Shown here piece by piece: positions 1 to 64,000 of a DNA stretch of 64,000 nucleotides. The notes beneath the pieces were generated by a model, which saw only the letters and a list, made by a program, of their open reading frames with translations, did no database searches and was not told where the DNA came from. Numbering within the stretch: the first letter of the stretch is position 1; each line of letters starts with the position of its first letter. Both the position numbers and the translations under genes were made by a program. The DNA comes from Paraburkholderia sp. (lineage in GTDB: Bacteria > Pseudomonadota > Gammaproteobacteria > Burkholderiales > Burkholderiaceae). The stretch lies in the NCBI GenBank assembly GCA_004322045.1, contig SCRN01000033.1, forward strand, positions 1-64,000, read 5' to 3'.

Positions 1-2
1 AC

Positions 3-86
3 GACTTCAACGCCGAGCTATTCGATCGTCGTGCAGCGAACGCGGCGCTGTTGCGCATGGCCTGGAATCGCTGGGGCGGCAAGTAA
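3..86 (+). CDS. C-terminal end of an unidentified protein (cut by window start)
   Basis: An open frame runs in from before the window and stops at TAA 84-86. It gives 27 residues ending in RMAWNRWGGK. Nothing in this tail is recognisable, so no function is proposed. The stop lies just upstream of the toxin-antitoxin remnant that follows, in a different frame. It could also be the displaced N-terminal frame of that antitoxin after a frameshift, because the antitoxin frame lacks a convincing start of its own. Confidence 0.3.
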   Translation, partial: DFNAELFDRRAANAALLRMAWNRWGGK

Positions 87-291
87 GTCCCGTCAACACG
101 GTATCGGCGCAGCGCTTACGCTGAAGGCGCGGGACAAGGCTGTTCGGCAATGGCTAGCCGAGGAGGTGGTGCCTGCCTACCTCCAATACAAAGCCAACCC
201 GGGAACTGCGATGACCCGGGAGCAGATCGAGGAAAAGCTGAATCATGAGCGGCGCAAGCGTCGTGGGAATAAAACGGGGTCTACTGGGTGA
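31..291 (+). CDS. ParD-like antitoxin, 5' end doubtful
   Basis: From about residue 29 the frame reads like the C-terminal part of ParD-type antitoxins paired with ParE: an amphipathic stretch with VRQWLAEEVVPAYLQYKA, then a basic tail (HERRKRRGNK) suited to wrapping around the toxin. Such antitoxins neutralise the partner toxin and usually repress their own operon. The only start in frame is GTG at 31, inside the end of another frame, and the first 28 residues look non-native, so the gene may be 5'-truncated or frameshifted. The stop overlaps the toxin start (GTGA, 288-291), the usual translational coupling. The family call rests on motif resemblance and on the neighbour. Confidence 0.45.
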   Translation: MQRTRRCCAWPGIAGAASKSRQHGIGAALTLKARDKAVRQWLAEEVVPAYLQYKANPGTAMTREQIEEKLNHERRKRRGNKTGSTG

Positions 292-581
292 GGAAGTATA
301 AAGTTCAGTACTTGCAGTCGCTCCATGAAATGCTTCAGAACATAGAGTCTTACATGGTTGACCATGGTCGCTCGGATGCCTCGATCGATCGCTACAGGTC
401 CACCGTGTTCGATACGTGCGAAACGTTCGCCACATTTCCGAATCGTGGCACCAGCCAGGGTGACCTGATGGCTGGGCTTCGAACGTGGAACATCGAAGGG
501 GAGACTATGCTCGCATACGCCGTGGATGACTCGGCGTCGACGGTTACGTTCGCGGGCATTACGTACGATGGCCAAAACTAG
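288..581 (+). CDS. RelE/ParE-family toxin
   Basis: This 97-residue protein has the ParE layout: an N-terminal helical hairpin (about 8-50), then a beta-sheet core with FPNRGTSQGDLMAGLRTWNIEGE followed by a hydrophobic strand and a terminal ITYDGQN. The RGTSxxDLxxGLR segment is typical of this family. ParE proteins poison DNA gyrase and RelE proteins cleave mRNA on the ribosome; the ParD-like partner upstream favours ParE. The start is GTG at 288, overlapping the antitoxin stop, so the pair is probably co-translated. The toxin frame looks intact while the antitoxin start is doubtful, which is unexpected for an active pair. Confidence 0.7.
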   Translation: MRKYKVQYLQSLHEMLQNIESYMVDHGRSDASIDRYRSTVFDTCETFATFPNRGTSQGDLMAGLRTWNIEGETMLAYAVDDSASTVTFAGITYDGQN

Positions 582-971
582 ACCGAGATCTTCTCTATGC
601 ATCCGTCGGGATTCCGGTCTGCACGCCATTGACGTTCCATCGATGTGGGAACGATTGGCGATGCAATCGCATTTGCTATAAAGCAGCGCTGACGGAACAG
701 TAGGCGGGCTATCGCCGTCAGCCAACGAATCTGGCGTTGAAAATTCGTGATTGTTATGTGAAAGGGTGACTTGGCGGAACGCTCAAAATGCATGCGAGTG
801 CGCGGCCGCAATCGACCCGGAGCAGGCGTTCAGCCTAGAAGGCAACGAATGGCAGCAACGCGGGCTAAAGGAGACCTTGACATATGCATGTCTCACGGCT
901 GCCATCTCCGAAAAATCGGCCGATTCGACGAAAGGTACGTGCTCGCTGACGATTGGCATTTCAGCAAGCTG
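582..971. other. Gap of 390 bp, no established gene
   Basis: Several overlapping frames of 60-120 codons exist on both strands here, but none shows a recognisable motif. The only point of note is a short frame at 884-949 with a good ribosome binding site, listed separately. No convincing promoter, repeat or RNA is seen. Confidence 0.5.
884..949 (+). CDS. Possible 21-residue basic peptide
   Basis: ATG 884 is preceded by AAAGGAG at 867-873, ten bases upstream, an unusually good Shine-Dalgarno sequence for this stretch. The frame encodes a short peptide rich in Arg, Lys and Pro and ends at TGA 947-949. It could be a small peptide gene or the start of a gene whose body was lost. No homologue is recognised, and only the ribosome binding site supports it. 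Confidence 0.2.
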   Translation: MHVSRLPSPKNRPIRRKVRAR

Positions 972-1877
972 CTAAGGATTTGGAAACGCGATTTTGTTGA
1001 AAGCCGAAATCGTCGAAAATACGTCGGAAATGAATTCAATAAACACTATGGCCCGTGTTGGAAGCAACCTGTTTGCAACATAGACAATCTGAACAGGGAC
1101 GGCCGGAGCAAAGTGCCCGGTCAGAATTAACTGCAAACGACCGCTTTTTAACCCTTCCTCGAACAGCCATTCCGGCCCATGCCCGACTCCTAACCCTGCA
1201 GTGACCGCTGCTCGAACGGCCTCGGGTGAGTTGACTCTCAACCTGCCAGAGACCGGAATATCGGCGTCACGAAAGCGCCATGTCGCACCGGACGACAGCA
1301 AAGTGTAGACCACGCAATCATGTTCGCGCAGGTCATCAGGTGTGTCTGGAACTCCGCGTTTCGCCAGATAGTCCTTGCTGGCCACGACCACACGCTCGTA
1401 CATTCCTATGCGCCTGGCGCGTAGCGCACTGTCCTCCAGATGTCCAATGCGAATCGCGAGCTCGACTCCCTCGTCTACAAGGTTCACGTAGCGATCGCTG
1501 ATCTGAAGATCCAGCGTCAATCCGGGATACCGCTCCAGAAAGACCGGGACCTGAGGCAACACATATGCATGCGCTAACGCCGTGGGACAGGCAACGCGCA
1601 AGAGTCCCGATGGATCAACACTGTTCCTGAAAGACGATTCAGATTCGTCCACCGCGTCAAGAATCCGGCGGATATCGGCGTAGTAGCGTTCACCCTCGGG
1701 CGTCAGGGCAAGCTTTCGTGTGGATCGGTGCAGCAGCCGCGTTTGGAGATGGCCCTCCAGCGCAGCTACATAGCGGCTGACGTTGGGCTGGCCCAATCCC
1801 AAATCTCGCCCTGCAGCAGAAAAACTCCCCGTCTCTACGGCCCGTGCGAAGCACGTCATCAAGAGAAATCGGTCCAC
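972..1877 (-). CDS. LysR-family transcriptional regulator
   Basis: This 301-residue protein has the LysR layout. A winged helix-turn-helix lies at about residues 4-62, with the recognition helix region GQPNVSRYVAALE, followed by a linker helix and a periplasmic-binding-protein-like effector domain from about 90 on. The HSTRKLALTPEGERYY segment is a hallmark of the LysR wing. It is divergent from the SDR gene at 2003 across a 125-bp gap that holds a perfect inverted repeat of LysR-box type. It probably controls that SDR and possibly the GST behind it. The inducer cannot be read from sequence. The C-terminal 25 residues are longer than the family needs. Confidence 0.9.
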   Translation of the reverse strand: MDRFLLMTCFARAVETGSFSAAGRDLGLGQPNVSRYVAALEGHLQTRLLHRSTRKLALTPEGERYYADIRRILDAVDESESSFRNSVDPSGLLRVACPTALAHAYVLPQVPVFLERYPGLTLDLQISDRYVNLVDEGVELAIRIGHLEDSALRARRIGMYERVVVASKDYLAKRGVPDTPDDLREHDCVVYTLLSSGATWRFRDADIPVSGRLRVNSPEAVRAAVTAGLGVGHGPEWLFEEGLKSGRLQLILTGHFAPAVPVQIVYVANRLLPTRAIVFIEFISDVFSTISAFNKIAFPNP

Positions 1878-1888
1878 GCGGCCCCCAA

Positions 1889-1909
1889 TTCATGCAACAG
1901 AAGCATGAA
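1889..1909. promoter_or_regulatory. Inverted repeat, candidate LysR operator
   Basis: TTCATGC at 1889-1895 and GCATGAA at 1903-1909 form a perfect 7-bp inverted repeat with a 7-bp spacer. This is the size and TTCA...TGAA dyad style expected of a LysR-type T-N11-A box. It sits 11 bp upstream of the divergent LysR gene start and about 94 bp before the SDR start, so it could serve autoregulation and SDR control. Confidence 0.5.
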
Positions 1910-2002
1910 ATATATTCAAAGCGGACATCTTATCGCCACGTCGGCATAGGTGCACATTTCTCCCTGTTGACCACGGTTGGTTGTCACTTACAGGAGAACT
2001 CA

Positions 2003-2755
2003 ATGTCGCGCTTGCAAGGTAAACGCACCCTTATCACCGGCGGCACCAGCGGCATCGGTCTGGAAACCGCGAAGCAGTTTTTGGCCGAGGGCGCCCGCGT
2101 CGTCGTCACGGGAGTCAATCCCGATTCGATCGCCAAGGCGCAAGCCGAACTTGGACCCGAGGTTCCGGTTCTACGGGCCGACTCGGCCAGCGTCGCTGCC
2201 CAAAAGGAACTGGCACAAGCCATCAAGGACCACTATGGCCAACTAGACGTTGCCTTTCTCAATGCTGGTGTATCCGTCTGGTTGCCGATCGAGGAATGGA
2301 CGGAAGAGATGTTCGATCGCTCGTTCGATGTCAATGTCAAGGGACCGTATTTCTTGCTCCAGGCGTTGCTGCCGGTGTTCGCTAGCCCGGCGTCGGTCGT
2401 GCTCAATACGTCCATCAGTGCGCATGTTGGCGCCGAGCGCTCCTCCGTTTATGCGGCCACCAAGGCTGCGGTGCTGAATATGTCGAAGACGCTTTCGGCG
2501 GAACTGCTTGGACGAGGCGTGCGCGTCAATGCGGTCAGCCCCGGCCCGGTCGACACGCCGCTGTACGACAAGCTCGGCATCCCCGCCGCCTACCGCGAAC
2601 AAGTCAACAGGGATATTGCCGCCACCATCCCACTCGGCCGCTTCGGTACTCCGGAGGAGGTGGCCAAGGCTGTGCTGTACCTGGCCTCCGACGAGTCCCG
2701 TTGGACGGTCGGATCGGAAATCGTCGTGGATGGCGGCCGCATGCTCAACCGCTGA
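2003..2755 (+). CDS. Short-chain dehydrogenase/reductase (SDR)
   Basis: This 250-residue classical SDR has the cofactor loop GGTSGIG at 13-19 and NAG at 87-89. The catalytic set is a Ser in NTSIS (137 or 139), Tyr150 and Lys154 (YAATK), and a C-terminal GSEIVVDGG. It is a cytoplasmic NAD(P)-dependent oxidoreductase. The substrate is unknown; the family includes quinone, ketone and aldehyde reductases that often sit beside LysR regulators. The start at 2003 is chosen because AGGAG (1992-1996) lies just upstream; the open frame extends further 5' without support. A GST gene follows 160 bp downstream, suggesting a stress or xenobiotic response unit under the divergent LysR. Confidence 0.9.
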   Translation: MSRLQGKRTLITGGTSGIGLETAKQFLAEGARVVVTGVNPDSIAKAQAELGPEVPVLRADSASVAAQKELAQAIKDHYGQLDVAFLNAGVSVWLPIEEWTEEMFDRSFDVNVKGPYFLLQALLPVFASPASVVLNTSISAHVGAERSSVYAATKAAVLNMSKTLSAELLGRGVRVNAVSPGPVDTPLYDKLGIPAAYREQVNRDIAATIPLGRFGTPEEVAKAVLYLASDESRWTVGSEIVVDGGRMLNR

Positions 2756-2915
2756 TCGAGCGACGCCGGAGCCCGGGGAAAGCGTCTTCTGTTCGCGCAC
2801 GAGTATCAGGTGCTGCGTTCGGCATCACGCTTCCCCCTCCCGAGAAGCAAAAAGAGCAGAGACACGGAGAACATCCTTGTGCACTGCCGCTACACACAGA
2901 CCATTCGAGCCTTAC

Positions 2916-3596
2916 ATGACAATGTCCTCGCTCACTCTAATCAGTCACCCGCTGTGCCCGTTCGTGCAGCGAGCCGCCATCGTTTTGCTTGAAAAACAAG
3001 TTGCGTTCGAGCGTATCAACGTGGATCTCAACGCCAAGCCGGCTTGGTTTTTGGCACTGTCACCGACTGCCAAGGTCCCTTTGCTCCAAATCCAGCAGGC
3101 CGACGGCGAAGAAGAGATCTTGTTTGAAAGTGTGGCGATTTGCGAATATCTGGACGAAACGCAACCCGGCCCGCCTCTCTACCCGGCCAATCCAGTGGCA
3201 CGCGCCAAGCATCGAGCCTGGATTGAATTTGGCTCAGCGGCCCTGGGCGACGCGTGGGGGTACTTGAACGCCAAGGACCATGTCAGCGGCGAAATAATAG
3301 CCGCCTCCTTCAAAGAACGGCTGGCCCAACTCGAACACGTCCTAGGCCTCGGTCCGTACTTCGACGGTAAGACCTTTGGCATGGTAGACGCGGTCTTTGC
3401 CCCCATCTTTCGTTACTTCGACGCCTTAGACGCTGATGGTGTCGCGTCAATTTTTGCCGACGTTCCCAAAGTCAGTGCTTGGCGTAGAAATCTCCGAGGA
3501 AGAGCTAGCGTGATTGGCGCCGTTTCTGCAGATTATCGGGCCCTTTTTCTAGCACACTTGCGACGGCAAAAGGCCGTGTTGGCCGAGAAAATGTAG
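2916..3596 (+). CDS. Glutathione S-transferase family protein
   Basis: This 226-residue protein has a thioredoxin-fold N-terminal domain (about 1-85) opening with SHPLCPFVQRAAIVLLEK, then VPLLQ and the ESVAICEYLDE segment that holds the gamma-Glu site of glutathione (ES). An all-helical C-terminal domain runs from about 100. The HPLCPFVQR start resembles omega/dehydroascorbate-reductase-like and stringent-starvation-like GSTs with a Cys in the active-site loop. It is expected to be a cytoplasmic glutathione-dependent transferase or reductase. ATG 2922 is an equally possible start, and neither start has a strong ribosome binding site. It probably forms a loose unit with the preceding SDR. Confidence 0.88.
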   Translation: MTMSSLTLISHPLCPFVQRAAIVLLEKQVAFERINVDLNAKPAWFLALSPTAKVPLLQIQQADGEEEILFESVAICEYLDETQPGPPLYPANPVARAKHRAWIEFGSAALGDAWGYLNAKDHVSGEIIAASFKERLAQLEHVLGLGPYFDGKTFGMVDAVFAPIFRYFDALDADGVASIFADVPKVSAWRRNLRGRASVIGAVSADYRALFLAHLRRQKAVLAEKM

Positions 3597-3903
3597 GCGC
3601 GTCCCCATCGCCTCACGTGTTTTATTGGAACGCGCACCTCCGTTACAAATCCATCCCGAGACCTTATAGCGGCAGACGGAAGCTACCAAAGGTCCTCCTC
3701 GGGAACCACTGCTGAAAGGTGCCACCGCCTCGCGTGCTCGGAAAGACGATTGTCGAATGATCGTCGTTGAGCATTCGTTCGGTGGCCAAATTATTCACAG
3801 AGCCTTGATATTGGAGATGGCTGAAGGCGATTGGCGAGTGACAACCACGTCACAAGCAGCAGATTGTTCTGACGCGCTTCGAGCCAGCGTCGTCATGTCC
3901 CGT
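3597..3903. other. Gap of 307 bp between convergent genes
   Basis: This lies between the GST and the converging SDR gene. A frame from 3757 reads VVEHSFGGQ, which resembles the nucleophile elbow of alpha/beta hydrolases (GHSFGG), but nothing around it supports a hydrolase. I see no terminator hairpin and no real gene. Confidence 0.4.
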
Positions 3904-4674
3904 TCAAACCGCGCCCGCTCCCCACGCAAGGAATCCGCCGTCCACCGGAAGCACAATTCCGTTCGTATACCCTGCCTCCTCCGACGCCAAATAGCATACC
4001 GCCGCGGCAATTTCCGACGTCGTGCCGTAGCGCTTCATCGGAATCGCATTTGAATATTCGGCGCGGAACTCTTCACTATGCAGCGCCTTGGTCATCGGCG
4101 TATCGACTGGGCCTGGCGCGATTGCGTTAGCGGTAATGCCGTAATCGCAGAGCTCCACTGCCATCTGGCGGGTTAAAGCAATAACGGCCCCTTTCGAGGT
4201 GCCGTATGCCGTGCGGCCTTTACCGACCGCTCGCATGCCTGCCACCGAGGCGATATTGATTATGCGGCCCCAGCGATTCTTTACCATCAGACGTGCGGCG
4301 TGCTGGGAGCACAAGAACGCCCCCGTTACATTGACCTGCATCGTTTTAAGAAATGTGTCCAGTGGGTAGTCGATGAACGGCACCAGCTTCGCAATACCGG
4401 CGCCGTTGACCAACACGTCGCAACGCCCATGTCTTTTGTCAAGTTCACCGAACGCAGCGGCAATCGACTCTGAATTTGAAACGTCCATCTCAATGGCCGA
4501 CACTGACAGGCCCGCGCGCTGAAATCTCGACGCCGCCTCTTCAGCCGCGCTCTTATTGATATCGGCAAGAACAACGCGATAGCCACGTTTCGCGAGCTGT
4601 TCCGCCGAATCGGCCCCGATGCCCATCGCGCCACCTGTAACCACTGCAACGCGGCTCGCGTCGCTTTGCTTCAT
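3904..4674 (-). CDS. SDR-family dehydrogenase of the sugar-acid cluster
   Basis: This 256-residue classical SDR has the cofactor loop GGAMGIG at 14-20, NGAG at 90-93, and catalytic Ser143, Tyr157 and Lys161 (YGTSK). The C-terminal GIVLPVDGGFLAWG is typical. Asp38 (VLADIN) after the second beta strand favours NAD over NADP. Its gene is next to the LysR regulator and divergent from the RuBisCO-like protein and kinase, so it may oxidise the incoming sugar acid, for example to a 3-oxo acid; that role is inference. The ribosome binding site AAGGAG at 4690-4695 suits a GTG at 4683 slightly better than the ATG at 4674; the two starts differ by three residues. Confidence 0.88.
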   Translation of the reverse strand: MKQSDASRVAVVTGGAMGIGADSAEQLAKRGYRVVLADINKSAAEEAASRFQRAGLSVSAIEMDVSNSESIAAAFGELDKRHGRCDVLVNGAGIAKLVPFIDYPLDTFLKTMQVNVTGAFLCSQHAARLMVKNRWGRIINIASVAGMRAVGKGRTAYGTSKGAVIALTRQMAVELCDYGITANAIAPGPVDTPMTKALHSEEFRAEYSNAIPMKRYGTTSEIAAAVCYLASEEAGYTNGIVLPVDGGFLAWGAGAV

Positions 4675-4889
4675 CTGCTCCACGCTGTCTCCTTTAGCGT
4701 AAGACCGCTGCAGGCTTCGATTCCGATGCCTGGAAGCGGATCGAATGATGGCGCTGCGCGCCATCTCATGAGCAGATTATTGAAGCCGCAGCGGGCTAGG
4801 TCAAAGGATAATAAAGCAGCAGGCAGTGAGAAAAAGTCACAGACCGGATACAGAGATTTCGCCTGCAAGAAAACACGCCGCAGCTGACT

Positions 4890-5768
4890 TCATGTCTCCA
4901 TCTCACGTAACTCGTTCCTCAGCCATTCAACTAGGGCGACTGTCTTCGGCTGATTTTCGGCATGAGGAGCAACCCAGAGCACGAGGTGCACTGGGCCCGG
5001 GACGAAACCGAACGGCGCGACAAGACCGGCTGAGTCCAGTTCGTCTCGGACGAGCATTCTCGGCACTGCCGCAACCCCCAACCCGCACTTGGCGGCCTGA
5101 ATCTGAAGATAGAAATGATCAAACGATTCAGCAATATCGGGCGGAGGCTCGAGTACGGTCGAGGTCGCCTTGTACCAGTCAGCCCACGCGGACGGTCGTG
5201 TATTGGTTGCCAGAAGCCGCGCGCGCGCCAGGTCGCCCGGTTTTTCGATCCGGTTCGTGCGCATGTATTCCGGGGAGCAAACCGCGCCGATCCATTCGTC
5301 AATCAACGGAATAGGGGTGACGCCTTTGGGTACGGGGATGGAGGAAAGCCGTATCGCTACCGTTATCTTGTCCCGCGTGAAGTCGATTTCACCATGACCA
5401 GTGTTGAAACTCAGGTCAAGCGACGGGATCGCATTCTTGAGCTTTGAGAGGCGTGGCAGCAACCAGTACATCATGATCGAAGCCGAGCACGAGAGCGTCA
5501 ACGGCCCCGGCTTCAACTGATCGACGGTCTTTTGGATGAGGTTGAACGCCACGCTCAGGCCTTCCGCCATCTGGGCGCCTTCGGGCGTCGGCTCAGTCGA
5601 GTGTGCATTGCGTGACAGCAGCAGGACACCCAGTTGATCTTCAAGTGCGCGTATATGTCTGCTCACCGCGCCGTGAGTCACGTTGAGTTCTTCAGCGGCA
5701 GCACCGAAACTTCGCAGGCGCGCCGTGGCTTCAAAAGCTCGCAGCGCATTCAATGAAAGTCGAGGCAC
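4890..5768 (-). CDS. LysR-family regulator of the RuBisCO-like/kinase cluster
   Basis: This 292-residue LysR protein opens with LSLNALRAFEATARLRSF and a helix-turn-helix around NVTHGAVSRHIRALE, as in the GcvA/AmpR branch. An effector domain runs from about residue 90 to the end. The GTG start at 5768 is chosen because AGGAG lies five bases upstream; the frame is open for 73 more codons without a start signal. It is divergent from the RuBisCO-like gene, and the 201-bp gap holds a near-perfect inverted repeat (5853-5874). It most likely activates the catabolic operon in response to the pathway substrate. Confidence 0.9.
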   Translation of the reverse strand: MPRLSLNALRAFEATARLRSFGAAAEELNVTHGAVSRHIRALEDQLGVLLLSRNAHSTEPTPEGAQMAEGLSVAFNLIQKTVDQLKPGPLTLSCSASIMMYWLLPRLSKLKNAIPSLDLSFNTGHGEIDFTRDKITVAIRLSSIPVPKGVTPIPLIDEWIGAVCSPEYMRTNRIEKPGDLARARLLATNTRPSAWADWYKATSTVLEPPPDIAESFDHFYLQIQAAKCGLGVAAVPRMLVRDELDSAGLVAPFGFVPGPVHLVLWVAPHAENQPKTVALVEWLRNELREMET

Positions 5769-5852
5769 CTGGACTCCTGTTGGGCCCGAAGCCCACTGCT
5801 TACGGAAGCGGCCTATTGTGAGTTTTTCGCTCAGGGTCAAGAAATCATATCG

Positions 5853-5874
5853 TTTGATGTCGCGAGACGTCAAA
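5853..5874. promoter_or_regulatory. Near-perfect inverted repeat, candidate LysR operator
   Basis: TTTGATGTC at 5853-5861 and GACGTCAAA at 5866-5874 match in 8 of 9 pairs around a 4-bp centre. It lies midway between the divergent LysR gene and the RuBisCO-like gene. A TATATT-like element (5878-5883) lies just beyond it on the catabolic-operon side, the position expected for a LysR activation site. Confidence 0.5.
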
Positions 5875-5969
5875 TCTATATTCTGCTCATCCCCGGCTAA
5901 AGCGCACGCGGCCACGGCAGGCCCCATGTGCCCGGTTTCAGCTCGAATACCTAGTACGAAGAGACAAAC

Positions 5970-7247
5970 ATGGTCGAAATCCCCCATCGAAGAGCCGAAT
6001 TCACTGCGCGCTATTTCGTCGAGAGTTCAGTACCGATTGCAAAAGCCGCAGAGGTAATCGCAGGCGAACAGTCCAGCGGGACGTTTATTGCGCTGCCCGG
6101 GGAGACTGATGCGCTGAAGAACCGTGCCCGGGCCCGCGTAGTGAAGGTGGATTCGCACTCTCCTGTTCTGGAGCCCTCCCTGTACAGTGCTCATGTCGAA
6201 CGCAGGGGATCTCCGAGTGTCTATTTCCGGGGTGAGATCGAGATCGCCTTTCCGGTCGACAACATTGGTCCTAACTTGCCGACCCTCCTGTCAACGGTCG
6301 CGGGTAATCTGTTTGAGTTGGGAGAAGTGACAGGGCTACGCTTGCTCGATATCGATCTGCCGGCGACCTACGCCGCCCAGTTCCCCGGCCCTCAGTTCGG
6401 CATTAGCGGAACCCGCGACTTCGCTAAGGTCTACGACAGACCAATGATCGGCACCATCATCAAGCCGAGCATTGGCTTGCTTCCCGCACAGACGGCAGAG
6501 ATTGTCGACAGTCTCTGTGCCGCAGGCATCGATTTCATCAAGGACGACGAGCTTCTCGCTGATCCCACATACGCGAGCTTCGACGAGCGTCTCGCAGCCG
6601 TCATGCCCGTCCTGCATCGGCACGCCGACCGCATGGGCCGTATGCCCATGTACGCAATCAACATCTCGGGCACAATCGACGAGATGCTCCAGCGACACGA
6701 TGCGGTGGTACGGGCGGGCGGTACTTGCGTGATGGTTTGCATTAATTGGGTCGGCTTTGCTGGCGTCGAGCACCTTCGCAAGCATGCGCAACTGCCCATC
6801 CACGGTCACCGCAATGGTTGGGGCGCACTCACCCGCTATCCGCAACTCGGGTTCTCCTTTAAGGCGTATCAGAAGCTGTGGCGACTTGCTGGGGTGGATC
6901 AACTGCACGTCAACGGAATTCGCAGCAAGTTCTGGGAACCAGACGCGTCCGTCATCGAATCGGCCCGTGCGTGCCTGACACCGTTCGCGGGCGTGCAGCC
7001 GTTGATGCCCGTTTTTTCATCTGGCCAGTGGGCGTCCCAAGCCCCTGATCTTTATGCTCAGTTGGGTTCCGTAGACCTGATGCATTTGGCGGGCGGCGGA
7101 ATCATCGGACATCCGCATGGAATTGCGGCGGGTGTTGCAAGTATGCGGGAAGGGTGGGAAGCAGCTGTCGAAGGGATCGACCTGAACACCTTCGCGGAGT
7201 CCCGACCTGCGCTGCGTGCAGCGCTGTCACACTTTCAATCGGCGTGA
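5970..7247 (+). CDS. RuBisCO-like protein, probable 3-oxo-isoapionate-4-phosphate-cleaving enzyme
   Basis: This 425-residue form IV RuBisCO (RLP) has GTIIKPSIGL at 161-170, with Lys165 matching active-site Lys175 of RuBisCO. It has the metal/carbamate motif KDDE at 191-194 (DFIKDDE), HGHRNGWG at 278-285, the loop-6-like HVNGIRSKFWEP, and the phosphate site GGGIIGHP at 375-382. The second Lys of the KPK motif is Ser, so it is not a CO2-fixing enzyme. RLPs encoded beside DUF1537 kinases act on 3-oxo-isoapionate 4-phosphate, either as decarboxylase (OiaX) or transcarboxylase/hydrolase (OiaT) giving 3-phosphoglycerate and glycolate. I cannot decide between the two. The kinase gene follows after 5 bp. 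Confidence 0.88.
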   Translation: MVEIPHRRAEFTARYFVESSVPIAKAAEVIAGEQSSGTFIALPGETDALKNRARARVVKVDSHSPVLEPSLYSAHVERRGSPSVYFRGEIEIAFPVDNIGPNLPTLLSTVAGNLFELGEVTGLRLLDIDLPATYAAQFPGPQFGISGTRDFAKVYDRPMIGTIIKPSIGLLPAQTAEIVDSLCAAGIDFIKDDELLADPTYASFDERLAAVMPVLHRHADRMGRMPMYAINISGTIDEMLQRHDAVVRAGGTCVMVCINWVGFAGVEHLRKHAQLPIHGHRNGWGALTRYPQLGFSFKAYQKLWRLAGVDQLHVNGIRSKFWEPDASVIESARACLTPFAGVQPLMPVFSSGQWASQAPDLYAQLGSVDLMHLAGGGIIGHPHGIAAGVASMREGWEAAVEGIDLNTFAESRPALRAALSHFQSA

Positions 7248-7252
7248 TCCGG

Positions 7253-8662
7253 ATGAGCGCAAAATCCGAACAATCAGCAGCGGCACTGAGGCTGGCTTTC
7301 TACGGCGACGACTTTACCGGATCGACGGACGCTCTCGAGGTTCTGGCCTTCGCGGGGCTTAGGTGCGCGCTTTTTTTGAAAGCGCCTTCGTCCGAAAAGC
7401 TATCGCAACTCGGCGGATTCGACGCCATCGGTGTCGCAGGCGACAGCCGAGGCATGAGTCCGTCCGAAATGGACCGGTCTCTTCCACCGCTTTTCGAAGC
7501 TCTGCACGCCCTCGATGCTCCAATCCTTCACTACAAAGTCTGTTCGACTTTCGATAGCGGCCCGGCGATAGGAAGCATCGGCAGAGTCTTGGAGATAGCC
7601 CGGGCGGGCATCACTCGGAATCCAGTTCCGATTGTTGCCGGTACGCCGGCATTGAAGCGCTACTGCGCGTTTGGAAACCTGTTCGCTCGGTCTGGTACCG
7701 ACAACAAGACTTATCGAATCGATCGCCATCCAATTATGAGCGCCCACCCGGTCACACCGATGGCCGAGGGAGATCTTTTGCGTCATTTGGCCCTGCAGAC
7801 CGCTTTGCCTCTCTCCGGCTTCCAGCTGCCGAGTCTGGAAGGTACTCGCGAAGAAGTCGACCTGGCATGGTCGAAAGCAATTTCAACGGGCGACTCGGGA
7901 ATCTTGCTCGATTCAGTGACTCCACGTCATCTAACCGAAGTTGGCCGGCTCCTCGACAACTACGCTGTGGCGGTCGGCTCCGTATTTACAATCGGTTCGT
8001 CTGGTGTCGAATATGCGCTGACTCAATGGTGGCGGGAACTCGGTAGCCTTCCCGAAACGCAGCGGTCTTATGACCGTATTGCGCCGACGAATCAGATCCT
8101 TGCCATTTCCGGAAGCGCCTCACCGCTGTCGTCCGCACAGATCGACGCGGCGATCACGGCAGGCTTCGCCGAAATCGCCATCGACGCAAAAGCGCTCGTT
8201 CGAGAAGATTCTTGGCAACGGACAGCGCAAGATATCGCCGTCCGCGCGGTTGCGCTGCTCAGTGAAGGGCACAGCGTCATTTTGCATACCGCCCGTGGCC
8301 CGAACGACGCACGCATCGCCGAAATGCTCGAGTACTTTACCGCTCGCGGACTGACCGACGACGATGCTCGGCATCAAGGTGGTCGGTTGCTTGGGCAACG
8401 GCTCGGCGCAATTGCGAATGATGTCCTCGAAGCCACTCACCTGCAACGACTGGTTCTCTCAGGCGGAGATACGTCCAGCCAGGTCACCCAAGTCCTTGGC
8501 CCTGACGCGCTTGAGATTGACGGTCGCCTGGCCGTGGGCGCACCGCTGTGCCGTGTAATTTCCGAAAAGCCTCATTTGCGAAACCTTCAGCTTGCTCTGA
8601 AAGGTGGGCAAATGGGCGACCAAACTTTTTTTGTCGTCGCACGCGATGGCATCACGAGATAA
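7253..8662 (+). CDS. DUF1537 four-carbon sugar-acid kinase, OiaK-like
   Basis: This 469-residue two-domain kinase has the substrate-domain motif YGDDFTGSTDALE near the N-terminus and the nucleotide-domain motif SGGDTSSQ near the C-terminus, both diagnostic of the OtnK/DtnK/OiaK family. These cytoplasmic enzymes phosphorylate four-carbon (and branched 3-oxo) sugar acids. Next to an RLP the best-known role is 3-oxo-isoapionate 4-kinase, which makes the RLP substrate. It lies 5 bp after the RLP stop; a GTG at 7244 overlapping that stop is an alternative start. The specific substrate is inferred from context, while the family call is firm. Confidence 0.88.
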   Translation: MSAKSEQSAAALRLAFYGDDFTGSTDALEVLAFAGLRCALFLKAPSSEKLSQLGGFDAIGVAGDSRGMSPSEMDRSLPPLFEALHALDAPILHYKVCSTFDSGPAIGSIGRVLEIARAGITRNPVPIVAGTPALKRYCAFGNLFARSGTDNKTYRIDRHPIMSAHPVTPMAEGDLLRHLALQTALPLSGFQLPSLEGTREEVDLAWSKAISTGDSGILLDSVTPRHLTEVGRLLDNYAVAVGSVFTIGSSGVEYALTQWWRELGSLPETQRSYDRIAPTNQILAISGSASPLSSAQIDAAITAGFAEIAIDAKALVREDSWQRTAQDIAVRAVALLSEGHSVILHTARGPNDARIAEMLEYFTARGLTDDDARHQGGRLLGQRLGAIANDVLEATHLQRLVLSGGDTSSQVTQVLGPDALEIDGRLAVGAPLCRVISEKPHLRNLQLALKGGQMGDQTFFVVARDGITR

Positions 8663-8986
8663 CTCCGGCGCGATGCTGCAACATTGCTTGCTCCGTAAAG
8701 TGGAGCCTCACAGCGGGAACCGCCACGGAAAGCATGAACCCCACCGCATCAACCAGAAATGGGGGAATACGGTCGACCTTACGGTGATTGAAAACAGCAG
8801 GACCTAGGCGCTGCACCACGTCGGTCAGGCCGCTTACCGTACGGATATAGACCAGTTGCAATATCGCGTCGCATCTCGAAGTTAGAAGGCTGCTCGCAAT
8901 GCCGACTAGCCTCATCTCTGCTTGCGCGAACACCTCGTCTCGCTTCTCCCGCAGGAAGTCTCACCTCAACGTAAAGATTTTGATCG
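8663..8986. other. Gap of 324 bp between kinase and pyruvate kinase genes
   Basis: This spacer is long for an operon. An antisense frame of 93 codons (8652-8933, minus) has hydrophobic stretches but no motif I can name. It could be a decayed gene or chance. No hairpin terminator follows the kinase stop, so read-through into the pyruvate kinase gene is possible. Confidence 0.4.
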
Positions 8987-10399
8987 ATGAATAGAAACCG
9001 CTCCACGAAAATCGTGGCGACGCTCGGACCGTCTAGCTCGTCCGAAAGCCTGATTGAGAGCCTCTATATCTCCGGCGCCGATGTCTTCCGGTTGAATATG
9101 AGTCACGGCACCCATGCGGAGCAGGCTCAACGACTGCTTGCAATTCGACGCATCGAGGCCCGACATGGACGGCCAATCGGCGTACTGCTCGATCTGCAAG
9201 GACCAAAGCTACGTGTGGCGCGATTCAAAGATGGGAAAGTCGAGCTGCGGCCGGGACAGACTTTCAGCTTCGACCTTGATAGCGCTTCAGGCGACGCGTC
9301 GCGGGTCTGCCTGCCGCACCCGGAAATCTTCGCAGTCGCCGCGATTGGCGATACTCTGCTCGCCAACGACGGCCTGCTGAGGTTCGGGATTGTCGACACG
9401 TCGCTCACTTGCATTACGACCGAAGTCGTTGTCGGTGGAGTCCTCTCGGACCGAAAAGGAGTCAATGTTCCGAGCGTCGTCCTCCCCATTCCGGCACTGA
9501 CCGATAAGGACAGGCAAGACCTGCAATTTGGCCTTGAGCAAGGCGTAGAGTGGATCGCACTGTCATTTGTACAGCGGCCGGACGATGTGCGCGATGCGCG
9601 TAATCTGACTAGAGGCCGGGCGAAGATCATGGCGAAAATCGAGAAGCCATCCGCTGTCGATTCGATCGAAGAGATTATCGAGGCCTCCGACGGAATCATG
9701 ATCGCGCGTGGCGATATGGGTGTTGAGTTGCCACCGGAGGAAGTCCCTGTCATCCAGAAGCGAATCGTGAGTCTATGTCGGGAGGCAGGAAAACCAGTCG
9801 TTGTGGCGACGCAGATGCTGGAGTCGATGGTTAGTTCTGCCGTGCCCACCCGAGCAGAGACGTCCGATGTCGCGACCGCCGTTTTTGACGGTGCCGATGC
9901 CGTCATGCTGTCCGCGGAGTCCGCGTCCGGTGCCTTTCCCCTCGAAGCGGTTTCGATGATGAATAGAATCATCGAGCACACGGAGAATGCACCGACATAT
10001 CGTCAATTGCTGAAAGCGGTGGCACCGCCTGCCACCGCCGACACACCAGAAGCGATCAGTGCAGCGATTTTTACCATTACCTCGATGTTGTCGGTTTCAG
10101 CGATCGTTGCCTATACCACTTCCGGCGCAACCGCAGCGAGAATTGCTCGCGAGCGCCCCGGCTCTCGCATACTGTCACTTACGCCTGATGAGGTCGTTGC
10201 GCGTCAACTTGCGTTGACGTGGGGCACCTGTCCTCTGCGTGTCGACGACGCGGACAACATCGAAGATATGGTCACGAAAGCTATAGCTGCGGCGCATCGG
10301 ATCGGTGTCGCCCGCCACAAGCCGCTCTTGATCGCCGCAGGTGTACCGTTTGGCACGCCCGGCGTCAGTAATCTCCTCAGAATCGTCTACCCCGCCTGA
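8987..10399 (+). CDS. pyk: Pyruvate kinase
   Basis: This 470-residue pyruvate kinase is complete. It has TKIVATLGPSS at the N-terminus, RLNMSHG (35-41), the inserted B domain (about 72-155), the catalytic MAKIEKP with Lys217 and Glu219, RGDMGVELP with Asp243, and ATQMLESM (274-281). A C-terminal allosteric domain starts at about 345. It converts phosphoenolpyruvate and ADP to pyruvate and ATP. It lies downstream of the RLP and kinase on the same strand and probably serves that pathway: OiaT-type cleavage would give 3-phosphoglycerate, and extra pyruvate kinase would pull it into pyruvate. A housekeeping copy is expected elsewhere, so this is likely an accessory isozyme. Confidence 0.95.
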   Translation: MNRNRSTKIVATLGPSSSSESLIESLYISGADVFRLNMSHGTHAEQAQRLLAIRRIEARHGRPIGVLLDLQGPKLRVARFKDGKVELRPGQTFSFDLDSASGDASRVCLPHPEIFAVAAIGDTLLANDGLLRFGIVDTSLTCITTEVVVGGVLSDRKGVNVPSVVLPIPALTDKDRQDLQFGLEQGVEWIALSFVQRPDDVRDARNLTRGRAKIMAKIEKPSAVDSIEEIIEASDGIMIARGDMGVELPPEEVPVIQKRIVSLCREAGKPVVVATQMLESMVSSAVPTRAETSDVATAVFDGADAVMLSAESASGAFPLEAVSMMNRIIEHTENAPTYRQLLKAVAPPATADTPEAISAAIFTITSMLSVSAIVAYTTSGATAARIARERPGSRILSLTPDEVVARQLALTWGTCPLRVDDADNIEDMVTKAIAAAHRIGVARHKPLLIAAGVPFGTPGVSNLLRIVYPA

Positions 10400-11004
10400 C
10401 AGTCGTGGGCTCGCAGCGTATGTCTCGATGAACTTCGACGGGCGTTGGTATTCGCGATGGTAACGACAAAACGGAATCTCAAAAAAACGCGATACGGACC
10501 AACGCAGTCGCGACAGATGCTTCTCCCGTGCCTTATCGTTCGTTAAAGAGCGATCACTGGTTTCGCACCTCGCCCTCGCTTCGTTTCAATCCGGTCATGG
10601 TAGCCAGCATCTGCTATATCAACTGATCCGGACGACGTACCTCTCATATTTGATGTGGAACGAAGGATTGGGCGGCGGCAACTATCAGCTTTACTGTGAC
10701 GCTGAGCGCGAGATAGAGGCTATTGCAGCTGGTCGCGCAAGTGGCGGGCCGTGGACGCTCAGTGAGAAAGCCAGGTGCATTTTAGTACAGCGCGATGACG
10801 CCATCCGCACGGTTTGAACCGATGGGGATTGAGGTCCATCCAGCATGCCGTACTTGTCCGGCGAAAGTGCTGCACGATGCAAATTTGCTTCGCACTTGTA
10901 TCACAAGTGGCGTTGCCACCGGCCATCCGAGATCCATCGCACTGACGATACGAGAATTGCGACTCGAGCGGCGACGTCAGCCATTCGGAACGGTCGTAGG
11001 CCTC
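10400..11004. other. Gap of about 600 bp with one weak small ORF
   Basis: The gap lies between the pyruvate kinase and the converging TRAP operon. A 54-codon frame at 10653-10817 (plus; MWNEGLGGGNYQLYCDAERE...) has some coding-like composition but no ribosome binding site and no known family. The rest shows no hairpin or repeat I can support. It may hold remnants of lost genes. Confidence 0.4.
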
Positions 11005-11035
11005 AAAAAAAGAGGCGGGGCTTGCACCCCGCCTC
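11005..11035 (-). terminator. Rho-independent terminator of the TRAP operon
   Basis: Read on the minus strand, a 9-bp GC-rich stem (11027-11035 paired with 11012-11020, loop 11021-11026) is followed by seven T residues (11011-11005). It lies 28 bp after the stop of the DctQM gene, the expected place for the operon end. Confidence 0.9.
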
Positions 11036-11062
11036 CTCAGCTCCGTCATGATGCCCCGACTC

Positions 11063-12973
11063 TTAACCCTTCAAAAAGCCGGTCGAAATCCAAGGCACTG
11101 CCGCGATCACCGTGATCCCAATAAACAACGCGGCCATATAACCCATGATGGGTCGGATGCCCAGATTCGGCGAGATCTTGCTGACTGCACACGCCCCATA
11201 GTAGCCGACTCCGAACGGCGGCGAGAACAGCCCCAGTCCCATCGAGAGAATCACGACCATTGCATATTGAACTTCGTGGATACCAACAGCTCGAGCAATC
11301 GGGAACAGTAACGGGCCGAAGAGCACGATTGCGGGGATTCCTTCAAGGACGCTACCCAATATGATGAACATGAAGATTGACACGACCATGAAGGAGAATG
11401 CGCCGCCAGGCAGACGCTGCATGAAGTCGGCCAGTCCATGGGAGAAGCCAGACTGTGTGAGCGCCCACGCCATCGCAGTAGCCGTACCAATGATGATAAG
11501 GATCGCTCCCGAAAGAGCAGCCGTCTCCACGAGCATGGGGCCGATTCGCTTCCAATCAAAGCATCGATACACTAAGAGCCCGACGACGACCGCATAGGCG
11601 ATTCCAACCGTTGAGACCTCCGTTGCCGTTGCCACTCCTTCCACCACCGCCATACGGATGACAACCGGAAGTGCGAGTGCCGGGATCGATACCACAAACG
11701 CTTTTCCGACAAAGGACCACGCAGGTCTCCCGGACGACGTGGGTTCAGTCTTTCGCGCCCGCCACCAGACGAGCATGCATAACATGAACGCCAGTACAAG
11801 GCCCGGCAACAGACCGCCCGTAAAGAGCGCAGAGATTGATACCCCCGTAACCGATCCGATCGTGATGAGCACAATGCTTGGTGGCACCGTCTCAGTTTGC
11901 GCACCGGTAGCCGATATCAACGCAACAAGCTCGCCGGGATTCTCGCCACGCTTCTTCATCTCAGGGAACAGAATCGGTGCAACAGCTGCCATATCGGCCG
12001 CCTTCGAGCCGGAGATCCCTGAAATCAGATACATCGCACCGACCAAGACATAGTAAAGACCACCCCTCACATGGCCCAGCAGCGATGCCAAGAAGTGGAT
12101 CATCGCCCGCGCCATGCCCGTCATTTCGATGAGAAGTCCAAGGAAAATGAACATTGGCACGGCCAGCAGGAGGATCTGGGACATTCCTTCGTCCATGCGG
12201 CTAACGACAATTTCCAACGGCATGGAGGTGGATAAAGACAGGTAAGCAAATACGGAAAGACCGAAAGAGAATGCAATCGGCATTCCACTCAGAACCGTAA
12301 AACCGACCACGCCAACGAAGAAAATTACAAGATTAAAGTTTCCAAGCGATTGCAGAACAGGTCCTGCATGTTCCAGCGCAAACACGGTCGCTAACGACAC
12401 CACCATTCCAGTGATGGCGGTCTTCAGGCCGATTGCCAACAATTTGACCACGCAGATCAGGAGCATCGACACGACTCCAAAGACAACGGCCGCAACACGT
12501 AGGCCGTCGTTGATCTCCATTGTCGGGGTCAGAATATCCCACTGCTGCTTAATGTAAGCGATCGACGGAACAAGTATCAGTCCGAGGAAAAGCATGCTCG
12601 CAACCAGCGAGATAGTGTCCCAGAACGGATCCCAGTGCTCGCCCATGCGGTTGACCAGTGCCGTCATGCGCATGTGACTTCCTCGATGCAATGCCGTAGC
12701 GGCACCCGTCATCGCTAACCAAAGGAAGAGAATGGCAGCGAGTTCGTCGCTCCAGATTAAAGGGTGATGCAGGACATACCGCGCGACAACGCTGCTAAAA
12801 AGCAGGACAACTTCTGCCAGCACCAGGAGTGCCGCAGGCACCGAAACGATCAGGCCGAGCGCAAAGTCCACACGGGACAACCAGCGAGGCATCGTCCTGG
12901 TAGTGTGGTGGATGGTTGCGCTGGTTTGCTGTTCGAGCGCGTCGTCCACGTCTTTCAGCGTTCCCGTTCTCAT
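11063..12973 (-). CDS. TRAP transporter, fused small (DctQ) and large (DctM) membrane subunits
   Basis: This 636-residue inner-membrane protein joins the two TRAP membrane subunits. The DctQ part (about 30-190) has four hydrophobic helices with RYVLHHPLIWSDELA, the conserved W-(S/T)-(D/E)-E signature. The DctM part (about 200-636) is a polytopic ion-coupled symporter subunit with GSKAADMAAVAPIL and GLGLFSPPFGVGYY. It imports organic acids with Na+. The start at 12973 overlaps the DctP stop (ATGA), so the two are co-translated. An upstream in-frame ATG (13009) would lie inside dctP and is less likely. The substrate is probably the acid consumed by the adjacent RLP/kinase pathway, by position only. 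Confidence 0.93.
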   Translation of the reverse strand: MRTGTLKDVDDALEQQTSATIHHTTRTMPRWLSRVDFALGLIVSVPAALLVLAEVVLLFSSVVARYVLHHPLIWSDELAAILFLWLAMTGAATALHRGSHMRMTALVNRMGEHWDPFWDTISLVASMLFLGLILVPSIAYIKQQWDILTPTMEINDGLRVAAVVFGVVSMLLICVVKLLAIGLKTAITGMVVSLATVFALEHAGPVLQSLGNFNLVIFFVGVVGFTVLSGMPIAFSFGLSVFAYLSLSTSMPLEIVVSRMDEGMSQILLLAVPMFIFLGLLIEMTGMARAMIHFLASLLGHVRGGLYYVLVGAMYLISGISGSKAADMAAVAPILFPEMKKRGENPGELVALISATGAQTETVPPSIVLITIGSVTGVSISALFTGGLLPGLVLAFMLCMLVWWRARKTEPTSSGRPAWSFVGKAFVVSIPALALPVVIRMAVVEGVATATEVSTVGIAYAVVVGLLVYRCFDWKRIGPMLVETAALSGAILIIIGTATAMAWALTQSGFSHGLADFMQRLPGGAFSFMVVSIFMFIILGSVLEGIPAIVLFGPLLFPIARAVGIHEVQYAMVVILSMGLGLFSPPFGVGYYGACAVSKISPNLGIRPIMGYMAALFIGITVIAAVPWISTGFLKG

Positions 12974-14001
12974 GCCAGCTTCCCCGTGTATTTCTCCAGG
13001 AGGTTCCATTCCTCGTCGCCGAAAAATTGCTTCTGCTCCGCGTAGTAGTTCGAGGATTTGAGCACTTGGCGGAACGCGCCGGGGTCCGCGATGTTAAATG
13101 TAAGGCCTTTACCCTCAAGCGTCTTTTGCAACGAGGCGTTTAACTGGATCACGTCTTGACGTTGTTTCAACGCACCCGTATTGAGGTGCTTCGATACGAT
13201 GTCGCGGACGGTGGGTGGCATCTTTTCCCACGCGGTCTTGTTGCCCAACAACCAGTAGCCGTCCCACATATGGTTTGTCATCGAGCAATACTTCTGGACT
13301 TCGTAGAGCTTCGCGGCGTCCACGACGGCAAGCGCGTTCTCCTGCCCGTCGACGACCCTTGTCTGCAACGAAGAATAGACCTCGTTGAAGCTGATCGACG
13401 CGGGCGCTGCAGAAAGCGACTCGAAGAGAGAGATCCAGAGGCGACCACCGGGTACGCGAATTTTCATGCCCCGCAGGTCGGCAGGAGTCTTGATGGCCTT
13501 CGTACTGGTCGTGATCTGCCGAAAGCCGTTATTCCAGATTTTGTCCTGAACAACCAGATTCGCCTTTCCAATCATCCCTCTAACGTGGGCACCGAGGTCG
13601 CCATCAAATGCCGAAAAAACCTGGTCGTAGTCTTTGTACGCGAAACCGACACCGGAAATGGACGCCTTCGGAACCAGGGTCGACAGGGTGTTTGCGCCCG
13701 ACACTGCGTAAAACTCCAGTGCCCCGGCTCGCAACTGCGAGAACATATCCGGATCGCCACCGAGCTGATTATTTGGGAACACACGGAGGTCGACCCGGCC
13801 ATCGGTCTCCTTTTTGATTGCATCCGACGCTTCTTGAAGGCGAACGTTCAGCGGATGGTTTGCCGGCAGGTTCGTGCCGACCTTATATGAAAATTCTGCT
13901 GCGTTGGCGCGTCGAACCCACGGACCACCCAAGAGACCTGTCGCTGCGACAGCGGCTGCTCCGGTTCCGGTGATAAGAAAGCTTCTACGATTGAATCCCA
14001 T
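12970..14001 (-). CDS. dctP: TRAP transporter solute-binding protein (DctP family)
   Basis: This 343-residue periplasmic binding protein starts with a twin-arginine-like signal peptide (NRRSFLITGTG, hydrophobic core 9-27) and a probable cleavage after ANA at about 35. The DctP fold is clear: NNQLGGDPDMFSQLRAGALEF, the carboxylate-binding Arg in MKIRVPGG, FNEVYSSLQTRVVDGQENAL and KYCSMTNHMWDGYWLLGN. It captures an organic or sugar acid and delivers it to DctQM encoded next. It is the first gene of the minus-strand operon, with a perfect palindrome 120 bp upstream. Confidence 0.94.
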   Translation of the reverse strand: MGFNRRSFLITGTGAAAVAATGLLGGPWVRRANAAEFSYKVGTNLPANHPLNVRLQEASDAIKKETDGRVDLRVFPNNQLGGDPDMFSQLRAGALEFYAVSGANTLSTLVPKASISGVGFAYKDYDQVFSAFDGDLGAHVRGMIGKANLVVQDKIWNNGFRQITTSTKAIKTPADLRGMKIRVPGGRLWISLFESLSAAPASISFNEVYSSLQTRVVDGQENALAVVDAAKLYEVQKYCSMTNHMWDGYWLLGNKTAWEKMPPTVRDIVSKHLNTGALKQRQDVIQLNASLQKTLEGKGLTFNIADPGAFRQVLKSSNYYAEQKQFFGDEEWNLLEKYTGKLA

Positions 14002-14121
14002 GTTATCTGTCTCCGAAGATTTTGATATAGGCGCGCGTGGGACTTGCGACTTATTCGGCTACCCGCCGCTCCTTCGACGCAAAGGTCGAGGGATGTGTTC
14101 GTGCGCTTTTGACTTGACGCG

Positions 14122-14136
14122 CCACGATGATCGTGG
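14122..14136. promoter_or_regulatory. 15-bp palindrome upstream of the TRAP operon, candidate operator
   Basis: CCACGAT, a central G, then ATCGTGG: perfect 7-bp arms with one central base. It lies about 120 bp upstream of dctP. It does not resemble the LysR-type repeats at 1889 and 5853, so a different regulator (LacI or GntR type) may bind here. Confidence 0.4.
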
Positions 14137-14660
14137 TGCGTGCATTTAGAGTAGCGGAGGTGCCGCCTCGAAACAAACGACTTTATCTCGGCCTACGGTG
14201 AGAAAAAATCGCTGGGGCCGGATCCGGCGCACGCCCCACGTCGGCGACTGCTCACCGGCACGGGTGTGTGAATAGAACTGGAGGGACATGAAGGTGGACA
14301 GGCGATGTTCGCGCGCAAGCAAGCGGTCGCGCTCGCTGCAGAACTAACGACTACGTCGACATTCTTGGTCTGCTAAAACAGGATCTAGTGTGAAAAGAAC
14401 TCGTCGCATCGACCAAGCGGTCAATCGCCATCGGCGGTGATCAGGATGAGAGGAGAACGTGAAGTTGAGCGGTGTTTACTGGTTGAGCCTTGCATCGCTG
14501 ATTGGCGAAATTTCCGACTACAACCGGAGCAAGTCCGGCCATTCGAGCCCCGAGTCTTTCTAGGCACTGAAGGTCGACTACTGTGACGGCTGGGCGACCT
14601 TCACTCGAAACGGTGAGCCGGTGTGGGATTGCAGCGTGCGGCCGGAGATGTCAAATTAGT
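14137..14660. other. Gap with possible decayed coding sequence
   Basis: No intact gene is visible. From about 14460 one frame reads coding-like but is broken by a TAG at 14561-14563. After the stop it continues in frame with DYCDGWATFTRNGEPVWDC and reaches a second stop at the edge of the glycosylase fragment. This looks like a pseudogene remnant of unknown family. Confidence 0.35.
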
Positions 14661-14701
14661 CAAAATCTCAACCGGTTTTGGCATTTGATCGGGGATGTGA
14701 T
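14647..14701 (+). repeat. Copy A of a diverged 55-bp direct repeat
   Basis: This 55-bp segment recurs at 16181-16236 with about nine substitutions and one single-base insertion, counted by eye. It spans the junction where the truncated glycosylase begins: about 14 bp that are not glycosylase, then the first 14 codons of the fragment. Confidence 0.7.
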
Positions 14702-15053
14702 CGGGGTGGCGCTGCCGGGGATGGTGTACGAGGCGCGGCTGCAGGTGCTGCTCGATCACCGGGTGGGGCTGTGGGATGTGATTGCAAAGGCGAAGCGGGA
14801 AGGCAGTCTCGACAGCCGTATTCGCGATCATGCGACGAACGATCTTGCGGCGCTTGTGACGGCGTTGCCCAATCTCGCAGCGGTTGCGTTCAATGGAGGC
14901 ACCGCGGCGAAGATCGGAATGCAGCTATTGGCCGATAGCCGTATGTCGCTCGATCTCATCAAGCTGCCGTCGAGCAGCCCGGCTTATGCGGCCGTGCCTT
15001 ATGCCGATAAGTTAAGGGCGTGGGAACCGTTGCGGATATGGCTGTCTTTGTGA
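14661..15053 (+). pseudogene. 5'-truncated DNA-deoxyinosine glycosylase (uracil-DNA glycosylase superfamily)
   Basis: From 14661 the frame reads QNLNRFWHLIGDVIG, then YEARLQVLLDHRVGLWDVI, an SLDSRI segment, VAFNGGTAAKI and LPSSSPAYA. These match the order of conserved blocks in the mug-like deoxyinosine glycosylase family: the NxFW region, LWDV, FNG, and the C-terminal LPS(T/S)SPAxA loop. The N-terminal block with the catalytic GxxPG loop is missing, and upstream in frame there is unrelated sequence with no good start. The protein would be about 130 of about 170 residues and cannot be active. The 5' boundary coincides with a repeated segment, pointing to a rearrangement. Confidence 0.7.
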
Positions 15054-15132
15054 GGCATTGCTATCTGGGTATGGCAAAGACGAGACCTAGTCAAGAACGA
15101 GTCTTAGTAACGGCGGAAGCGGCGGCTGGGCA

Positions 15133-15501
15133 TCATCCAAAAGACATTTCCAGCTCCACGCCGGAGTAGTTGACGCGTGGCGCGACTTCTCGACCCTCGC
15201 CTTCTTCGAAATGAACGAGCCCGTATCGCTCCATGGTCCGAAGCGTCCGTGAAAGATTGGACTTCGCGCGGCCGGAGCGTTCGGCCAACTCGCTCAGCGA
15301 CGCAGGTTTCGTCTCTGCGATGAGCGCGAGCAACGACCGGTTTCTGTCCGAAAGCACCTGCGCCAGCGTTTCGAGTGACTGGAACCAAACTTTTGGCTCA
15401 TCGGGGCTGGGCACATATTCACCCCGCGCGATCGCCATCGTCCGAGCCTTGTATTGCTCGAGCGATGCAATTCCGACTCTCAAGACGTTGGTTGTGCTCA
15501 T
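15133..15501 (-). CDS. Helix-turn-helix antitoxin/regulator, TumA-like
   Basis: This 122-residue protein has a winged helix-turn-helix at about 60-115 (LSELAERSGRAKSNLSRTLRTMERYGLVHFEEGEGR) and an N-terminal extension. This is the layout of HVO_A0114-type HTH proteins that accompany TumE-family toxins. It probably neutralises the toxin encoded just upstream and represses the shared promoter. AAGGAG lies about eight bases before ATG 15501, a strong site. Its 5' end overlaps the toxin frame by 83 bp, so translation is coupled. Confidence 0.72.
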   Translation of the reverse strand: MSTTNVLRVGIASLEQYKARTMAIARGEYVPSPDEPKVWFQSLETLAQVLSDRNRSLLALIAETKPASLSELAERSGRAKSNLSRTLRTMERYGLVHFEEGEGREVAPRVNYSGVELEMSFG

Positions 15502-15871
15502 GTTGACTACTCCTTTTCGCGAGAATCACGTCGACTTCGACCCAGAAGTCCGCTAGCAACGTCGCGGCGTCCTCGTAGAAATAGAAACGGACCTGGGGGC
15601 CACGATGTTTGTGGTCATATTCGATGCGCGTACGCGCGCCCGGTCCGGAGCCCTCACGGATGGGGTGCGCGTTATCGAAGCCCAATAGGCGAGAACCAGT
15701 CTCGTCATGGAGCGTGAGCGAATACCGAATCCCCTGAGGTCGTTCCGCCGTCATGGCGCACTGCTTCACCTCAAACTTCGCCCAACATTTGCCGCCGGAA
15801 TCCACGACGAATGTTTCCCCATCGAGGTAGAGCAGCGCGTCAAGGCCGGGATCGTGCACGTTCGTTTGCAT
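15419..15871 (-). CDS. TumE-like toxin (DUF6516 family)
   Basis: This is about a 150-residue protein. Its first 115 residues match the DUF6516/TumE layout: ALLYLDGETFVVDSGG at the start, RYSLTLHDETGSRLLGFDNAH in the middle, and a C-terminal DFWVEVDVIL. The partner gene for an HTH antitoxin follows directly, as in other tumE-tumA pairs, where the toxin is thought to be RNA-targeting. The frame runs 83 bp into the antitoxin gene, giving an unusually basic tail of about 30 residues; a single-base shift would end it just before the antitoxin ribosome site. ATG 15871 is preferred over the GTG at 15883. Confidence 0.65.
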   Translation of the reverse strand: MQTNVHDPGLDALLYLDGETFVVDSGGKCWAKFEVKQCAMTAERPQGIRYSLTLHDETGSRLLGFDNAHPIREGSGPGARTRIEYDHKHRGPQVRFYFYEDAATLLADFWVEVDVILAKRSSQHEHNQRLESRNCIARAIQGSDDGDRAG

Positions 15872-15883
15872 GGATGTTATCAC

Positions 15884-16327
15884 CGGGTCATAACTTTATC
15901 AATCAACTGACTCCGGGACCGTCCGCGCAGGACCGGTGCAGCGCCCATTTCGGCCGTCATCCGTCGGCATGTGGCGCCGTGCGGACATGCGTAGGTCCGC
16001 GAAGTTGCCAGATGCTAATGAGCCCAAGCCGCTTTTTCGGCACTTGCCCTTGTTTCTAGGACCAGGTGACGGTTGCGCGCCATTCATCCTGCGCCGGAAG
16101 GCCCGTTGGCGGCTGCTTCGCAAGGCGCTGGGATGCCGCAGACCGCAGACCACTGAGTGCTCAGCGCGATCGCCGAGCGCGATGTCAAATTGACCAAAAC
16201 CCCAATCGGCTTTCGCATTCGATCGGGGGATGTGATGGACACGCGGTCGCAGCTATCGGCGGGCGCCACACCGGACGCGCTATACTTTCGCGCTTTCATA
16301 GCATGCCTCAGGCGCCTAGGACCACCC
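15884..16327. other. Gap of 444 bp carrying a diverged repeat
   Basis: No gene is visible. It contains copy B of the glycosylase-edge repeat (16181-16236) and overlapping frames without motifs on both strands. It appears to mark the right end of the disturbed accessory region, since beyond it GC content and gene packing become those of the chromosome. Confidence 0.5.
16181..16236 (+). repeat. Copy B of the diverged 55-bp direct repeat
   Basis: This segment matches 14647-14701 from GATGTCAAATT to GGGGGATGTGAT with about nine mismatches and one extra G. The extra G breaks the reading frame after the first codons of glycosylase-like sequence, so this copy is non-coding. Confidence 0.7.
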
Positions 16328-16669
16328 ATGAGCACATTGCCCCCGTGCCCCCAATGCCACTCCGAGTTCACCTACGAAGATGGCGCGATTCTCATTTGCC
16401 CGGAATGCGCACATGAATGGTCGGCGCAAGCCGCGACGCCGGTCGAAACGGGCGAACGCGTTTATCGCGATTCGGCCGGAAATGTCCTGCAGGATGGAGA
16501 TACCGTCACGATCATCAAGGACTTGAAGCCGAAAGGTTCAACCGGTGTGATCAAGATGGGCACGAAGGTAAAAAACATCCGCCTTGTGGACAGCGATCAC
16601 GATATCGACTGCAAAATCGATGGTTTCGGTGCCATGAGCCTGAAGTCGGAGTTCGTGAAGAAGGCGTGA
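16328..16669 (+). CDS. yjdM: Zinc ribbon protein of the YjdM/PhnA family
   Basis: This 113-residue cytoplasmic protein has an N-terminal zinc ribbon with CPQC (7-10) and CPEC (24-27), followed by the compact PhnA C-terminal domain ([52 protein letters not shown]). Despite the old name, YjdM is not needed for phosphonate use, and its function is unsettled. The length matches the family. The start at 16328 gives the standard family N-terminus. Confidence 0.93.
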
Positions 16670-16776
16670 GCAGGCGTTAAGAGCCGACGCATCGTCGCAA
16701 GAGACGCTCGCCTGCGGGATTCGTTTGTCAGGTGTAGGCTGCCCGCAACCGTTTCATTCGACGAGGGAGCAGCGCG

Positions 16777-17337
16777 ATGAATGGCACCACCCACGCAATC
16801 CGACGTGCGCTCGGCGCGAGCCTGTGCGTGCTACTGCTGCACGGTGCGGCTGCCCACGCGGCGGATGCGTTCGAGATCGCTTCGTCGGGCCTGCCCGACG
16901 GCGGCACGCTTTCGCTCACGCATGCGGGTAGCCAAAACCATTGCGGCGGAGACGATGTCCCACCGCCGCTGCAGTGGCGCAATGCGCCCGCGGCCACGCG
17001 CAGCTTCGCCATTACGATGTTCGACCCCGACGGCGCGAAGGGCTTGGGTGTCACGCACTGGGTCCTATACGGCATTCCCGCTTCGACGACATCGCTTGCG
17101 GCGGGCGGCGCATTACCCGCCGGTGTGCGCGTCGGCCCTAACGTGAGCGGGCAGGCGGCTTATCGCGGGCCATGTCCGCCGGTGGGCGATATCGCTCATC
17201 ACTATATCGTCCAGATCTATGCGCTCGATCTCGCGCCGGACGCGCTCCCAGCCGCTCTGACGCGCGATGCGTTACACGCGGCGATCAAGGACCATGTCCT
17301 CGCTAATAGCAGCACGGTGCTGCGGTTCGGGCGTTGA
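16777..17337 (+). CDS. Exported YbhB/YbcL-type PEBP (Raf kinase inhibitor-like) protein
   Basis: This 186-residue protein has a Sec signal peptide (hydrophobic 13-25, cleavage after AHA at about 28). The PEBP fold follows with the ligand-pocket motifs TMFDPDG and THWVLYGIP, then AYRGPCPPVGD and HHYIVQIYALD. These periplasmic proteins bind anionic or phospholipid-like ligands; the cellular role in bacteria is not established. GAGGGAG lies just upstream of ATG 16777. The gene stands alone, with about 200 bp to the next gene. Confidence 0.92.
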   Translation: MNGTTHAIRRALGASLCVLLLHGAAAHAADAFEIASSGLPDGGTLSLTHAGSQNHCGGDDVPPPLQWRNAPAATRSFAITMFDPDGAKGLGVTHWVLYGIPASTTSLAAGGALPAGVRVGPNVSGQAAYRGPCPPVGDIAHHYIVQIYALDLAPDALPAALTRDALHAAIKDHVLANSSTVLRFGR

Positions 17338-17533
17338 CCGCTGGTTATGGGCGGCCAGCACGAACGCTCGCGTGGCCCTGGCCGAAGCGCCGCGAACAGC
17401 CTGTGGTAATGAGGGGGACGGCGCTGCCGCCCGGCCCTTGTCCGTTAGACATAGCGCCGTGCCTGCCGTCGATTGGGCGGGTAGAATCGCGGGCAATGTG
17501 CGTAATGCTTTGCACCCAATCATCGAACCTGCC

Positions 17534-18073
17534 ATGACCGTCACGCCCCATCTGCCGCCCGATACCGCAACCGATCTTCCCGCCGACGTACAAATCGCCG
17601 ACGCACCAGAAGCCGTGCATGAGGACCGGCTATGGTGCGACGGCGGCTGGACCGCACGCGTGGTCAAGAACGAGGACGACGACGGGTGGGCCGTAGAAAT
17701 GATCAAGGACGGTGAGCCCGAGCCCGCACTTGTCGGGCCCTGGACTATGGGCCGCAACAAGAAGGACCCGAAGCCGCTCGACACTTCCGCGTTCAACACG
17801 CTCGTAAAAACGGCGTCCGAAGTATTGCGCCGGCACGAGCAGCAGTTGCGCGCGCAATTGCATCGGCGCGTAACCGTGGCGGCTGCGACCGGCGATGGGG
17901 AGTTGGACATCACGCTCGACATCGTGCCGGAAGAGGACGAGCCCTATGCATTGCTGACCGCATTCGACGCGTTCGGCGAGCAGCTCGCGCAAGTGCAAGT
18001 GGCGGTCAACTTCAAGCTCAGCCGGGCGAGCGCGGCTAGCTGGGTGGAAAACGCCTTCCGCCGTCCGGGCTAA
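17534..18073 (+). CDS. Conserved hypothetical cytoplasmic protein
   Basis: This 179-residue acidic protein has no signal peptide or membrane segment. Readable features are an acidic N-terminus, WTARVVKNEDDDGWAVEMIKDGEPEPALVGPWTMGRNKKDPKPLD in the first half, and a predicted beta-rich second half with ELDITLDIVPEEDEPYALLTAFD. I do not recognise a domain. The pattern looks like a Burkholderiales-specific orphan. The start at 17534 is chosen because upstream sequence in frame has no ribosome site and low coding character. Confidence 0.7.
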   Translation: MTVTPHLPPDTATDLPADVQIADAPEAVHEDRLWCDGGWTARVVKNEDDDGWAVEMIKDGEPEPALVGPWTMGRNKKDPKPLDTSAFNTLVKTASEVLRRHEQQLRAQLHRRVTVAAATGDGELDITLDIVPEEDEPYALLTAFDAFGEQLAQVQVAVNFKLSRASAASWVENAFRRPG

Positions 18074-18428
18074 TCGCGAATCTTGGGTCCGTAGCGCGTC
18101 GCCTGACCGAAGCAGGCGTTCAGGACCATCGCGCAGGACTAGGTGTCACCGGGACCGCGCCGATTCGGCTGTGCAGGGATGCGATTGGCGCCCCCTTTCT
18201 GTAGCGCTTGCCGCAGGGCAGGACCTTTCCCTCGGTGCAATGGACGCGCCTCCCCGCGAACGTAGGCACGTGAATTGCTCTCGACAATGCACGGCGCATG
18301 CGACGCGTTCCGCACTCGGGACTCGAGCGAAGGCACGCGCGCGAACGCTGGGATGGCCGATCGTCAACGCCACAGGGCGGGCCTTAACGCCAGTGCCTGA
18401 CGGCCCGTCTTGCCAAGGGAGAGTTCTC
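18074..18428. other. Gap of 355 bp upstream of the entericidin gene
   Basis: No gene is seen. It should contain the promoter of the entericidin gene, but I cannot point to a clear -35/-10 pair. Confidence 0.4.
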
Positions 18429-18566
18429 ATGACACGACTTATTGCACTCGTTGTACTAGGAAGTACCGTCTTGCTGACGGCCTGCAATACCGTTGCCGGG
18501 GCCGGCGAAGACATCTCGAAGGGCGGTCACGCCATCACCAACTCGGCCGAGAAGCACTCGGACTAG
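18429..18566 (+). CDS. Entericidin A/B-family lipoprotein
   Basis: This 45-residue lipoprotein has a signal sequence with lipobox LLTAC (Cys19). The mature peptide NTVAGAGEDISKGGHAITNSAEKH is the entericidin signature (CNTxxGxGxDIxxxGxxIxxxA). Entericidins are small membrane lipoproteins, ecnA/ecnB in E. coli, linked to stationary-phase lysis and envelope stress; in Burkholderiales they are common single genes. It should be anchored by its N-terminal lipid. Length and motif match the family closely. Confidence 0.92.
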   Translation: MTRLIALVVLGSTVLLTACNTVAGAGEDISKGGHAITNSAEKHSD

Positions 18567-18634
18567 GCAGGCCGGGTCGCGGTGGCCTAGCCCTTCGCCG
18601 GTGCGGTCTGCCGAAATGACCCGGATGCCCACGG

Positions 18635-18660
18635 CAGATGGTTGCGCGAGCAACCATCTG
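18635..18660. repeat. Perfect 11-bp stem hairpin with GCGA tetraloop
   Basis: CAGATGGTTGC (18635-18645), loop GCGA, then the exact reverse complement (18650-18660). It lies 69 bp after the entericidin stop and 202 bp before the chemoreceptor. No T tract follows on the plus strand (AAAAA does), so it is not a textbook terminator in either direction. It could protect the 3' end of the entericidin mRNA or be a protein-binding palindrome. Confidence 0.7.
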
Positions 18661-18861
18661 AAAAATGCTGCGTCAACCTGATGCACCCACTGGCGAATCG
18701 TCGCCCGCCGAACTTCACGCCGGCCTCAAAGCGCCGCTTTTGACCCCCAAACCTCAAGTTCCCCGTAAGCAAGCCGTTAAATGGCTGAAAGCGCGGGCCG
18801 CGCGACCAAACGTCACGCCGCTTGCCGCGCCTGCTCACTATTTGCCTGAGGATTGTCATTG

Positions 18862-20406
18862 ATGCGCAACAACGTGCCTGTTACTCAGCACGAATACAAG
18901 CTGCCCGACGATGCGACGCTGATGTCCACCACCGACACTCAAAGCCGCATCACCTATGCGAATGCGGCGTTCGTCGAAGCGAGCGGTTTCGCGTTGGATG
19001 AGTTGGAAGGCGAACCGCACAACATCGTGCGCCATCCCGACATGCCGCAAGAAGCGTTCGCCGATATGTGGGCGACGCTCAAAGGCGGCGAGCCGTGGAC
19101 GGCGATCGTGCAAAATCGTCGTAAGAACGGCGATCACTACTGGGTAAGAGCCAACGCCACCCCTATCGCGCGCGGCGGCCGTACCGTTGGCTACATGTCG
19201 GTGCGCACGAAAGCGTCGCACGAAGAAGTTGCAGCGGCGCAAACGTTGTATGCCGCGATTCGCGAGGGTCGCGCGGGCAACCGAGCGCTGCATAAGGGCG
19301 TTCTCGTGCGCACGGGATGGTTGCGCTGGACTAGCGCGCTCAAGACGATGTCCGTACGGTGGCGTATCCGCAGCGCGTCGATCGCGCTGCTGCCCGTGCT
19401 CGCCGGCGCCGCGGCAGCGGGCGGGCAAAGCGGGATAGGGCTCGCTGTATTCGCCGCGCTCGCCGCTGTCGCGCTCTGCTGCACGTCGCTGTATTTGGAA
19501 GCGCAACTCGCGCGGCCGCTCGAGCGTCTACGGCGGCACGCGCTCGACGTGGCTTCGGGGCAAGGGCGCCAGACGGAGGAGCTCGGCCGCGTCGACGAGA
19601 TCGGCATGACCCTGCGCACGGTCAATCAACTGGGCTTGATGTTTCGCTGGCTCGTCGACGACGTGAGCGAGCAAGTGCGCCAGGTGCAACAGTCGATCAA
19701 CGAGTTCGCGCAAGGCAACGTCGATCTTAGTTCGCGCACGGAGCAAGCGGCATCGAGCGTGCAGCAGACGGCCTCGTCGATGACGCAAATGACCTCCACC
19801 GTAAAGAGCAATGCGGAGACGGCGGCGGCCGCCAACCAGCTGTCGAGCACGGCAAGCAAGTCGGCCACGGCGGGCGGGCAGGCGGTGTCGGAAGTCGTTC
19901 ACACGATGAACGACATCACGGACAGCTCGCGCAAGATCGCCGACATCATTGGCGTGATCGACGGCATCGCGTTCCAGACGAACATTCTTGCGCTCAATGC
20001 GGCCGTCGAGGCGGCGCGCGCAGGCGAGCAGGGCCGCGGCTTCGCCGTCGTGGCAGGCGAAGTGCGCAGCTTGGCGCAACGCAGCGCACAGGCCGCCAAG
20101 GAGATCAAGACGCTCATCGATGCGAGCGTCGCGAAAGTCGAATCGGGCTCGCAGCTCGTCGATGACGCGGGCCGCACGATGGACGACATCGTCTCGCAGG
20201 TCAAGCGCGTGTCCGACCTCATCGCCGAAATCAGTTCGGCCACGAACGAACAGAGCGCCGGCGTCGCCCAGGTGGATCGCGCGGTCTGCGAGCTAGACAA
20301 CATCACGCAGCAAAATGCGGCGCTCGTCGAACAAAGCACAGCGGCGCTCGCGAGCTTGAGGCAGCAGGCGACGCGCTTGGTCGACGCCGTCGGCGTGTTT
20401 CACTGA
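18862..20406 (+). CDS. Aer-type methyl-accepting chemotaxis protein (PAS-HAMP-MCP)
   Basis: This 514-residue receptor has a PAS domain at about 15-125 ([23 protein letters not shown], as in Aer), which probably binds FAD and senses redox or oxygen. Membrane segments lie at about 170-215 and are followed by a HAMP-like region. A signalling domain covers about 260-510, with the conserved hairpin tip around [28 protein letters not shown]. It signals to CheA/CheW. No C-terminal receptor-methylation pentapeptide is present, as in other Aer proteins. GAGGAT upstream of ATG 18862 sets the start. It stands alone. Confidence 0.93.
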
Positions 20407-20422
20407 CGGCCGCCGCGCTGCG

Positions 20423-20728
20423 TCACTTCGATTCGCTGGTCCGCGCGGCACCCTTTTCCGGCGCATCGTCCTTGCCCACGGCCCGGCGAATCGCATGTTT
20501 GGTGGCGTCGTATCCGGTGCGTGCGCCGCTGGCGATGGCATGGCCGGCGGCCTTCGCCGTGCTCGCGACGCCGTGCGCCGCTTCACGCGCCCCTTCGCCG
20601 ACTTTCTTGCCGGCGGTCTTGATGTCTTGTTTTGCTTCGTGCGCGGTTTCCTTGACGCCGGCATGAGCGGCGGGAGTCAGCACCGTGCAAATCAACGCTG
20701 CTGCCAGCAAGCGACGGGTATGCTTCAT
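20423..20728 (-). CDS. Small exported Ala/Lys-rich protein at the end of the polyene operon
   Basis: This 101-residue protein has a clear Sec signal peptide (hydrophobic 8-20, cleavage after AHA at about 23). The mature region is low in complexity and amphipathic: KETAHEAKQDIKTAGKKVGEGAREAAHGVASTAKAAGHAI, with an 11-residue-like periodicity reminiscent of LEA-type proteins. It should be periplasmic. It begins only 12 bp after the dehydratase stop and has AAGGAG just before ATG, so it may be co-transcribed with the aryl-polyene operon. Its link to the pigment is positional only. Confidence 0.75.
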   Translation of the reverse strand: MKHTRRLLAAALICTVLTPAAHAGVKETAHEAKQDIKTAGKKVGEGAREAAHGVASTAKAAGHAIASGARTGYDATKHAIRRAVGKDDAPEKGAARTSESK

Positions 20729-20740
20729 CGACTTCTCCTT

Positions 20741-21244
20741 TTATAGGTCGTTGGATGGGGTGGCGGCTGCCGCGTGCGTGTCGGCGTCGAGGATGACGGC
20801 GGCTCGCCCTTCGAGCAGCACGGATTCGCCGCAGCGCACAGTGAAGCGGTAAAGGACCGTGTTGGCGTCGCCGCCGATACGTTGCGCGCTGATGGCAAGC
20901 GGTGCGTCGAACGTGTCGAGCCGGTCGACATAGGTTTGCACGCTGCGCACGCTTGCGAGCAAGCCCGCGCGCGGGCGGCCCGACGCCGCGCCTAGCACCG
21001 CGCCATGCACGGCCATCGCTTGAGCCGCATACTCCACGCCGCAAACGGCGCCGAGCCGGCCGTTCAAGCGCAGCGGGTTGTGCGCGTCGCGGTGCGTCGT
21101 TGCACTGCATTCAATCGTTTCGTCGTCCCAGCGCACGACTTCGTCGAGCAGACACATTGCATCGCTGTGAGGGATGTGCGCCGCAATCCAATCGTGATTG
21201 AACGGCGGTTCGAGCGGATGTGCGAGCGAAGGCGTCGTAGTCAT
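20741..21244 (-). CDS. Hotdog-fold 3-hydroxyacyl-ACP dehydratase of the aryl-polyene cluster
   Basis: This 167-residue FabA/FabZ-like hotdog protein matches the ApeP-type dehydratases: HIPHSDAMCLLDEV near the N-terminus (catalytic His region), RLGAVCGVEYAAQAMAVHGA as the central helix, and VQTYVDRLDTFDAPLAISAQ. It removes water from 3-hydroxyacyl-ACP intermediates to create the conjugated double bonds. Its ATG overlaps the stop of the chain-length factor gene (ATGA), so translation is coupled. A second dehydratase domain exists on the ligase gene, so the cluster has two, as in known APE clusters. Confidence 0.88.
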   Translation of the reverse strand: MTTTPSLAHPLEPPFNHDWIAAHIPHSDAMCLLDEVVRWDDETIECSATTHRDAHNPLRLNGRLGAVCGVEYAAQAMAVHGAVLGAASGRPRAGLLASVRSVQTYVDRLDTFDAPLAISAQRIGGDANTVLYRFTVRCGESVLLEGRAAVILDADTHAAAATPSNDL

Positions 21245-22065
21245 AGCGGGGCAGGTTGCGTGCGTGCGCTCATGGGCGTGATGTCGATCCGCATACGCAG
21301 ATCGTCGAGATAGTCGAGCACGACGGTCGCGGCTTGTCGCGCGGCCACGGCCTCGAGCAACGGCAACGCCCGGGCCGCCGGATTGTCGAGCCGCAGCATC
21401 TCGAGCGGCGGCGATGCAAGCGTCGTGGCCTGCGCATCGGTCAGTTGCGCGTCGATGCGGGCGAGCGTGCGCGCGCTCGCGCTCGGCGCGAGCACGAGCG
21501 CGACGCCGAACGCATCGCGGGTAGGGCGCACGGCGCTCAGTGGGGGCGGATACTCGGTATCGGCTGCGATCAGCAGCACGTCGTGTGCATCGACGGCGAC
21601 CTGGCAAAGGCTTTCGAGCAATCCGGCGGCGAAGCTGCCGTCGTGCGCGCATAGCACGTTCGATGCGGGCATCGCGCGCACGGCGATGCTCCAGTAGCCG
21701 GCGGGCGCGTTATGCACCGAGTTGTGGAAACGGGTGGGCGAGATGTAGCGATCGTCTCCCGCCAGCATTTCGCAGATCGCGTGGCAGTTCTGACCGTCGG
21801 CGCCCGACGAAGCAAAAACGCTGCAAAGCTGCGCCGGATCGCGTTCGGCCGCTTGTGCGGCTTCGCTGCCCACTGCCAGCGTCAGCTTGACCGGTACGCT
21901 CGTGCGGCGGCGCTCGGCCGCCGGCAGAGAGGCCGGCGGCGGAATGACGGCGGGCGCATGCACGTACCCGGCCGCACCGGTCAAGACTTGCGCGGCGTGC
22001 GGCCAATTGGCGAGCCCCGGGCCGATGAGCCCGATGCCGTCGAGATAGGCGTGCAGGTTCGTCAT
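21241..22065 (-). CDS. Beta-ketoacyl synthase chain-length factor
   Basis: This 274-residue protein is a partial ketosynthase-like fold of the PF13723 type. Readable blocks are VFASSGADGQNCHAICEML, PTRFHNSVHNAPAGYWSIA and CAHDGSFAAGLLE, where the active-site Cys of real ketosynthases is absent (HDGS). Such proteins dimerise with the ketosynthase and set chain length in aryl-polyene and type II polyketide systems. It overlaps the ketosynthase gene upstream and the dehydratase gene downstream by 4 bp each, which ties the three together as one elongation module. Confidence 0.88.
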   Translation of the reverse strand: MTNLHAYLDGIGLIGPGLANWPHAAQVLTGAAGYVHAPAVIPPPASLPAAERRRTSVPVKLTLAVGSEAAQAAERDPAQLCSVFASSGADGQNCHAICEMLAGDDRYISPTRFHNSVHNAPAGYWSIAVRAMPASNVLCAHDGSFAAGLLESLCQVAVDAHDVLLIAADTEYPPPLSAVRPTRDAFGVALVLAPSASARTLARIDAQLTDAQATTLASPPLEMLRLDNPAARALPLLEAVAARQAATVVLDYLDDLRMRIDITPMSARTQPAPL

Positions 22066-23297
22066 CGTTCGCCGCTCCTTTCATGGATGAGATCCGCGCG
22101 GCCAAACACCAGGCTGCAGTTGGTGCCGCCGAAGCCGAACGAGTTGCTGAGGACCGAACGCAGCGGCGCGTCGCGACTTTCGAGAACATAGCGAAGATTC
22201 AACGCCGGATCGGGCGTTTGGGTGCCGACGCCCGCAGGCATGAATTGGTGTCGCAGCGCGAGGGCGCAGATCACCGCCTCGAGTGCGCCCGCGGCGCCGA
22301 GCGTATGGCCCGTCGCGCCTTTGGTCGAGTTGCACGGCGTGCCGTCGAATAATGCATTGACGGCGAGGCTCTCCGCCGCATCGTTGCCCGGCGTCGCCGT
22401 CCCGTGCAAATTGATGTAGTCGATGTCGGACGCAAGCAGGCCGGCGCCGGCCAGCGCGCCTTCGATCGCCAGGCGCGCACCCAGTCCTTCGGGATGAGGG
22501 CTCGACATGTGGTGCGCATCGTTGGACTCGCCGATGCCGAGCAGCATGATGGCATCGCCGTGCGCACCGGGCGCAACGCCGCGGGTTGGCTGCGGGCGCT
22601 CGAGCAATGCGAATGCGGCCGCTTCGCCGATGGAGATGCCGCGGCGTTCGATGTCGAATGGCCGGCACGGCTCGCGCGAGAGCAACTCCAGCGAGTTGAA
22701 GCCGTAGAGCGTCGTCAGGCAAAGCGAATCGACTCCCCCCACGACGGCCGCGTCGATCAATCCTGCTTCGATCATGCGCCGCGCCGAGCCAAACACCTTC
22801 GCCCCCGACGAGCATGCCGACGAAATCGACACGGCGGGTCCTCGCAGCGCGCAGTAGGCACGCACGAAGGCGGCGAGCGCGTAGCAGTTGTGCGTTTGCG
22901 CATAGTGAAAGTCCGCGGGCAACGCCCCGCTCTGGGCATCGCGCCGGCGGTAGGCCTGTTCGGTTTCGAGGATGCCCGAAGTGCTCGTGCCGACGAAGAC
23001 GCCAACGCGCGTCGCGCCGTAGCGTGCCCTCGCCGCGACGACGGCCTCGGCGAATCCGTCTTGCGCGAGCCCAAGCTGTGCGAGCCGGTGATTGCGGCAG
23101 TCGAATTCGCGCAGATCGGCGCGCACGGGCTCGTCGTCGACGCCGTCGACCGCACCGGTCCATGTGGGGAGATCGGCGCGCTCGAAACGGCACGGCGCAA
23201 GGCCGCTGCGCTGCGCGCGCAACGCCTGCAAGGTTGGGGCGAGGCCACGCCCGATACAGCTCGTCGCAGTGAAGTGGGTGAGGTGCAGAGGGTTCAC
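22062..23297 (-). CDS. Beta-ketoacyl-ACP synthase of the aryl-polyene cluster
   Basis: This 411-residue FabF-type ketosynthase has the full active site: Cys162 in SSACSSG, His298 in NLHGTATPGND, and Lys326 with His331 in STKGATGHTLG, then NSFGFGGTN near the end. It condenses malonyl-ACP with the growing aryl-polyenoyl chain. The start is a GTG at 23297 without a strong ribosome site. It is followed at 4-bp overlap by its chain-length factor, forming the KS-CLF pair that is the signature of aryl-polyene clusters. Only one complete ketosynthase is present in the cluster. Confidence 0.93.
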   Translation of the reverse strand: MNPLHLTHFTATSCIGRGLAPTLQALRAQRSGLAPCRFERADLPTWTGAVDGVDDEPVRADLREFDCRNHRLAQLGLAQDGFAEAVVAARARYGATRVGVFVGTSTSGILETEQAYRRRDAQSGALPADFHYAQTHNCYALAAFVRAYCALRGPAVSISSACSSGAKVFGSARRMIEAGLIDAAVVGGVDSLCLTTLYGFNSLELLSREPCRPFDIERRGISIGEAAAFALLERPQPTRGVAPGAHGDAIMLLGIGESNDAHHMSSPHPEGLGARLAIEGALAGAGLLASDIDYINLHGTATPGNDAAESLAVNALFDGTPCNSTKGATGHTLGAAGALEAVICALALRHQFMPAGVGTQTPDPALNLRYVLESRDAPLRSVLSNSFGFGGTNCSLVFGRADLIHERSGER

Positions 23298-23315
23298 GGC
23301 AGTCGATCCATTGAC

Positions 23316-24218
23316 CTATTCATTGACTTCGAACGATACGGACGCGGCGCGCGTTGCGGCGGCCAGCGGCAGTGTAGCCGTGCTCGCCAGCGCCGCGCGC
23401 AACGTGATGCATGGCAGCGCAGCGTCGCGCGCGGCGCGCAAAACGATCTCGAGCGCATCGATGACGACGGGGCGGCCTCGCTCGTCGCGTGCGGCATGAC
23501 CGTCGTGCAACAGCAGAATGTCGCGCGCCGCGAGGCCGTGCAGCAACCGCTTTGCGACGAGCGCTGCGTCGGGCGTGCGCGTGTCGAAGCCGCGCCGCGT
23601 CCAACTGGCGAGTTGCAGGCCGAGTGCGCATAGAACCGGATCGAGAAACGGATTGCGCAGTCCGGCCGGGGCGCGAAAGAACAACGGCGCGATGCCGCTC
23701 GCATCGTGTAGCGTGCGCTGCGCGGCCTCGATCTCGCGCCGCAATGCGTGCGGGCCTTGCAGCGAAAAATAATGACGATGATGCTGGCTGTGATTTTCCA
23801 CGGCATGGCCGCGCGCGGCGATCGCTTCGACGATGCGCGGATGACGCCGCGCCATTTCACCGATGCAAAAGAACGTGGCTTGCGCCGCATAGCGGTCGAG
23901 CAGATCCAAGACGCGGGGCGTCACCTCGGGATCGGGGCCGTCGTCGATCGTGATCGCGATCCGAGCACCCGCTTGCGCGGGTAATTGCGTCCAATTCGGA
24001 CCGAGCAGCGAACTGCGCGGCCAGAGCCCGGCGGCGGTCAACACGGCATGGGATGCCGCGACTGCGCCGACTGCATAGGGCCAGGCAGACGGTTGCGCGA
24101 CGGCTAACCCCGCGGCTGCGGCGTGCAACGCGACCGTGCCCGCAACCACCGGCGTCGGGCGCCAAGGACGGGGAGCGCCGGCAAGCGGCGAGGCGGGCGG
24201 GCGCGGTGTGGGGCTCAT
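23316..24218 (-). CDS. Polysaccharide deacetylase (NodB-like) in the aryl-polyene operon
   Basis: This 300-residue protein has two hydrophobic N-terminal segments (about 24-42 and 46-64) and a NodB domain. The domain carries the metal/catalytic motif IDDGPD (91-96), the metal-binding NHSQHH (His143, His147), FRAPAGLRNP and LLLHDGH. It is a carbohydrate esterase family 4 enzyme that removes N- or O-acetyl groups at the membrane face. Its gene overlaps the exporter gene by 4 bp and precedes the ketosynthase by 18 bp, so it belongs to the operon. It could trim the sugar added by the GT2 enzyme of the cluster; that is inference. Confidence 0.88.
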   Translation of the reverse strand: MSPTPRPPASPLAGAPRPWRPTPVVAGTVALHAAAAGLAVAQPSAWPYAVGAVAASHAVLTAAGLWPRSSLLGPNWTQLPAQAGARIAITIDDGPDPEVTPRVLDLLDRYAAQATFFCIGEMARRHPRIVEAIAARGHAVENHSQHHRHYFSLQGPHALRREIEAAQRTLHDASGIAPLFFRAPAGLRNPFLDPVLCALGLQLASWTRRGFDTRTPDAALVAKRLLHGLAARDILLLHDGHAARDERGRPVVIDALEIVLRAARDAALPCITLRAALASTATLPLAAATRAASVSFEVNE

Positions 24219-26791
24219 GCGGTTTTTCCTTTGCGTTGAGCGGCCGTGAATGTGCTGCAGCCGGTCGCTTGCGGCGCGCGCGGCGCCAGGATTGCCGAGA
24301 ACAACAGCGCGAGCATGGCGCCCGGCCCGACCGTCAGGCCGAACGATTCGAGCATGGGCACACGAGAGAAGGCAAGCAGCCCGAAGCCGGCGACGGTCGC
24401 GAGATTGGCCACCAAGAGCGACACGAGTGTTTGCGGCGCGATGCCCGGCGGGGACGCTGACGAGCCGGATGGCGGCGCCGCGTTGCGCTGGTTGAAATAG
24501 AGCGCGTAGTTCGAGCCGATTGCGACGATGAGCAGCAGGCCAATCAAATGAAGGATCGTGAGCGGCTCGTGCGCGAGCGCAAAGCCCGCGGTCACCGTCA
24601 GCACGGCAGCCATCAGCGGCGCGAGCGTGCCGGCGACGCGGCCGGCGTCGCGCAACGCGGCGAAGAGCAGCGCGACGATGGCTGCCAGCCCCGCGAGCGA
24701 CAAGCGAATGTCCTCGCGCACGTAGTCGACGTAAAGCGTATCGGCCTCTCGTTTCAGATCGACGAAGAGCGCGTCCGGAACGCGGGCGCTAGCGACGGCC
24801 GCTTCGACGCGCTTTGCGTCCAGATCCGGTTCGTCGACGGCGGCGCCTTGCGATGGCGCCGGATGCGCGTTCGGCGTCGTCGTCGTTCGTGCCGCGGTTG
24901 CTGTCGCGGCCGATGCTGCGTTTGGGGCGCGTAGCGAGAGCATGGCTTGCCAGCGGCCAGAGCGTTCGGTCAGCAAGGCGCCCACTGCCAGCCCCATCGA
25001 CGTTCCTCGCAGGTCGGCGCGGCGCAGCAGCGGCGCGTTGCGCGCTTGCTCGACGTCCGCGATGAATGGGGCGAAGACGGCCGGTTTCACCTCGATCGCT
25101 TGATCGGCCACCGCCGAGCGCATTCTCGCCTCGAGCACGCTCGCGGGCGGCAAGCTCGCGAGCCGCGCGCGCTGCGTGGCTTCGCTCGGCAGAAAGCGCG
25201 AGGGGCTGTCGAACCCGGCCAGAGCGCCGGCATCGACGAGCGGCTGCAGCCGGGCGGCGATTTTCTCCGCGCCTTCGAGCACCGCTTGCTCGCTCGTTCC
25301 CGACACCACGACCAAGTAGCGCACGTCTGGGGCGCCCACGTCGGCGCGCAGCGCGGCATCGAGCGCCTGACTTGAAGCGGGCACGGGGCTCAGCGCGGAA
25401 AGTTCATGGCTCCAGAGTTGACCGCGGTGCAACGCGAGCGCGGTCACGGCGCCGAACATGAGCGCCGCGAACGGCCAGCGCAGGCGCGGTGCGGCGCGGG
25501 CGGCATCCGCGAGCCTGGCGCCTAGCCGGGAAAGATCGCGCACCGCGATCGCGCGGCGATGCAGATGGGGTAGGACATAACGCGTGACCGCGGCAGCCGC
25601 GACGAGTCCCGCGATCGAGTAGACGCCCAGTTGCACGAGCCCGGGAAAGCCCGAAAACAGCATCGATGCGAAGCCGCACACCGATGTCAGCATGCCGAGC
25701 CTGATCGTCGGCCAGTAGGCGGCGATCCAGGCATGGAGCGAAGCGCGCGCGTCTGTGCCGGCGCCAGGGCGTGCCGATTGCACGAACAAATAGATCGAGT
25801 AATCCACGGCTTCGCCGATGAGCGTCGTGCCGAACCCAAGCGTAAGTCCGTGAACCGTACCGAATACGAGGGTCACGAGCGCAAGGCCCGCAGCGACGCC
25901 CGACAAGACGGGCACGAGCCCGAGCGCGAGCGTGCGTGGCGAGCGATAGACGAGCAAGAGCAAGCCGACGACGAGCGCGAGACTGAGTGCGGAAAGACGT
26001 TCCACGTCATGCTTGATCGTGTCGCGCGTCTGCACCGAAAACACGCCCGGCCCGGTGAGCACGAGCCGGCACGACGAGGCGTGCGCCGTGCGGGCGGCCG
26101 CCGAGCTGAAGGCGGCGCGTACTGTGGCGATCGCGCTTTCCTGGGCATCGGTGTCGGAACCGGCGGCGGCCGTTTGCGCGACGAGCACGGCGCGAGAGCC
26201 ATCGCGCGAGACCCACACGCCATCCTTCGAGACCGGCTGAGCCTCGCCGGCGAACTGGTCGACGATGGCCGTCACTTCGCCCGTGGGATCGTGCGGCAGC
26301 AGCGCCTTCGTCATCAAACCGGCCGACGAAGCGAGCAGGTCGAGGCTTTCGCCGAGCGCGCGGTGCAGCCCGTCGGCCGAGAACCGTTGCGGCGTCACGG
26401 CAGGACTGAGCAAGTAGCGGTGATCGAAGACGAAGCGCTCGTCGCGCGCTTGAGTGACGCTCTCGCCGTTGTTCACGGAAACGAAGCGCGAATCTTGGCG
26501 CAGCGCGGCCGCCATGCTGCGCGATATGTCCGCGCGCGTGTTCGCATTGCCGCCTTCGATGCCCACGAGGATCAGGCGCGAGACGAAGCCATCGCGCAAT
26601 TGATCGACGAGCAGGCGTTGCCGCGCAGTGGGGGCGTGCGGCAGAAACGCCGAAAGGTCGGCGGTGAAATGGGCGCGCGAAATCACGAGCGCACAGCCGA
26701 TTAGAAACGACAGCCAAAGCAGCACCGCGCGCCGCGCCGGCAGGGCGCGAGCTGGGGCGGTGGACGGCTTGTGCTCGTCGCGCTTCATCAC
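24215..26791 (-). CDS. MMPL/RND-family exporter of the aryl-polyene cluster
   Basis: This 858-residue inner-membrane protein has the MMPL duplication: one N-terminal helix, a large periplasmic loop (about 50-255), a five-helix bundle (about 260-410), a second loop and a second bundle (about 700-845). The GFGTTLIGEAVDYSIYLFVQ block is the Asp-containing proton-relay helix of this family, and IVAIGSNYALYFNQ is its repeat. In APE and xanthomonadin clusters the protein is thought to move the lipid-linked pigment across the inner membrane. It overlaps both neighbours by 4 bp. The second loop carries an Ala/Thr-rich insert at about 625-655. Confidence 0.92.
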   Translation of the reverse strand: MMKRDEHKPSTAPARALPARRAVLLWLSFLIGCALVISRAHFTADLSAFLPHAPTARQRLLVDQLRDGFVSRLILVGIEGGNANTRADISRSMAAALRQDSRFVSVNNGESVTQARDERFVFDHRYLLSPAVTPQRFSADGLHRALGESLDLLASSAGLMTKALLPHDPTGEVTAIVDQFAGEAQPVSKDGVWVSRDGSRAVLVAQTAAAGSDTDAQESAIATVRAAFSSAAARTAHASSCRLVLTGPGVFSVQTRDTIKHDVERLSALSLALVVGLLLLVYRSPRTLALGLVPVLSGVAAGLALVTLVFGTVHGLTLGFGTTLIGEAVDYSIYLFVQSARPGAGTDARASLHAWIAAYWPTIRLGMLTSVCGFASMLFSGFPGLVQLGVYSIAGLVAAAAVTRYVLPHLHRRAIAVRDLSRLGARLADAARAAPRLRWPFAALMFGAVTALALHRGQLWSHELSALSPVPASSQALDAALRADVGAPDVRYLVVVSGTSEQAVLEGAEKIAARLQPLVDAGALAGFDSPSRFLPSEATQRARLASLPPASVLEARMRSAVADQAIEVKPAVFAPFIADVEQARNAPLLRRADLRGTSMGLAVGALLTERSGRWQAMLSLRAPNAASAATATAARTTTTPNAHPAPSQGAAVDEPDLDAKRVEAAVASARVPDALFVDLKREADTLYVDYVREDIRLSLAGLAAIVALLFAALRDAGRVAGTLAPLMAAVLTVTAGFALAHEPLTILHLIGLLLIVAIGSNYALYFNQRNAAPPSGSSASPPGIAPQTLVSLLVANLATVAGFGLLAFSRVPMLESFGLTVGPGAMLALLFSAILAPRAPQATGCSTFTAAQRKGKTA

Positions 26792-27444
26792 TGTCTAGCC
26801 GCGTCGCGCAACTGCATGACCGAATGGTCGCCATCGGCCTGCTCGATCACGACCGTATGCAACACGTCACGCGTGCCGTCGAGCGTGATCGTGCGCACGG
26901 CCTTGAGCATGCGCGCATCGAGCGGCGTTAGCGTGAGGGTCCAGTTCTCGCCCCGACCGTCGATCGACACGTGATAGAGCCGCTCGAGCGCATAGCGATT
27001 GCCAGCCAGTGTCGCGCGAATGCTGTCGATGAACGCTCCGATTTCCGGATAATGCGCGAGCGACATCGTGTACGTGCGCTGGTTGCGCTGCACCGTCAGC
27101 GTGTCGCCGTCGACCACGAGCCGTTCGGGCTTCGGGCTCACGGTGTCTTTTTCCAGATGATCGGGCGCGACGAAGGCCAGTTCGCCCGACGACTCGATCG
27201 GTTTCGCCGCGATCGACAGGTACTTCGTTTCCACGAACTTCGCATGCCCGGACTTGTTTTGCGCGAGCGTGGACATTAGCCGATCGAGCGTCCAGTCCGA
27301 GTTGCCGCCGGCCGCCGCCGTCGCCGTCTCGGTTGCCGCTGCGGCCGCTAGCGGCAGCGCCAAGCATAGGCTGACCAGCACGCGGGCCGTGAGCGCCCGG
27401 CGCGACCGAGATGTGCCGACGAGGGAAAGAAGCGATGCCGTCAT
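26788..27444 (-). CDS. LolA-like outer-membrane carrier protein
   Basis: This 218-residue periplasmic protein has a signal peptide (basic start, hydrophobic 24-37). A LolA-type beta-barrel fold follows, with MSTLAQNKSGHAKFVETKYLSIAAKPIESSGELAFVAPDHLEKDT and later RTITLDGTRDVLHTVVIEQADGD. This resembles the LolA-like protein of APE clusters, which is presumed to ferry the lipidated pigment through the periplasm. The ATG at 27444 overlaps the stop of the acyltransferase gene (ATGA) and gives a proper signal peptide, while the frame extends upstream without one. It is distinct from the housekeeping LolA. Confidence 0.88.
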   Translation of the reverse strand: MTASLLSLVGTSRSRRALTARVLVSLCLALPLAAAAATETATAAAGGNSDWTLDRLMSTLAQNKSGHAKFVETKYLSIAAKPIESSGELAFVAPDHLEKDTVSPKPERLVVDGDTLTVQRNQRTYTMSLAHYPEIGAFIDSIRATLAGNRYALERLYHVSIDGRGENWTLTLTPLDARMLKAVRTITLDGTRDVLHTVVIEQADGDHSVMQLRDAARQ

Positions 27445-28427
27445 GCGTCGAAGATCCTTGCCGAAGATGCGCCCGTTTGCGGCGCCGGCTCGTCGGCCGA
27501 TTCCGCGCCCTCGCGCCAGAAATCGAAGAAGTTGAACCAATTTTCCGGTGCGCTGCGGCAGTGCTGCTCGAGCAAAGCGACATAGCGCTGCACTGCCGCT
27601 CGCACCTGCGCGTCGCGTTCGCCGCGCGGCGTATCGGAGAAATCGGCGAGGGCTTCGAAATGCAGATCGTAGCGATTGCCGCCGCGGTAGATGCCGGTCA
27701 TGAAGATGACGGGCCGCCGCAGCATTGCCGCCATGCGCATCGGGTCCACCGGAAAGCCGACACGCCCGCCGAGAAACTCGAGCGACATCAGCGCGCGCTC
27801 GCCTTCCTGCCGCAGCGTGCGATCGGCCAACATCCCGATCATGGCGCCTTCGTCCAGATACCCTAGCGCCTCGAGCATGGCCTCCGGGCGGCCGAGACTG
27901 ATGACGTCGTGCTTCACGGCAGGATTGACGGTGGCCAGAGCGGCGCTGACGTTGCGGGCGTTTTCCTCGTACATCATGACCGCCACGCGCAAGCCCGGCC
28001 GCGTGCGGCCGATGGCGCGCAGCACCTCGAAGCTGCCGAAATGCGCGCCGACGAGCAATGCGCCGTGCCCACCCGCCAACGCGGCGTCGACGAACTCGCC
28101 GCCGTGCACGCGCAGGTCGAACAGATCGAAGCGCTCATTGAGCAGATAGACGCGATCGTGGATGGTGGTGGCGAAGACCAGCAAATGGCGATAGACATCG
28201 CGCCAGCGCGCAGGCCGCCCGAGCACGCGCGTGAGGTACGCCGCGGAAACCCGCCGCGTTGTGGGCGCGAACAGGAGGAAGTAGAGCACGATGGCGCGCA
28301 GCAAGATGCGTCCGATGGGCCTTCCGAGCCACAACGAGAGCGTCGTCATGAGCCGCAGCAGCGTGAGGTTGCCGCGCTCCTGGCGCTCGGCCCAGCTCGA
28401 ATGGCTGGCATGTTTGCGCGTGCTCAT
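27441..28427 (-). CDS. LpxL/HtrB-like acyltransferase of the aryl-polyene cluster
   Basis: This 328-residue protein has one N-terminal membrane segment (about 40-55) and the LpxL-family catalytic motif HFGSFE (His129-x4-Glu134). Supporting blocks are MMYEENARN, GMLADRT, FLGGRVGFPVDPMRMA and PENWFNFFDFW. Homologues in APE clusters are annotated as lipid-A-like acyltransferases and probably attach an acyl chain that anchors the pigment in a membrane lipid. It sits at the cytoplasmic face of the inner membrane. It overlaps genes on both sides by 4 bp. Confidence 0.9.
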   Translation of the reverse strand: MSTRKHASHSSWAERQERGNLTLLRLMTTLSLWLGRPIGRILLRAIVLYFLLFAPTTRRVSAAYLTRVLGRPARWRDVYRHLLVFATTIHDRVYLLNERFDLFDLRVHGGEFVDAALAGGHGALLVGAHFGSFEVLRAIGRTRPGLRVAVMMYEENARNVSAALATVNPAVKHDVISLGRPEAMLEALGYLDEGAMIGMLADRTLRQEGERALMSLEFLGGRVGFPVDPMRMAAMLRRPVIFMTGIYRGGNRYDLHFEALADFSDTPRGERDAQVRAAVQRYVALLEQHCRSAPENWFNFFDFWREGAESADEPAPQTGASSARIFDA

Positions 28428-30190
28428 GGCGCCCGCCGCTCCGTCATCACACCGGCAGCCGCGATGCGCTCGCCTGCGCGAATCGTGAATCGAATCGTGC
28501 CGTTCTCCTCGCAGCGAAACGTCAGCGTGAGCGTCTCGCCGGGCGCAACCGGCGCGGTGAACTTCGCCGAACCGATAGCGCCGATATCGAGCGTGCGTCC
28601 CAAGGCCGTACCGATGTGCGCGATCGCGTGGTCGAGCAGCACGACGCCGGGAACGATCGGCCGGCCCGGAAAGTGCCCGGGCAGGGCGGGGTGGCCGGCC
28701 GCAATCGCGAATTGGATCGGCTCGTGCGCTGTATTGACCGGCTCCGGCTCGGATGCGCCGATGCGGCTCGCGCCCGCACTCGTGTTGCCCCGGCGCGCAA
28801 GCAAGGCTGCAACCAGCGCAGCGAGCGTGTCGTGCGGCAGCTTGCCGGTCGCGTTGCGCGGCAGTGCGTCGACGAACAGCAGCGGTCGCGGCATGAACGC
28901 GGCGTCGATGCGCTCGCGCAGGCTGCGTTGCATCTCGGCTGGCGTAAGCGCCGGCGCGACGACGAGCGCAACGAGCCGTTGGACAGCAGTTCGGTCTTGC
29001 ACGTCCGAGGTTTGCACCGCAACGTTCGAGGGGCCGTCGGCGGGCATGAAGAACACGCCGTCTTCGACGCCTGGAATCGCGGTCAGTTGATGGTTCAGGT
29101 AGGCGAGGGATGTGCGCTTTCCCGCGATATTGACGAGGTCTGCTTTGCGTCCATGCAACACAAAATGCCGCCCGTCGATGAGCTCTAGCGCATCGCTCAT
29201 TCGAACCGGCGCTTCGACGTGACCGCCGGCGGCCCAGATCTCCTCCTCATCGGCATCGTCCTGCGCAGGGCGGGCCGTCAACACGACGTCGGGGAACAGT
29301 TCCCATGCGGCGCCGTGCGCCGTACGGCGCGTGGCGATCTGGCCGGTTTCGGTGCTGCCGTAGATTTCCATCAGCGGTGCTTGCAGGCGGGTTTCTGCCT
29401 GCATTGCCAGTTTTTCGGAAAGCGGCGCCGTTGCGGACAGGATCAACGACGCGTGCGCCAGCTCAGGCTCGGACGACAGCAGTGCCCGCAGGTGAATCGG
29501 CGAGGTGACGAGAATGCGCGGCGCCGGCACGGCTTCGAGCGCGCGACGGATATCGCTCGGATAGAACGGTTGCGCGTTGCTGAAGGCGATCGCGCCGATC
29601 AATGCGAGCAAGACCGTCGATTCGAAGCCGTACATATGTTGCGGCGGCACCGTGCCGACGAGCGTGCTCGCGGCCGTCTCGGCTATGTCGAGGCGTGCCG
29701 CGGCGGCGCGCACGTTCTTCACGAGAAAGCCCCACGTTTTTCGATGCGGCACGGGCGTGCCGGTCGAGCCCGAGGTGAACACGTATGCCATCACGCGCTC
29801 GCCGTCGATCAGCGGCGCGGCTTCGTCGCTTGACGCGGTGTGCGCGGATGGACCTGGGAGCGCATAGCGAAAGCGGGGCAGTGCGATGTCGCAGTCGTCG
29901 GCATCGTGCAGGCAGAAGGCGTCGGGCGCGAAGCGGTGCAGCTCGCGCACGGTTTGCGGCGTATAGGTGGACGGCAACAAGCTCACCTTGCCGGCGACCA
30001 ACGTAGCGCACAAGCCGACCGCAAAGCGATATCGGTCCCGGCAGACGTTGAAGACGTGGCCGCCGCTGGGCAGCAGGGCCGCAAGGGCGCCGACATCCGC
30101 GAGAAACTCGCGCACCGTCACCGGCGCCCCGTCGCGCCAGGCGATGATGCGATCGGGCGAAGCATGAGAGACCAGCGGAAAACTCGGCAT
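28424..30190 (-). CDS. Acyl-AMP ligase fused to a hotdog dehydratase domain
   Basis: This 588-residue two-domain protein has residues 1 to about 470 as an ANL adenylating enzyme: P-loop YVFTSGSTGTPVPHRKTW, YGSTETGQIATR, GRKADLVNIAGKR and the C-terminal Lys in PRNATGKL. Residues from about 490 to 588 are a FabZ/ApeI-like dehydratase with HPALPGHFPGRPIVPGVVLL (His500 and the HFPG loop). The ligase probably activates hydroxybenzoate from the cluster's chorismatase and loads it on the ACP; the second domain dehydrates chain intermediates. In many APE clusters these are two separate genes. It lies 86 bp after the membrane-protein gene and overlaps the acyltransferase gene. Confidence 0.9.
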   Translation of the reverse strand: MPSFPLVSHASPDRIIAWRDGAPVTVREFLADVGALAALLPSGGHVFNVCRDRYRFAVGLCATLVAGKVSLLPSTYTPQTVRELHRFAPDAFCLHDADDCDIALPRFRYALPGPSAHTASSDEAAPLIDGERVMAYVFTSGSTGTPVPHRKTWGFLVKNVRAAAARLDIAETAASTLVGTVPPQHMYGFESTVLLALIGAIAFSNAQPFYPSDIRRALEAVPAPRILVTSPIHLRALLSSEPELAHASLILSATAPLSEKLAMQAETRLQAPLMEIYGSTETGQIATRRTAHGAAWELFPDVVLTARPAQDDADEEEIWAAGGHVEAPVRMSDALELIDGRHFVLHGRKADLVNIAGKRTSLAYLNHQLTAIPGVEDGVFFMPADGPSNVAVQTSDVQDRTAVQRLVALVVAPALTPAEMQRSLRERIDAAFMPRPLLFVDALPRNATGKLPHDTLAALVAALLARRGNTSAGASRIGASEPEPVNTAHEPIQFAIAAGHPALPGHFPGRPIVPGVVLLDHAIAHIGTALGRTLDIGAIGSAKFTAPVAPGETLTLTFRCEENGTIRFTIRAGERIAAAGVMTERRAP

Positions 30191-30276
30191 GACGTTGGCA
30201 GCAAGTTGACGAAATCGACTACGGGCGAGTGCGGCGCGCGAATCGGACCGATACGACCGTTATCGAAGATCGAAGG

Positions 30277-30936
30277 TTATCGAAACTGAACGGGCCGGGC
30301 TCCTGCCGAGCGCCGGTAGGCGCGTATGCTCGCGAGCATGCCGGAGCTTTCGATCCCGGGCAGCGCAAAGCGTCTGCAAGCATGTTCGCCCACGAACATG
30401 AGCGCGACGAGCGGCAGCGTCAGATAGTTGGCGAAGATCGACCATACCGAAAGCGAAGCCGTGGCGAACAGCACGGTGGAAACGGCGACGACGCCCCCGA
30501 AGAACAGCGTCCAAGCCACCGTGATGCGGCGCGTATAAGCGGCGATCGCCGGTGCGAGCGGTCTGCCCCGCACCATGGCGGCGAACTGGCTGCAAAGCGG
30601 CTCGCGGCCGGGCGCGAGGGTGCGGCCGAACAGATAACCCAGGGCGCCGTTGAACACGACGTGTTCGAAGAACAGTCCCCAGGCGTAGTGACGCACGAGC
30701 GCGCCGCGCGAGACCCACAGCATGGCGCACGCGGCGGCGATGAGCGGCACGAGCAACGCGCGCCGTGGGGAGCGCGCCGCGAGGCCCAGCGCGAGGACGG
30801 CCACAGGTGCTAGAACGAGCACAAGCCCTAGCCTTTCGAAGCCCCGCGTGGTCACGGCATGATGCGCCCCGACCTCATAGACGAGCACGAGCGCCGCGCC
30901 GGCGGCCTCGCGTGCAATCGAGCCGATACGATTCAC
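30277..30936 (-). CDS. COG4648 integral membrane protein, first gene of the minus operon
   Basis: This 219-residue protein has about six hydrophobic segments. Readable conserved blocks include FEHVVFNGALGYLFGRTLAPGREPLC and SVWSIFANYLTLPLVALMFVGEHACRR, as in the COG4648 proteins of aryl-polyene clusters. Its biochemical role is unknown; it is a reliable marker of these clusters. The GTG start at 30936 has GGGAGGGG directly upstream, whereas the open frame reaches a further 46 codons 5' without a ribosome site. Confidence 0.82.
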   Translation of the reverse strand: MNRIGSIAREAAGAALVLVYEVGAHHAVTTRGFERLGLVLVLAPVAVLALGLAARSPRRALLVPLIAAACAMLWVSRGALVRHYAWGLFFEHVVFNGALGYLFGRTLAPGREPLCSQFAAMVRGRPLAPAIAAYTRRITVAWTLFFGGVVAVSTVLFATASLSVWSIFANYLTLPLVALMFVGEHACRRFALPGIESSGMLASIRAYRRSAGARPVQFR

Positions 30937-31408
30937 TCGACCCCTCCCCGCGCAATACGCTGCTTTACGACACCCGAATGAAAGCGGGCGAAACCCAAAC
31001 CAATAAAAATCGACACCATTCGAACCATGACGACTACCGCCGACTGTCCCCCATTGCTGCGTTCGACGGATCATACGGAGTTCGCGTCGGCAAGGGGATG
31101 CGTTTTGTAACTTTTTATATAGTCGGGCTTGGACGCGCGGCGCGTCTTTCGCGGCGGCGCTCGCGCGCGAGCCAAGCGCGGCGCGTCTTCGGGCGCTGCG
31201 ACGCGCGGCCTGGCGGCTTGCCTGCGCGCTTCATTCAGTAACCTTTCTGGTATATACGTCAGTCAGGGGTTCGTCTAGAATCGCTCGGACTTGAACGGAC
31301 CCTATTTGCATGGCTGGAGTCGTGTGTCCCGGTTGGGCGACGAATTCCTCTCCTTGCTCGCGTCCACGCTATTCAGGCCGCAATTTTCGCAGTCAGCCTG
31401 CGGTAAGT
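30937..31408. promoter_or_regulatory. Divergent control region of the aryl-polyene cluster (472 bp)
   Basis: This gap separates the two divergent operons and must hold both promoters. On the minus side a T/A-rich element (TATATAAAAAG read on the minus strand, near 31109-31121) is a possible -10. On the plus side TAGAAT at 31276-31281 is a possible -10 for the ACP operon. No good -35 pairs with either. A very GC-rich stretch lies between (31133-31225). No regulator gene is adjacent, so control is probably by a remote regulator. Confidence 0.45.
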
Positions 31409-31672
31409 ATGATGAATGAACTGGAAAGAGAACTCGCCGAACTGATGATCCGCGAATTGAACCTCGAGGATATTCGGATCGCCGATGTATCGCCTGATAT
31501 GGTCCTTTACGGCGAAGGTTTCGGGCTCGATTCCATCGATATTCTCGAAATCGCGCTGCTGATCTCGAAGAAGTATGGGTTCGAGCTGCGCTCGGATAAC
31601 CCAGACAACAAAAGGATCTTCGCTACGCTCGGGGCGTTGGCCGCCTACGTGGCCGAACATCGCGTTCGATAA
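31409..31672 (+). CDS. Acyl carrier protein of the aryl-polyene cluster
   Basis: This 87-residue acidic helical-bundle protein has the phosphopantetheine site GLDSIDILE, Ser42 being the attachment residue. It carries the starter and growing polyene as thioesters. It is the first gene of the plus-strand operon, 3 bp before the ketoreductase gene. Two adjacent ATG codons (31409, 31412) are possible starts; the ribosome site is weak. Most APE clusters encode two ACPs, and I find only this one. Confidence 0.93.
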   Translation: MMNELERELAELMIRELNLEDIRIADVSPDMVLYGEGFGLDSIDILEIALLISKKYGFELRSDNPDNKRIFATLGALAAYVAEHRVR

Positions 31673-31675
31673 GCT

Positions 31676-32407
31676 ATGGCGCAAGTCCCGGTGAAAGCAT
31701 TGGTGACCGGCGGCAGCGGCGCGCTCGGCGGCGCGATCAGCCAAGCGCTTGCGGCGGCGGGCCATGAAGTCTACGTGCATGCGCATCGCAATCTGGCGGC
31801 CGCCGAAGCGGTCGTCTTGCGCATCGCCGATGCCGGCGGCGCGGCGCATGCCGTTTCGTTCGACGTGACGGACGAAGCGCAAGCGCGCAACGCGCTCGAG
31901 CGCATCGTCGAAGACGGCCCTGTGCAAGTGTTGGTCAACAACGCGGGCATCCACGACGACGCACCCATGGCCGGCATGTCGCAGCAGCAGTGGCGCAGCG
32001 TCATCGAGGTCACGCTGAACGGATTTTTCAACGTCACGCAGCCGTTGTTGTTGCCGATGATCCGCACGCGCTGGGGCCGCATCGTCAACATTGCCTCGGT
32101 CACGGCGTTGACGGGCAACCGCGGGCAGACGAACTACGGCGCGGCCAAAGCGGGGCTCATCGGGGCAACGAAGTCGCTCGCGCTCGAGTTGGCTTCGCGC
32201 GGCATCACCGTCAATGCGGTGGCCCCGGGCATCATCGAATCGCCAATGACCGCCGCCGCATTTCCGCCAGAGCGCATCAAGCAGATCGTGCCGGCGGGCC
32301 GCAGCGGGCGGGCCGAGGAGGTCGCCGCGATGGAGGCTTATCTGGTTTCCGACGCGGCGGCCTTCGTGACGGGACAGGTCATGTCCGTCAACGGCGGACA
32401 GGCTTAG
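31676..32407 (+). CDS. 3-oxoacyl-ACP reductase (FabG-like, SDR) of the aryl-polyene cluster
   Basis: This 243-residue classical SDR has GGSGALG at 12-18, NNAG at 88-91, Asn115, and the catalytic triad Ser141, Tyr154, Lys158 (YGAAK), with VAPGIIESPM and a C-terminal MSVNGG. The GALGGAI variant of the cofactor loop is typical of FabG-like reductases in APE clusters (ApeQ type). It reduces the 3-keto group after each condensation, using NADPH. It starts 3 bp after the ACP stop and is surely co-transcribed. Confidence 0.93.
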   Translation: MAQVPVKALVTGGSGALGGAISQALAAAGHEVYVHAHRNLAAAEAVVLRIADAGGAAHAVSFDVTDEAQARNALERIVEDGPVQVLVNNAGIHDDAPMAGMSQQQWRSVIEVTLNGFFNVTQPLLLPMIRTRWGRIVNIASVTALTGNRGQTNYGAAKAGLIGATKSLALELASRGITVNAVAPGIIESPMTAAAFPPERIKQIVPAGRSGRAEEVAAMEAYLVSDAAAFVTGQVMSVNGGQA

Positions 32408-32490
32408 CTGCGAGCGCCCATTCCAGTCTGCGGCGCAATCGCGACGATCCAAGCGCGTCATGTAGCAGCCCGGCTGCGAGGAGAAAAGCT

Positions 32491-33834
32491 GTGACGAATG
32501 AACTAGGCGAGGCCGAGGCGCCGAGCTGGGATGTCGTCGTGATCGGCGGCGGACCGGCCGGCTCGACGGTGGCGACGTTGCTCGCCGATGCCGGCCACCG
32601 CGTGCAGTTGCTCGAGAAGGCGCGCCACCCCCGCTTTCATATCGGCGAGTCGCTGTTGCCGGCGAACTTGCGGTTGTTCGAGCGGCTCGGTGTGGCGGAC
32701 GACGTGCGCGCGATCGGTATGTACAAGGGCGCGGCCGAATTCGTCTCGCCGCAGCATGGCAATCGGCTCGAGCGGTTTCGCTTCGCCGACGCCTGGGACA
32801 AATCGATCCCCTATGCCTATCAGGTGCGCCGCTCCGAACTCGACGAGATATTGCTGCGCAATGCGGCGCGGCACGGCGTCGATGTCGTCGAAGGGTGTCA
32901 GGTGCGCGATGTCGAATTCCTCGAAGCGGACGACGGCGCCATCGTGAGCGCGGCGCACGACGACGGACGGGCCTACCGCAGCCGCGCCCGGTTCGTCGTC
33001 GACGCGTCGGGCCGCGATACGCTGCTGGCCAATCGCCTCGGCACCAAACGGCACGACACGAAGCACAACAGCAGCGCGCTGTATGCGCACTTTCGCGGCG
33101 CGCAGCGCCATGGCGGAGCGGACGAAGGCAACATCAGCATCTACTGGTTCGAGCGCGGCTGGTTCTGGTTCATCCCGCTTGCCGACGGCGCGACGAGCGT
33201 CGGCGCCGTGGTCTGGCCGCATTATCTCAAGCAGCGGCAACGCGGCACCTCGATCGAGGCCTTCTTCCTCGAGACCATCGCACTGTGTCCGCCGCTCGCC
33301 GAGCGGCTTGCGAGCGCCGAACTCGTGACGAGCGTCGACGCCACCGGCAACTATTCATACACGGGCGAGATCACCCATGGACGCAACTTCGTGTTGCTAG
33401 GCGATGCATTCGCGTTCATCGATCCGGTGTTCTCCTCGGGCGTGATGCTCGCGATGCAAAGCGGGTTCATCGGTGCGCAAGCCGTCGACGTTTGCTTGCG
33501 CGAACCCGCTCGCGCGCAGGCCGCGCTCGCCAAGTTCGACCGTGACGTGCGTCACGGGCCAAAGACGTTCTCGTGGTTCATCTACCGGATGACCTCGCCG
33601 GCGATGCGCAGCCTTTTCATGCGGCCGCGCAACGTCTTTCGCGTGAGAGAAGCCGTGCTCTCGCTGCTGGCGGGCGACATCTTCGGCGATACGCCGATCT
33701 GGCTGTCGCTGCGCATGTTCAAGGTCATTTACTACTTATCGGCCGCGCTCGATGCGCGCAATTCGTTGCGGGCGTGGCAGGCGCGCCGCCGCATGCTGCG
33801 GCAAGCCGACGAGCCGAGGACGGCGGCAGGATGA
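32491..33834 (+). CDS. Flavin-dependent halogenase-like protein (tryptophan-halogenase family)
   Basis: This 447-residue FAD protein has the dinucleotide site IGGGPAGS (18-25), IGESLLP (50-56), and the halogenase signature WxWxIP as GWFWFIP (222-228). It has a Lys at 78 in MYKGA, where phenolic halogenases carry their catalytic Lys, and DPVFSSG near 312-318 for the chloride-flavin region. It may brominate or chlorinate the aryl head group, as xanthomonadins are brominated, or it may be an oxidoreductase of the same fold. GTG 32491 is chosen because GAGGAG lies at 32478-32483. It is followed after 7 bp by the chorismatase gene. Confidence 0.85.
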   Translation: MTNELGEAEAPSWDVVVIGGGPAGSTVATLLADAGHRVQLLEKARHPRFHIGESLLPANLRLFERLGVADDVRAIGMYKGAAEFVSPQHGNRLERFRFADAWDKSIPYAYQVRRSELDEILLRNAARHGVDVVEGCQVRDVEFLEADDGAIVSAAHDDGRAYRSRARFVVDASGRDTLLANRLGTKRHDTKHNSSALYAHFRGAQRHGGADEGNISIYWFERGWFWFIPLADGATSVGAVVWPHYLKQRQRGTSIEAFFLETIALCPPLAERLASAELVTSVDATGNYSYTGEITHGRNFVLLGDAFAFIDPVFSSGVMLAMQSGFIGAQAVDVCLREPARAQAALAKFDRDVRHGPKTFSWFIYRMTSPAMRSLFMRPRNVFRVREAVLSLLAGDIFGDTPIWLSLRMFKVIYYLSAALDARNSLRAWQARRRMLRQADEPRTAAG

Positions 33835-33841
33835 GGCGCGA

Positions 33842-35008
33842 ATGTCGGCTGCCACGCTGAAACTGATTCGGCTCGCACCTGCTGGCCTGGCGGCGCTCCT
33901 GGGCGATGAGCCCGCCGCCGCCCGGCACGAAGCGTTCGCACGCGCCTATCCGGGTGTGCTTGGCGCTGCATGCTTCGGCAACGCCGAGCGCTGGCCGCTT
34001 CTTGCCGAGGCGGCGCCCGAATTGCCGCTTGCGCCGGCATCGATGGCGCGGCTCGTTCGCGTGTCCGAACGTTCGGACCAGCTCGATGACGCCAGCTTCG
34101 AAATCTGGCAGTGCGATGCAACGGATCTGATAACCCGCACGCACGGGTCGCTGCGTTACCGATTCAGCGAATCGGCCGGCATCGTATTCGGCAGCGTGTC
34201 GATGCAAGAAGCCCAGGCCGGCAACGCGTCCGCCACCGGTGCGACGCCGCTCGAGAGGGTCACCTATGCGGCGTACGAATCGATCTTTCACGTGCTCGAT
34301 GCGCTTGGCATGCGGCACCCGTTGCGGATTTGGAATGTCGTGCCGGCGATCAACGCCGAGCAGTTCGGCAGCGAGCGCTATCTTCAATTCAACACGGGCC
34401 GTCAGCGTGCTTTTCAGGCGTTCGGGCGGCCCGTCGTCGATAGTGTGCCGGCCGCGAGTGCGCTCGGTGCGCCGGTGCCGATCGACGGCAACGCACCGAG
34501 TGCGACGCCGCTCGTCGTCTCGTTCCTCGCCATGCGTACGGCGTCCGAGGCGATAGAGAATCCGCGCCAAGTCAGCGCCTATCGTTATCCGGCCCAATAC
34601 GGTCCGAGCGCACCCACATTCGCGCGCGCCGCTGTGTGGCGCGACGTGCGCGGGCCGAGCCAGGCGCCAATGCTTTTTGTCTCGGGCACGGCAAGCATCG
34701 TCGGCCACGAAACGGTTCATTGCGGCGACGCGCCGGCGCAATTGCGCGAAACGCTCGCCAATTTCGATGCGATTCTCGGCGAAGCGGCCCGCAAGGGACA
34801 TGGCGAGTGGGCGCTATCGGACCTGACTTACAAGATCTACGTGCGCGACCCGTGCGACCTCGACCTGCTGGCCGCCATCGACGATACGCTGCGGGCGCGC
34901 TGCGGTTCGCCGTTGCGCGCGCTCTATCTGCATGCCGATATCTGCCGCAGCGACTTGCTGCTCGAAATCGAAGCGAGCGCCGGACATGGCGTGGAGGTGT
35001 GCGCATGA
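33842..35008 (+). CDS. Chorismatase (XanB2/FkbO/Hyg5 family) supplying the aryl starter
   Basis: This 388-residue protein matches the chorismate-hydrolysing chorismatases. It has RIWNVVPAINAEQ and ERYLQFNTGRQRAFQAFG in the middle, then MLFVSGTASIVGHETVHCGD, QLRETLANFDAIL and TYKIYVRDPCDLDLL. The family converts chorismate to 3-hydroxybenzoate (Hyg5, XanB2) or to a dihydrodiol (FkbO). In Xanthomonas XanB2 makes the hydroxybenzoates used for xanthomonadin. The presence here, and the absence of an aromatic ammonia-lyase, says the starter comes from chorismate. The stop overlaps the next gene's ATG (ATGA). Confidence 0.88.
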   Translation: MSAATLKLIRLAPAGLAALLGDEPAAARHEAFARAYPGVLGAACFGNAERWPLLAEAAPELPLAPASMARLVRVSERSDQLDDASFEIWQCDATDLITRTHGSLRYRFSESAGIVFGSVSMQEAQAGNASATGATPLERVTYAAYESIFHVLDALGMRHPLRIWNVVPAINAEQFGSERYLQFNTGRQRAFQAFGRPVVDSVPAASALGAPVPIDGNAPSATPLVVSFLAMRTASEAIENPRQVSAYRYPAQYGPSAPTFARAAVWRDVRGPSQAPMLFVSGTASIVGHETVHCGDAPAQLRETLANFDAILGEAARKGHGEWALSDLTYKIYVRDPCDLDLLAAIDDTLRARCGSPLRALYLHADICRSDLLLEIEASAGHGVEVCA

Positions 35009-35817
35009 GCGATGTGAGCGTACGCGCGGCGCAGCGCTTCGGGGCCGGCTCTATTCGGCGCGCCTTCGAGGGGCTGCGTCAGCACGTCGTGTTCTATTTC
35101 GCGTTGCTCGTGCTCGCGATCGTCTGTTTGGCGTGGCTGCCCTGCGCGGCCGTGTTGTACGCGCTGTTGCCGCGCGCCGCCGCGCGCGTGCTCGGACGCG
35201 CCGTGATTCGCCATGTCTGGCGGCTGTACTTTCAAGCGCTCACGGCGCTCGGCGTTGCGCGCTTCGACTTGAGCGAGCTGGCGGCGCTGCGGGGCGCGCC
35301 GCCAATGATTCTCGCGCCCAATCACCCGACGCTGCTCGACGCCATGCTCGTTGCTTCCAGCGTGCCGAACGTATGCTGCGTCATGAAGCGCGAGATCGTC
35401 GGCAACGTGTTTCTGGGGGCGGGCGCACGACTCGCGGATTACATCGCGAACGATGCGCCGAAGGCCATGATCAAGACCGCGGTCGCCGACTTGCGGCGCG
35501 GCCATCCGTTGCTGCTGTTTCCGGAGGGCACGCGCACGGCATCGATGCCGGTCAATCCGCTGAAGGCGGGGGTCGGGCTCATCGCCGCGCGCGCGGGCGT
35601 TCCCGTGCAGACGCTGATCGTCGAAGCGGGCTCGCCGTTTTTGGCGAAGGGCTGGTCCATACTACGCAAACCCGCGCTGCCGCTTACCTATCGCGTGCGG
35701 CTGGGGCGCCGGTTCGCGCCGCCGCAGCGGCACCCCGACGCGCTGCGAGCCTTCGTCCTACAGTTGCAGAATCACTACTGCGCGGAACTCGCGAATGGAC
35801 CGTCATCGCGCGGCTAG
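35005..35817 (+). CDS. PlsC-type 1-acyl-glycerol-3-phosphate acyltransferase-like protein
   Basis: This 270-residue membrane-associated acyltransferase has a strong N-terminal hydrophobic region (about 28-56). It carries the PlsC motif NHPTLLD (His107-x4-Asp112), then KREIVGN, LLFPEGTRT and a VPVQTLIVEA block. Xanthomonadin and APE clusters carry such an enzyme, thought to join the polyene acid to a glycerol- or sugar-lipid. It is translationally coupled to the chorismatase gene (4-bp overlap), and a glycosyltransferase gene follows 16 bp later. Confidence 0.9.
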   Translation: MSDVSVRAAQRFGAGSIRRAFEGLRQHVVFYFALLVLAIVCLAWLPCAAVLYALLPRAAARVLGRAVIRHVWRLYFQALTALGVARFDLSELAALRGAPPMILAPNHPTLLDAMLVASSVPNVCCVMKREIVGNVFLGAGARLADYIANDAPKAMIKTAVADLRRGHPLLLFPEGTRTASMPVNPLKAGVGLIAARAGVPVQTLIVEAGSPFLAKGWSILRKPALPLTYRVRLGRRFAPPQRHPDALRAFVLQLQNHYCAELANGPSSRG

Positions 35818-35833
35818 CCGTCCCCGCACCACC

Positions 35834-36610
35834 ATGCCGATGCCCACAGCCTCGACCACCCATCTCGTCCTCATCCCCAGCTACAACCCGGGAGAGAAGC
35901 TCGACGACACCGTGCGCCGCGCGCGCGCTCAATGGACGCCCGTTTGGGTCGTCGTGGACGGCAGCACGGACGGCAGCGCCGAGCGGCTCCAAGAGATGGC
36001 GAAAAACGATCGGGGGTTGCGCGTCATCGTTTTGCCGCGCAACCGCGGCAAGGGCGCAGCCGTGCTCGCGGGGCTGAACGAAGCGGCGGCGTGCGGTTTC
36101 ACGCATGTCTTGACGATGGATTCCGACGGTCAACATCCTGCCGAGCTGATCGGGGCGTTCATGGCCGCGTCGATGTCGCTGCCGCAGTGCATGGTGCTCG
36201 GCCGCCCGAAGTTCGACCGTAGCGCGCCGCGCATCCGCGTGCTGGGACGGCAATTGTCGAACTTCTGGGCGCATGTCGAGACGCTGTGGGCCGGAGTGGG
36301 CGATTCGCTGTACGGTTTCCGCGTTTATCCGATCGCGCCGCTACGCGCGTTGATGACGAAGCAGCCTTGGATGCGGCGTTTCGATTTCGATCCCGAGGCC
36401 GCCGTCCGTCTGTGCTGGCGCGGCGTCGAGCCCATCAACCTCGATGCGCCGGTGCGGTATTTCAAGCGCGAAGAGGGTGGCGTCTCGCACTTCCACTACG
36501 GTCGCGACAACCTCGTGCTCAGTTGGATGCACTTGCGGCTGCTGCTGGCGTTCATCCTGAGGCTGCCGCTACTCATCGCGCGCCGCTTGTCGCAGCTTGC
36601 CGACCGGTAG
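35834..36610 (+). CDS. Family 2 glycosyltransferase of the aryl-polyene cluster
   Basis: This 258-residue GT-A enzyme has LIPSYNPGEKLDDTV at the N-terminus, VVVDGSTDGS and the metal-binding TMDSDGQHP (DxD), a family 2 layout like dolichyl-phosphate-sugar synthases. The C-terminus is hydrophobic and basic (LLLAFILRLPLLIARR), suggesting membrane association. It probably adds a sugar to the polyene lipid. The ATG at 35834 is preferred; an in-frame ATG at 35795 would overlap the acyltransferase gene by 23 bp. It is the last clear gene of the plus-strand operon. Confidence 0.9.
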   Translation: MPMPTASTTHLVLIPSYNPGEKLDDTVRRARAQWTPVWVVVDGSTDGSAERLQEMAKNDRGLRVIVLPRNRGKGAAVLAGLNEAAACGFTHVLTMDSDGQHPAELIGAFMAASMSLPQCMVLGRPKFDRSAPRIRVLGRQLSNFWAHVETLWAGVGDSLYGFRVYPIAPLRALMTKQPWMRRFDFDPEAAVRLCWRGVEPINLDAPVRYFKREEGGVSHFHYGRDNLVLSWMHLRLLLAFILRLPLLIARRLSQLADR

Positions 36611-36698
36611 CACACCCCGCCTTTTCTTCGGCGGCATGAGCGACGGTGCTATCCTCTCGTCCGATTCAACCGAGCGCCCACACGCGCAACATCTTTCC

Positions 36699-37646
36699 AT
36701 GACTGACCTCATCAAGCGCGCCTCGGCCGAAGCGCGCGCATTCGCACGCGCCGAGCGCGCCAATGGCAAGGCCGGCAAGCAAGCCGCTTCCAAACGCGCT
36801 TCGCGCTCGGCGCGGGCCGACGCCTTCGACGACGCGTACGGTCGCGCCGCGCCGCGCATCGAGATGCCGCGCAAGCCGCGCTTTGCGCCCGTGACGTTTT
36901 CCGAAGAACGCGGCGTGCGCTATCTGCACTTCGGCACCGAGTGGGTGCAGGGGGCGATGCGCCTCAACAAGCCGGACCAGCTCGAGCTCGAGTACGCGCA
37001 GCAAATGATGGCGTGGCTGCTCTTTCTCGAAACACCCAAACGCATCGTTCAATTGGGGCTTGGCGCCGCGGCGCTGACGAAGTTCGCCTACCGCTTCCTG
37101 CCCCGGGCGCACGTGGAGGCCGTCGAACTCAATCCCGCAGTCGTCGTCGCGGCGCGGACGATGTTTGCGTTGCCTCCCGACGACGCGCGTCTGACGGTGC
37201 ATGAAGCCGATGCGTGGGACTTCGTCACCGACCGGGCCAATCACGGGACGATCGGCGTGATGCAGATCGATCTGTACGACGCGACCGCGCGCGGTCCCGT
37301 GCATGAGAGTCTCGCCTTCTATCGGTCCGTTCGCGCATGTCTCACGGGCGCGGGCATGGCGACGATCAACTTGTTCGGCGATCATCCGAGCTTCGTGCGC
37401 AACATGAAGCAACTGAGCGCGGCGTTCGACGGCCGCGTCATCGCGTTGCCCGAAGTCCACGAGGGCAATCGCATCGCGCTGGCGTTCTCCGGGCCTGCGC
37501 TTGCCATTCCTTATGCGGCGCTCGAGCGTCGCGCCAAGCTGATCGAAGAAAAGCTGGGTTTGCCCGCCAGCGGCTGGGTCAAGGCGTTGCGTCAGGTGGC
37601 TTCGGCGTCCTCTTCGGCGGCCTCTGCGGAAATGTTCGCGCTTTGA
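36699..37646 (+). CDS. Spermidine-synthase-like methyltransferase-fold protein
   Basis: This 315-residue protein has a basic, Ala-rich N-terminal extension (about 1-45). The SpeE-like Rossmann fold follows with RIVQLGLGAAALTKFAYRFLP, VEAVELNPAVVVAAR and QIDLYDATARGP. True spermidine synthases are about 280-300 residues with a GGGDG motif; here the glycine loop is GLGAAA, so aminopropyl-transferase activity is doubtful. Such proteins are often annotated spermidine synthase in Burkholderia. It begins 88 bp after the GT2 gene on the same strand. Membership in the pigment operon is unproven. Confidence 0.8.
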   Translation: MTDLIKRASAEARAFARAERANGKAGKQAASKRASRSARADAFDDAYGRAAPRIEMPRKPRFAPVTFSEERGVRYLHFGTEWVQGAMRLNKPDQLELEYAQQMMAWLLFLETPKRIVQLGLGAAALTKFAYRFLPRAHVEAVELNPAVVVAARTMFALPPDDARLTVHEADAWDFVTDRANHGTIGVMQIDLYDATARGPVHESLAFYRSVRACLTGAGMATINLFGDHPSFVRNMKQLSAAFDGRVIALPEVHEGNRIALAFSGPALAIPYAALERRAKLIEEKLGLPASGWVKALRQVASASSSAASAEMFAL

Positions 37647-37739
37647 GCGGGTAGCCTACGCATTGCATTTGCGTCTTCCCGCGCTTCGCTAGCGCCCGCC
37701 GGCGCTCGCGGGGCGGTTCCGGCCCCGGGTCTGTCCCGC

Positions 37740-37767
37740 TTGACCGCCCGCGCAAGGCCCTTATACT
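37740..37767 (+). promoter_or_regulatory. Sigma-70-like promoter upstream of the DUF3311-mctP operon
   Basis: TTGACC at 37740-37745 and TATACT at 37762-37767 with a 16-bp spacer are close to the sigma-70 consensus. They lie about 130 bp before the DUF3311 start, with no other gene between. Confidence 0.6.
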
Positions 37768-37898
37768 CTTGCAAGGCTTATTAAAGCTGAAGGATTGGCT
37801 TGCCCCGCCGCTCGCGCGCGGGGCGCGAGGCCGGTCGAGATAGGGATGCCCCCGCACGGGCTTCTCTCGGGGTGAACAAGAGTAAAAGAGGAGACGTC

Positions 37899-38138
37899 AT
37901 GGCTCACAACGCCGACGCCAATCGAGCCGCCAAACGCTGGCTCTGGCTGCTGGTCATACCCTGGATCGCCATGATCTGGGTGCCGTCGTACAACAAGGTC
38001 GAACCGCAAGTCGCGGGGTTCCCGTTCTTCTACTGGTACCAGCTGTTCTGGGTGCTCGTGAGCGCCGTGATCACGGCCGTCGTCTACTTCAAGTCCAAAC
38101 CGCGTTCGTCCAACACCTCTGCAGGAGGCGCTCGATGA
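37899..38138 (+). CDS. DUF3311 small membrane protein
   Basis: This 79-residue protein has two transmembrane segments (about 14-30 and 42-64) and the DUF3311 pattern WLLVIPWIAMIWVPSYNKVEPQVAGFPFFYWYQLFW. It is the usual partner gene of MctP-type sodium/solute symporters and is probably a small accessory subunit. Its stop overlaps the mctP ATG by 4 bp. AAGAGGAG sits a few bases before ATG 37899. Confidence 0.9.
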   Translation: MAHNADANRAAKRWLWLLVIPWIAMIWVPSYNKVEPQVAGFPFFYWYQLFWVLVSAVITAVVYFKSKPRSSNTSAGGAR

Positions 38139-39685
38139 ACGCAACCGCAACCTTCGTTTTCGTCCTGTTTTTCATCGGCGTCACGATCCTCGGCTTCGTG
38201 GCCGCGCATTGGCGCCGGGGCGATCTCGCCCATCTGGAAGAGTGGGGCCTGGGCGGCCGCCGCTTCGGCACCGTCGTCACCTGGTTCTTGCTCGGCGGCG
38301 ATCTCTACACGGCCTATACCTTCGTGGCCGTGCCGGCTCTCGTGTTCGGCGCCGGTGCGATGGGCTTTTTCGCGCTTCCCTACACGATCCTCATCTATCC
38401 GTTCGCGTTCGTCGTGTTCCCGAAGCTGTGGGCGGTGGCCAAGCGCCACGGCTACGTGACCTCGGCCGACTTCGTCGGCGCCCGCTACGGCAGCCGCATG
38501 CTGGCGCTCGCCGTGGCCGTGACGGGCATCGTCGCGACGATGCCGTACATCGCGCTGCAACTCGTCGGTATCGAAGTGGTGATCGGCGGTCTTGGTTTCA
38601 ACACCACCGGGTTCGTTGGCGATCTGCCGCTCATCATCGCTTTTGCGATTCTCGCGGCTTACACGTACACGTCGGGCTTGCGCGCGCCGGCCATGATCGC
38701 CGTCGTCAAGGACTTGCTGATCTACATCACGATCATCGCGGCGATCATCGTCATCCCGGCGCAGCTCGGCGGCTTCGGGCACATCTTCAGCACGGTGCCG
38801 CCCGCCAAGCTGCTGCTCAAAGCGCCTGACGTTTCCGGCATGAACGGCTACAGCGCGTATGCGACCCTTGCCGTCGGGTCCGCGCTCGCCCTGTTCTTGT
38901 ACCCGCACTCGGTGACCGCGATCTTGTCCTCGTCCTCGGGAAACACCATTCGCCGAAACATGGCGATGCTGCCGGCGTACTCGCTCGTGCTTGGTCTCTT
39001 GGCGCTGCTCGGGTATATGGCGCTCGCTTCGGGCGTGAAGGACATGCCGGAATTCGCGCCGTACTTCAAGGCGTTCGGGCCGAACTTCGCCGTACCGGCG
39101 CTGTTCCTGCATTACTTCCCGTCGTGGTTCGTCGGGGTTGCGTTCGCAGCCATCGCGATCGGCGCGCTGGTTCCTGCGGCAATCATGTCGATCGCCGCTG
39201 CGAACCTGTACACGCGCAACATCCACCGCGAGTTCGTCAATCGCAACATGTCGCCGGCGCAGGAGACGGGCGTTGCCAAGCTGGTGTCGCTGATCGTCAA
39301 AGTCGGCGCCGTCGCGTTCATTCTCGGCTTGCCGCTCACGTACGCGATCCAACTGCAATTGCTCGGCGGGATCTGGATCATCCAGACGCTCCCTGCGATC
39401 GTGCTTGGCTTGTATACGCGCAAGCTCGATGCGCGCGGCCTGCTGGCGGGCTGGGCGGTCGGTATCGGCGTGGGTACGTGGATGGCCGCTTCACTGCATT
39501 TGAAGGGCTCGATCTACGCGATCCATCTGGGCGGCTATGCGATTCCCGGCTATGCCGCGGTCTGGTCGCTGATCGTCAACTTGGCCGTGGCCATCGTGGT
39601 GAGCTTCGCGCTGCGTGTGATGGGCGCGACCCATGCCGAAGACCGCACGAGTCCGGAGGATTACCTGGACCCGGTCGAAAGCTGA
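38135..39685 (+). CDS. mctP: Sodium:solute symporter, MctP-type monocarboxylate permease
   Basis: This 516-residue inner-membrane protein has about 13 transmembrane helices and the SSS-family pattern. Blocks include EWGLGGRRFGTVVTWFLLGGDLYTAYTF (Na+ site), KRHGYVTSADFVGARYGSRML and AAIAIGALVPAAIMSIAAANLYTRNI. MctP of rhizobia imports lactate, pyruvate and similar monocarboxylates. It is co-transcribed with the DUF3311 gene (ATGA overlap) from the promoter at 37740, and a terminator follows 36 bp after the stop. Confidence 0.93.
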   Translation: MNATATFVFVLFFIGVTILGFVAAHWRRGDLAHLEEWGLGGRRFGTVVTWFLLGGDLYTAYTFVAVPALVFGAGAMGFFALPYTILIYPFAFVVFPKLWAVAKRHGYVTSADFVGARYGSRMLALAVAVTGIVATMPYIALQLVGIEVVIGGLGFNTTGFVGDLPLIIAFAILAAYTYTSGLRAPAMIAVVKDLLIYITIIAAIIVIPAQLGGFGHIFSTVPPAKLLLKAPDVSGMNGYSAYATLAVGSALALFLYPHSVTAILSSSSGNTIRRNMAMLPAYSLVLGLLALLGYMALASGVKDMPEFAPYFKAFGPNFAVPALFLHYFPSWFVGVAFAAIAIGALVPAAIMSIAAANLYTRNIHREFVNRNMSPAQETGVAKLVSLIVKVGAVAFILGLPLTYAIQLQLLGGIWIIQTLPAIVLGLYTRKLDARGLLAGWAVGIGVGTWMAASLHLKGSIYAIHLGGYAIPGYAAVWSLIVNLAVAIVVSFALRVMGATHAEDRTSPEDYLDPVES

Positions 39686-39720
39686 ACTGAAGACGAACGA
39701 AGCAGCATCGACAGTTGAAG

Positions 39721-39751
39721 AGGGCGGCACGGTAAGCGTGCCGCCCTTTTT
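39721..39751 (+). terminator. Rho-independent terminator after mctP
   Basis: A 10-bp GC-rich stem (39721-39730 with 39738-39747), a 7-base loop and a run of T from 39746. It ends the DUF3311-mctP transcript. Confidence 0.9.
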
Positions 39752-39901
39752 GTCGCTCGTGAAACCCGTTTTCTCGTTTCAGATCGCCCGTCGGGCGCTG
39801 CCTGAACCCAGGCTATGGACCGATGCATGCCCGCCACGCTTCGCGCGAAGTGTGGCTCCCGGCGTATCGACGAAGCACCGCGTTTAGCCGACAATCGAGC
39901 C

Positions 39902-41044
39902 GTGGCCAATTTTCTTATCCCCTTTCGCCAGCTTGCGACGCCGTTCGTCCGCGTCGTCGTTTCCCCTTATTACCGATACCGCCACGCACGCGTGCTGCAT
40001 GCCTTGCGCGTCGGGCTGGCGATGCTGGCCTCGATTCTCGTGACGACCGGCATCAACGTGCCCAACGGCATCTGGGCTTCCGTGACCGTGCTCGTGGTCA
40101 TTGGCGGCTTGCAGCATCACGGCAACATCCGCAAGAAAGCGGCCGATCGCGCGCTCGGCACGATGCTCGGCGCGTTCGTCGGGTTGCTGCTGATCGCGCA
40201 GTTGCATGTGATCGGGTCGGTGACGCTCACGCACGTGCTGATGTCGATCGCTGCCGGCGTCTGTGGCTATTACGCCATCAGCAGCGCCGGCTACATCGCG
40301 CTTTTGACGGCGATCACGATCTGTATCGTGGCAGGGCATGGCGACAGCACCATCGATACCGGCTTGTGGCGCACGCTCAACGTCATGGTCGGCATCGTCG
40401 TCGCACTCGCGTTCTCGTTTGCATTGCCGCTCTATGCGACCTACTCGTGGCGCTACTTGCTCGCCCGCAACCTGCGCGATTGCGCGCGCATTCGCGCTCG
40501 CATCGCGCGTGGCCTGTCGTTGGACGTCGAGGCCCATGTTGCCGCTTTCGCTGCGATGAATGGGCGGCTCGTCAAATTGCGCTCGTTGATGCCGTCGGTG
40601 GCGAAGGAAGTCGATATTCCGGTGAAACGGCTCGAAGCCATTCAGCGCCTGCATCGTTCGATGCTGAGCGCCTTGGAAATGATGTCGACGAGCGCGGCTG
40701 TTCATCCGGCGCCGCCGGGGCAGCCCGTTGACGACGCGCGTGCGGTGCGCGCGTCGTTGCTGCGCATGGCGCGCGCGTTGCGATTCGGTTCCGAATCGCG
40801 CGCCGGAGAGCGCCTCTACACACCGGTGTCCGGCGCGCAGGTTCCGGGCGAAGCAACCGCTACGAACGCGCAAGCAAGCGAGGCGCGAGGCACGCCGGAC
40901 GATGCTTTACCGGGGCCGCGTTGGGTGGCGCAATGGTTCGCCGAGCAGGTCGATGCGCTGCGCGCGCTACTCGCCGATACCGAGCGGCAATGGCATATCG
41001 AAGGAGACGCCGCGGCGCGCGCGCAGATGCGTCGGCCCGAGTAG
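39902..41044 (+). CDS. FUSC/aromatic-acid-exporter-like membrane protein
   Basis: This is about 380 residues with six hydrophobic segments in the first half (about 30-185), including VLHALRVGLAMLASILVTTGINVPNGIWASVTVLVVIGGLQ and RALGTMLGAFVGLLL. These match the FUSC/YccS/AaeB N-terminal membrane module. The second half is a cytoplasmic helical domain. Such proteins are implicated in export of aromatic carboxylic acids. The start is uncertain: GTG 39902 gives a compact N-terminus, but ATG 39815 in frame is also open. No partner adaptor gene is adjacent. Confidence 0.85.
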   Translation: MANFLIPFRQLATPFVRVVVSPYYRYRHARVLHALRVGLAMLASILVTTGINVPNGIWASVTVLVVIGGLQHHGNIRKKAADRALGTMLGAFVGLLLIAQLHVIGSVTLTHVLMSIAAGVCGYYAISSAGYIALLTAITICIVAGHGDSTIDTGLWRTLNVMVGIVVALAFSFALPLYATYSWRYLLARNLRDCARIRARIARGLSLDVEAHVAAFAAMNGRLVKLRSLMPSVAKEVDIPVKRLEAIQRLHRSMLSALEMMSTSAAVHPAPPGQPVDDARAVRASLLRMARALRFGSESRAGERLYTPVSGAQVPGEATATNAQASEARGTPDDALPGPRWVAQWFAEQVDALRALLADTERQWHIEGDAAARAQMRRPE

Positions 41045-41168
41045 ATCGCAACCGAGCTTGCCGATGCGGGGTGCGGGCGCCGTCTACATCGGCCCAACCG
41101 GCGCAGGCGGGCAGCCCAGCCTCGCGAGCGATGGCGGCGCCGGGCGCCGCGTGTCGATTCTGCCTCGA

Positions 41169-41591
41169 TCAGGGCTCTTTGTTTTCGACGTTGACCATCC
41201 ACGGCACGCCGAACTTATCCGTGACCATGCCAAATCCCTTGGCCCAGAAAGTCGACTGCCACGGGAAGCGGACCTCGCCGCCCTGAGCGAGCGCGTTGAA
41301 TATTTTTTCGCCCTTGGACACGTTGTCGAGCGAGAGCGAGATACTGAATCCGGCGTACTTGGGCGTCGCGGTGTCGCCGGGCATGCCGTCGGTCGCCATG
41401 AGCGTGTTCTGCCCCACCTTGAACGACGCATGCATGATGCGCTCGCCCGCCTCGCCCTGCACGGCATGTTCCGGGGGCGCTTCCTTGTTGCGCATCTTGA
41501 ACGTGACCTGAGCGCCCAGGGCTTGTTCGTAGAACGCCAGCGCTTCGTCGCAGCGGCCGTAGAAGTGCAGATACGGTTGGACCACCATCAT
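41169..41591 (-). CDS. VOC-family protein (PhnB/glyoxalase-like)
   Basis: This 140-residue protein has the PhnB-type VOC fold: VQPYLHFYGRCDEALAFYEQALGAQV at the start, IMHASFKVGQNTLMATDG, then FWAKGFGMVTDKFGVPWMVN. Members of this subgroup are usually of unknown function and dimeric. AAGGAGG directly precedes ATG 41591, which fixes the start against the longer frame. It is a single gene between the FUSC and transaldolase genes. Confidence 0.92.
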   Translation of the reverse strand: MMVVQPYLHFYGRCDEALAFYEQALGAQVTFKMRNKEAPPEHAVQGEAGERIMHASFKVGQNTLMATDGMPGDTATPKYAGFSISLSLDNVSKGEKIFNALAQGGEVRFPWQSTFWAKGFGMVTDKFGVPWMVNVENKEP

Positions 41592-41727
41592 TGCCTCCTT
41601 GATCGTCAACGTCGATGGGTGCCGATCGATCGCGGTCGTCCCGCTTCGGCCGCGACGCGGCAAGGTGAGCCGCACCGCGCATGCGGTACGGCCCGGGCGG
41701 CGCGCCCGTTAGGCGTCGCGCCCGCGC

Positions 41728-42681
41728 TCAACGCAGGCCGTCGATCAGCTTTTCGAGCTTGATGGCGTCGGCCGCGAATGCGCGAATGCCTTCTGCAAGT
41801 TTCTCGGTTGCCATGGCGTCGTCGTTCAGTTGGAAGCGAAACGACGGTTCGTCGATGGCGATGCGCTCGATCGTCTCGCCCTTTGCGGCGTCGTGCGAGA
41901 GTTTGCGCTCGACCTTCTCGTCGCTGTCATGCAGCTTTTGCAGCAACTCGGGGCTGATGGTCAGCAAATCGCAGCCGGCCAACTCGACGATCTGGCTAGT
42001 CGTGCGAAAGCTTGCGCCCATCACTTCGGTGCGATAGCCGAAATGCTTGTAGTACGCGTAGATGCGGCGCACCGACTGCACGCCCGGGTCGTTGGCGCCG
42101 CCCATGGTCGCTTCGTCCCAGGCGCTGCCCGCTTGCTTCTTGTACCAGTCGTAAATGCGGCCGACGAACGGGGAGATCAGCTTCGCGCCCGCTTCGGCGC
42201 AGGCCGCCGCTTGCACGGGCGAGAACAGCAGCGTCATGTTGCAGTTCACGCCTTCCTTTTGCAGCACTTCGGCCGCGCGCACGCCTTCCCAGGTCGAGGC
42301 GAGCTTGATCAGCACGCGCTCGCGGTCGATGCCGGCGGCCTCGTAAAGCTTGATGAGCTCGTGGCCTTTCTCGATCGAGCGCTTGGCGTCGAACGACAGA
42401 CGCGCATCGACCTCGGTCGATACCCGGCCCGGAATGATTTTGAGGATTTCGCGGCCGAAGGCGATCAGCAAGTGATCGATGATCGCTCCCGCCGGCTTGC
42501 TACCGTGTTCGCGCACGGTTTTTTCGAGCAACGGCTTATAGGCGTCTTTTTGGACGGCTTTGAGGATCAGCGAGGGATTCGTGGTCGCATCGCGCGGCTT
42601 GTACTGCGCAAACTGTTGGAAGTCGCCGGTATCCGCGACGACGGTCGTGTATTGCTTCAGTTGGTCCAGAGCATTGGTCAT
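41728..42681 (-). CDS. tal: Transaldolase
   Basis: This 317-residue class I transaldolase (TalB type) has TVVADTGDF (Asp17), [10 protein letters not shown] (31-40), and the Schiff-base Lys126 in [11 protein letters not shown]. It also has [22 protein letters not shown] and VMGASFRT. It transfers dihydroxyacetone between sedoheptulose 7-phosphate and glyceraldehyde 3-phosphate in the pentose phosphate pathway. The ATG at 42681 gives the family-standard N-terminus; the frame is open for 37 more codons upstream. Length equals that of E. coli TalB. Confidence 0.96.
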
Positions 42682-42823
42682 GGCAGATGTGCAGCGCTCG
42701 AGCGCCTTCCGTGTGAGTCCAGAAAAGGGTCGCACCGCCGAAACGGCGCAACCGGATGCAAATACGACCATTTTAGGCCCCGGCGCGTTCACGCGAAATG
42801 GAAGCCGGGGAGATAGCGCTGCG

Positions 42824-44044
42824 CTACGTACGGCGCGCGCCGAGAATGACTTGCGTGATCACGCCTGCGACCAGACCCCAAAACGCTGACCCGATCGAGA
42901 GCAACGTAAGCCCCGAGGCCGTCACCATGAAAGTGACGAGCGCGGCTTCCCGCTCCCGCACATTGCTCATGGCGTTGGTGAGGCCGCTCATGATCGAGCC
43001 GAACAGCGCGAGCGCGGCCACCGAAACGACGAGCGCTTTCGGCAGTGCGGCGAATAGGGCGGCGATCGTCGCACCGAAAATCCCGGCGACGAGATAGAAC
43101 AGGCCGCACCAGAGCGCTGCCGTGTAGCGCTTGGTTCGATCTTCGTGGGCTTGCGGGCCGGTGCAGATCGCCGCAGTGATCGCCGCGAGCGTGATGCCGT
43201 GAGAGCCGAACGGCGCGAGCAGCAGCGAGGCGATGCCGGTCGTCGAGATCAGCGGCGCAGACGGCGTCGTATATCCGTCCGCGCGCAGGACCGCGAGGCC
43301 CGGCATATTCTGCGACGCCATCGCGACGACGAACAGCGGCACGCCCAAGCTGATCGCGGCCGAGAGCGAGAAGTGCGGCATCGTGAAGACCGGGTGCGCG
43401 ACGGCGACGTGAAAGCGGCTGAAATCGATGAGCCCGAGCGCCCCCGCTACTGCGGTGCCCACGACGAGCGTCGTCACGATGGCGTAGCGCGGCGCGAGCC
43501 GTTTGACGAACAGGTAGACGAAGAACATCGTCAGCACGAGCGTCGTTTGGTACTGCACCGCATGGAAGATTTCGATGCCGATTTCGAACAAGATGCCCGC
43601 GAGCAGCGCGCTTGCAATGCCGGCCGGCACGCGCCGCATGAGCGCGTCGAACCAGCCCGTGAGCCCGACGGCCGTGATCAGCACGGCGCAGACGATGAAC
43701 GCGCCGATCGCATCGGCGTAAGGCACGTGCGGCAGCGCGGCGATCAAAAGCGCCGCGCCCGGCGTCGAGTAGGCAATGACGACAGGCGTGCGAAAGCGCA
43801 ACGAGAGCAGGATGGTCGAGAACGCCATGCCGATCGACAGCGCCCAAATCCACGACGAAACCTGCGCGTCGGATAGGTGCGCCGCCCGGCCCGCTTGAAA
43901 CACGAGCACGAGCGAACTGGTGTACCCCGTCATCATCGCCACGAAGCCGGCGACGATGGCATGCAGCGACGTATCGGCGAACGGCTGCAGCAAGGAGCGG
44001 CGCGCGGCAGGTCTGGACAGGTCTGGGGCGGATGGAAAGGTCAT
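42824..44044 (-). CDS. benE: Benzoate/H+ symporter (BenE family)
   Basis: This 406-residue inner-membrane protein has about 12 helices and the BenE blocks [70 protein letters not shown] and [19 protein letters not shown]. It takes up benzoate or related aromatic acids with protons. No benzoate catabolic genes are nearby, so the substrate remains by family only. Confidence 0.93.
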
Positions 44045-44139
44045 GGACGATGGGGCAGCAGGTCGGACGCTAAACGGCTAGGAAATAGGGGGCAACGTAA
44101 AAAGGGGGCAACGTAAAACGAGCTAGGCGCGAAGGGCGG

Positions 44140-45315
44140 CTATTTACTGAGCTTGCGCATCGCGGCTTCGAGCCCCGCGAGGGTCAGGGTGTACATTCGG
44201 TCGCCGAGCAGTTGGCGGATGATCGAAACGGACTGCCGGTACTCCCACAGGCCTTCGGGCTCGGGATTGAGCCAGGCGTGATGCGGGAAGTGATCGGCGA
44301 GGCGGCGCAGCCAGACTGCGCCCGCCTCGGGATTGTTGTACTCGACGGAGCCGCCCGGCTGCAGGACTTCATAGGGGCTCATCGTTGCGTCGCCGACGAA
44401 GATGAGCTTGTAATCGGGCGTGAACTTGTGCAGCACATCCCAAGTCGGCATCCGCTCGACATGCCGGCGGCGATTGTTCTTCCACAGGTGATCATAGACG
44501 CAGTTGTGGAAGTAATAGAACTCGAGGTGCTTCAATTCGGACTTGGCGGCCGAGAAGAGCTCCTCGGTGCGCTTGATGTGATCGTCCATCGAGCCGCCCA
44601 CGTCAAGCAGCATCAGCACCTTCACTGCATTGTGCCGCTCGGGCACCATCTTCAGATCGAGCCATCCCGCGTTCGCGGCCGTGCTGCGAATCGTGCCGGG
44701 CAAATCGAGCTCTTCGGCTGCGCCTTCGCGCGCGAACCGGCGCAACCGCCGCAGGGCGACCTTGATGTTGCGCGTGCCGATCTCGACTTGATCGTCGTAA
44801 TCGCGGTAGCCGCGCGCTTCCCACACTTTGACGGCGGTGCGGTTGCCGGCCGAGGGCCCGCCGATGCGCACGCCTTCGGGGTTGTAGCCGCCATGGCCGA
44901 ACGGCGAGGTGCCGCCCGTGCCGATCCATTTGCTACCGCCTTCGTGCCGCTCTTTCTGCTCGTCGAACAATTGCTTGAGCCGCTCCATGAGCTTCTCGAG
45001 CCCGCCCATCGCTTCGATTTGCGCTTTTTCCTCGGGCGTGAACTCGCGCTGCAGGCGTTTTTCGAGCCAGTCCAGCGGCAACTCGAATGCTTGATCGGTG
45101 ATCTGTTGCACGCCGCGGAAATACGCGCCGAACGCTTGATCGAATTTGTCGAAGTAGCGCTCGTCCTTGACCAGCGTTAGGCGCGCAAGATAGTAGAACT
45201 CGTCCAACGATGGGCCGATGACGCGCTCGCGCAGCGCTTCGACGAGCGTCAGGTACTCCTTGACCGACACCGGCAGCTTGGCCTCGCGCAGCGTGTAGAA
45301 GAAGTCGATCAGCAT
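44140..45315 (-). CDS. VWA-domain protein (CoxE-like) paired with a MoxR ATPase
   Basis: This 391-residue cytoplasmic protein has an N-terminal helical region (1-120) with LREAKLPVSVKEYLTLVEAL. A linker with GTGGTSPFGHGGYNPEGVRIGG follows, then a C-terminal von Willebrand A domain with a MIDAS motif DVGGSMDDH. Together with the MoxR ATPase gene just upstream it forms the common MoxR-VWA chaperone pair, which inserts metals or remodels protein complexes; the client is unknown. The MoxR stop and this start are 33 bp apart. Confidence 0.92.
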   Translation of the reverse strand: MLIDFFYTLREAKLPVSVKEYLTLVEALRERVIGPSLDEFYYLARLTLVKDERYFDKFDQAFGAYFRGVQQITDQAFELPLDWLEKRLQREFTPEEKAQIEAMGGLEKLMERLKQLFDEQKERHEGGSKWIGTGGTSPFGHGGYNPEGVRIGGPSAGNRTAVKVWEARGYRDYDDQVEIGTRNIKVALRRLRRFAREGAAEELDLPGTIRSTAANAGWLDLKMVPERHNAVKVLMLLDVGGSMDDHIKRTEELFSAAKSELKHLEFYYFHNCVYDHLWKNNRRRHVERMPTWDVLHKFTPDYKLIFVGDATMSPYEVLQPGGSVEYNNPEAGAVWLRRLADHFPHHAWLNPEPEGLWEYRQSVSIIRQLLGDRMYTLTLAGLEAAMRKLSK

Positions 45316-45348
45316 GCCGATGTCTCTGAATGGCGGCTAGCCTTCAGG

Positions 45349-46191
45349 CTAACGGTTGTGGCGGTTCATGAACACGAGCCGCTCGAACAAGCTCATATCC
45401 TGTTCGTTCTTGAGCAGCGCGCCCGCGAGCGGCGGCACGATCTGCTTCGCGTCCGGCGAGCGCAGCGCTTCTGGGGGAATCTCTTCGGCGAGCAGCAGCT
45501 TGAGCCAGTCGAGCAGTTCGGAGGTGGAAGGCTTCTTTTTTAGGCCCGATACCGCTCGCAGCTCGAAAAAGCTCGTCAGCGCCGCGCGCAGGAGATCCTC
45601 GCGGATGCCGGGATAGTGGACATCGACGATGCGCTGCATCGTAGCCGGGTCCGGGAACTGGATGTAGTGGAAAAAGCAGCGGCGCAAGAACGCGTCGGGC
45701 AGCTCTTTTTCGTTGTTGGAGGTGATGACGACGAGCGGCCGGTGCCTGGCGCGCACGACTTCGCGCGTCTCGTAGACATGAAACTCCATGCGGTCGAGCT
45801 CGCGCAGCAGGTCATTGGGGAACTCGATATCGGCTTTGTCGATCTCGTCGATGAGCAGCACCGCGGGCACATCCGATTCGAACGCTTGCCAGAGCACGCC
45901 CTTGACGATGTAGTTCGAGATGTCCTGCACGCGCGCGTCGCCGAGCTGCGAATCGCGCAGCCGCGAGACCGCGTCGTATTCGTAGAGGCCCTGTTGCGCT
46001 TTGGTCGTCGATTTGATGTGCCACTGGTAAAGCGGCATGCCGAGCGAGGCCGCGACCTCCTCGGCCAGCATCGTTTTGCCGGTGCCCGGCTCGCCTTTGA
46101 TCAAGAGGGGGCGCTTGAGCGTGACGGCGGCGTTGACGGCGAGCTTGAGATCGTCCGTGGCGACGTATTGCGACGAGCCTTCGAAACGCAT
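45349..46191 (-). CDS. MoxR-family AAA+ ATPase
   Basis: This 280-residue AAA+ protein has Walker A GEPGTGKT (33-40), Walker B VLLIDEIDKAD, sensor 1 VVITSNNEKELPDAFLRRC (with the arginine finger region), and a C-terminal lid. It is a chaperone ATPase working with the VWA protein encoded next. ATG 46191 gives the family N-terminus MRFEGSSQYVATDDLKLAVN; the longer frame upstream is unsupported. The control region is shared with the divergent cytochrome genes at 46444. Confidence 0.94.
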   Translation of the reverse strand: MRFEGSSQYVATDDLKLAVNAAVTLKRPLLIKGEPGTGKTMLAEEVAASLGMPLYQWHIKSTTKAQQGLYEYDAVSRLRDSQLGDARVQDISNYIVKGVLWQAFESDVPAVLLIDEIDKADIEFPNDLLRELDRMEFHVYETREVVRARHRPLVVITSNNEKELPDAFLRRCFFHYIQFPDPATMQRIVDVHYPGIREDLLRAALTSFFELRAVSGLKKKPSTSELLDWLKLLLAEEIPPEALRSPDAKQIVPPLAGALLKNEQDMSLFERLVFMNRHNR

Positions 46192-46443
46192 GGCTACCTG
46201 CCTTCTCGAAAAAATGCAAGTATAAGTCAGAAGGGCTAGGCAGCCCGCGCGGGTGGCGGTAGCGTGTCGCTCTAGCCGGGCGCGGCGCCCCGGCGGTGCC
46301 GGGTGGACGTGCGACCAAGCGGCGCGGTACAATTGCCGCGATTTTTTGGTCGCTCGTTGCGACTTCGACAACAAGAACGGCGCAGCGCCATTGCCCGCAG
46401 GTTTTAGCGGGCGCTCGTTTCCCCTCAAGCCAGGTTAGAACCT

Positions 46444-46812
46444 ATGAACTCTTTCGTCGGCAAACATGTCGTGACCGCAGCGCTAGTCGCGCTCGCGGGG
46501 TTTGCGGTGAGCGCGCGGGCGGCCGATGTCGTCGGCAATGCGAAGGCGGGCCAAAGCAAGGTTGCGATGTGTATCGGCTGCCACGGCATTCCCGACTATC
46601 GCACCGCGTACCCCGAGGTCTACCGCGTACCCATTCTCGGCGGGCAAAACCAGCAATACCTCGAAAACGCGCTGCACGCGTACAAGAAGGGCGACCGCCA
46701 CTTCCAAACGATGCACGCGATCACGGCCTCGCTGTCGGATCAGGACATCGCCGATCTCGCGGCCTACTACGCGTCGCAAACGTCGGCGTCGACGAACAAT
46801 CCCGAAAAGTGA
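46444..46812 (+). CDS. Periplasmic cytochrome c (class I, c4-like)
   Basis: This 122-residue protein has a signal peptide (hydrophobic 9-22, cleavage after ARA at about 26) and one heme site CIGCH (43-47). Downstream VPILGGQNQQYLENALHAYKKGDR is the block typical of cytochrome c4/c553 domains, and Met in HFQTMHAIT is a likely sixth ligand. It carries electrons in the periplasm. It forms a pair with the next cytochrome gene, 51 bp apart. A TACAAT element at 46327-46332 may be its -10. Confidence 0.93.
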   Translation: MNSFVGKHVVTAALVALAGFAVSARAADVVGNAKAGQSKVAMCIGCHGIPDYRTAYPEVYRVPILGGQNQQYLENALHAYKKGDRHFQTMHAITASLSDQDIADLAAYYASQTSASTNNPEK

Positions 46813-46863
46813 CCGTCATTGCGGCCGCTTTCAGCTACCTTATTTCGCGGGATAGGAGAATTC

Positions 46864-47244
46864 ATGAACAAGCCTGATCAGGCATTGCGCATCGTCGTCA
46901 AGGCTGCGGGGACCGCGCTCGTCGCGGCAATCGGGATGATCGGCTCGGCCCATGCGGCCAGCATCGAGAACGGTAAGGCGCTCGTCGAATCCCACAACTG
47001 CGCGGCGTGCCATGGGGCGGGCTTCACCAAGCCCATCAGCAACGAGTATCCGAAGCTGGCCGGCCAGCACGCGGATTACCTGTATTTCGCGCTGCGCGGC
47101 TACCAGGTCGGCACCGGCAACCCGAATTTCGGCCGCAACAACGCGATCATGCAGGCGCAGGTGCAAAACCTGTCGCTGAGCGATATGAAGGACATCACCG
47201 CTTACATCGAGTCGTTGCCGGGCGATCTCGTCGACAAGAAGTAA
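46864..47244 (+). CDS. Periplasmic cytochrome c (class I, c4-like), second of pair
   Basis: This 126-residue protein has a signal peptide (hydrophobic 13-28, cleavage after AHA at about 31) and a heme site CAACH (46-50). YPKLAGQHADYLYFALRGYQVG follows, and a Met ligand lies in NNAIMQAQVQNLS. Together with the preceding gene it resembles a split di-heme cytochrome c4, in which each half carries one heme. AGGAG lies a few bases before ATG 46864, and a terminator follows 62 bp after the stop. Confidence 0.93.
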   Translation: MNKPDQALRIVVKAAGTALVAAIGMIGSAHAASIENGKALVESHNCAACHGAGFTKPISNEYPKLAGQHADYLYFALRGYQVGTGNPNFGRNNAIMQAQVQNLSLSDMKDITAYIESLPGDLVDKK

Positions 47245-47306
47245 TCGGTCGAACGCAGGTCAGGCGACGCCCCGAGCGTCACGCTCCGCAGCGTTCGATA
47301 ACGATG

Positions 47307-47334
47307 ACACCCCGCTTCGGCGGGGTGTTTTTTT
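47307..47334 (+). terminator. Rho-independent terminator after the cytochrome c pair
   Basis: A 9-bp stem (47307-47315 with 47320-47328), a TTCG tetraloop and a run of T to 47334. The tetraloop and long T tract make it a strong terminator on the plus strand. Confidence 0.93.
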
Positions 47335-47373
47335 GATAGCGGCTGCATATGCGACAACGTGTCGCAGGGGGCA

Positions 47374-47805
47374 TCAATCCTTCGATGCGCGCCGTTCGAT
47401 GCGCGCAAGATAGGCGTCGGTATCGGGTGGCATGTTGCTGCGCTGCGCTTCCCAGATCGTTTCCCCGAGACACTCCATGATCGCGTGCTGCGCTTCATGC
47501 GTGGAACCGAGCCGGGCCGCGAGCCGCTCGTGCGCAGCCCGGATGCCGGGCGGTTGATCGATCGAGAGTTGCTCGCTGATTGCCAAATGCATCGAGAGAT
47601 GCAGGAACGGGTTGGTGCGGCCGGCTTCGGGCGAATAATCGACGGCAGCCGTGGCATCGTCGGCTAGGTCTGCGTGGTATTCGGGATGCTCGACGATCCA
47701 ATCGGCCGCGATCGCCTCCAGCGGCGTCAGGATTTCGCCCGCGCGCTGCTTGCGCCAGGTATCGATGAAAAAGCGTCGGACTTCGTCGCGGCTCGGATTG
47801 AACAT
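47374..47805 (-). CDS. DUF1841-family protein
   Basis: This 143-residue cytoplasmic protein starts MFNPSRDEVRRFFIDTWRK and has LTPLEAIAADWIVEHPEYH, NPFLHLSMHLAISEQLSIDQPPGI and HAIMECLGETIWEAQR, the DUF1841 pattern. Function is unknown; the family is common in beta- and gammaproteobacteria. The conserved HLSMHLAISEQ with several His residues suggests metal or heme binding, unproven. ATG 47805 fits the family N-terminus. Confidence 0.92.
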   Translation of the reverse strand: MFNPSRDEVRRFFIDTWRKQRAGEILTPLEAIAADWIVEHPEYHADLADDATAAVDYSPEAGRTNPFLHLSMHLAISEQLSIDQPPGIRAAHERLAARLGSTHEAQHAIMECLGETIWEAQRSNMPPDTDAYLARIERRASKD

Positions 47806-48064
47806 CGTGGGATCGACCTTGAAGTAGCGCCGCCCAGCCGCGTGCTCACGGGTGGTGTGCCCAATGGTGCGCGCGCCGAGCGGCCAATTGGTTATTTTAC
47901 GCTGCCCGGCTCGCGCGGTTCGGCGCACCCGTACGATTGCGCCGGTTAGAATCGACGAGATGAGCGGAGCGCGTCCGTGCGAAGGGTGAGCCCCGCCGCG
48001 CAGGCCGAAACGCGCGCCGGGCCGATACGGCCTGCAACGATAACGACAACGACGTTCCTTCACG

Positions 48065-49009
48065 ATGCCAGCTTCATCCCCCGCTTCATCCCCCTCTACG
48101 CGCGCCGATACGCTGCGCGGCGCTTTGCTCGTGGCGCTCTCCGCCGCATCCTTCGGCGCCATGGCGATCTTCGGCCGCTATGCCTACGCGGGCGGCACGG
48201 ACGTCCTCGGTTTGCTGACGCTTCGGTTTCTCATCGGCGGGACGGTGCTCGCTGCCGTCGCACGCCGCCGCAACGTCGTCTGGCCGCGCGGGCGCACGCT
48301 TTGGGGGATCGTCGCGATGGGCGCGCTCGGGTACGTGGGGCAGTCGATTTGCTATTTCGTCGCGCTCCAGCATGCGCAGGCGAGCCTCGTCGCATTGCTG
48401 CTTTACCTCTACCCCGCGTTCGTGACGCTGCTCGCGGCGCTGTGGCTCGGCGAGCGTTTGACGTGGGTGAAAGGCGCGGCGCTCGTGCTTTGCTTGGCGG
48501 GCTCGGCCGTGATGGTCGGGGGCGGGCGCGGCGAGCCATTGGGAATCGCGCTCGCGCTGACGGCGGCCATTGTCTACTCGCTTTACATCGTCGCCGGAGC
48601 GCGCGTGACGCGCGGAGTCGATCCGCTCGCGACCACGTCGGTCGTTTGTCTATCCGCAGCCGCGGTTTTCTGCACGGCTTCTCTCGTGCGAACGCTGGCC
48701 GGGGCGCCGCCGCATTTGCCGTCGACCTCGCTCGGCTGGGCCGCGCTCGTCGCCATCGCGCTGATATCGACCGTCACGGCGATGCTCGCGTTTTTCGCGG
48801 GGCTCGCGCGCCTGGGCGCGGCGCGCACGTCGATGCTTTCCACGCTCGAGCCGGTCGTCACCGTGTTGTTGGCGGCGGTTTTGTTAGGCGAGCGCTTGAC
48901 GCCGCTGCAATGGGCAGGCGGCGCCGCGGTGCTGGCCGCCGTGCTTTGGCTCGTGCGGGCCGGAGGCGGTGCGCACGACGAAGCCGTATCGCTCGAAGCG
49001 AACCTATAG
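48065..49009 (+). CDS. EamA/DMT-superfamily transporter
   Basis: This 314-residue inner-membrane protein has ten predicted helices in two EamA repeats. Each repeat ends with LLYLYPAFVTLLAALWLGERLT or STLEPVVTVLLAAVLLGERLT, the conserved second-half motif of the family. It exports or imports small metabolites; the substrate cannot be told. It is a single gene, divergent from the DUF1841 gene, and converges on nth 8 bp away. Confidence 0.92.
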   Translation: MPASSPASSPSTRADTLRGALLVALSAASFGAMAIFGRYAYAGGTDVLGLLTLRFLIGGTVLAAVARRRNVVWPRGRTLWGIVAMGALGYVGQSICYFVALQHAQASLVALLLYLYPAFVTLLAALWLGERLTWVKGAALVLCLAGSAVMVGGGRGEPLGIALALTAAIVYSLYIVAGARVTRGVDPLATTSVVCLSAAAVFCTASLVRTLAGAPPHLPSTSLGWAALVAIALISTVTAMLAFFAGLARLGAARTSMLSTLEPVVTVLLAAVLLGERLTPLQWAGGAAVLAAVLWLVRAGGGAHDEAVSLEANL

Positions 49010-49017
49010 CGGCGAGC

Positions 49018-49662
49018 TCAAAGCTCGGGCGGTGGGGTTTTCGGCTTGAATTCGCACAGCGGCTCGATCGCGCAGTGCCAGCACTCGGGCCGACGCGCCT
49101 TGCAGACATAGCGGCCATGCAAGATCAGCCAATGGTGCGCGTCATGGCGAAACTCCGGGGGCGTGAACTTTTCGAGGGCGGCTTCGACGGCGCGCACGTC
49201 TTTGCCCGGCGCCAATCCGGTGCGGTTCGCGACCCGAAAGATATGCGTGTCGACCGCGATCGTCGGCTGCCCGAAGGCCGTATTGAGCACCACGTTCGCC
49301 GTCTTGCGGCCGACACCGGGCAGCGCCTCGAGCGCGGCGCGCTCGGCCGGTACTTCCGATCCGTGCCGTTCGAGCAAAATCCGGCTCGTGGCGATGACAT
49401 TCTTCGCTTTGGTGCGATATAGCCCGATCGTCTTGATGTAGTCGGAAACGCCCGCCTCGCCGAGCTCGAGCATTGCTTGGGGCGTGTTCGCCACGGGAAA
49501 CAGCTTGCGCGTAGCCTTGTTGACGGACACGTCGGTTGCTTGCGCCGACAGCATCACGGCGATCAGCAACTCGAACGGGCTCGTGAATTCGAGTTCGGGC
49601 CTCGGGTGCGGATTGAGGCTTTGCAGCGTCTCGTAGATGGCGCGTCGTTTTTGTGCGTTCAT
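49018..49662 (-). CDS. nth: Endonuclease III
   Basis: This 214-residue DNA glycosylase/AP lyase has a helix-hairpin-helix LPGVGRKTANVVL with the catalytic Lys, the catalytic Asp in VDTHIFRVANR, and a C-terminal [4Fe-4S] site Cys-x6-Cys-x2-Cys-x5-Cys (CKARRPECWHCAIEPLC). It removes oxidised pyrimidines. It lies 24 bp downstream of rsxB on the same strand, the usual rsxB-nth arrangement of Burkholderiales. Confidence 0.97.
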   Translation of the reverse strand: MNAQKRRAIYETLQSLNPHPRPELEFTSPFELLIAVMLSAQATDVSVNKATRKLFPVANTPQAMLELGEAGVSDYIKTIGLYRTKAKNVIATSRILLERHGSEVPAERAALEALPGVGRKTANVVLNTAFGQPTIAVDTHIFRVANRTGLAPGKDVRAVEAALEKFTPPEFRHDAHHWLILHGRYVCKARRPECWHCAIEPLCEFKPKTPPPEL

Positions 49663-49686
49663 GCGGCGGTCGGCGTCGAAGCGGGC

Positions 49687-50601
49687 TCAGTGATCGTCGG
49701 GCGAAGGGCGGACGCTGGTGGGAGCATCGTTCGTTCTGCGCTCCGCCGCTTTGCCCGTCGGCGCGCCGGTTGCGTTCGATCGCTCGGAAGGCGCTTCGGG
49801 CCCGGGTGTGTCGCCGCTTGCCCGCGTTGCCCCGCCGTGCGCTTGCGCGCCACTGGCTTGGCCTTGCTGCTCGTCGGCGCTCGCCGGCGGCACGTTGCTC
49901 GGGCCGAGGCCTTGGGCCGCCAGCGCTTCTTTCTTTTGACGGGCGCGTTCGAGCGCGGCTTGGATGATGGCGCGTTTTTTCGCGGCTTCGTCGTCCGCCG
50001 CCGGGCTCGCGGGGGCCGTGGCCGTGGCCGCGGCGCCCGCGCTTGCAGCCGCTTCCGCACGCCGGGCGGCGGCGCGCGCCTGCGCCGCTTGGCGCTCGCG
50101 TTCGAGCCGCGCGGCGCGCAATCGGTGGCGCTCTCGGGCGGCGTCCGCCTGACCTTGGCTCCAGGCGTCCCAACCTGTGCGATCCCCCGTCACGGGCACC
50201 ATCGCAATGCAATCGACCGGACACGGCGCCACGCATAGATCGCAGCCGGTGCAGCGCTCGGCAAGGACCGTATGCATGAGCTTGGGCGCGCCGACGATGG
50301 CATCGACCGGGCAGGCCTGCATACAGAGCGTGCAGCCGATGCAGAGCGATTCGTCGATGACGGCCAGCGCCCGCGGGCGTTCTGCGCCGTTCTCGGGATT
50401 GAGCGCGATGACGCGCTTGCCGAGCACGGCGGCCAGGCGCGCGATGCCCTGCGCGCCCCCGGGCGGGCATTGATTGTAGTTGGCTTCACCTTGCGCGATG
50501 GCTTCGGCGTAAGGCCGGCAGCCGGCATAGCCGCACTTGGTGCATTGCGTTTGGGGCAGCAGATCCTCGATGCGGTCTGCGAGCGTTGCGCGATCGGTCA
50601 C
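49687..50601 (-). CDS. rsxB: Electron transport complex subunit RsxB (Rnf-type ferredoxin)
   Basis: This 304-residue iron-sulfur protein has an N-terminal CTKCGYAGC with a downstream Cys ([4Fe-4S], about 20-50). Two ferredoxin-type clusters follow, [12 protein letters not shown] and [12 protein letters not shown] (about 85-130). A long Ala/Arg/Glu-rich C-terminal coiled region (from about 150) is typical of Burkholderiales RsxB. The other Rsx/Rnf subunits are not in the window, so this is a solitary rsxB as usual in the group. The start is uncertain: GTG 50601 gives the family N-terminus, with no clear ribosome site. Confidence 0.9.
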
Positions 50602-50880
50602 ATTCGGTACGTCTAGGGCACGCGAGCGCAGCGACAAAGCGGGCGTCGAGCGGCGCGGCGCGGGCCGGGGCCGGTGCGCTTCGCGTGCGGGGAAAGAGCG
50701 CATTATCGCCGATTTCCCGGATTGCGATTGGTCGGCCGTGTGCCATAATCGAAGCGCTTTTTCGCACGAGGCGCAGGGTGTTTCGACAATAACGGCGCGC
50801 TCGTCCGCATTGCCGGCGAAGGACCGAGGAGGGCTGGCAAGGCGGCGGGGCAACGCGGCTCACGAAGCAAAAAGGCCACC

Positions 50881-51513
50881 ATGAATCAATTGAAAATCAA
50901 AAGAGACCCTGAAGGAACCCGGCGCCGGATTCTGCTCGCCGCTGCCGAAGAGTTCGCAAATGGTGGTTTGTCCGGCGCGCGCGTCGATCAGATCGCCCGG
51001 CGCGCGGAGACGAACGAGCGCATGCTCTATTACTACTTCGGCAGCAAAGAGCAGCTTTTCACGGCGGTACTCGAGCACGCTTTCAGCGCATTGACCGAGG
51101 CGGAAAAGACGCTCGATCTAAACGGCATTGCGCCGATCGAAGCCATTACGCGGCTCGCCCATTTCGTCTGGGACTACTACCGCGATCATCCGGATTTGCT
51201 GCGTCTCATCAACAACGAAAACCTGCACGAGGCCCGGTATCTTCAGAAGTCGACGCGCATTCGCGAGATGATTTCGCCCATGGTGGCCACGCTTTCTTCG
51301 ATTCTCGACCGGGGCCAGCGCGCCGGGCTGTTTCGTGCAAATGTCGATCCGTTGCGATTCTACGTTGCGCTTTCGGGGCTCGGCTACTACAGCGTATCGA
51401 ATCGATTCACGCTCGAAGCCACGCTGGGCCGCGATTTCAGCGCACCTGCCGAGCGCGGTGAGGTGGTGCGGATGAATACCGAATTGCTGCTCGCGTATCT
51501 GATGCGCAAATAA
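50881..51513 (+). CDS. TetR-family transcriptional regulator
   Basis: This 210-residue regulator has an N-terminal TetR helix-turn-helix (about 14-60: RRRILLAAAEEFANGGLSGARVDQIARRAETNERMLYYYFGSKEQLF) and a C-terminal ligand domain of the TetR_C type with YYRDHPDLLRLINNENLHEARYL. It is convergent with phaZ and divergent from rsxB, so its targets are not evident from position. The ligand is unknown. Confidence 0.92.
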   Translation: MNQLKIKRDPEGTRRRILLAAAEEFANGGLSGARVDQIARRAETNERMLYYYFGSKEQLFTAVLEHAFSALTEAEKTLDLNGIAPIEAITRLAHFVWDYYRDHPDLLRLINNENLHEARYLQKSTRIREMISPMVATLSSILDRGQRAGLFRANVDPLRFYVALSGLGYYSVSNRFTLEATLGRDFSAPAERGEVVRMNTELLLAYLMRK

Positions 51514-51547
51514 AATAGCGGGCGCCGCCGCGTGGCAGCGCCTGCGA

Positions 51548-52825
51548 TCAGGCTTCGACGGGCTCGCGCGTGCGCTTCGTTTCCCGATTGTGCGAGAGGA
51601 TAAAGTCGCGCAATTGCGGGTAGATGATCGTGCGCCAGCGGCGGCCCGAGAAAATGCCGTAATGGCCGCATTTTTCCGCGGTGAAGTGGTGTTTGTGCTT
51701 CTCCGGGATGCCGGTGCATAGGTCGTGCGCCGCGAGCGTTTGGCCGCAGCCCGATATGTCGTCGAGCTCGCCTTCGATCGTGAACAGCGCCGTCGTCTTG
51801 ATGTCCTGCGGCCGCACGGCTTCGCCGCCCACCACCCACGTGCCTTCGGCAAGACGAAACTCTTGGAACACGATGCGGATGGTATCGAGGTAATACTCCG
51901 CGGCCATGTCGAGCACTGCGTTGTATTCGTCGTAGAAGCGGCGGTGTGCTTCGGCGTCGTCTTCATCGCCGCGCAGCAGGCTCTGATAGAAATCCCAATG
52001 CGATGCCGCGTGCCGTTCGGGGTTCATGGCGACGAAGCCCGAATGCTGCAAAAAGCCCGGGTACACATGACGGCCCACGCCCGGGTAGTTCGGCGGCACC
52101 GTATGAATCACGTTGTTCTCGAACCAGGAATACGAGCGCTGCATCGCGAGCGAGTTGACCGATGTGGGGCTGCGCCGCGCGTTGATCGGGCCGCCCATCA
52201 TCGTCATCGTGCGGGGGGTGTCCTCGCCGCGGCTGGCCAGCAACGAAATGGCGGCAAGCACAGGCACCGTCGGCTGGCAGACCGACAGCACATGCAGATT
52301 CTTGGCGCCGATGTGGCGAATGAATTCCTGGATGTAGGCGACGTAGTCGTCGAGATGGAACGGGCCATCCTCGAGCGGGACCATGCGCGCGTCCATCCAG
52401 TCGGTGATGTAGACCTTATGATCCTGCAACAGCGTGCGCACGGTGTCGCGCAGCAGCGTGGAATGGTGACCGGATAGCGGTGCGCAGACGAGCACGACCG
52501 GCTCGTCCTTCAATTGCGCCACGGCCTCGCTGTCGTCGGCGAAACGCTTGAAGCGCAGCAGGCGGCAAAACGGCTTTTCGATGATCGTTTGTTCGATGAT
52601 CGGAATGTTATGGCCGTCTTTGACGATTTGATGAATATTGAATTCGGGCTTTTCGTAATCTTTGCCGAGGCGGTAAAGCAGTTCATATCCAGCCGAAAGG
52701 CGCGTTGCTCCAGGCACATAGGCGAAGGGACTGGCGGGATTGGCGAAGGATTTCGAAGCGGCCTGTGCCCAGGCTGTCAACGGATTCAAGAGCGCGCGCT
52801 GAAACTCGTAAAACTGGTAAAGCAT
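51548..52825 (-). CDS. phaZ: Intracellular poly(3-hydroxybutyrate) depolymerase
   Basis: This 425-residue protein matches PhaZa1-type intracellular depolymerases: MLYQFYEFQRALLNPLTAWA at the start, the nucleophile motif SVCQP with Cys183 in place of the usual lipase Ser, YITDWMDARMVP, HRRFYDEYNAVLDM and a C-terminal GHYGIFSGRRWR with the catalytic His. It degrades PHB granules to release 3-hydroxybutyrate during carbon starvation, so the host probably stores PHB. It stands alone with a 388-bp upstream region. Confidence 0.96.
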   Translation of the reverse strand: MLYQFYEFQRALLNPLTAWAQAASKSFANPASPFAYVPGATRLSAGYELLYRLGKDYEKPEFNIHQIVKDGHNIPIIEQTIIEKPFCRLLRFKRFADDSEAVAQLKDEPVVLVCAPLSGHHSTLLRDTVRTLLQDHKVYITDWMDARMVPLEDGPFHLDDYVAYIQEFIRHIGAKNLHVLSVCQPTVPVLAAISLLASRGEDTPRTMTMMGGPINARRSPTSVNSLAMQRSYSWFENNVIHTVPPNYPGVGRHVYPGFLQHSGFVAMNPERHAASHWDFYQSLLRGDEDDAEAHRRFYDEYNAVLDMAAEYYLDTIRIVFQEFRLAEGTWVVGGEAVRPQDIKTTALFTIEGELDDISGCGQTLAAHDLCTGIPEKHKHHFTAEKCGHYGIFSGRRWRTIIYPQLRDFILSHNRETKRTREPVEA

Positions 52826-53213
52826 GGTGTGGGGCTCCCGTGGGGTAGGAACGGGGCAAAAAATATGCGGCGCTTTGCGTCGCGGCTGGACCTTGAACGG
52901 ATGCTCGTGGCGGCGTTACTTCTTTGATGATAAAGGAGAAACAACCTTAGGTGCAACGCAGCAATCGGCTCGCCCGGCGGGTGTTTTCCCCGATACGCCA
53001 CGGCCGCTGCCTTGCCGAGATAGGCGCGCGCGCCCAAGGTGTCGCGGCGCCCATGCCAGGCAAGCGTCGGCCGCTCGCCGCCCCAAGTTGGGGCATAAAG
53101 GGCGGCCGCTCCGTTCCCTGTCGCAAACATGCGTTGCCGGTTGTTTTCTTGCACTTGGTTTCTTGCGCTTACCCCGGCCATGCGCCTTGGCAAGCCGCCA
53201 TCGGCATGCCCGC
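52826..53213. other. Gap of 388 bp upstream of phaZ
   Basis: This should carry the phaZ promoter. A small symmetric element CCCCAAGTTGGGG (53082-53094) is visible. No gene or terminator for the GH15 side is convincing. Confidence 0.4.
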
Positions 53214-55064
53214 CTAGAGCACTCCTTCCCCGAAGGCAGGCTTTGCGTCGCCTGCCGAGTGGGGCGGGTGGCCCGTCGCGTGCGCGATCGCTTCCTCGTG
53301 CCGCATGAGGTTCAAGCCGGTATGGACGAGCGCCACATGCGAAAACGCTTGCGGAAAATTCCCGGTGAAGCGCTTCGTCCGCGGGTCGAACTCTTCGGAC
53401 AGCAGGCCGACATCGTTGACGAGCCCCACCAGACGCTCGTACATCGTGTGCGCTTCATCCAGGCGCCCTTGCAGCGCGAGATTGTCGACCAGCCAAAAGT
53501 TGCAGGCGAGGAACGTTCCTTCACCGGGCGGCAATCCGTCGTCGACCTTGTGGGTGTGATAACGGCGCACGAAGCCCTCGAACACCAATTCTTGCTCGAT
53601 CGCGGCCACCGTCGAGGCGATGCGCGGATCGGCTGGCGGCAAAAAGCCGAGCAACGGCATCAAGAGCAGGCTCGCATCGAGCGCATCGCCGCCATATTCC
53701 TGAGTGAACGTGCGGCGCGCTTCATTCCAGCCCTTCTCGCAGACATCGGCGTGTATCCGCTCGCGCAGCGCGCGCCATTCGGCGATTGGTCCGGACAGCG
53801 CGAATTTCTCGGCGGAACGAATGGCGCGATCGAAGGCGACCCACGCCATGACCTTCGAGAAGGTGAACTGCCTCGGGCCGCTGCGCACTTCCCATAGCCC
53901 TTCGTCGGGTTCGGCCCAGATCGTCGCCAAGTGCTCCAGCATGACGCATTGGAGCGACCAGACGGCTTCATCGGCATGCAGCCCGCCCACGCGCGCCAGG
54001 TGGAGCGCGTTCATGACTTCGCCGTAGACATCGAGTTGGAGCTGGCCCACCGCCTTGTTGCCGATGCGCACCGGCCGAGCGCCTTCGTAGCCGGGCAGCC
54101 AGGGCAGGTCCATTTCGGGCACGCGCCGCTCCCCGGCCACGCCGTAGAGGATCTGCGCCTGCGCCGGCGAGCCGGCGAGCGCGCGCTCGAGCCAAATTCG
54201 CCAAGCACGGGCTTCGTCGTAGAAACCGCAGCGCATGAGGGCAAGCAGCGTAATCGTCGCGTCGCGCAGCCAACAGAATCGGTAGTCCCAGTTGCGCGAG
54301 CCGCCCAGCCGCTCCGGCAGAGAGGTGGTGGGCGCGGCCACGATGCCCCCGGTCGGTTCGTAAGCAAGCGCTTTGAGCGTGATCAGCGAACGACGGATCG
54401 GCTCCGCATAGCGCCCGGTGACACGGCATTGGGCGATCCACTCGCGCCAATGTCGCTCGGTGTGTTCGAGCGCGGCAAACGGCTCCTTCGCCGCGGGCGC
54501 GCGTTCGTGCGATGGCGAGTAGGCCAATACGAACGGAATGCGTTCTCCTTCGGAAACGGTGAATTCGGCCACGGTGTGCATGTTCTCGCCGCGCAGTTGA
54601 ACCGGCGTGCGTAGCACCACGGTGTCGGGACCCACCACGGCTTTGATGCCGTGGCCGTGGGAGAGGCGCGTGACCCACGGCACCGATAGGCCATAGTCGA
54701 AACGCAGCGTCAGCTTCATGGACATCGGCACCGTGCCGCGCTTGCCTTCCACGATCCGAACGAGCTGCGAGCCGCCGTTGCCCGGAGGCATGAAGTCGAT
54801 GACGGTGACTGCGCCCTCGGCGGTTTCATGATCGGTTTCGAGGATGAGCGTGCCGTCGCGATAGCGGCGCGTGCGGGTGACGGGGCCGTCGACGGCGGGC
54901 GCGAGGCGCCACGAACCGTGCTCGTCTGAGCCGAGCAGGGCGGCGAAACATGCGCCCGAGTCGAACCGCGGCCAACAGAGCCAGTCGACCGATCCTTCAT
55001 GCGAGATGAGTGCGGCCGTTTTGCCGTCGCCGACGAGTGCGTAGTTTTCGATATGGGCGGGCAT
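53214..55064 (-). CDS. Glycoside hydrolase family 15 protein (glucoamylase/trehalase-like)
   Basis: This 616-residue cytoplasmic protein has the two-domain GH15 layout: an N-terminal beta domain (1-230) starting IENYALVGDGKTAALISHEGSVDWLCWPRFDS and an alpha/alpha-barrel catalytic domain with RNWDYRFCWLRDAT and LLMPLLGFLPPADPR. The family includes bacterial trehalases and glucoamylases that hydrolyse alpha-glucosidic bonds; which substrate is used here cannot be decided. It has no signal peptide, favouring an internal substrate such as trehalose or glycogen fragments. Confidence 0.94.
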   Translation of the reverse strand: MPAHIENYALVGDGKTAALISHEGSVDWLCWPRFDSGACFAALLGSDEHGSWRLAPAVDGPVTRTRRYRDGTLILETDHETAEGAVTVIDFMPPGNGGSQLVRIVEGKRGTVPMSMKLTLRFDYGLSVPWVTRLSHGHGIKAVVGPDTVVLRTPVQLRGENMHTVAEFTVSEGERIPFVLAYSPSHERAPAAKEPFAALEHTERHWREWIAQCRVTGRYAEPIRRSLITLKALAYEPTGGIVAAPTTSLPERLGGSRNWDYRFCWLRDATITLLALMRCGFYDEARAWRIWLERALAGSPAQAQILYGVAGERRVPEMDLPWLPGYEGARPVRIGNKAVGQLQLDVYGEVMNALHLARVGGLHADEAVWSLQCVMLEHLATIWAEPDEGLWEVRSGPRQFTFSKVMAWVAFDRAIRSAEKFALSGPIAEWRALRERIHADVCEKGWNEARRTFTQEYGGDALDASLLLMPLLGFLPPADPRIASTVAAIEQELVFEGFVRRYHTHKVDDGLPPGEGTFLACNFWLVDNLALQGRLDEAHTMYERLVGLVNDVGLLSEEFDPRTKRFTGNFPQAFSHVALVHTGLNLMRHEEAIAHATGHPPHSAGDAKPAFGEGVL

Positions 55065-55350
55065 GGTGTGGACATTCTCCTGCTGTTTCGCGACAACGCC
55101 CAGCCGAATGCGGTACGCAATACCCGTGCGGGAAGACGTTTGCGTGTGAGCGCGAGCAAAGATTACGCCTTGCCGTTCGCGCTCGCACTGGAAACGGTTT
55201 TTGCGTTGCCACGGCGCAAATTCGCTGGCTACAATCTGGCTTCGGGGATTCCGGCCGCGCGCTCAATACAACAATCCATGCATCCCAGCGTGCCGCGCAC
55301 TCGGCCATCATCGCGCCTGTCATCCAACACTCGAAGCGAGAACTGACGCC

Positions 55351-55596
55351 ATGCTGAATCCGTCGAAGGTCGACTGCATCACGATTCTCTCCGCCGCCCG
55401 CGAGGTGGGCGAGGACGCCTTGCTCCACCTCGATCCGCGCACGCTCGGTCTCACGCGCAACGGCATGGAAACGGCCGCCGCGTTCCTGATCGAGCGCGCC
55501 TGCTTCAAGCGGCATCACAACGGCAACGGCCAATACGCCGTGGGCGGTCTGTCGCTGCAAGGCGAGCTGCGGCTCGATCAACTTGCAAATGGTTGA
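55351..55596 (+). CDS. Small conserved hypothetical protein
   Basis: This 81-residue soluble protein starts MLNPSKVDCITILSAAREVGEDALLHLDPRTLGLTRNGMETAAAF and ends with a Gly/His-rich GQYAVGGLSLQGELRLDQLANG. I do not recognise the family. It has no signal peptide or membrane segment. It lies alone between the divergent GH15 gene and the convergent ftsK. Good codon character and a family-like compact fold make it probably real. Confidence 0.6.
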   Translation: MLNPSKVDCITILSAAREVGEDALLHLDPRTLGLTRNGMETAAAFLIERACFKRHHNGNGQYAVGGLSLQGELRLDQLANG

Positions 55597-55714
55597 GCGC
55601 GCGGTTGAGCGCGCGCGGTCGTACGAGTTCACAGATCCGGCCGGTTAATTCTTGCAACCGTTGCGCAGCTTTTACTCACGCTGCTTGTTGCGATCGTCGT
55701 CGGGCCTGTCGCCG

Positions 55715-58700
55715 CTATTCCGCGTTTGACGGCGCGAGCACCTCACGGCTGCCGTTGATGCCCATCGCGGAAACAAGCCCCGCGGCTTCCATTTGCTCGA
55801 CCAAGCGCGCCGCGCGGTTGTAGCCGATCCGCAGTTGCCGCTGCACGGCGGAGATCGAAGCCCGGCGCGTGCGCACGACGAAGGCAACGGCTTCGTCGTA
55901 CAGCGGATCGGCTTCTGCATCGGGCGTATCGCCGAACAAGTCTTGCGGGGCGCCATCGGTCGCCGGGCCATCGAGAATGCCTTCCTCGTACTCCGGCTCG
56001 CCGAACTGCTTCAAGTGTTCGACGACGCGATGCACTTCCTCGTCTGCCACGAACGCGCCGTGCACGCGCTGCGGATAGCCGGTGCCCGGCGGCAGGAACA
56101 ACATGTCGCCTTGGCCCAGCAGCGATTCGGCGCCCATCTGGTCGAGAATCGTGCGCGAATCGATCTTCGACGAGACCTGGAACGCTACGCGGGTCGGAAT
56201 GTTCGCTTTGATGAGCCCCGTGATGACGTCGACCGACGGACGCTGCGTCGCAAGGATCAAATGGATGCCGGCTGCGCGCGCTTTCTGTGCGAGCCTTGCG
56301 ATGAGTTCCTCGATCTTCTTGCCGGCGACCATCATCAGATCGGCCAGCTCGTCGATGACGACGACGATCATCGGCAGCGGCGAGAGCGGTTCGGGCGCTT
56401 CGGGCGTCAATGAAAACGGGTTGCCGATCTTCTTGCCCGCGGCTTGCGCGTCGCGCAGCTTTTGATTGAAACCTGCGAGGTTGCGCACGCCGACCGCCGA
56501 CATGAGCCGATAGCGTTTTTCCATTTCGCCCACACACCAGTTCAGCGCATTCGCGGCGAGCTTCATGTCCGTGACGACGGGCGCGAGCAGATGCGGAATG
56601 CCCTCGTAGACCGACAGCTCGAGCATCTTCGGGTCGATCATGATGAGCCGCACTTCCTCGGGCGTCGCCTTGTACAACAGCGAGACGATCATCGCGTTGA
56701 TCGCCACGGACTTGCCCGAACCGGTCGTGCCCGCCACCAGCATGTGCGGCGCTTTCGCGAGGTCGGTCACGATCGGGTGGCCGGTGATGTCCTTGCCCAT
56801 CGCGAGCGTGAGCTTGGAGGCCGAACCCCGATAGGACGGGGCGTCGAGGATTTCCGACAGGCTGATCGTTTGCCGCTTCGCGTTGGGCAATTCCAAGCCC
56901 ATGCAGGTCTTGCCGGGAATCGTCTCGACCACGCGGATCGAAGTGAGGCCAAGCCCGCGCGACAAGTCTTTCATCAAGCCGACGATCTGGCTGCCGCGCA
57001 CACCGAGCGCGGGCTCGATTTCGAAGCGCGTAATGACGGGACCCGCCGACGCGCCGACGACCGCGACCGGCACTTTGAATTCCTGCAAGCGCTGCTCGAT
57101 GAGCTGGCCGGTTTGCGCGAGGAGCTCAGCCGGGATCTCCTCGGCTTGCGTCGATGCCGGGTCGAGCAAGTCGAGCGTCGGCAGTTCGATGGCGGACGCC
57201 GCCGGGGCGTGGAACGTGAACTCCGGGCCGGTGTGGCCGCGCAACGGCGGGCGCGGGTCGGGTTCCGAGGCAGGCGGTTCGAGCGTCGCTGGCGTCGAAG
57301 GCGAGGACATCGGGGCCGGGGGTGTCATAGCCGAAGGTGTCGGAGCCGAGGGTGTCGGAGCGAGAGGCGTCGACACAGATGCAGGCGCATCGGCCTTCGG
57401 CGACGAAGCGAGTTCGATCAGCACCGGCGCGCTCGGTGCTGGCTCGACGCCCCCGGCTGGCGCGGTCGGCGCAGTGGGCGACGATGCGGGCGCGGTTATC
57501 GGCGTGGTTATCGGCGTGTCAATCGGCGCAGAAGAGGCCTGAGCGACCGGCTGACTCACCGTCTCGCTCACTGCCGCGGGGCCAGCCGACGCTGGCGGCA
57601 AGTCGCGATGATCAGAGGGCGTTGCACTCGCTGGCGATATTGCGCCGTCCGTTGCTTCGGGCGGCGTTCCCGTCTCCGTCCCGGCGTCCGCTGCGGGCGA
57701 TCGCGCGGCGGCAGCAGGTGCGGTGCCGCGGCGCGCAAGGCTCGAGCTCGCAAGTGCCGTCCACTGGGCAGCATTGGCTTCGATTGCGCGCAGCGTTTCC
57801 AGCACGCCCGGGGAAGGCGCGTCCGCGGGGGATCCCGTGGCTCCAGTCTCGGTTGCCGAGCGCTGCACCTGCACGATCTGGGGCCGTGCGGTGGGCCCAG
57901 CAGATCCGGCAGGAGCGGGCGCGGCTGGCTGGCTGCCTGGCCGGTTCGACGGCGCGGGCGCAGCCGACGAAGCCGGCGTGATCTGCGATGCCTGCGCCGA
58001 GCGCCGGCTTGCGTCTGCTGCCACCCCTGCGGTACCCGTGGGACGCCGCTGCGCTTGTGCGACACGGGCCCTAGCGGCTTGTGCTGATGCGTCGTAGGTC
58101 CGCGGCCGCACGATGGGCGAGTTCGCTACGCGCGATGTGCCCGATGCGATCGGCGCAGGCGGCTTCTGGCGCGCTCCGTGGACGGAATCGCCCGCGGGAA
58201 ACCCTTTGCTTGCCGGCGCGCTCCGGCTTGGCGTCACCGGCTCGAACCGGTTGGCGCTCGAGGCGCGCGCCGCGTGCTGGCCTGACCTTGCCGCCTGCCC
58301 GGCGCGGGCCGTCGCGGGCGGCTGCCAGACCGTGGGCCGGGCATATCGCCCTGTCGACTTGGGCGCCATGACGTTGGTCGTGCTCATGCGCACGGCCGTG
58401 TTCGGGCCGCGCGTCGCGCGCGGCTCTTCTTCGCGCGCACTGGTCGCGGCACGGGATGCAGGGCGGGAGCGCAGGTTCAATCCTAAGCCGAAGGCCCGAT
58501 CGGCCCAGCGCAGCACATCGCGCCAGCGGAAACCGATCAGCCAAGGCAGTGACACCAACAGCAACGCAAGCGGCGCGAAGAAAGCGCCGCGCCCGAGCAC
58601 ACGGGTGGTGGCGGCGAGCAACGCGTGCCCCAGCGCATTGCCGGTGTGAGGCGCAAGCACGGCTTCCAGCGTTCCACTGCCGGCCAGCACCCCGGCAAAG

Positions 58701-58840
58701 CCGAGCCAAAGCCGGATCGTGCCGCGCCCGCGTGCGTCGGGTTCGCGTGAGAAGGCCGCCATTGCTAGACGCAAAGCGAGCGGGACGAACCAAATGGCCG
58801 AGACGCCGAACCAGCCGAAAACTACCGTATGCATACTCAA
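55715..58840 (-). CDS. ftsK: DNA translocase FtsK
   Basis: This 1041-residue protein has an N-terminal membrane region (about 1-110) with three or four hydrophobic helices and a long Pro/Ala/Thr-rich linker (about 125-560). The RecA-like motor follows (about 600-960) with Walker [14 protein letters not shown] and Walker [14 protein letters not shown], ending in a winged-helix gamma domain that reads KOPS ([28 protein letters not shown]). It pumps chromosomal DNA at the septum and activates XerCD. The linker is far longer than average, and the membrane domain looks shorter than in E. coli. Burkholderiales often carry two FtsK paralogues; this may be the second. Confidence 0.95.
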
Positions 58841-58874
58841 GGGTGAAACCTTCGAGGCGGTTGCGCGGCGCGCA

Positions 58875-59429
58875 TCATCGAGTGTCGCGAACGAAGGTCA
58901 GCGTAAGCCCTGTCGTAGCGATGATCCGCATTTCCTGCGGCGGTCGCATTTGCACGAGCGTGGCGCTCGTGTGTTGGAGCGCATCGAGGTACGCGCGCTC
59001 GATGCGCTCGGTCGCGGCGCCGCAGGCTTTGCGCGTCGTCGCGAACTCGTCGAACGTCAATTTCCCGCTCGTCAGCTCGTATGCAGCCGAAAACCGGTTG
59101 CAGCCCGCAAAGCCGCTCGCGCGGCGCTGGCCGGAATGCGTGTCGAGCGTCAGCGTGGGCGCCGCCGTTTTATCGGCCGGCACGTCGAACGCCGAGCTGC
59201 CATCGCTCGTTTGGGCGCGCTCGAGCACCCAGCTCGTGTCGTCGAGCAACTGCACGGCGGCGGGATTGAGCGGATTGCTGGGGCCTGCCGCGGAGTCGGG
59301 ATGGGTCGGGATCGCGCAGCCGGCTACGAGCAGGCAAGCGGCGAGCGTGAGCATCGCCGCAAATGTGCCGGCGCACGACGGCAAAGCGCGCTGGGACATC
59401 CGCAACGGCGCGTTGAATGGATTCGACAT
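58875..59429 (-). CDS. META/HslJ-domain lipoprotein
   Basis: This 184-residue protein has a signal sequence and lipobox LVAGC at about 35-39. A META domain follows: [40 protein letters not shown] (the FxGCNR signature), and a C-terminal [24 protein letters not shown]. HslJ-type proteins are envelope stress proteins linked to heat and novobiocin resistance. ATG 59429 is chosen for a usable signal peptide; ATG 59399 is an alternative. Confidence 0.9.
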
Positions 59430-59617
59430 GGCCCCGAACCTACTGTTTGAACTGGCGAAGGCGTAAGGGTAACGCACTCCCGTTGCGACGCGCGAGTACG
59501 TGAGCGCCCGATACGGTCTGCGGCCATCGGCCGATGCGGCCCGAGACGCACGCAAAAGGGGCCGGGCGCGCATGGTAGCATCGCCCTCTTTCCTTTCATT
59601 CGCATACGGGATACGCC

Positions 59618-60832
59618 ATGCAGATCGGTCAACGGATCGGCACGCCGCTCTCGCCCAGCGCCACGCGCGTGATGCTGCTCGGCGCGGGCGAACTCGGCAA
59701 GGAAGTCATCATCGCGCTGCAGCGGCTGGGTGTCGAAGTCATCGCGGTGGACCGCTACCCGAACGCCCCGGGCCACCAGGTGGCGCACCGCGCTCATACG
59801 ATCGACATGTCCGATCCCGACGCGATCAAAGCGCTCGTGCAAGCAGAGCGGCCGCATCTGATCGTGCCCGAGATCGAGGCGATCGCCACCGATGCGCTCG
59901 TCGACATCGAAGCCCAGGGGCTGGCCGAAGTCATTCCGACGGCGCGCGCGACCCAGTTGACGATGAACCGAGAGGGCATTCGCCGTTTAGCCGCCGAAAC
60001 GCTGAGCCTGCCGACTTCGCCTTACGCGTTCGCCGATTCCCTCGACTCGTTCAAGGCGGCGATCGCACGCATCGGCTACCCCTGCGTGGTCAAGCCCGTG
60101 ATGTCCTCCTCGGGCAAGGGGCAGTCCGTCGTGCGCAGCGATGCCGACGTGGAGCCGGCTTGGCAATATGCGACGGTTGGCGCGCGTGTGAATGTGGGCC
60201 GCGTCATCGTGGAAGGATTCGTCACGTTCGACTATGAGATCACGCTGCTGACCGTGCGCGCCGTCGATCCCGCGAGCGGGACGGTGCAGACATCCTTCTG
60301 CGAGCCGATCGGCCACCTGCAGGTCGACGGCGATTACGTCGAGTCGTGGCAGCCGCAACCCATGTCGCCGGCTGCGCTCGCGCGCGCCAAAGAGATCGCG
60401 GAACGCGTCACGAGCGCGCTCGGCGGCCGGGGCGTCTTCGGCGTCGAACTGTTCGTGCGCGGCGACGAAGTCTGGTTCTCGGAAGTCAGTCCACGCCCGC
60501 ACGATACCGGGCTCGTGACGCTGCGCTCTCAGCGTCTCTCGGAATTCGAATTGCATGCACGCGCAATTTTGGGTTTGCCGGTCGATACTTCGTTGCTCGC
60601 GCCGGGCGCCTCGGCTGTCGTTTACGGCGGCCTCGAACGAGCGGGCATCGCTTTCGAAGGCGTGCGCGAAGCGCTCGCCGTGCCGGGCGCCGACTTGCGC
60701 CTGTTCGGCAAACCCGAGAGCTTCAAGAAGCGGCGCATGGGCGTGGCCGTGGCGACCGGGGCGAACGTGGAGCAAGCCCGCGAGCGCGCACGTACGGCCG
60801 CGGCCGCGGTGCGCCCCGTAGCGGCGGACTAA
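59618..60832 (+). CDS. purT: Formate-dependent phosphoribosylglycinamide formyltransferase (GART 2)
   Basis: This 404-residue ATP-grasp enzyme starts with [35 protein letters not shown] and has [16 protein letters not shown] (ATP-binding), [27 protein letters not shown] and a C-terminal [15 protein letters not shown]. It uses formate and ATP to formylate GAR in purine synthesis, an alternative to PurN. The length matches E. coli PurT (392). The gene is upstream of rhlE on the same strand, with a 395-bp gap. Confidence 0.97.
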
Positions 60833-61227
60833 AGCGTTTGCGCGAAGCGGTCGCGCTCGGCGCGGCCGGCATTCGGCCGACAGCAGCGAGCACGGGCGCC
60901 CGCGCCGGTTCGACCAGCACGAGTCGGCACGATTGCGCACGCGTTGGCACGATCCGAAGGGGCGCTGCCGGCCGTCGTACGTGCCGGTTGAAGGCGGGCA
61001 CGGTCCGTGCAACCCTGCGGTGCTACAATACCGGCCTTTCCGGCGGTATATCCGTCGGCTGGAGCCGGCCACGCGCGAAGCGCGGTCCTTGCGGGCGTCC
61101 TCGGCGCGAATGCGCGAGACCTGCGGTGGCTCCGCCTTCACGTCGATCATTCTCGAGCGGCCGTGCGGCCGCTGCCGCGCGCTCGAACGACGCAGCGCCT
61201 AGCGGCGCACTTTTAGCGAACGCCACC
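60833..61227. other. Gap of 395 bp upstream of rhlE
   Basis: No gene is seen. A TACAAT element (61024-61029) is a plausible -10 for rhlE and would give a leader of about 190 bases. A short GC-rich dyad (ATACCGGCC ... GGCGGTAT) lies immediately after it, at the possible transcription start. Long 5' leaders are common on cold-related helicase genes. Confidence 0.4.
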
Positions 61228-62667
61228 ATGTCCGATCCCGCTGTCACGCCTACCCCTGCGACTTTCGACCAGTTCGGTCTCGCCGCCGAGATCCAACGAG
61301 CCGTCGCCGAGCAAGGCTACTCCACGCCAACGCCCATCCAAGCCGAAGCGATTCCGGTCGTGCTTTCGGGCCGCGACGTCATGGGCGCCGCGCAAACGGG
61401 CACCGGCAAGACGGCGAGTTTCTCCTTGCCCATCATTCAGCGCCTGCTGCCGAGCGCGAGCACCAGCGCGTCCCCGGCCCGCCATCCCGTGCGCGCGCTG
61501 ATCCTTACGCCCACGCGCGAGCTCGCCGACCAAGTCGCCGCGAACGTTCAGTCGTACGCCAAGCACACGCCGCTGCGCAGCGCCGTCGTGTTCGGCGGCG
61601 TCGATATGAATCCGCAGTCGGCCGAATTGCGGCGCGGCGTCGAGATCTTGATCGCGACGCCGGGGCGCTTGCTCGATCACGTGCAGCAAAAGACGGCCAA
61701 CCTCGGTCAAGTGCAGATCCTCGTGCTCGACGAAGCGGACCGCATGCTCGACATGGGTTTTTTGCCCGACCTTCAGCGCATCTTGAATTTGCTGCCGAAG
61801 GAGCGGCAAACGCTGCTCTTTTCGGCTACGTTCTCGCCCGAGATCAAAAAGCTCGCCTCGACCTACCTGCGCAACCCGCAGACGATCGAAGTCGCGCGCA
61901 GCAACTCGACGGCCACCAATGTGACGCAAATCGTCTACGAGGTGGCCGAGGGCGACAAGACGGGCGCCGTCGTGCAATTGATCCGCGAGCGTGAACTGAA
62001 GCAAGTGCTCGTCTTTTGCAACAGCAAGATCGGCGCGAGCCGGCTTGCGAAACAGCTAGAGCGCGACGGCGTGATCGCGTCCGCCATCCATGGCGACAAG
62101 TCGCAAAACGAGCGGATGCAGGCGCTCGACGCATTCAAGCGCGGCGAAATCGAGGCGCTCGTGGCGACCGACGTGGCCGCGCGCGGTCTCGATATCGTCG
62201 AATTGCCGGCCGTCATCAACTTCGATCTTCCGTTCAACGCGGAAGACTACGTTCACCGCATCGGCCGGACGGGACGGGCCGGTGCGTCGGGCGATGCGCT
62301 GTCGCTTTGCAGCCCCAACGAGCGCAAGCAATTGGCCGAGATCGAGAAGCTCATCAAAAAGCCGCTGCAGGTGCAGCATCTTGCGGTGGAGGCGCCTGCG
62401 CGCCGCGGCCGCGAAGATCACGTCCGGCGCGAGCGCGATGAGCGCGCGGGTCGGCGTCGTGCCGTGGGCCATGAGCGTCCGAGCTATCGTGCGAACCATG
62501 CTCCCGTCGACGACTTCTTCCTAAAGCCGTATGTGCCGTCCCCGTCGGCGCGCAAGGAAGAGGAAACGAAGCAGGCCGAGGCCACGCCCGGCAAAGCGCC
62601 GAAGCAGCCTTTGGCGGCGTTGCTCGGCGGTTTCGGGATGCCGCGGCGAAATACTTCGTCGTCCTAA
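61228..62667 (+). CDS. rhlE: DEAD-box RNA helicase RhlE
   Basis: This 479-residue RNA helicase has all DEAD-box motifs: Q motif GYSTPTPIQ, AQTGTGKT, PTRELADQV, DEAD in LDEADRMLDMGF, SATF, and HRIGRTGRAG. A basic C-terminal tail (from about 390) is rich in Arg and ends with a Lys/Glu segment. It remodels structured RNA in ribosome assembly and RNA decay, notably at low temperature. ATG 61228 gives the family N-terminus. It may be the main gene of its transcript. Confidence 0.97.
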   Translation: MSDPAVTPTPATFDQFGLAAEIQRAVAEQGYSTPTPIQAEAIPVVLSGRDVMGAAQTGTGKTASFSLPIIQRLLPSASTSASPARHPVRALILTPTRELADQVAANVQSYAKHTPLRSAVVFGGVDMNPQSAELRRGVEILIATPGRLLDHVQQKTANLGQVQILVLDEADRMLDMGFLPDLQRILNLLPKERQTLLFSATFSPEIKKLASTYLRNPQTIEVARSNSTATNVTQIVYEVAEGDKTGAVVQLIRERELKQVLVFCNSKIGASRLAKQLERDGVIASAIHGDKSQNERMQALDAFKRGEIEALVATDVAARGLDIVELPAVINFDLPFNAEDYVHRIGRTGRAGASGDALSLCSPNERKQLAEIEKLIKKPLQVQHLAVEAPARRGREDHVRRERDERAGRRRAVGHERPSYRANHAPVDDFFLKPYVPSPSARKEEETKQAEATPGKAPKQPLAALLGGFGMPRRNTSSS

Positions 62668-62892
62668 CTTATTCGCATCGGGCGGCCCGATCGATTGCTT
62701 CCGCGGTGTGCAAGGCGCCGCGCGGGGCGCCAAATCCGGAATTCAATGGGGCCGTGCGCGGCATCGCCGCTCCCAGCGGGATAGCGCGGCGCCATGAGTA
62801 CCGAATTCCAGCGAAGGCGACATCGGCCACATACCCTTCGCGATCGTTGCGATAGCGGCACGGTCTTCAGCGCGGCGAGCCCGGCCATGCCC

Positions 62893-63462
62893 TCATAGCG
62901 GAAACGCCGTCGTCGACAGAATCTCCTTGAGCACCATGAACGAGCGTATCTGCCGCACACCGGGCAGATAGAGCAACTGTTCGGCATGCAGACGATTGAA
63001 GCTTTCGCTGTCGCGCGTGCGCACCAGCATGAAGTAATCGAATTCGCCCGTGACGACGTGGCATTCCATGCACCCTGACACATTGCGCGCAGCTTGCTCG
63101 AATGCTGCGAACGCCTCCGGCGTCGAACGATCGAGGACGATGCCGATCACGACGAGCATGCCCGCACCGACCGCCTTCGGCTCGAGCAGCGCGACGACCC
63201 TTCGAATGATCCCCGCCGTCTTCAACCGTTCGACGCGCCGCAAGCAAGCGGGGGCGCTGAGCTTGACCTTTCGTGCGAGCGCGACGTTCGAGATGGAGGC
63301 GTCGTGCTGCAACGCTTTGAGGATGGCGCGATCGATGCGATCCAACTGAGGGAGTGCGAGCGGTTCGACGCTAGACACTGCGCCGCGGGCGGCGGCAGCG
63401 GATTTCGAGCGGGGCGGCGATGTGGTGCGGCGGATGCCGTCACGCAATTTCGTTGCGCACAT
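62893..63462 (-). CDS. acdR: Lrp/AsnC-family regulator AcdR
   Basis: This 189-residue protein has an N-terminal basic extension (1-36) not present in most Lrp proteins. The helix-turn-helix follows (about 40-90: [41 protein letters not shown]), then the RAM effector domain with [24 protein letters not shown]. It lies divergent from acdS with a 204-bp gap, the arrangement seen across Burkholderia, where AcdR controls ACC deaminase in response to ACC. A later start removing the extension is possible. Confidence 0.93.
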
Positions 63463-63497
63463 GATTTCCTCAGAGAAACGTCATTGACTCAAGCTGA

Positions 63498-63509
63498 GAT
63501 CGTACGATC
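63498..63509. promoter_or_regulatory. 12-bp palindrome, candidate AcdR operator
   Basis: GATCGTACGATC is a perfect palindrome between acdR and acdS, 36 bp upstream of acdR and 158 bp before acdS. Lrp-type regulators bind such dyads to control both promoters. Confidence 0.4.
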
Positions 63510-63666
63510 GAAAAATAGGCGAGTCGTCCATAGTTCGCAAGCTCATTTCGTCCCCGCTTCGCTATCATTTTTCGGTGCGTGGGGCACGCAATCTTCGCGG
63601 CAATGCCGCGTCGGACCACGCTCAACAGCGCCGATCCGCGCCTGCCCGATCAGATTGGAGGCCTCG

Positions 63667-64000
63667 ATGAACCTGCAACGCTTTCCCCGTTATCCGTTGA
63701 CGTTCGGCCCGACGCCGATCCAGCCGCTCAAGCGATTGAGCGCGCATTTGGGCGGCAAGGTCGAGCTTTATGCGAAGCGCGAAGACTGCAACAGCGGCCT
63801 GGCGTTTGGCGGCAACAAGACGCGCAAGCTCGAATACCTCGTGCCCGAGGCCATCGAGCAAGGTTGCGACACCCTCGTGTCGATCGGCGGGATTCAGTCG
63901 AATCAGACCCGGCAAGTCGCCGCCGTTGCGGCGCATCTGGGCATGAAGTGCGTGCTCGTGCAAGAGAACTGGGTCAACTATCAGGATGCGCTCTACGATC
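63667..64000 (+). CDS. acdS: 1-aminocyclopropane-1-carboxylate deaminase (5' part, cut by window end)
   Basis: The first 111 of about 338 residues are visible. This PLP enzyme of the tryptophan-synthase-beta fold converts ACC, the plant ethylene precursor, to 2-oxobutyrate and ammonia. PLP-binding Lys51 ([12 protein letters not shown]) and Ser78 with Asn79 and Gln80 (IQSNQTRQ) are at the exact positions of the Pseudomonas enzyme. The later Tyr/Glu pair that separates true ACC deaminase from D-cysteine desulfhydrase lies beyond the window. GGAGG precedes ATG 63667. The trait points to a plant-associated lifestyle. Confidence 0.95.

Follow-up and report, generated by a model that had tools for sequence, protein, structure and literature searches.

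A very probable chorismatase-primed aryl-polyene gene cluster of the xanthomonadin/arcuflavin type in Trinickia

From what starter does an aryl-polyene (APE) assembly line build when a chorismatase gene lies in its operon, and is that arrangement a fixed one among relatives? The question is raised by a stretch of 64,000 nucleotides (the window) from a genome of Trinickia, in the Burkholderia family, in which positions 20423-36610 comprise two divergent operons for a type II APE assembly line, together with genes for a chorismatase, a flavin-dependent-halogenase-like protein, two acyltransferases, a GT2 glycosyltransferase, a polysaccharide deacetylase, a LolA-like carrier and an MMPL exporter (Table 1). 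A preliminary description of the DNA had proposed this toolkit and a chorismatase-primed APE pathway; Pfam profile matches, ORF coordinates and conserved residues place the genes where it put them, and gene content, conserved residues, synteny and phylogeny all favour the pathway. The deacetylase and the membrane protein at 30277-30936, which it did not count, also belong to the cluster. We regard it as very probable that the locus is an APE cluster of the xanthomonadin/arcuflavin type in which a chorismatase provides the starter of an outer-membrane polyene lipid, and the cluster looks complete for a yellow, membrane-bound APE pigment of the Xanthomonas/Azoarcus kind.

The cluster is present as a single block of 16.2 kb; in four relatives the two flanking genes lie side by side without it, and comparison with the flanks of those relatives gave block ends that coincide with the limits originally proposed. 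No convincing target-site duplication or inverted repeats were seen at the block ends, the longest common word being 11 bases. Within the block, six gene junctions are four-base overlaps with the gene starts as chosen. The small Ala-rich protein matches no Pfam family and has a homologue at the same cluster end in five related loci (L045, L051, L055, L136 and L137), and no Pfam match was obtained for the membrane protein (scored on 30277-31074) or for the spermidine-synthase-like flank gene.

Table 1. Features of the cluster and its flanks, in window positions
Feature	Position	Strand	Basis
Left flank: chemotaxis-type gene	18853-20406		name from reading sequence
Inserted block, approximate extent	20407..36641	.	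flanking genes adjoin without cluster in G114, G097, G122, G088
Small Ala-rich secreted-type protein	20423..20728	-	ORF; last gene of minus operon
ApeP-like 3-hydroxyacyl-ACP dehydratase, 167 aa	20741..21244	-	PF22817, syntenic homologues
Half chain-length factor (CLF; ApeC / Lysobacter ORF16 type)	21241..22065	-	PF13723 1.3e-23
Ketosynthase (KS)	22062..23297	-	PF00109/PF02801; NF006618 above cut-off
Polysaccharide deacetylase family protein	23316..24218	-	PF01522 9e-27
MMPL exporter	24215..26788	-	PF03176 2.2e-15
LolA-like carrier	26788..27444	-	PF19574 1.8e-22
LpxL-type acyltransferase	27441..28427	-	PF03279 6.5e-11
AMP ligase (aryl:ACP ligase) fused to ApeI-like dehydratase	28424..30190	-	PF00501, PF22818
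Conserved membrane protein	30277..30936	-	first gene of minus operon; syntenic in related clusters
Acyl carrier protein (ACP)	31412..31672	+	PF00550 1.4e-05, above cut-off
Ketoreductase (KR)	31676..32407	+	PF00106 3.8e-53
Flavin-dependent-halogenase-like protein, 447 aa	32491..33834	+	PF04820 9.1e-35 (on longer ORF)
Chorismatase, 388 aa	33842..35008	+	PF21168 (FkbO_Hyg5-like_N) 4.2e-23
PlsC-type acyltransferase	35005..35817	+	PF01553 1.7e-14
GT2 glycosyltransferase	35840..36610	+	PF00535 1.2e-18
Right flank: spermidine-synthase-like gene	start ~36630		name from reading sequence

The assembly line has the components of the xanthomonadin/arcuflavin type: a KS with an adjacent half-CLF, an arrangement also described in Lysobacter (PMC3691225), a KR, two hotdog dehydratases, an ACP and an aryl ligase. 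Catalytic residues are conserved in the aligned homologues of the KS (Cys162 in 24/24, His298 in 21/21, His331 in 20/20), the KR (Tyr154 and Lys158, 38/38), the ACP (Ser41, 46/46) and the deacetylase (Asp92, Asp93, His143 and His147, 33/33). Of 18 homologues of the half-CLF, 14 share its Gln155, which we compared with the conserved Gln of Lysobacter (Q166), but the distance to the conserved Ser differs (39 versus 46 residues). Both dehydratase matches fall slightly under their Pfam cut-offs, the ApeP-like protein scoring 21.3 bits (0.00022) against 27 and the ApeI-like domain 27.8 against 28.5, and both genes are syntenic with homologues. The ligase (PF00501 4e-17, residues 11-288) and one dehydratase (PF22818, residues 502-564) form a single polypeptide.

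The chorismatase is encoded at 33842-35008, its Pfam score having been taken from the longer ORF 33752-35008; ORF 34932-36077, also considered, is in the wrong frame, has no Pfam match and was rejected. Solved relatives are the Hyg5-type 5ag3 and FkbO (4bps). Against TIGR04444 (FkbO/Hyg5 family) the enzyme scores 171.9 bits, the cut-off of 325 being passed by two Caballeronia-type enzymes and one from Streptomyces. In an alignment of 79 rows the columns of Hyg5 Cys327 and Gly240 hold Cys and Gly in 78, the window enzyme included, FkbO being the sole row with Ala at both, so that the window enzyme lacks the residues of the CH-I (FkbO) type. Nor does it have the full CH-II (Hyg5) set of Nat-hyg5 Gly164, Gly231 and Cys318, at which it carries Ala, Gly and Cys: the Ala, at the position of Hyg5 Gly173, which a constant offset equates with Nat-hyg5 Gly164, means that one of the three residues named for the 3-hydroxybenzoate (3-HBA)-forming CH-II type is missing. 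Phylogenetically, the enzyme falls in a clade of 54 rows from its own class, apart from FkbO and with support of 100; 35 of these rows are linked to APE cluster genes, six lie outside the stretch read and 13 are uninspected. Cluster linkage and elimination thus suggest membership of CH-III (XanB2), in a tree that contains neither a XanB2 nor an ArcB sequence, and the best reading of the sequence is a probable XanB2/ArcB-like former of 3-HBA. Alignment alone is reported not to foretell the product of such enzymes (PMC3949708). A need for the enzyme in ubiquinone synthesis was considered and rejected: UbiC is present in all 11 Trinickia genomes, and the pathway can therefore do without the chorismatase. 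A plasmid search for close chorismatases returned nine records, each below 60% identity.

For substrate, product, lipid anchor, halogenation and function we infer the following scheme. The chorismatase would convert chorismate to 3-HBA, and perhaps to some 4-hydroxybenzoate (4-HBA); the ligase domain would place 3-HBA on the ACP, and the KS with its half-CLF, the KR and the two dehydratases would build it up into a conjugated polyene whose hydroxyaryl ring is a possible target of the halogenase-like flavoenzyme. The acyltransferases, GT2 and deacetylase may then join the polyene acid to a sugar-containing lipid, which the MMPL exporter and LolA-like carrier would move to the outer membrane, where it could protect against light and oxidants.

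The halogenase-like protein contains GxGxxG, a catalytic-type lysine (Lys79) and WxWxIP, which we take to be functional motifs of flavin-dependent halogenases. Gly19 and Gly21 of the first are present in 22/22 homologues, and Lys79, the WxWxIP positions (here WFWFIP) and the D, P, S and G checked in DPVFSSG are invariant in 24/24. The nearest solved relatives are 3e1t (6.6e-62), 8zop, CmlS (3i3l), ChlB4 (7fco) and PltA (5dbj), with a lysine of 3e1t and of CmlS aligning with Lys79. Nevertheless, there is only slightly less than an even chance that the protein acts as a flavin monooxygenase, or is a remnant without function, and that the pigment is free of halogen: none of the 25 NCBIfam families listed of the 75 matched reaches its cut-off, the solved neighbours include 3nix, named as a flavoprotein/dehydrogenase, and Azoarcus possesses the halogenase gene arcA (PMC3949708), yet the available part of its description reports a pigment ion of m/z 608.4 with no sign of halogen. 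Against this stand the invariant residues, the names of the best five solved relatives (halogenase, ChlB4 or alkylhalidase), and the finding that the brominating Xanthomonas has a halogenase gene and the non-brominating Lysobacter, in the part of the report available, has none (PMC3691225).

A starter from an aromatic ammonia-lyase, which the preliminary description held to be absent, is not indicated: the Pfam scan of the cluster genes revealed no such enzyme, and on that scan this is not an ammonia-lyase-primed cluster. The same genome does encode an aromatic ammonia-lyase (PF00221), in a second APE locus on contig C53 whose genes share 24-49% identity with their counterparts in the window cluster. 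Among 150 genomes of the family with a close GT2, in each of which the best few candidates were scored, a chorismatase gene was linked to the cluster in 48 and lay elsewhere in the genome in 20, survived as a remnant in one and was not found in 81; evidently, then, the assembly line can use another starter. That an ammonia-lyase replaces the local chorismatase in such Burkholderiaceae clusters was rejected for the loci read, those of genus group g10 excepted, because in these GT2 follows KR or ACP within ~0.5 kb, leaving no space for it. Of the 20 chorismatase places inspected in the remaining families of the class (from 71 genomes with a match besides the window's), 14 are accompanied by three or more further cluster genes. 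A literature search returned no paper pairing aryl polyene with chorismatase, or Caballeronia with chorismatase.

These counts bear on whether the window pathway itself might start mainly from 4-HBA, made by UbiC or the chorismatase, and give an E. coli-like para-hydroxyphenyl polyene. The universal UbiC of Trinickia and the 81 genomes in which no chorismatase was found are in keeping with this, as are the formation of both acids by ArcB expressed in E. coli (PMC3949708) and the predicted 4-HBA start in E. coli (PMC8253772). However, the chorismatase of the operon would then contribute little, some chorismatase is encoded in 31 of the 32 genomes with a close halogenase, and mutation of the Lysobacter chorismatase gene removed ~90% of the pigment, which 3-HBA restored (PMC3691225). 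We therefore consider a mainly 4-HBA starter unlikely and retain 3-HBA.

More broadly, it is possible, and we suggest it with reserve as a joint reading, that one syntenic APE assembly line of the Burkholderiaceae obtains its starter from a cassette that can be exchanged. In Trinickia, and in most Burkholderia-like genomes that have the cluster, this would be a XanB2-like chorismatase within the operon; Caballeronia-like genomes would use a Hyg5-type chorismatase encoded outside the cluster; and genomes with neither would draw 4-HBA from UbiC. The halogenase would be functionally tied to the 3-hydroxybenzoate ring and so kept only where some chorismatase, linked or not, is present. When the pairing of halogenase with linked chorismatase was tested on a tree, there were four independent pairs, three in the same direction, a number at which significance is impossible. 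If the reading is correct, the cell would make two polyenes, a halogenated meta-hydroxyphenyl polyene lipid from the window cluster and another that is lyase-primed. What is new is how often the starter-making and halogenating genes vary among relatives. Nearly the same assembly line occurs next to a chorismatase gene, in genomes that carry one at another site, and in genomes in which none was found, and this ready comparison makes head-group choice, and the need of the halogenase for a 3-hydroxybenzoate ring, directly testable.

Several described systems share parts of this organization. The APE cluster of E. coli CFT073 has the same type II logic, with an extra ketosynthase-type subunit (ApeC), ApeP/ApeI dehydratases, an RND-type exporter and a LolA-like protein, but differs in its predicted starter, two ACPs and a methyltransferase, and no chorismatase is listed in the part of the account available (PMC8253772). 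A pig-like cluster with acpP2 in Ralstonia solanacearum is a Burkholderiaceae relative of the Xanthomonas cluster for which, unlike the window, no xanB2 homologue is reported in the available part of PMC9542644; the chorismatase-less clusters of the family may be of this sort. The yellow locus of Lysobacter enzymogenes and the Xanthomonas xan/pig locus have in common with ours a chorismatase (there the 3-HBA-forming XanB2/ORF5), a KS and half-CLF, an ACP, a KR, two dehydratases and a LolA-type carrier, the halogenase being shared with Xanthomonas and, in the same partial account, not with Lysobacter (PMC3691225).

The closest described system is that of the arc (arcuflavin) loci of Azoarcus sp. 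BH72, so the window cluster belongs to a known kind of pathway; its gene content appears at least as close to arc as to Xanthomonas, the latter not having been compared gene by gene. Common to both are a KS, half-KS, dehydratases, KR, deacetylase (arcN, the counterpart by annotation of the window gene), exporter, LolA, acyltransferase, ligase and ACP, and a neighbouring halogenase, chorismatase, acyltransferase and glycosyltransferase (PMC3949708). Azoarcus differs in that its genes are split over two places, with separate ligase and dehydratase genes, a MipA gene (arcC) that is absent from the window, and a dialkylresorcinol partner locus (PMC3949708). Esterification of the polyene acid to a dialkylresorcinol, as in an arcuflavin-type hybrid, is improbable in the window, for although Azoarcus and Variovorax have both gene sets (PMC3949708), none of the cluster genes is recognizably dar-like. 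Variovorax is itself a previously reported carrier from the Burkholderiales (PMC3949708).

The genome that contains the window (on contig C10) is 5.99 Mb in size, and its closest named relatives, Trinickia sp. Y13 (G059) and T. dinghuensis (G078), belong to the same genus group. The preliminary description had recognized an aryl-polyene (APE) gene set in two operons of this window, and it was borne out with good coordinates, since the operon content was as claimed and the catalytic residues of the cluster enzymes were intact and kept in aligned homologues. The operons diverge outward from a central gap and, given the starts chosen, genes overlap by four bases at six junctions.

Features of the window and of related loci
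Locus	Feature	Position (nt)	Strand
Window	Two divergent operons	20423-36610
Window	Gap between operons	~30937-31411
Window	Membrane protein, ligase-ApeI-like dehydratase fusion, LpxL-type acyltransferase, LolA, MMPL exporter (transcription order)		-
Window	Continued: polysaccharide deacetylase, ketosynthase, half chain-length factor, ApeP-like dehydratase, small secreted-type protein		-
Window	ACP, KR, halogenase-like, chorismatase, PlsC, GT2 (in order)		+
Window	GST-like protein, LysR regulator, RuBisCO-like protein, DUF1537-type kinase, pyruvate kinase, TRAP transporter	2508-14001
Window	RuBisCO-like protein	5970-7247
Window	DUF1537-type kinase	7154-8662
Window	BenE-type benzoate membrane transport protein	42824-44044
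L037	Second APE locus (contig C53)	1559-16370
L057	Stand-alone Hyg5-type chorismatase	9541-10539
L106	Stand-alone Hyg5-type chorismatase	7722-8696
L062	Chorismatase-like remnant	1943-2206

The best reading of the window chorismatase is as a XanB2/ArcB-like enzyme, reached by exclusion and linkage rather than by comparison with the XanB2 and ArcB sequences themselves, and drawn from residue columns, tree placement and a TIGR04444 score below the cut-off. Its solved relatives are 5ag3 and 5a3k, both Hyg5-type, and FkbO; we take the 5ag3/5a3k enzyme to be Hyg5, the structure file being titled putative pteridine-dependent dioxygenase. The columns of Hyg5 Gly240 and Cys327 hold Gly and Cys in 78 of 79 aligned rows, with Ala in FkbO alone. 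Structure 5a3k carries Ser at the Cys position. The available text of PMC7170507 gives Gly164, Gly231 and Cys318 of Nat-hyg5 as CH-II marks. Equating the latter two with Gly240 and Cys327 (offset 9) puts Gly164 at Hyg5 Gly173, and the column so located is Ala in 65 of 79 rows (including the window), the rest being Gly (12) or Val (2). Gly occurs there in Hyg5, FkbO, a Streptomyces row, six unlinked genes (L057-L061 and L106) and class row L097 (linkage not inspected), and also in the cluster-linked family rows L049 and L074, so that this column gives no clean split. In a tree of 63 rows and 239 columns, from which 16 closely similar Burkholderia-type rows had been dropped, the window enzyme fell within a 54-row clade (support 100), with the unlinked chorismatase of G204 (L059) just outside it; five Caballeronia-type enzymes formed a separate clade (support 100) joining Hyg5, a join that carries no support value because of rooting. 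Against TIGR04444 (NCBIfam, FkbO/Hyg5; cut-off 325 bits), the window enzyme scored 171.9 bits and two Caballeronia-type enzymes 397 and 408.

Among 398 family genomes, where misses are possible because scoring was confined to each genome's top 4 to 6 first-look candidates, 74 had a chorismatase match, 353 a GT2 match (E <=0.001) and 32 a halogenase of at least 58% identity (search at E 1e-60), weaker halogenase matches alone occurring in 12 more. Cluster carriers were taken as the 150 genomes with GT2 at E <=4.6e-112 among the matches listed, GT2 serving as proxy and the cluster being read in selected stretches. Chorismatase lay within 5 kb of GT2 in 48 of these and elsewhere in the genome in 20, adjoined GT2 as a remnant in one (G302), and was not found among the 4 to 6 candidates scored in each of the other 81. 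The short remnant (L062), which immediately precedes GT2 in a cluster of Burkholderia-like type, is a sign of loss. In six related clusters (L046, L047, L051, L054, L071 and L072), GT2 follows directly on ACP, and the stretch read gave no match for a ketoreductase or a chorismatase. Genus group g12 was taken as Burkholderia because B. guangdongensis shares the gene arrangement of that group.

Genus group g10 was taken as Caballeronia on account of a named Caballeronia plasmid gene inside its chorismatase clade. Here an unlinked chorismatase was present in 19/20 close-GT2 genomes but in only 2/36 other listed genomes, one being G214, whose GT2 is partial (Fisher 9e-12, ignoring kinship and leaving out g10 genomes among the 25 unlisted). 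Two few-contig assemblies carry chorismatase and GT2 on separate contigs (G243, C3 vs C2; G336, C4 vs C6). The three g10 clusters read have the order KR-halogenase-gap-PlsC-GT2, with no chorismatase match, and in G061 a MipA gene lies within the gap. The order in Azoarcus is halogenase-chorismatase-MipA-acyltransferase-GT (PMC3949708, available part) and that in a Steroidobacteraceae MAG is chorismatase-MipA-GT2; from these orders and the G061 gap, it is likely that g10 lost the chorismatase from an older gene order. In two Caballeronia-like genomes (L057 and L106), the neighbours of the off-cluster chorismatase are LysR-type genes and a DMT transporter.

A lysine and the W-x-W-x-I-P and DPVFSSG motifs mark halogenases, and Lys79, W-x-W-x-I-P and the four checked DPVFSSG residues of the halogenase-like protein were unchanged in 24/24 homologues. 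The solved structures nearest to this protein are 3e1t and 8zop, each titled halogenase, together with CmlS, ChlB4 and PltA. The chance that the pigment is halogenated is about even: Xanthomonas has brominated pigments and a halogenase gene, and non-brominating Lysobacter has no such gene (PMC3691225, available part), while Azoarcus has the halogenase arcA and a pigment ion of m/z 608.4 described, in the accessible text, without halogen (PMC3949708). A chorismatase occurred somewhere in 31 of 32 close-halogenase genomes (exception G061), and 43 family genomes had chorismatase without a close halogenase (Fisher 1e-24, kinship ignored); halogenase lay within 6 kb of GT2 in 26 of 29 halogenase genomes with a listed GT2. 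On a tree of 36 clusters (4/40 dropped for missing genes), in which two long branches meet, linked chorismatase needed at least seven changes and halogenase four, and with so few independent halogenase changes, coupling of the two is suggestive only.

The cluster forms a block. In G114, G097, G122 and G088, the chemotaxis-type gene that flanks it on the left directly adjoins the spermidine-synthase-like gene of its right flank, with the cluster missing between them; G044, G025, G106 and G068 were left out of this comparison, the left gene being absent from the stretch read. The same right flank stands beside the cluster in Y13 and T. dinghuensis, and the cluster occupies a different site in G088 and G068, with one flanking gene common to both. 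Judged by a ligase of at least 73% identity, 5/11 Trinickia genomes have the cluster. Its presence or absence may reflect gain, loss or relocation; the block ends showed no convincing duplication or inverted repeat. The GC content of the cluster is 0.63-0.69, and that of the leftmost 16 kb of the window is lower, at 0.55-0.59; a stretch there with this lower GC (2508-14001) resembles a gene set for sugar-acid catabolism that includes a RuBisCO-like protein. The BenE-type gene lies ~6 kb off the cluster, outside the inserted block.

At class level, a sample of 369 genomes gave chorismatase matches in 72. Loci (up to 20 kb) were read in 20 of the 71 matching genomes besides the window's, and 14 had at least three other cluster genes near the chorismatase, the exceptions being L115, L119-L122 and L126 (L119 is a short contig). 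The window genome (G000) has a second APE locus, encoding an aromatic amino acid lyase of 571 residues (aromatic ammonia-lyase; PF00221, 4.3e-158) and a ligase-dehydratase fusion of its own; genes at this locus share 24-49% identity with their counterparts in the window.

In the most probable scheme, chorismate would be converted to 3-hydroxybenzoate, loaded onto ACP at the expense of ATP and extended with malonyl units by repeated KS/CLF-KR-DH cycles. The flavoenzyme may then tailor the ring, the acyltransferases and GT2 would move the polyene to a glycolipid anchor, an amine being freed by the deacetylase, and MMPL and LolA would export the product. A search of open-licence papers found no account of a chorismatase that behaves like a cassette, of an unlinked counterpart to it or of halogenase nesting. 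For the anchor steps, similar roles have been proposed for the E. coli counterparts (PMC8253772, available part). APE clusters, of a type unspecified in the count, were counted in 11/11 Trinickia species (PMC8506256, accessible portion), and this kind of cluster is already known, betaproteobacteria included (PMC3949708, in the text available).
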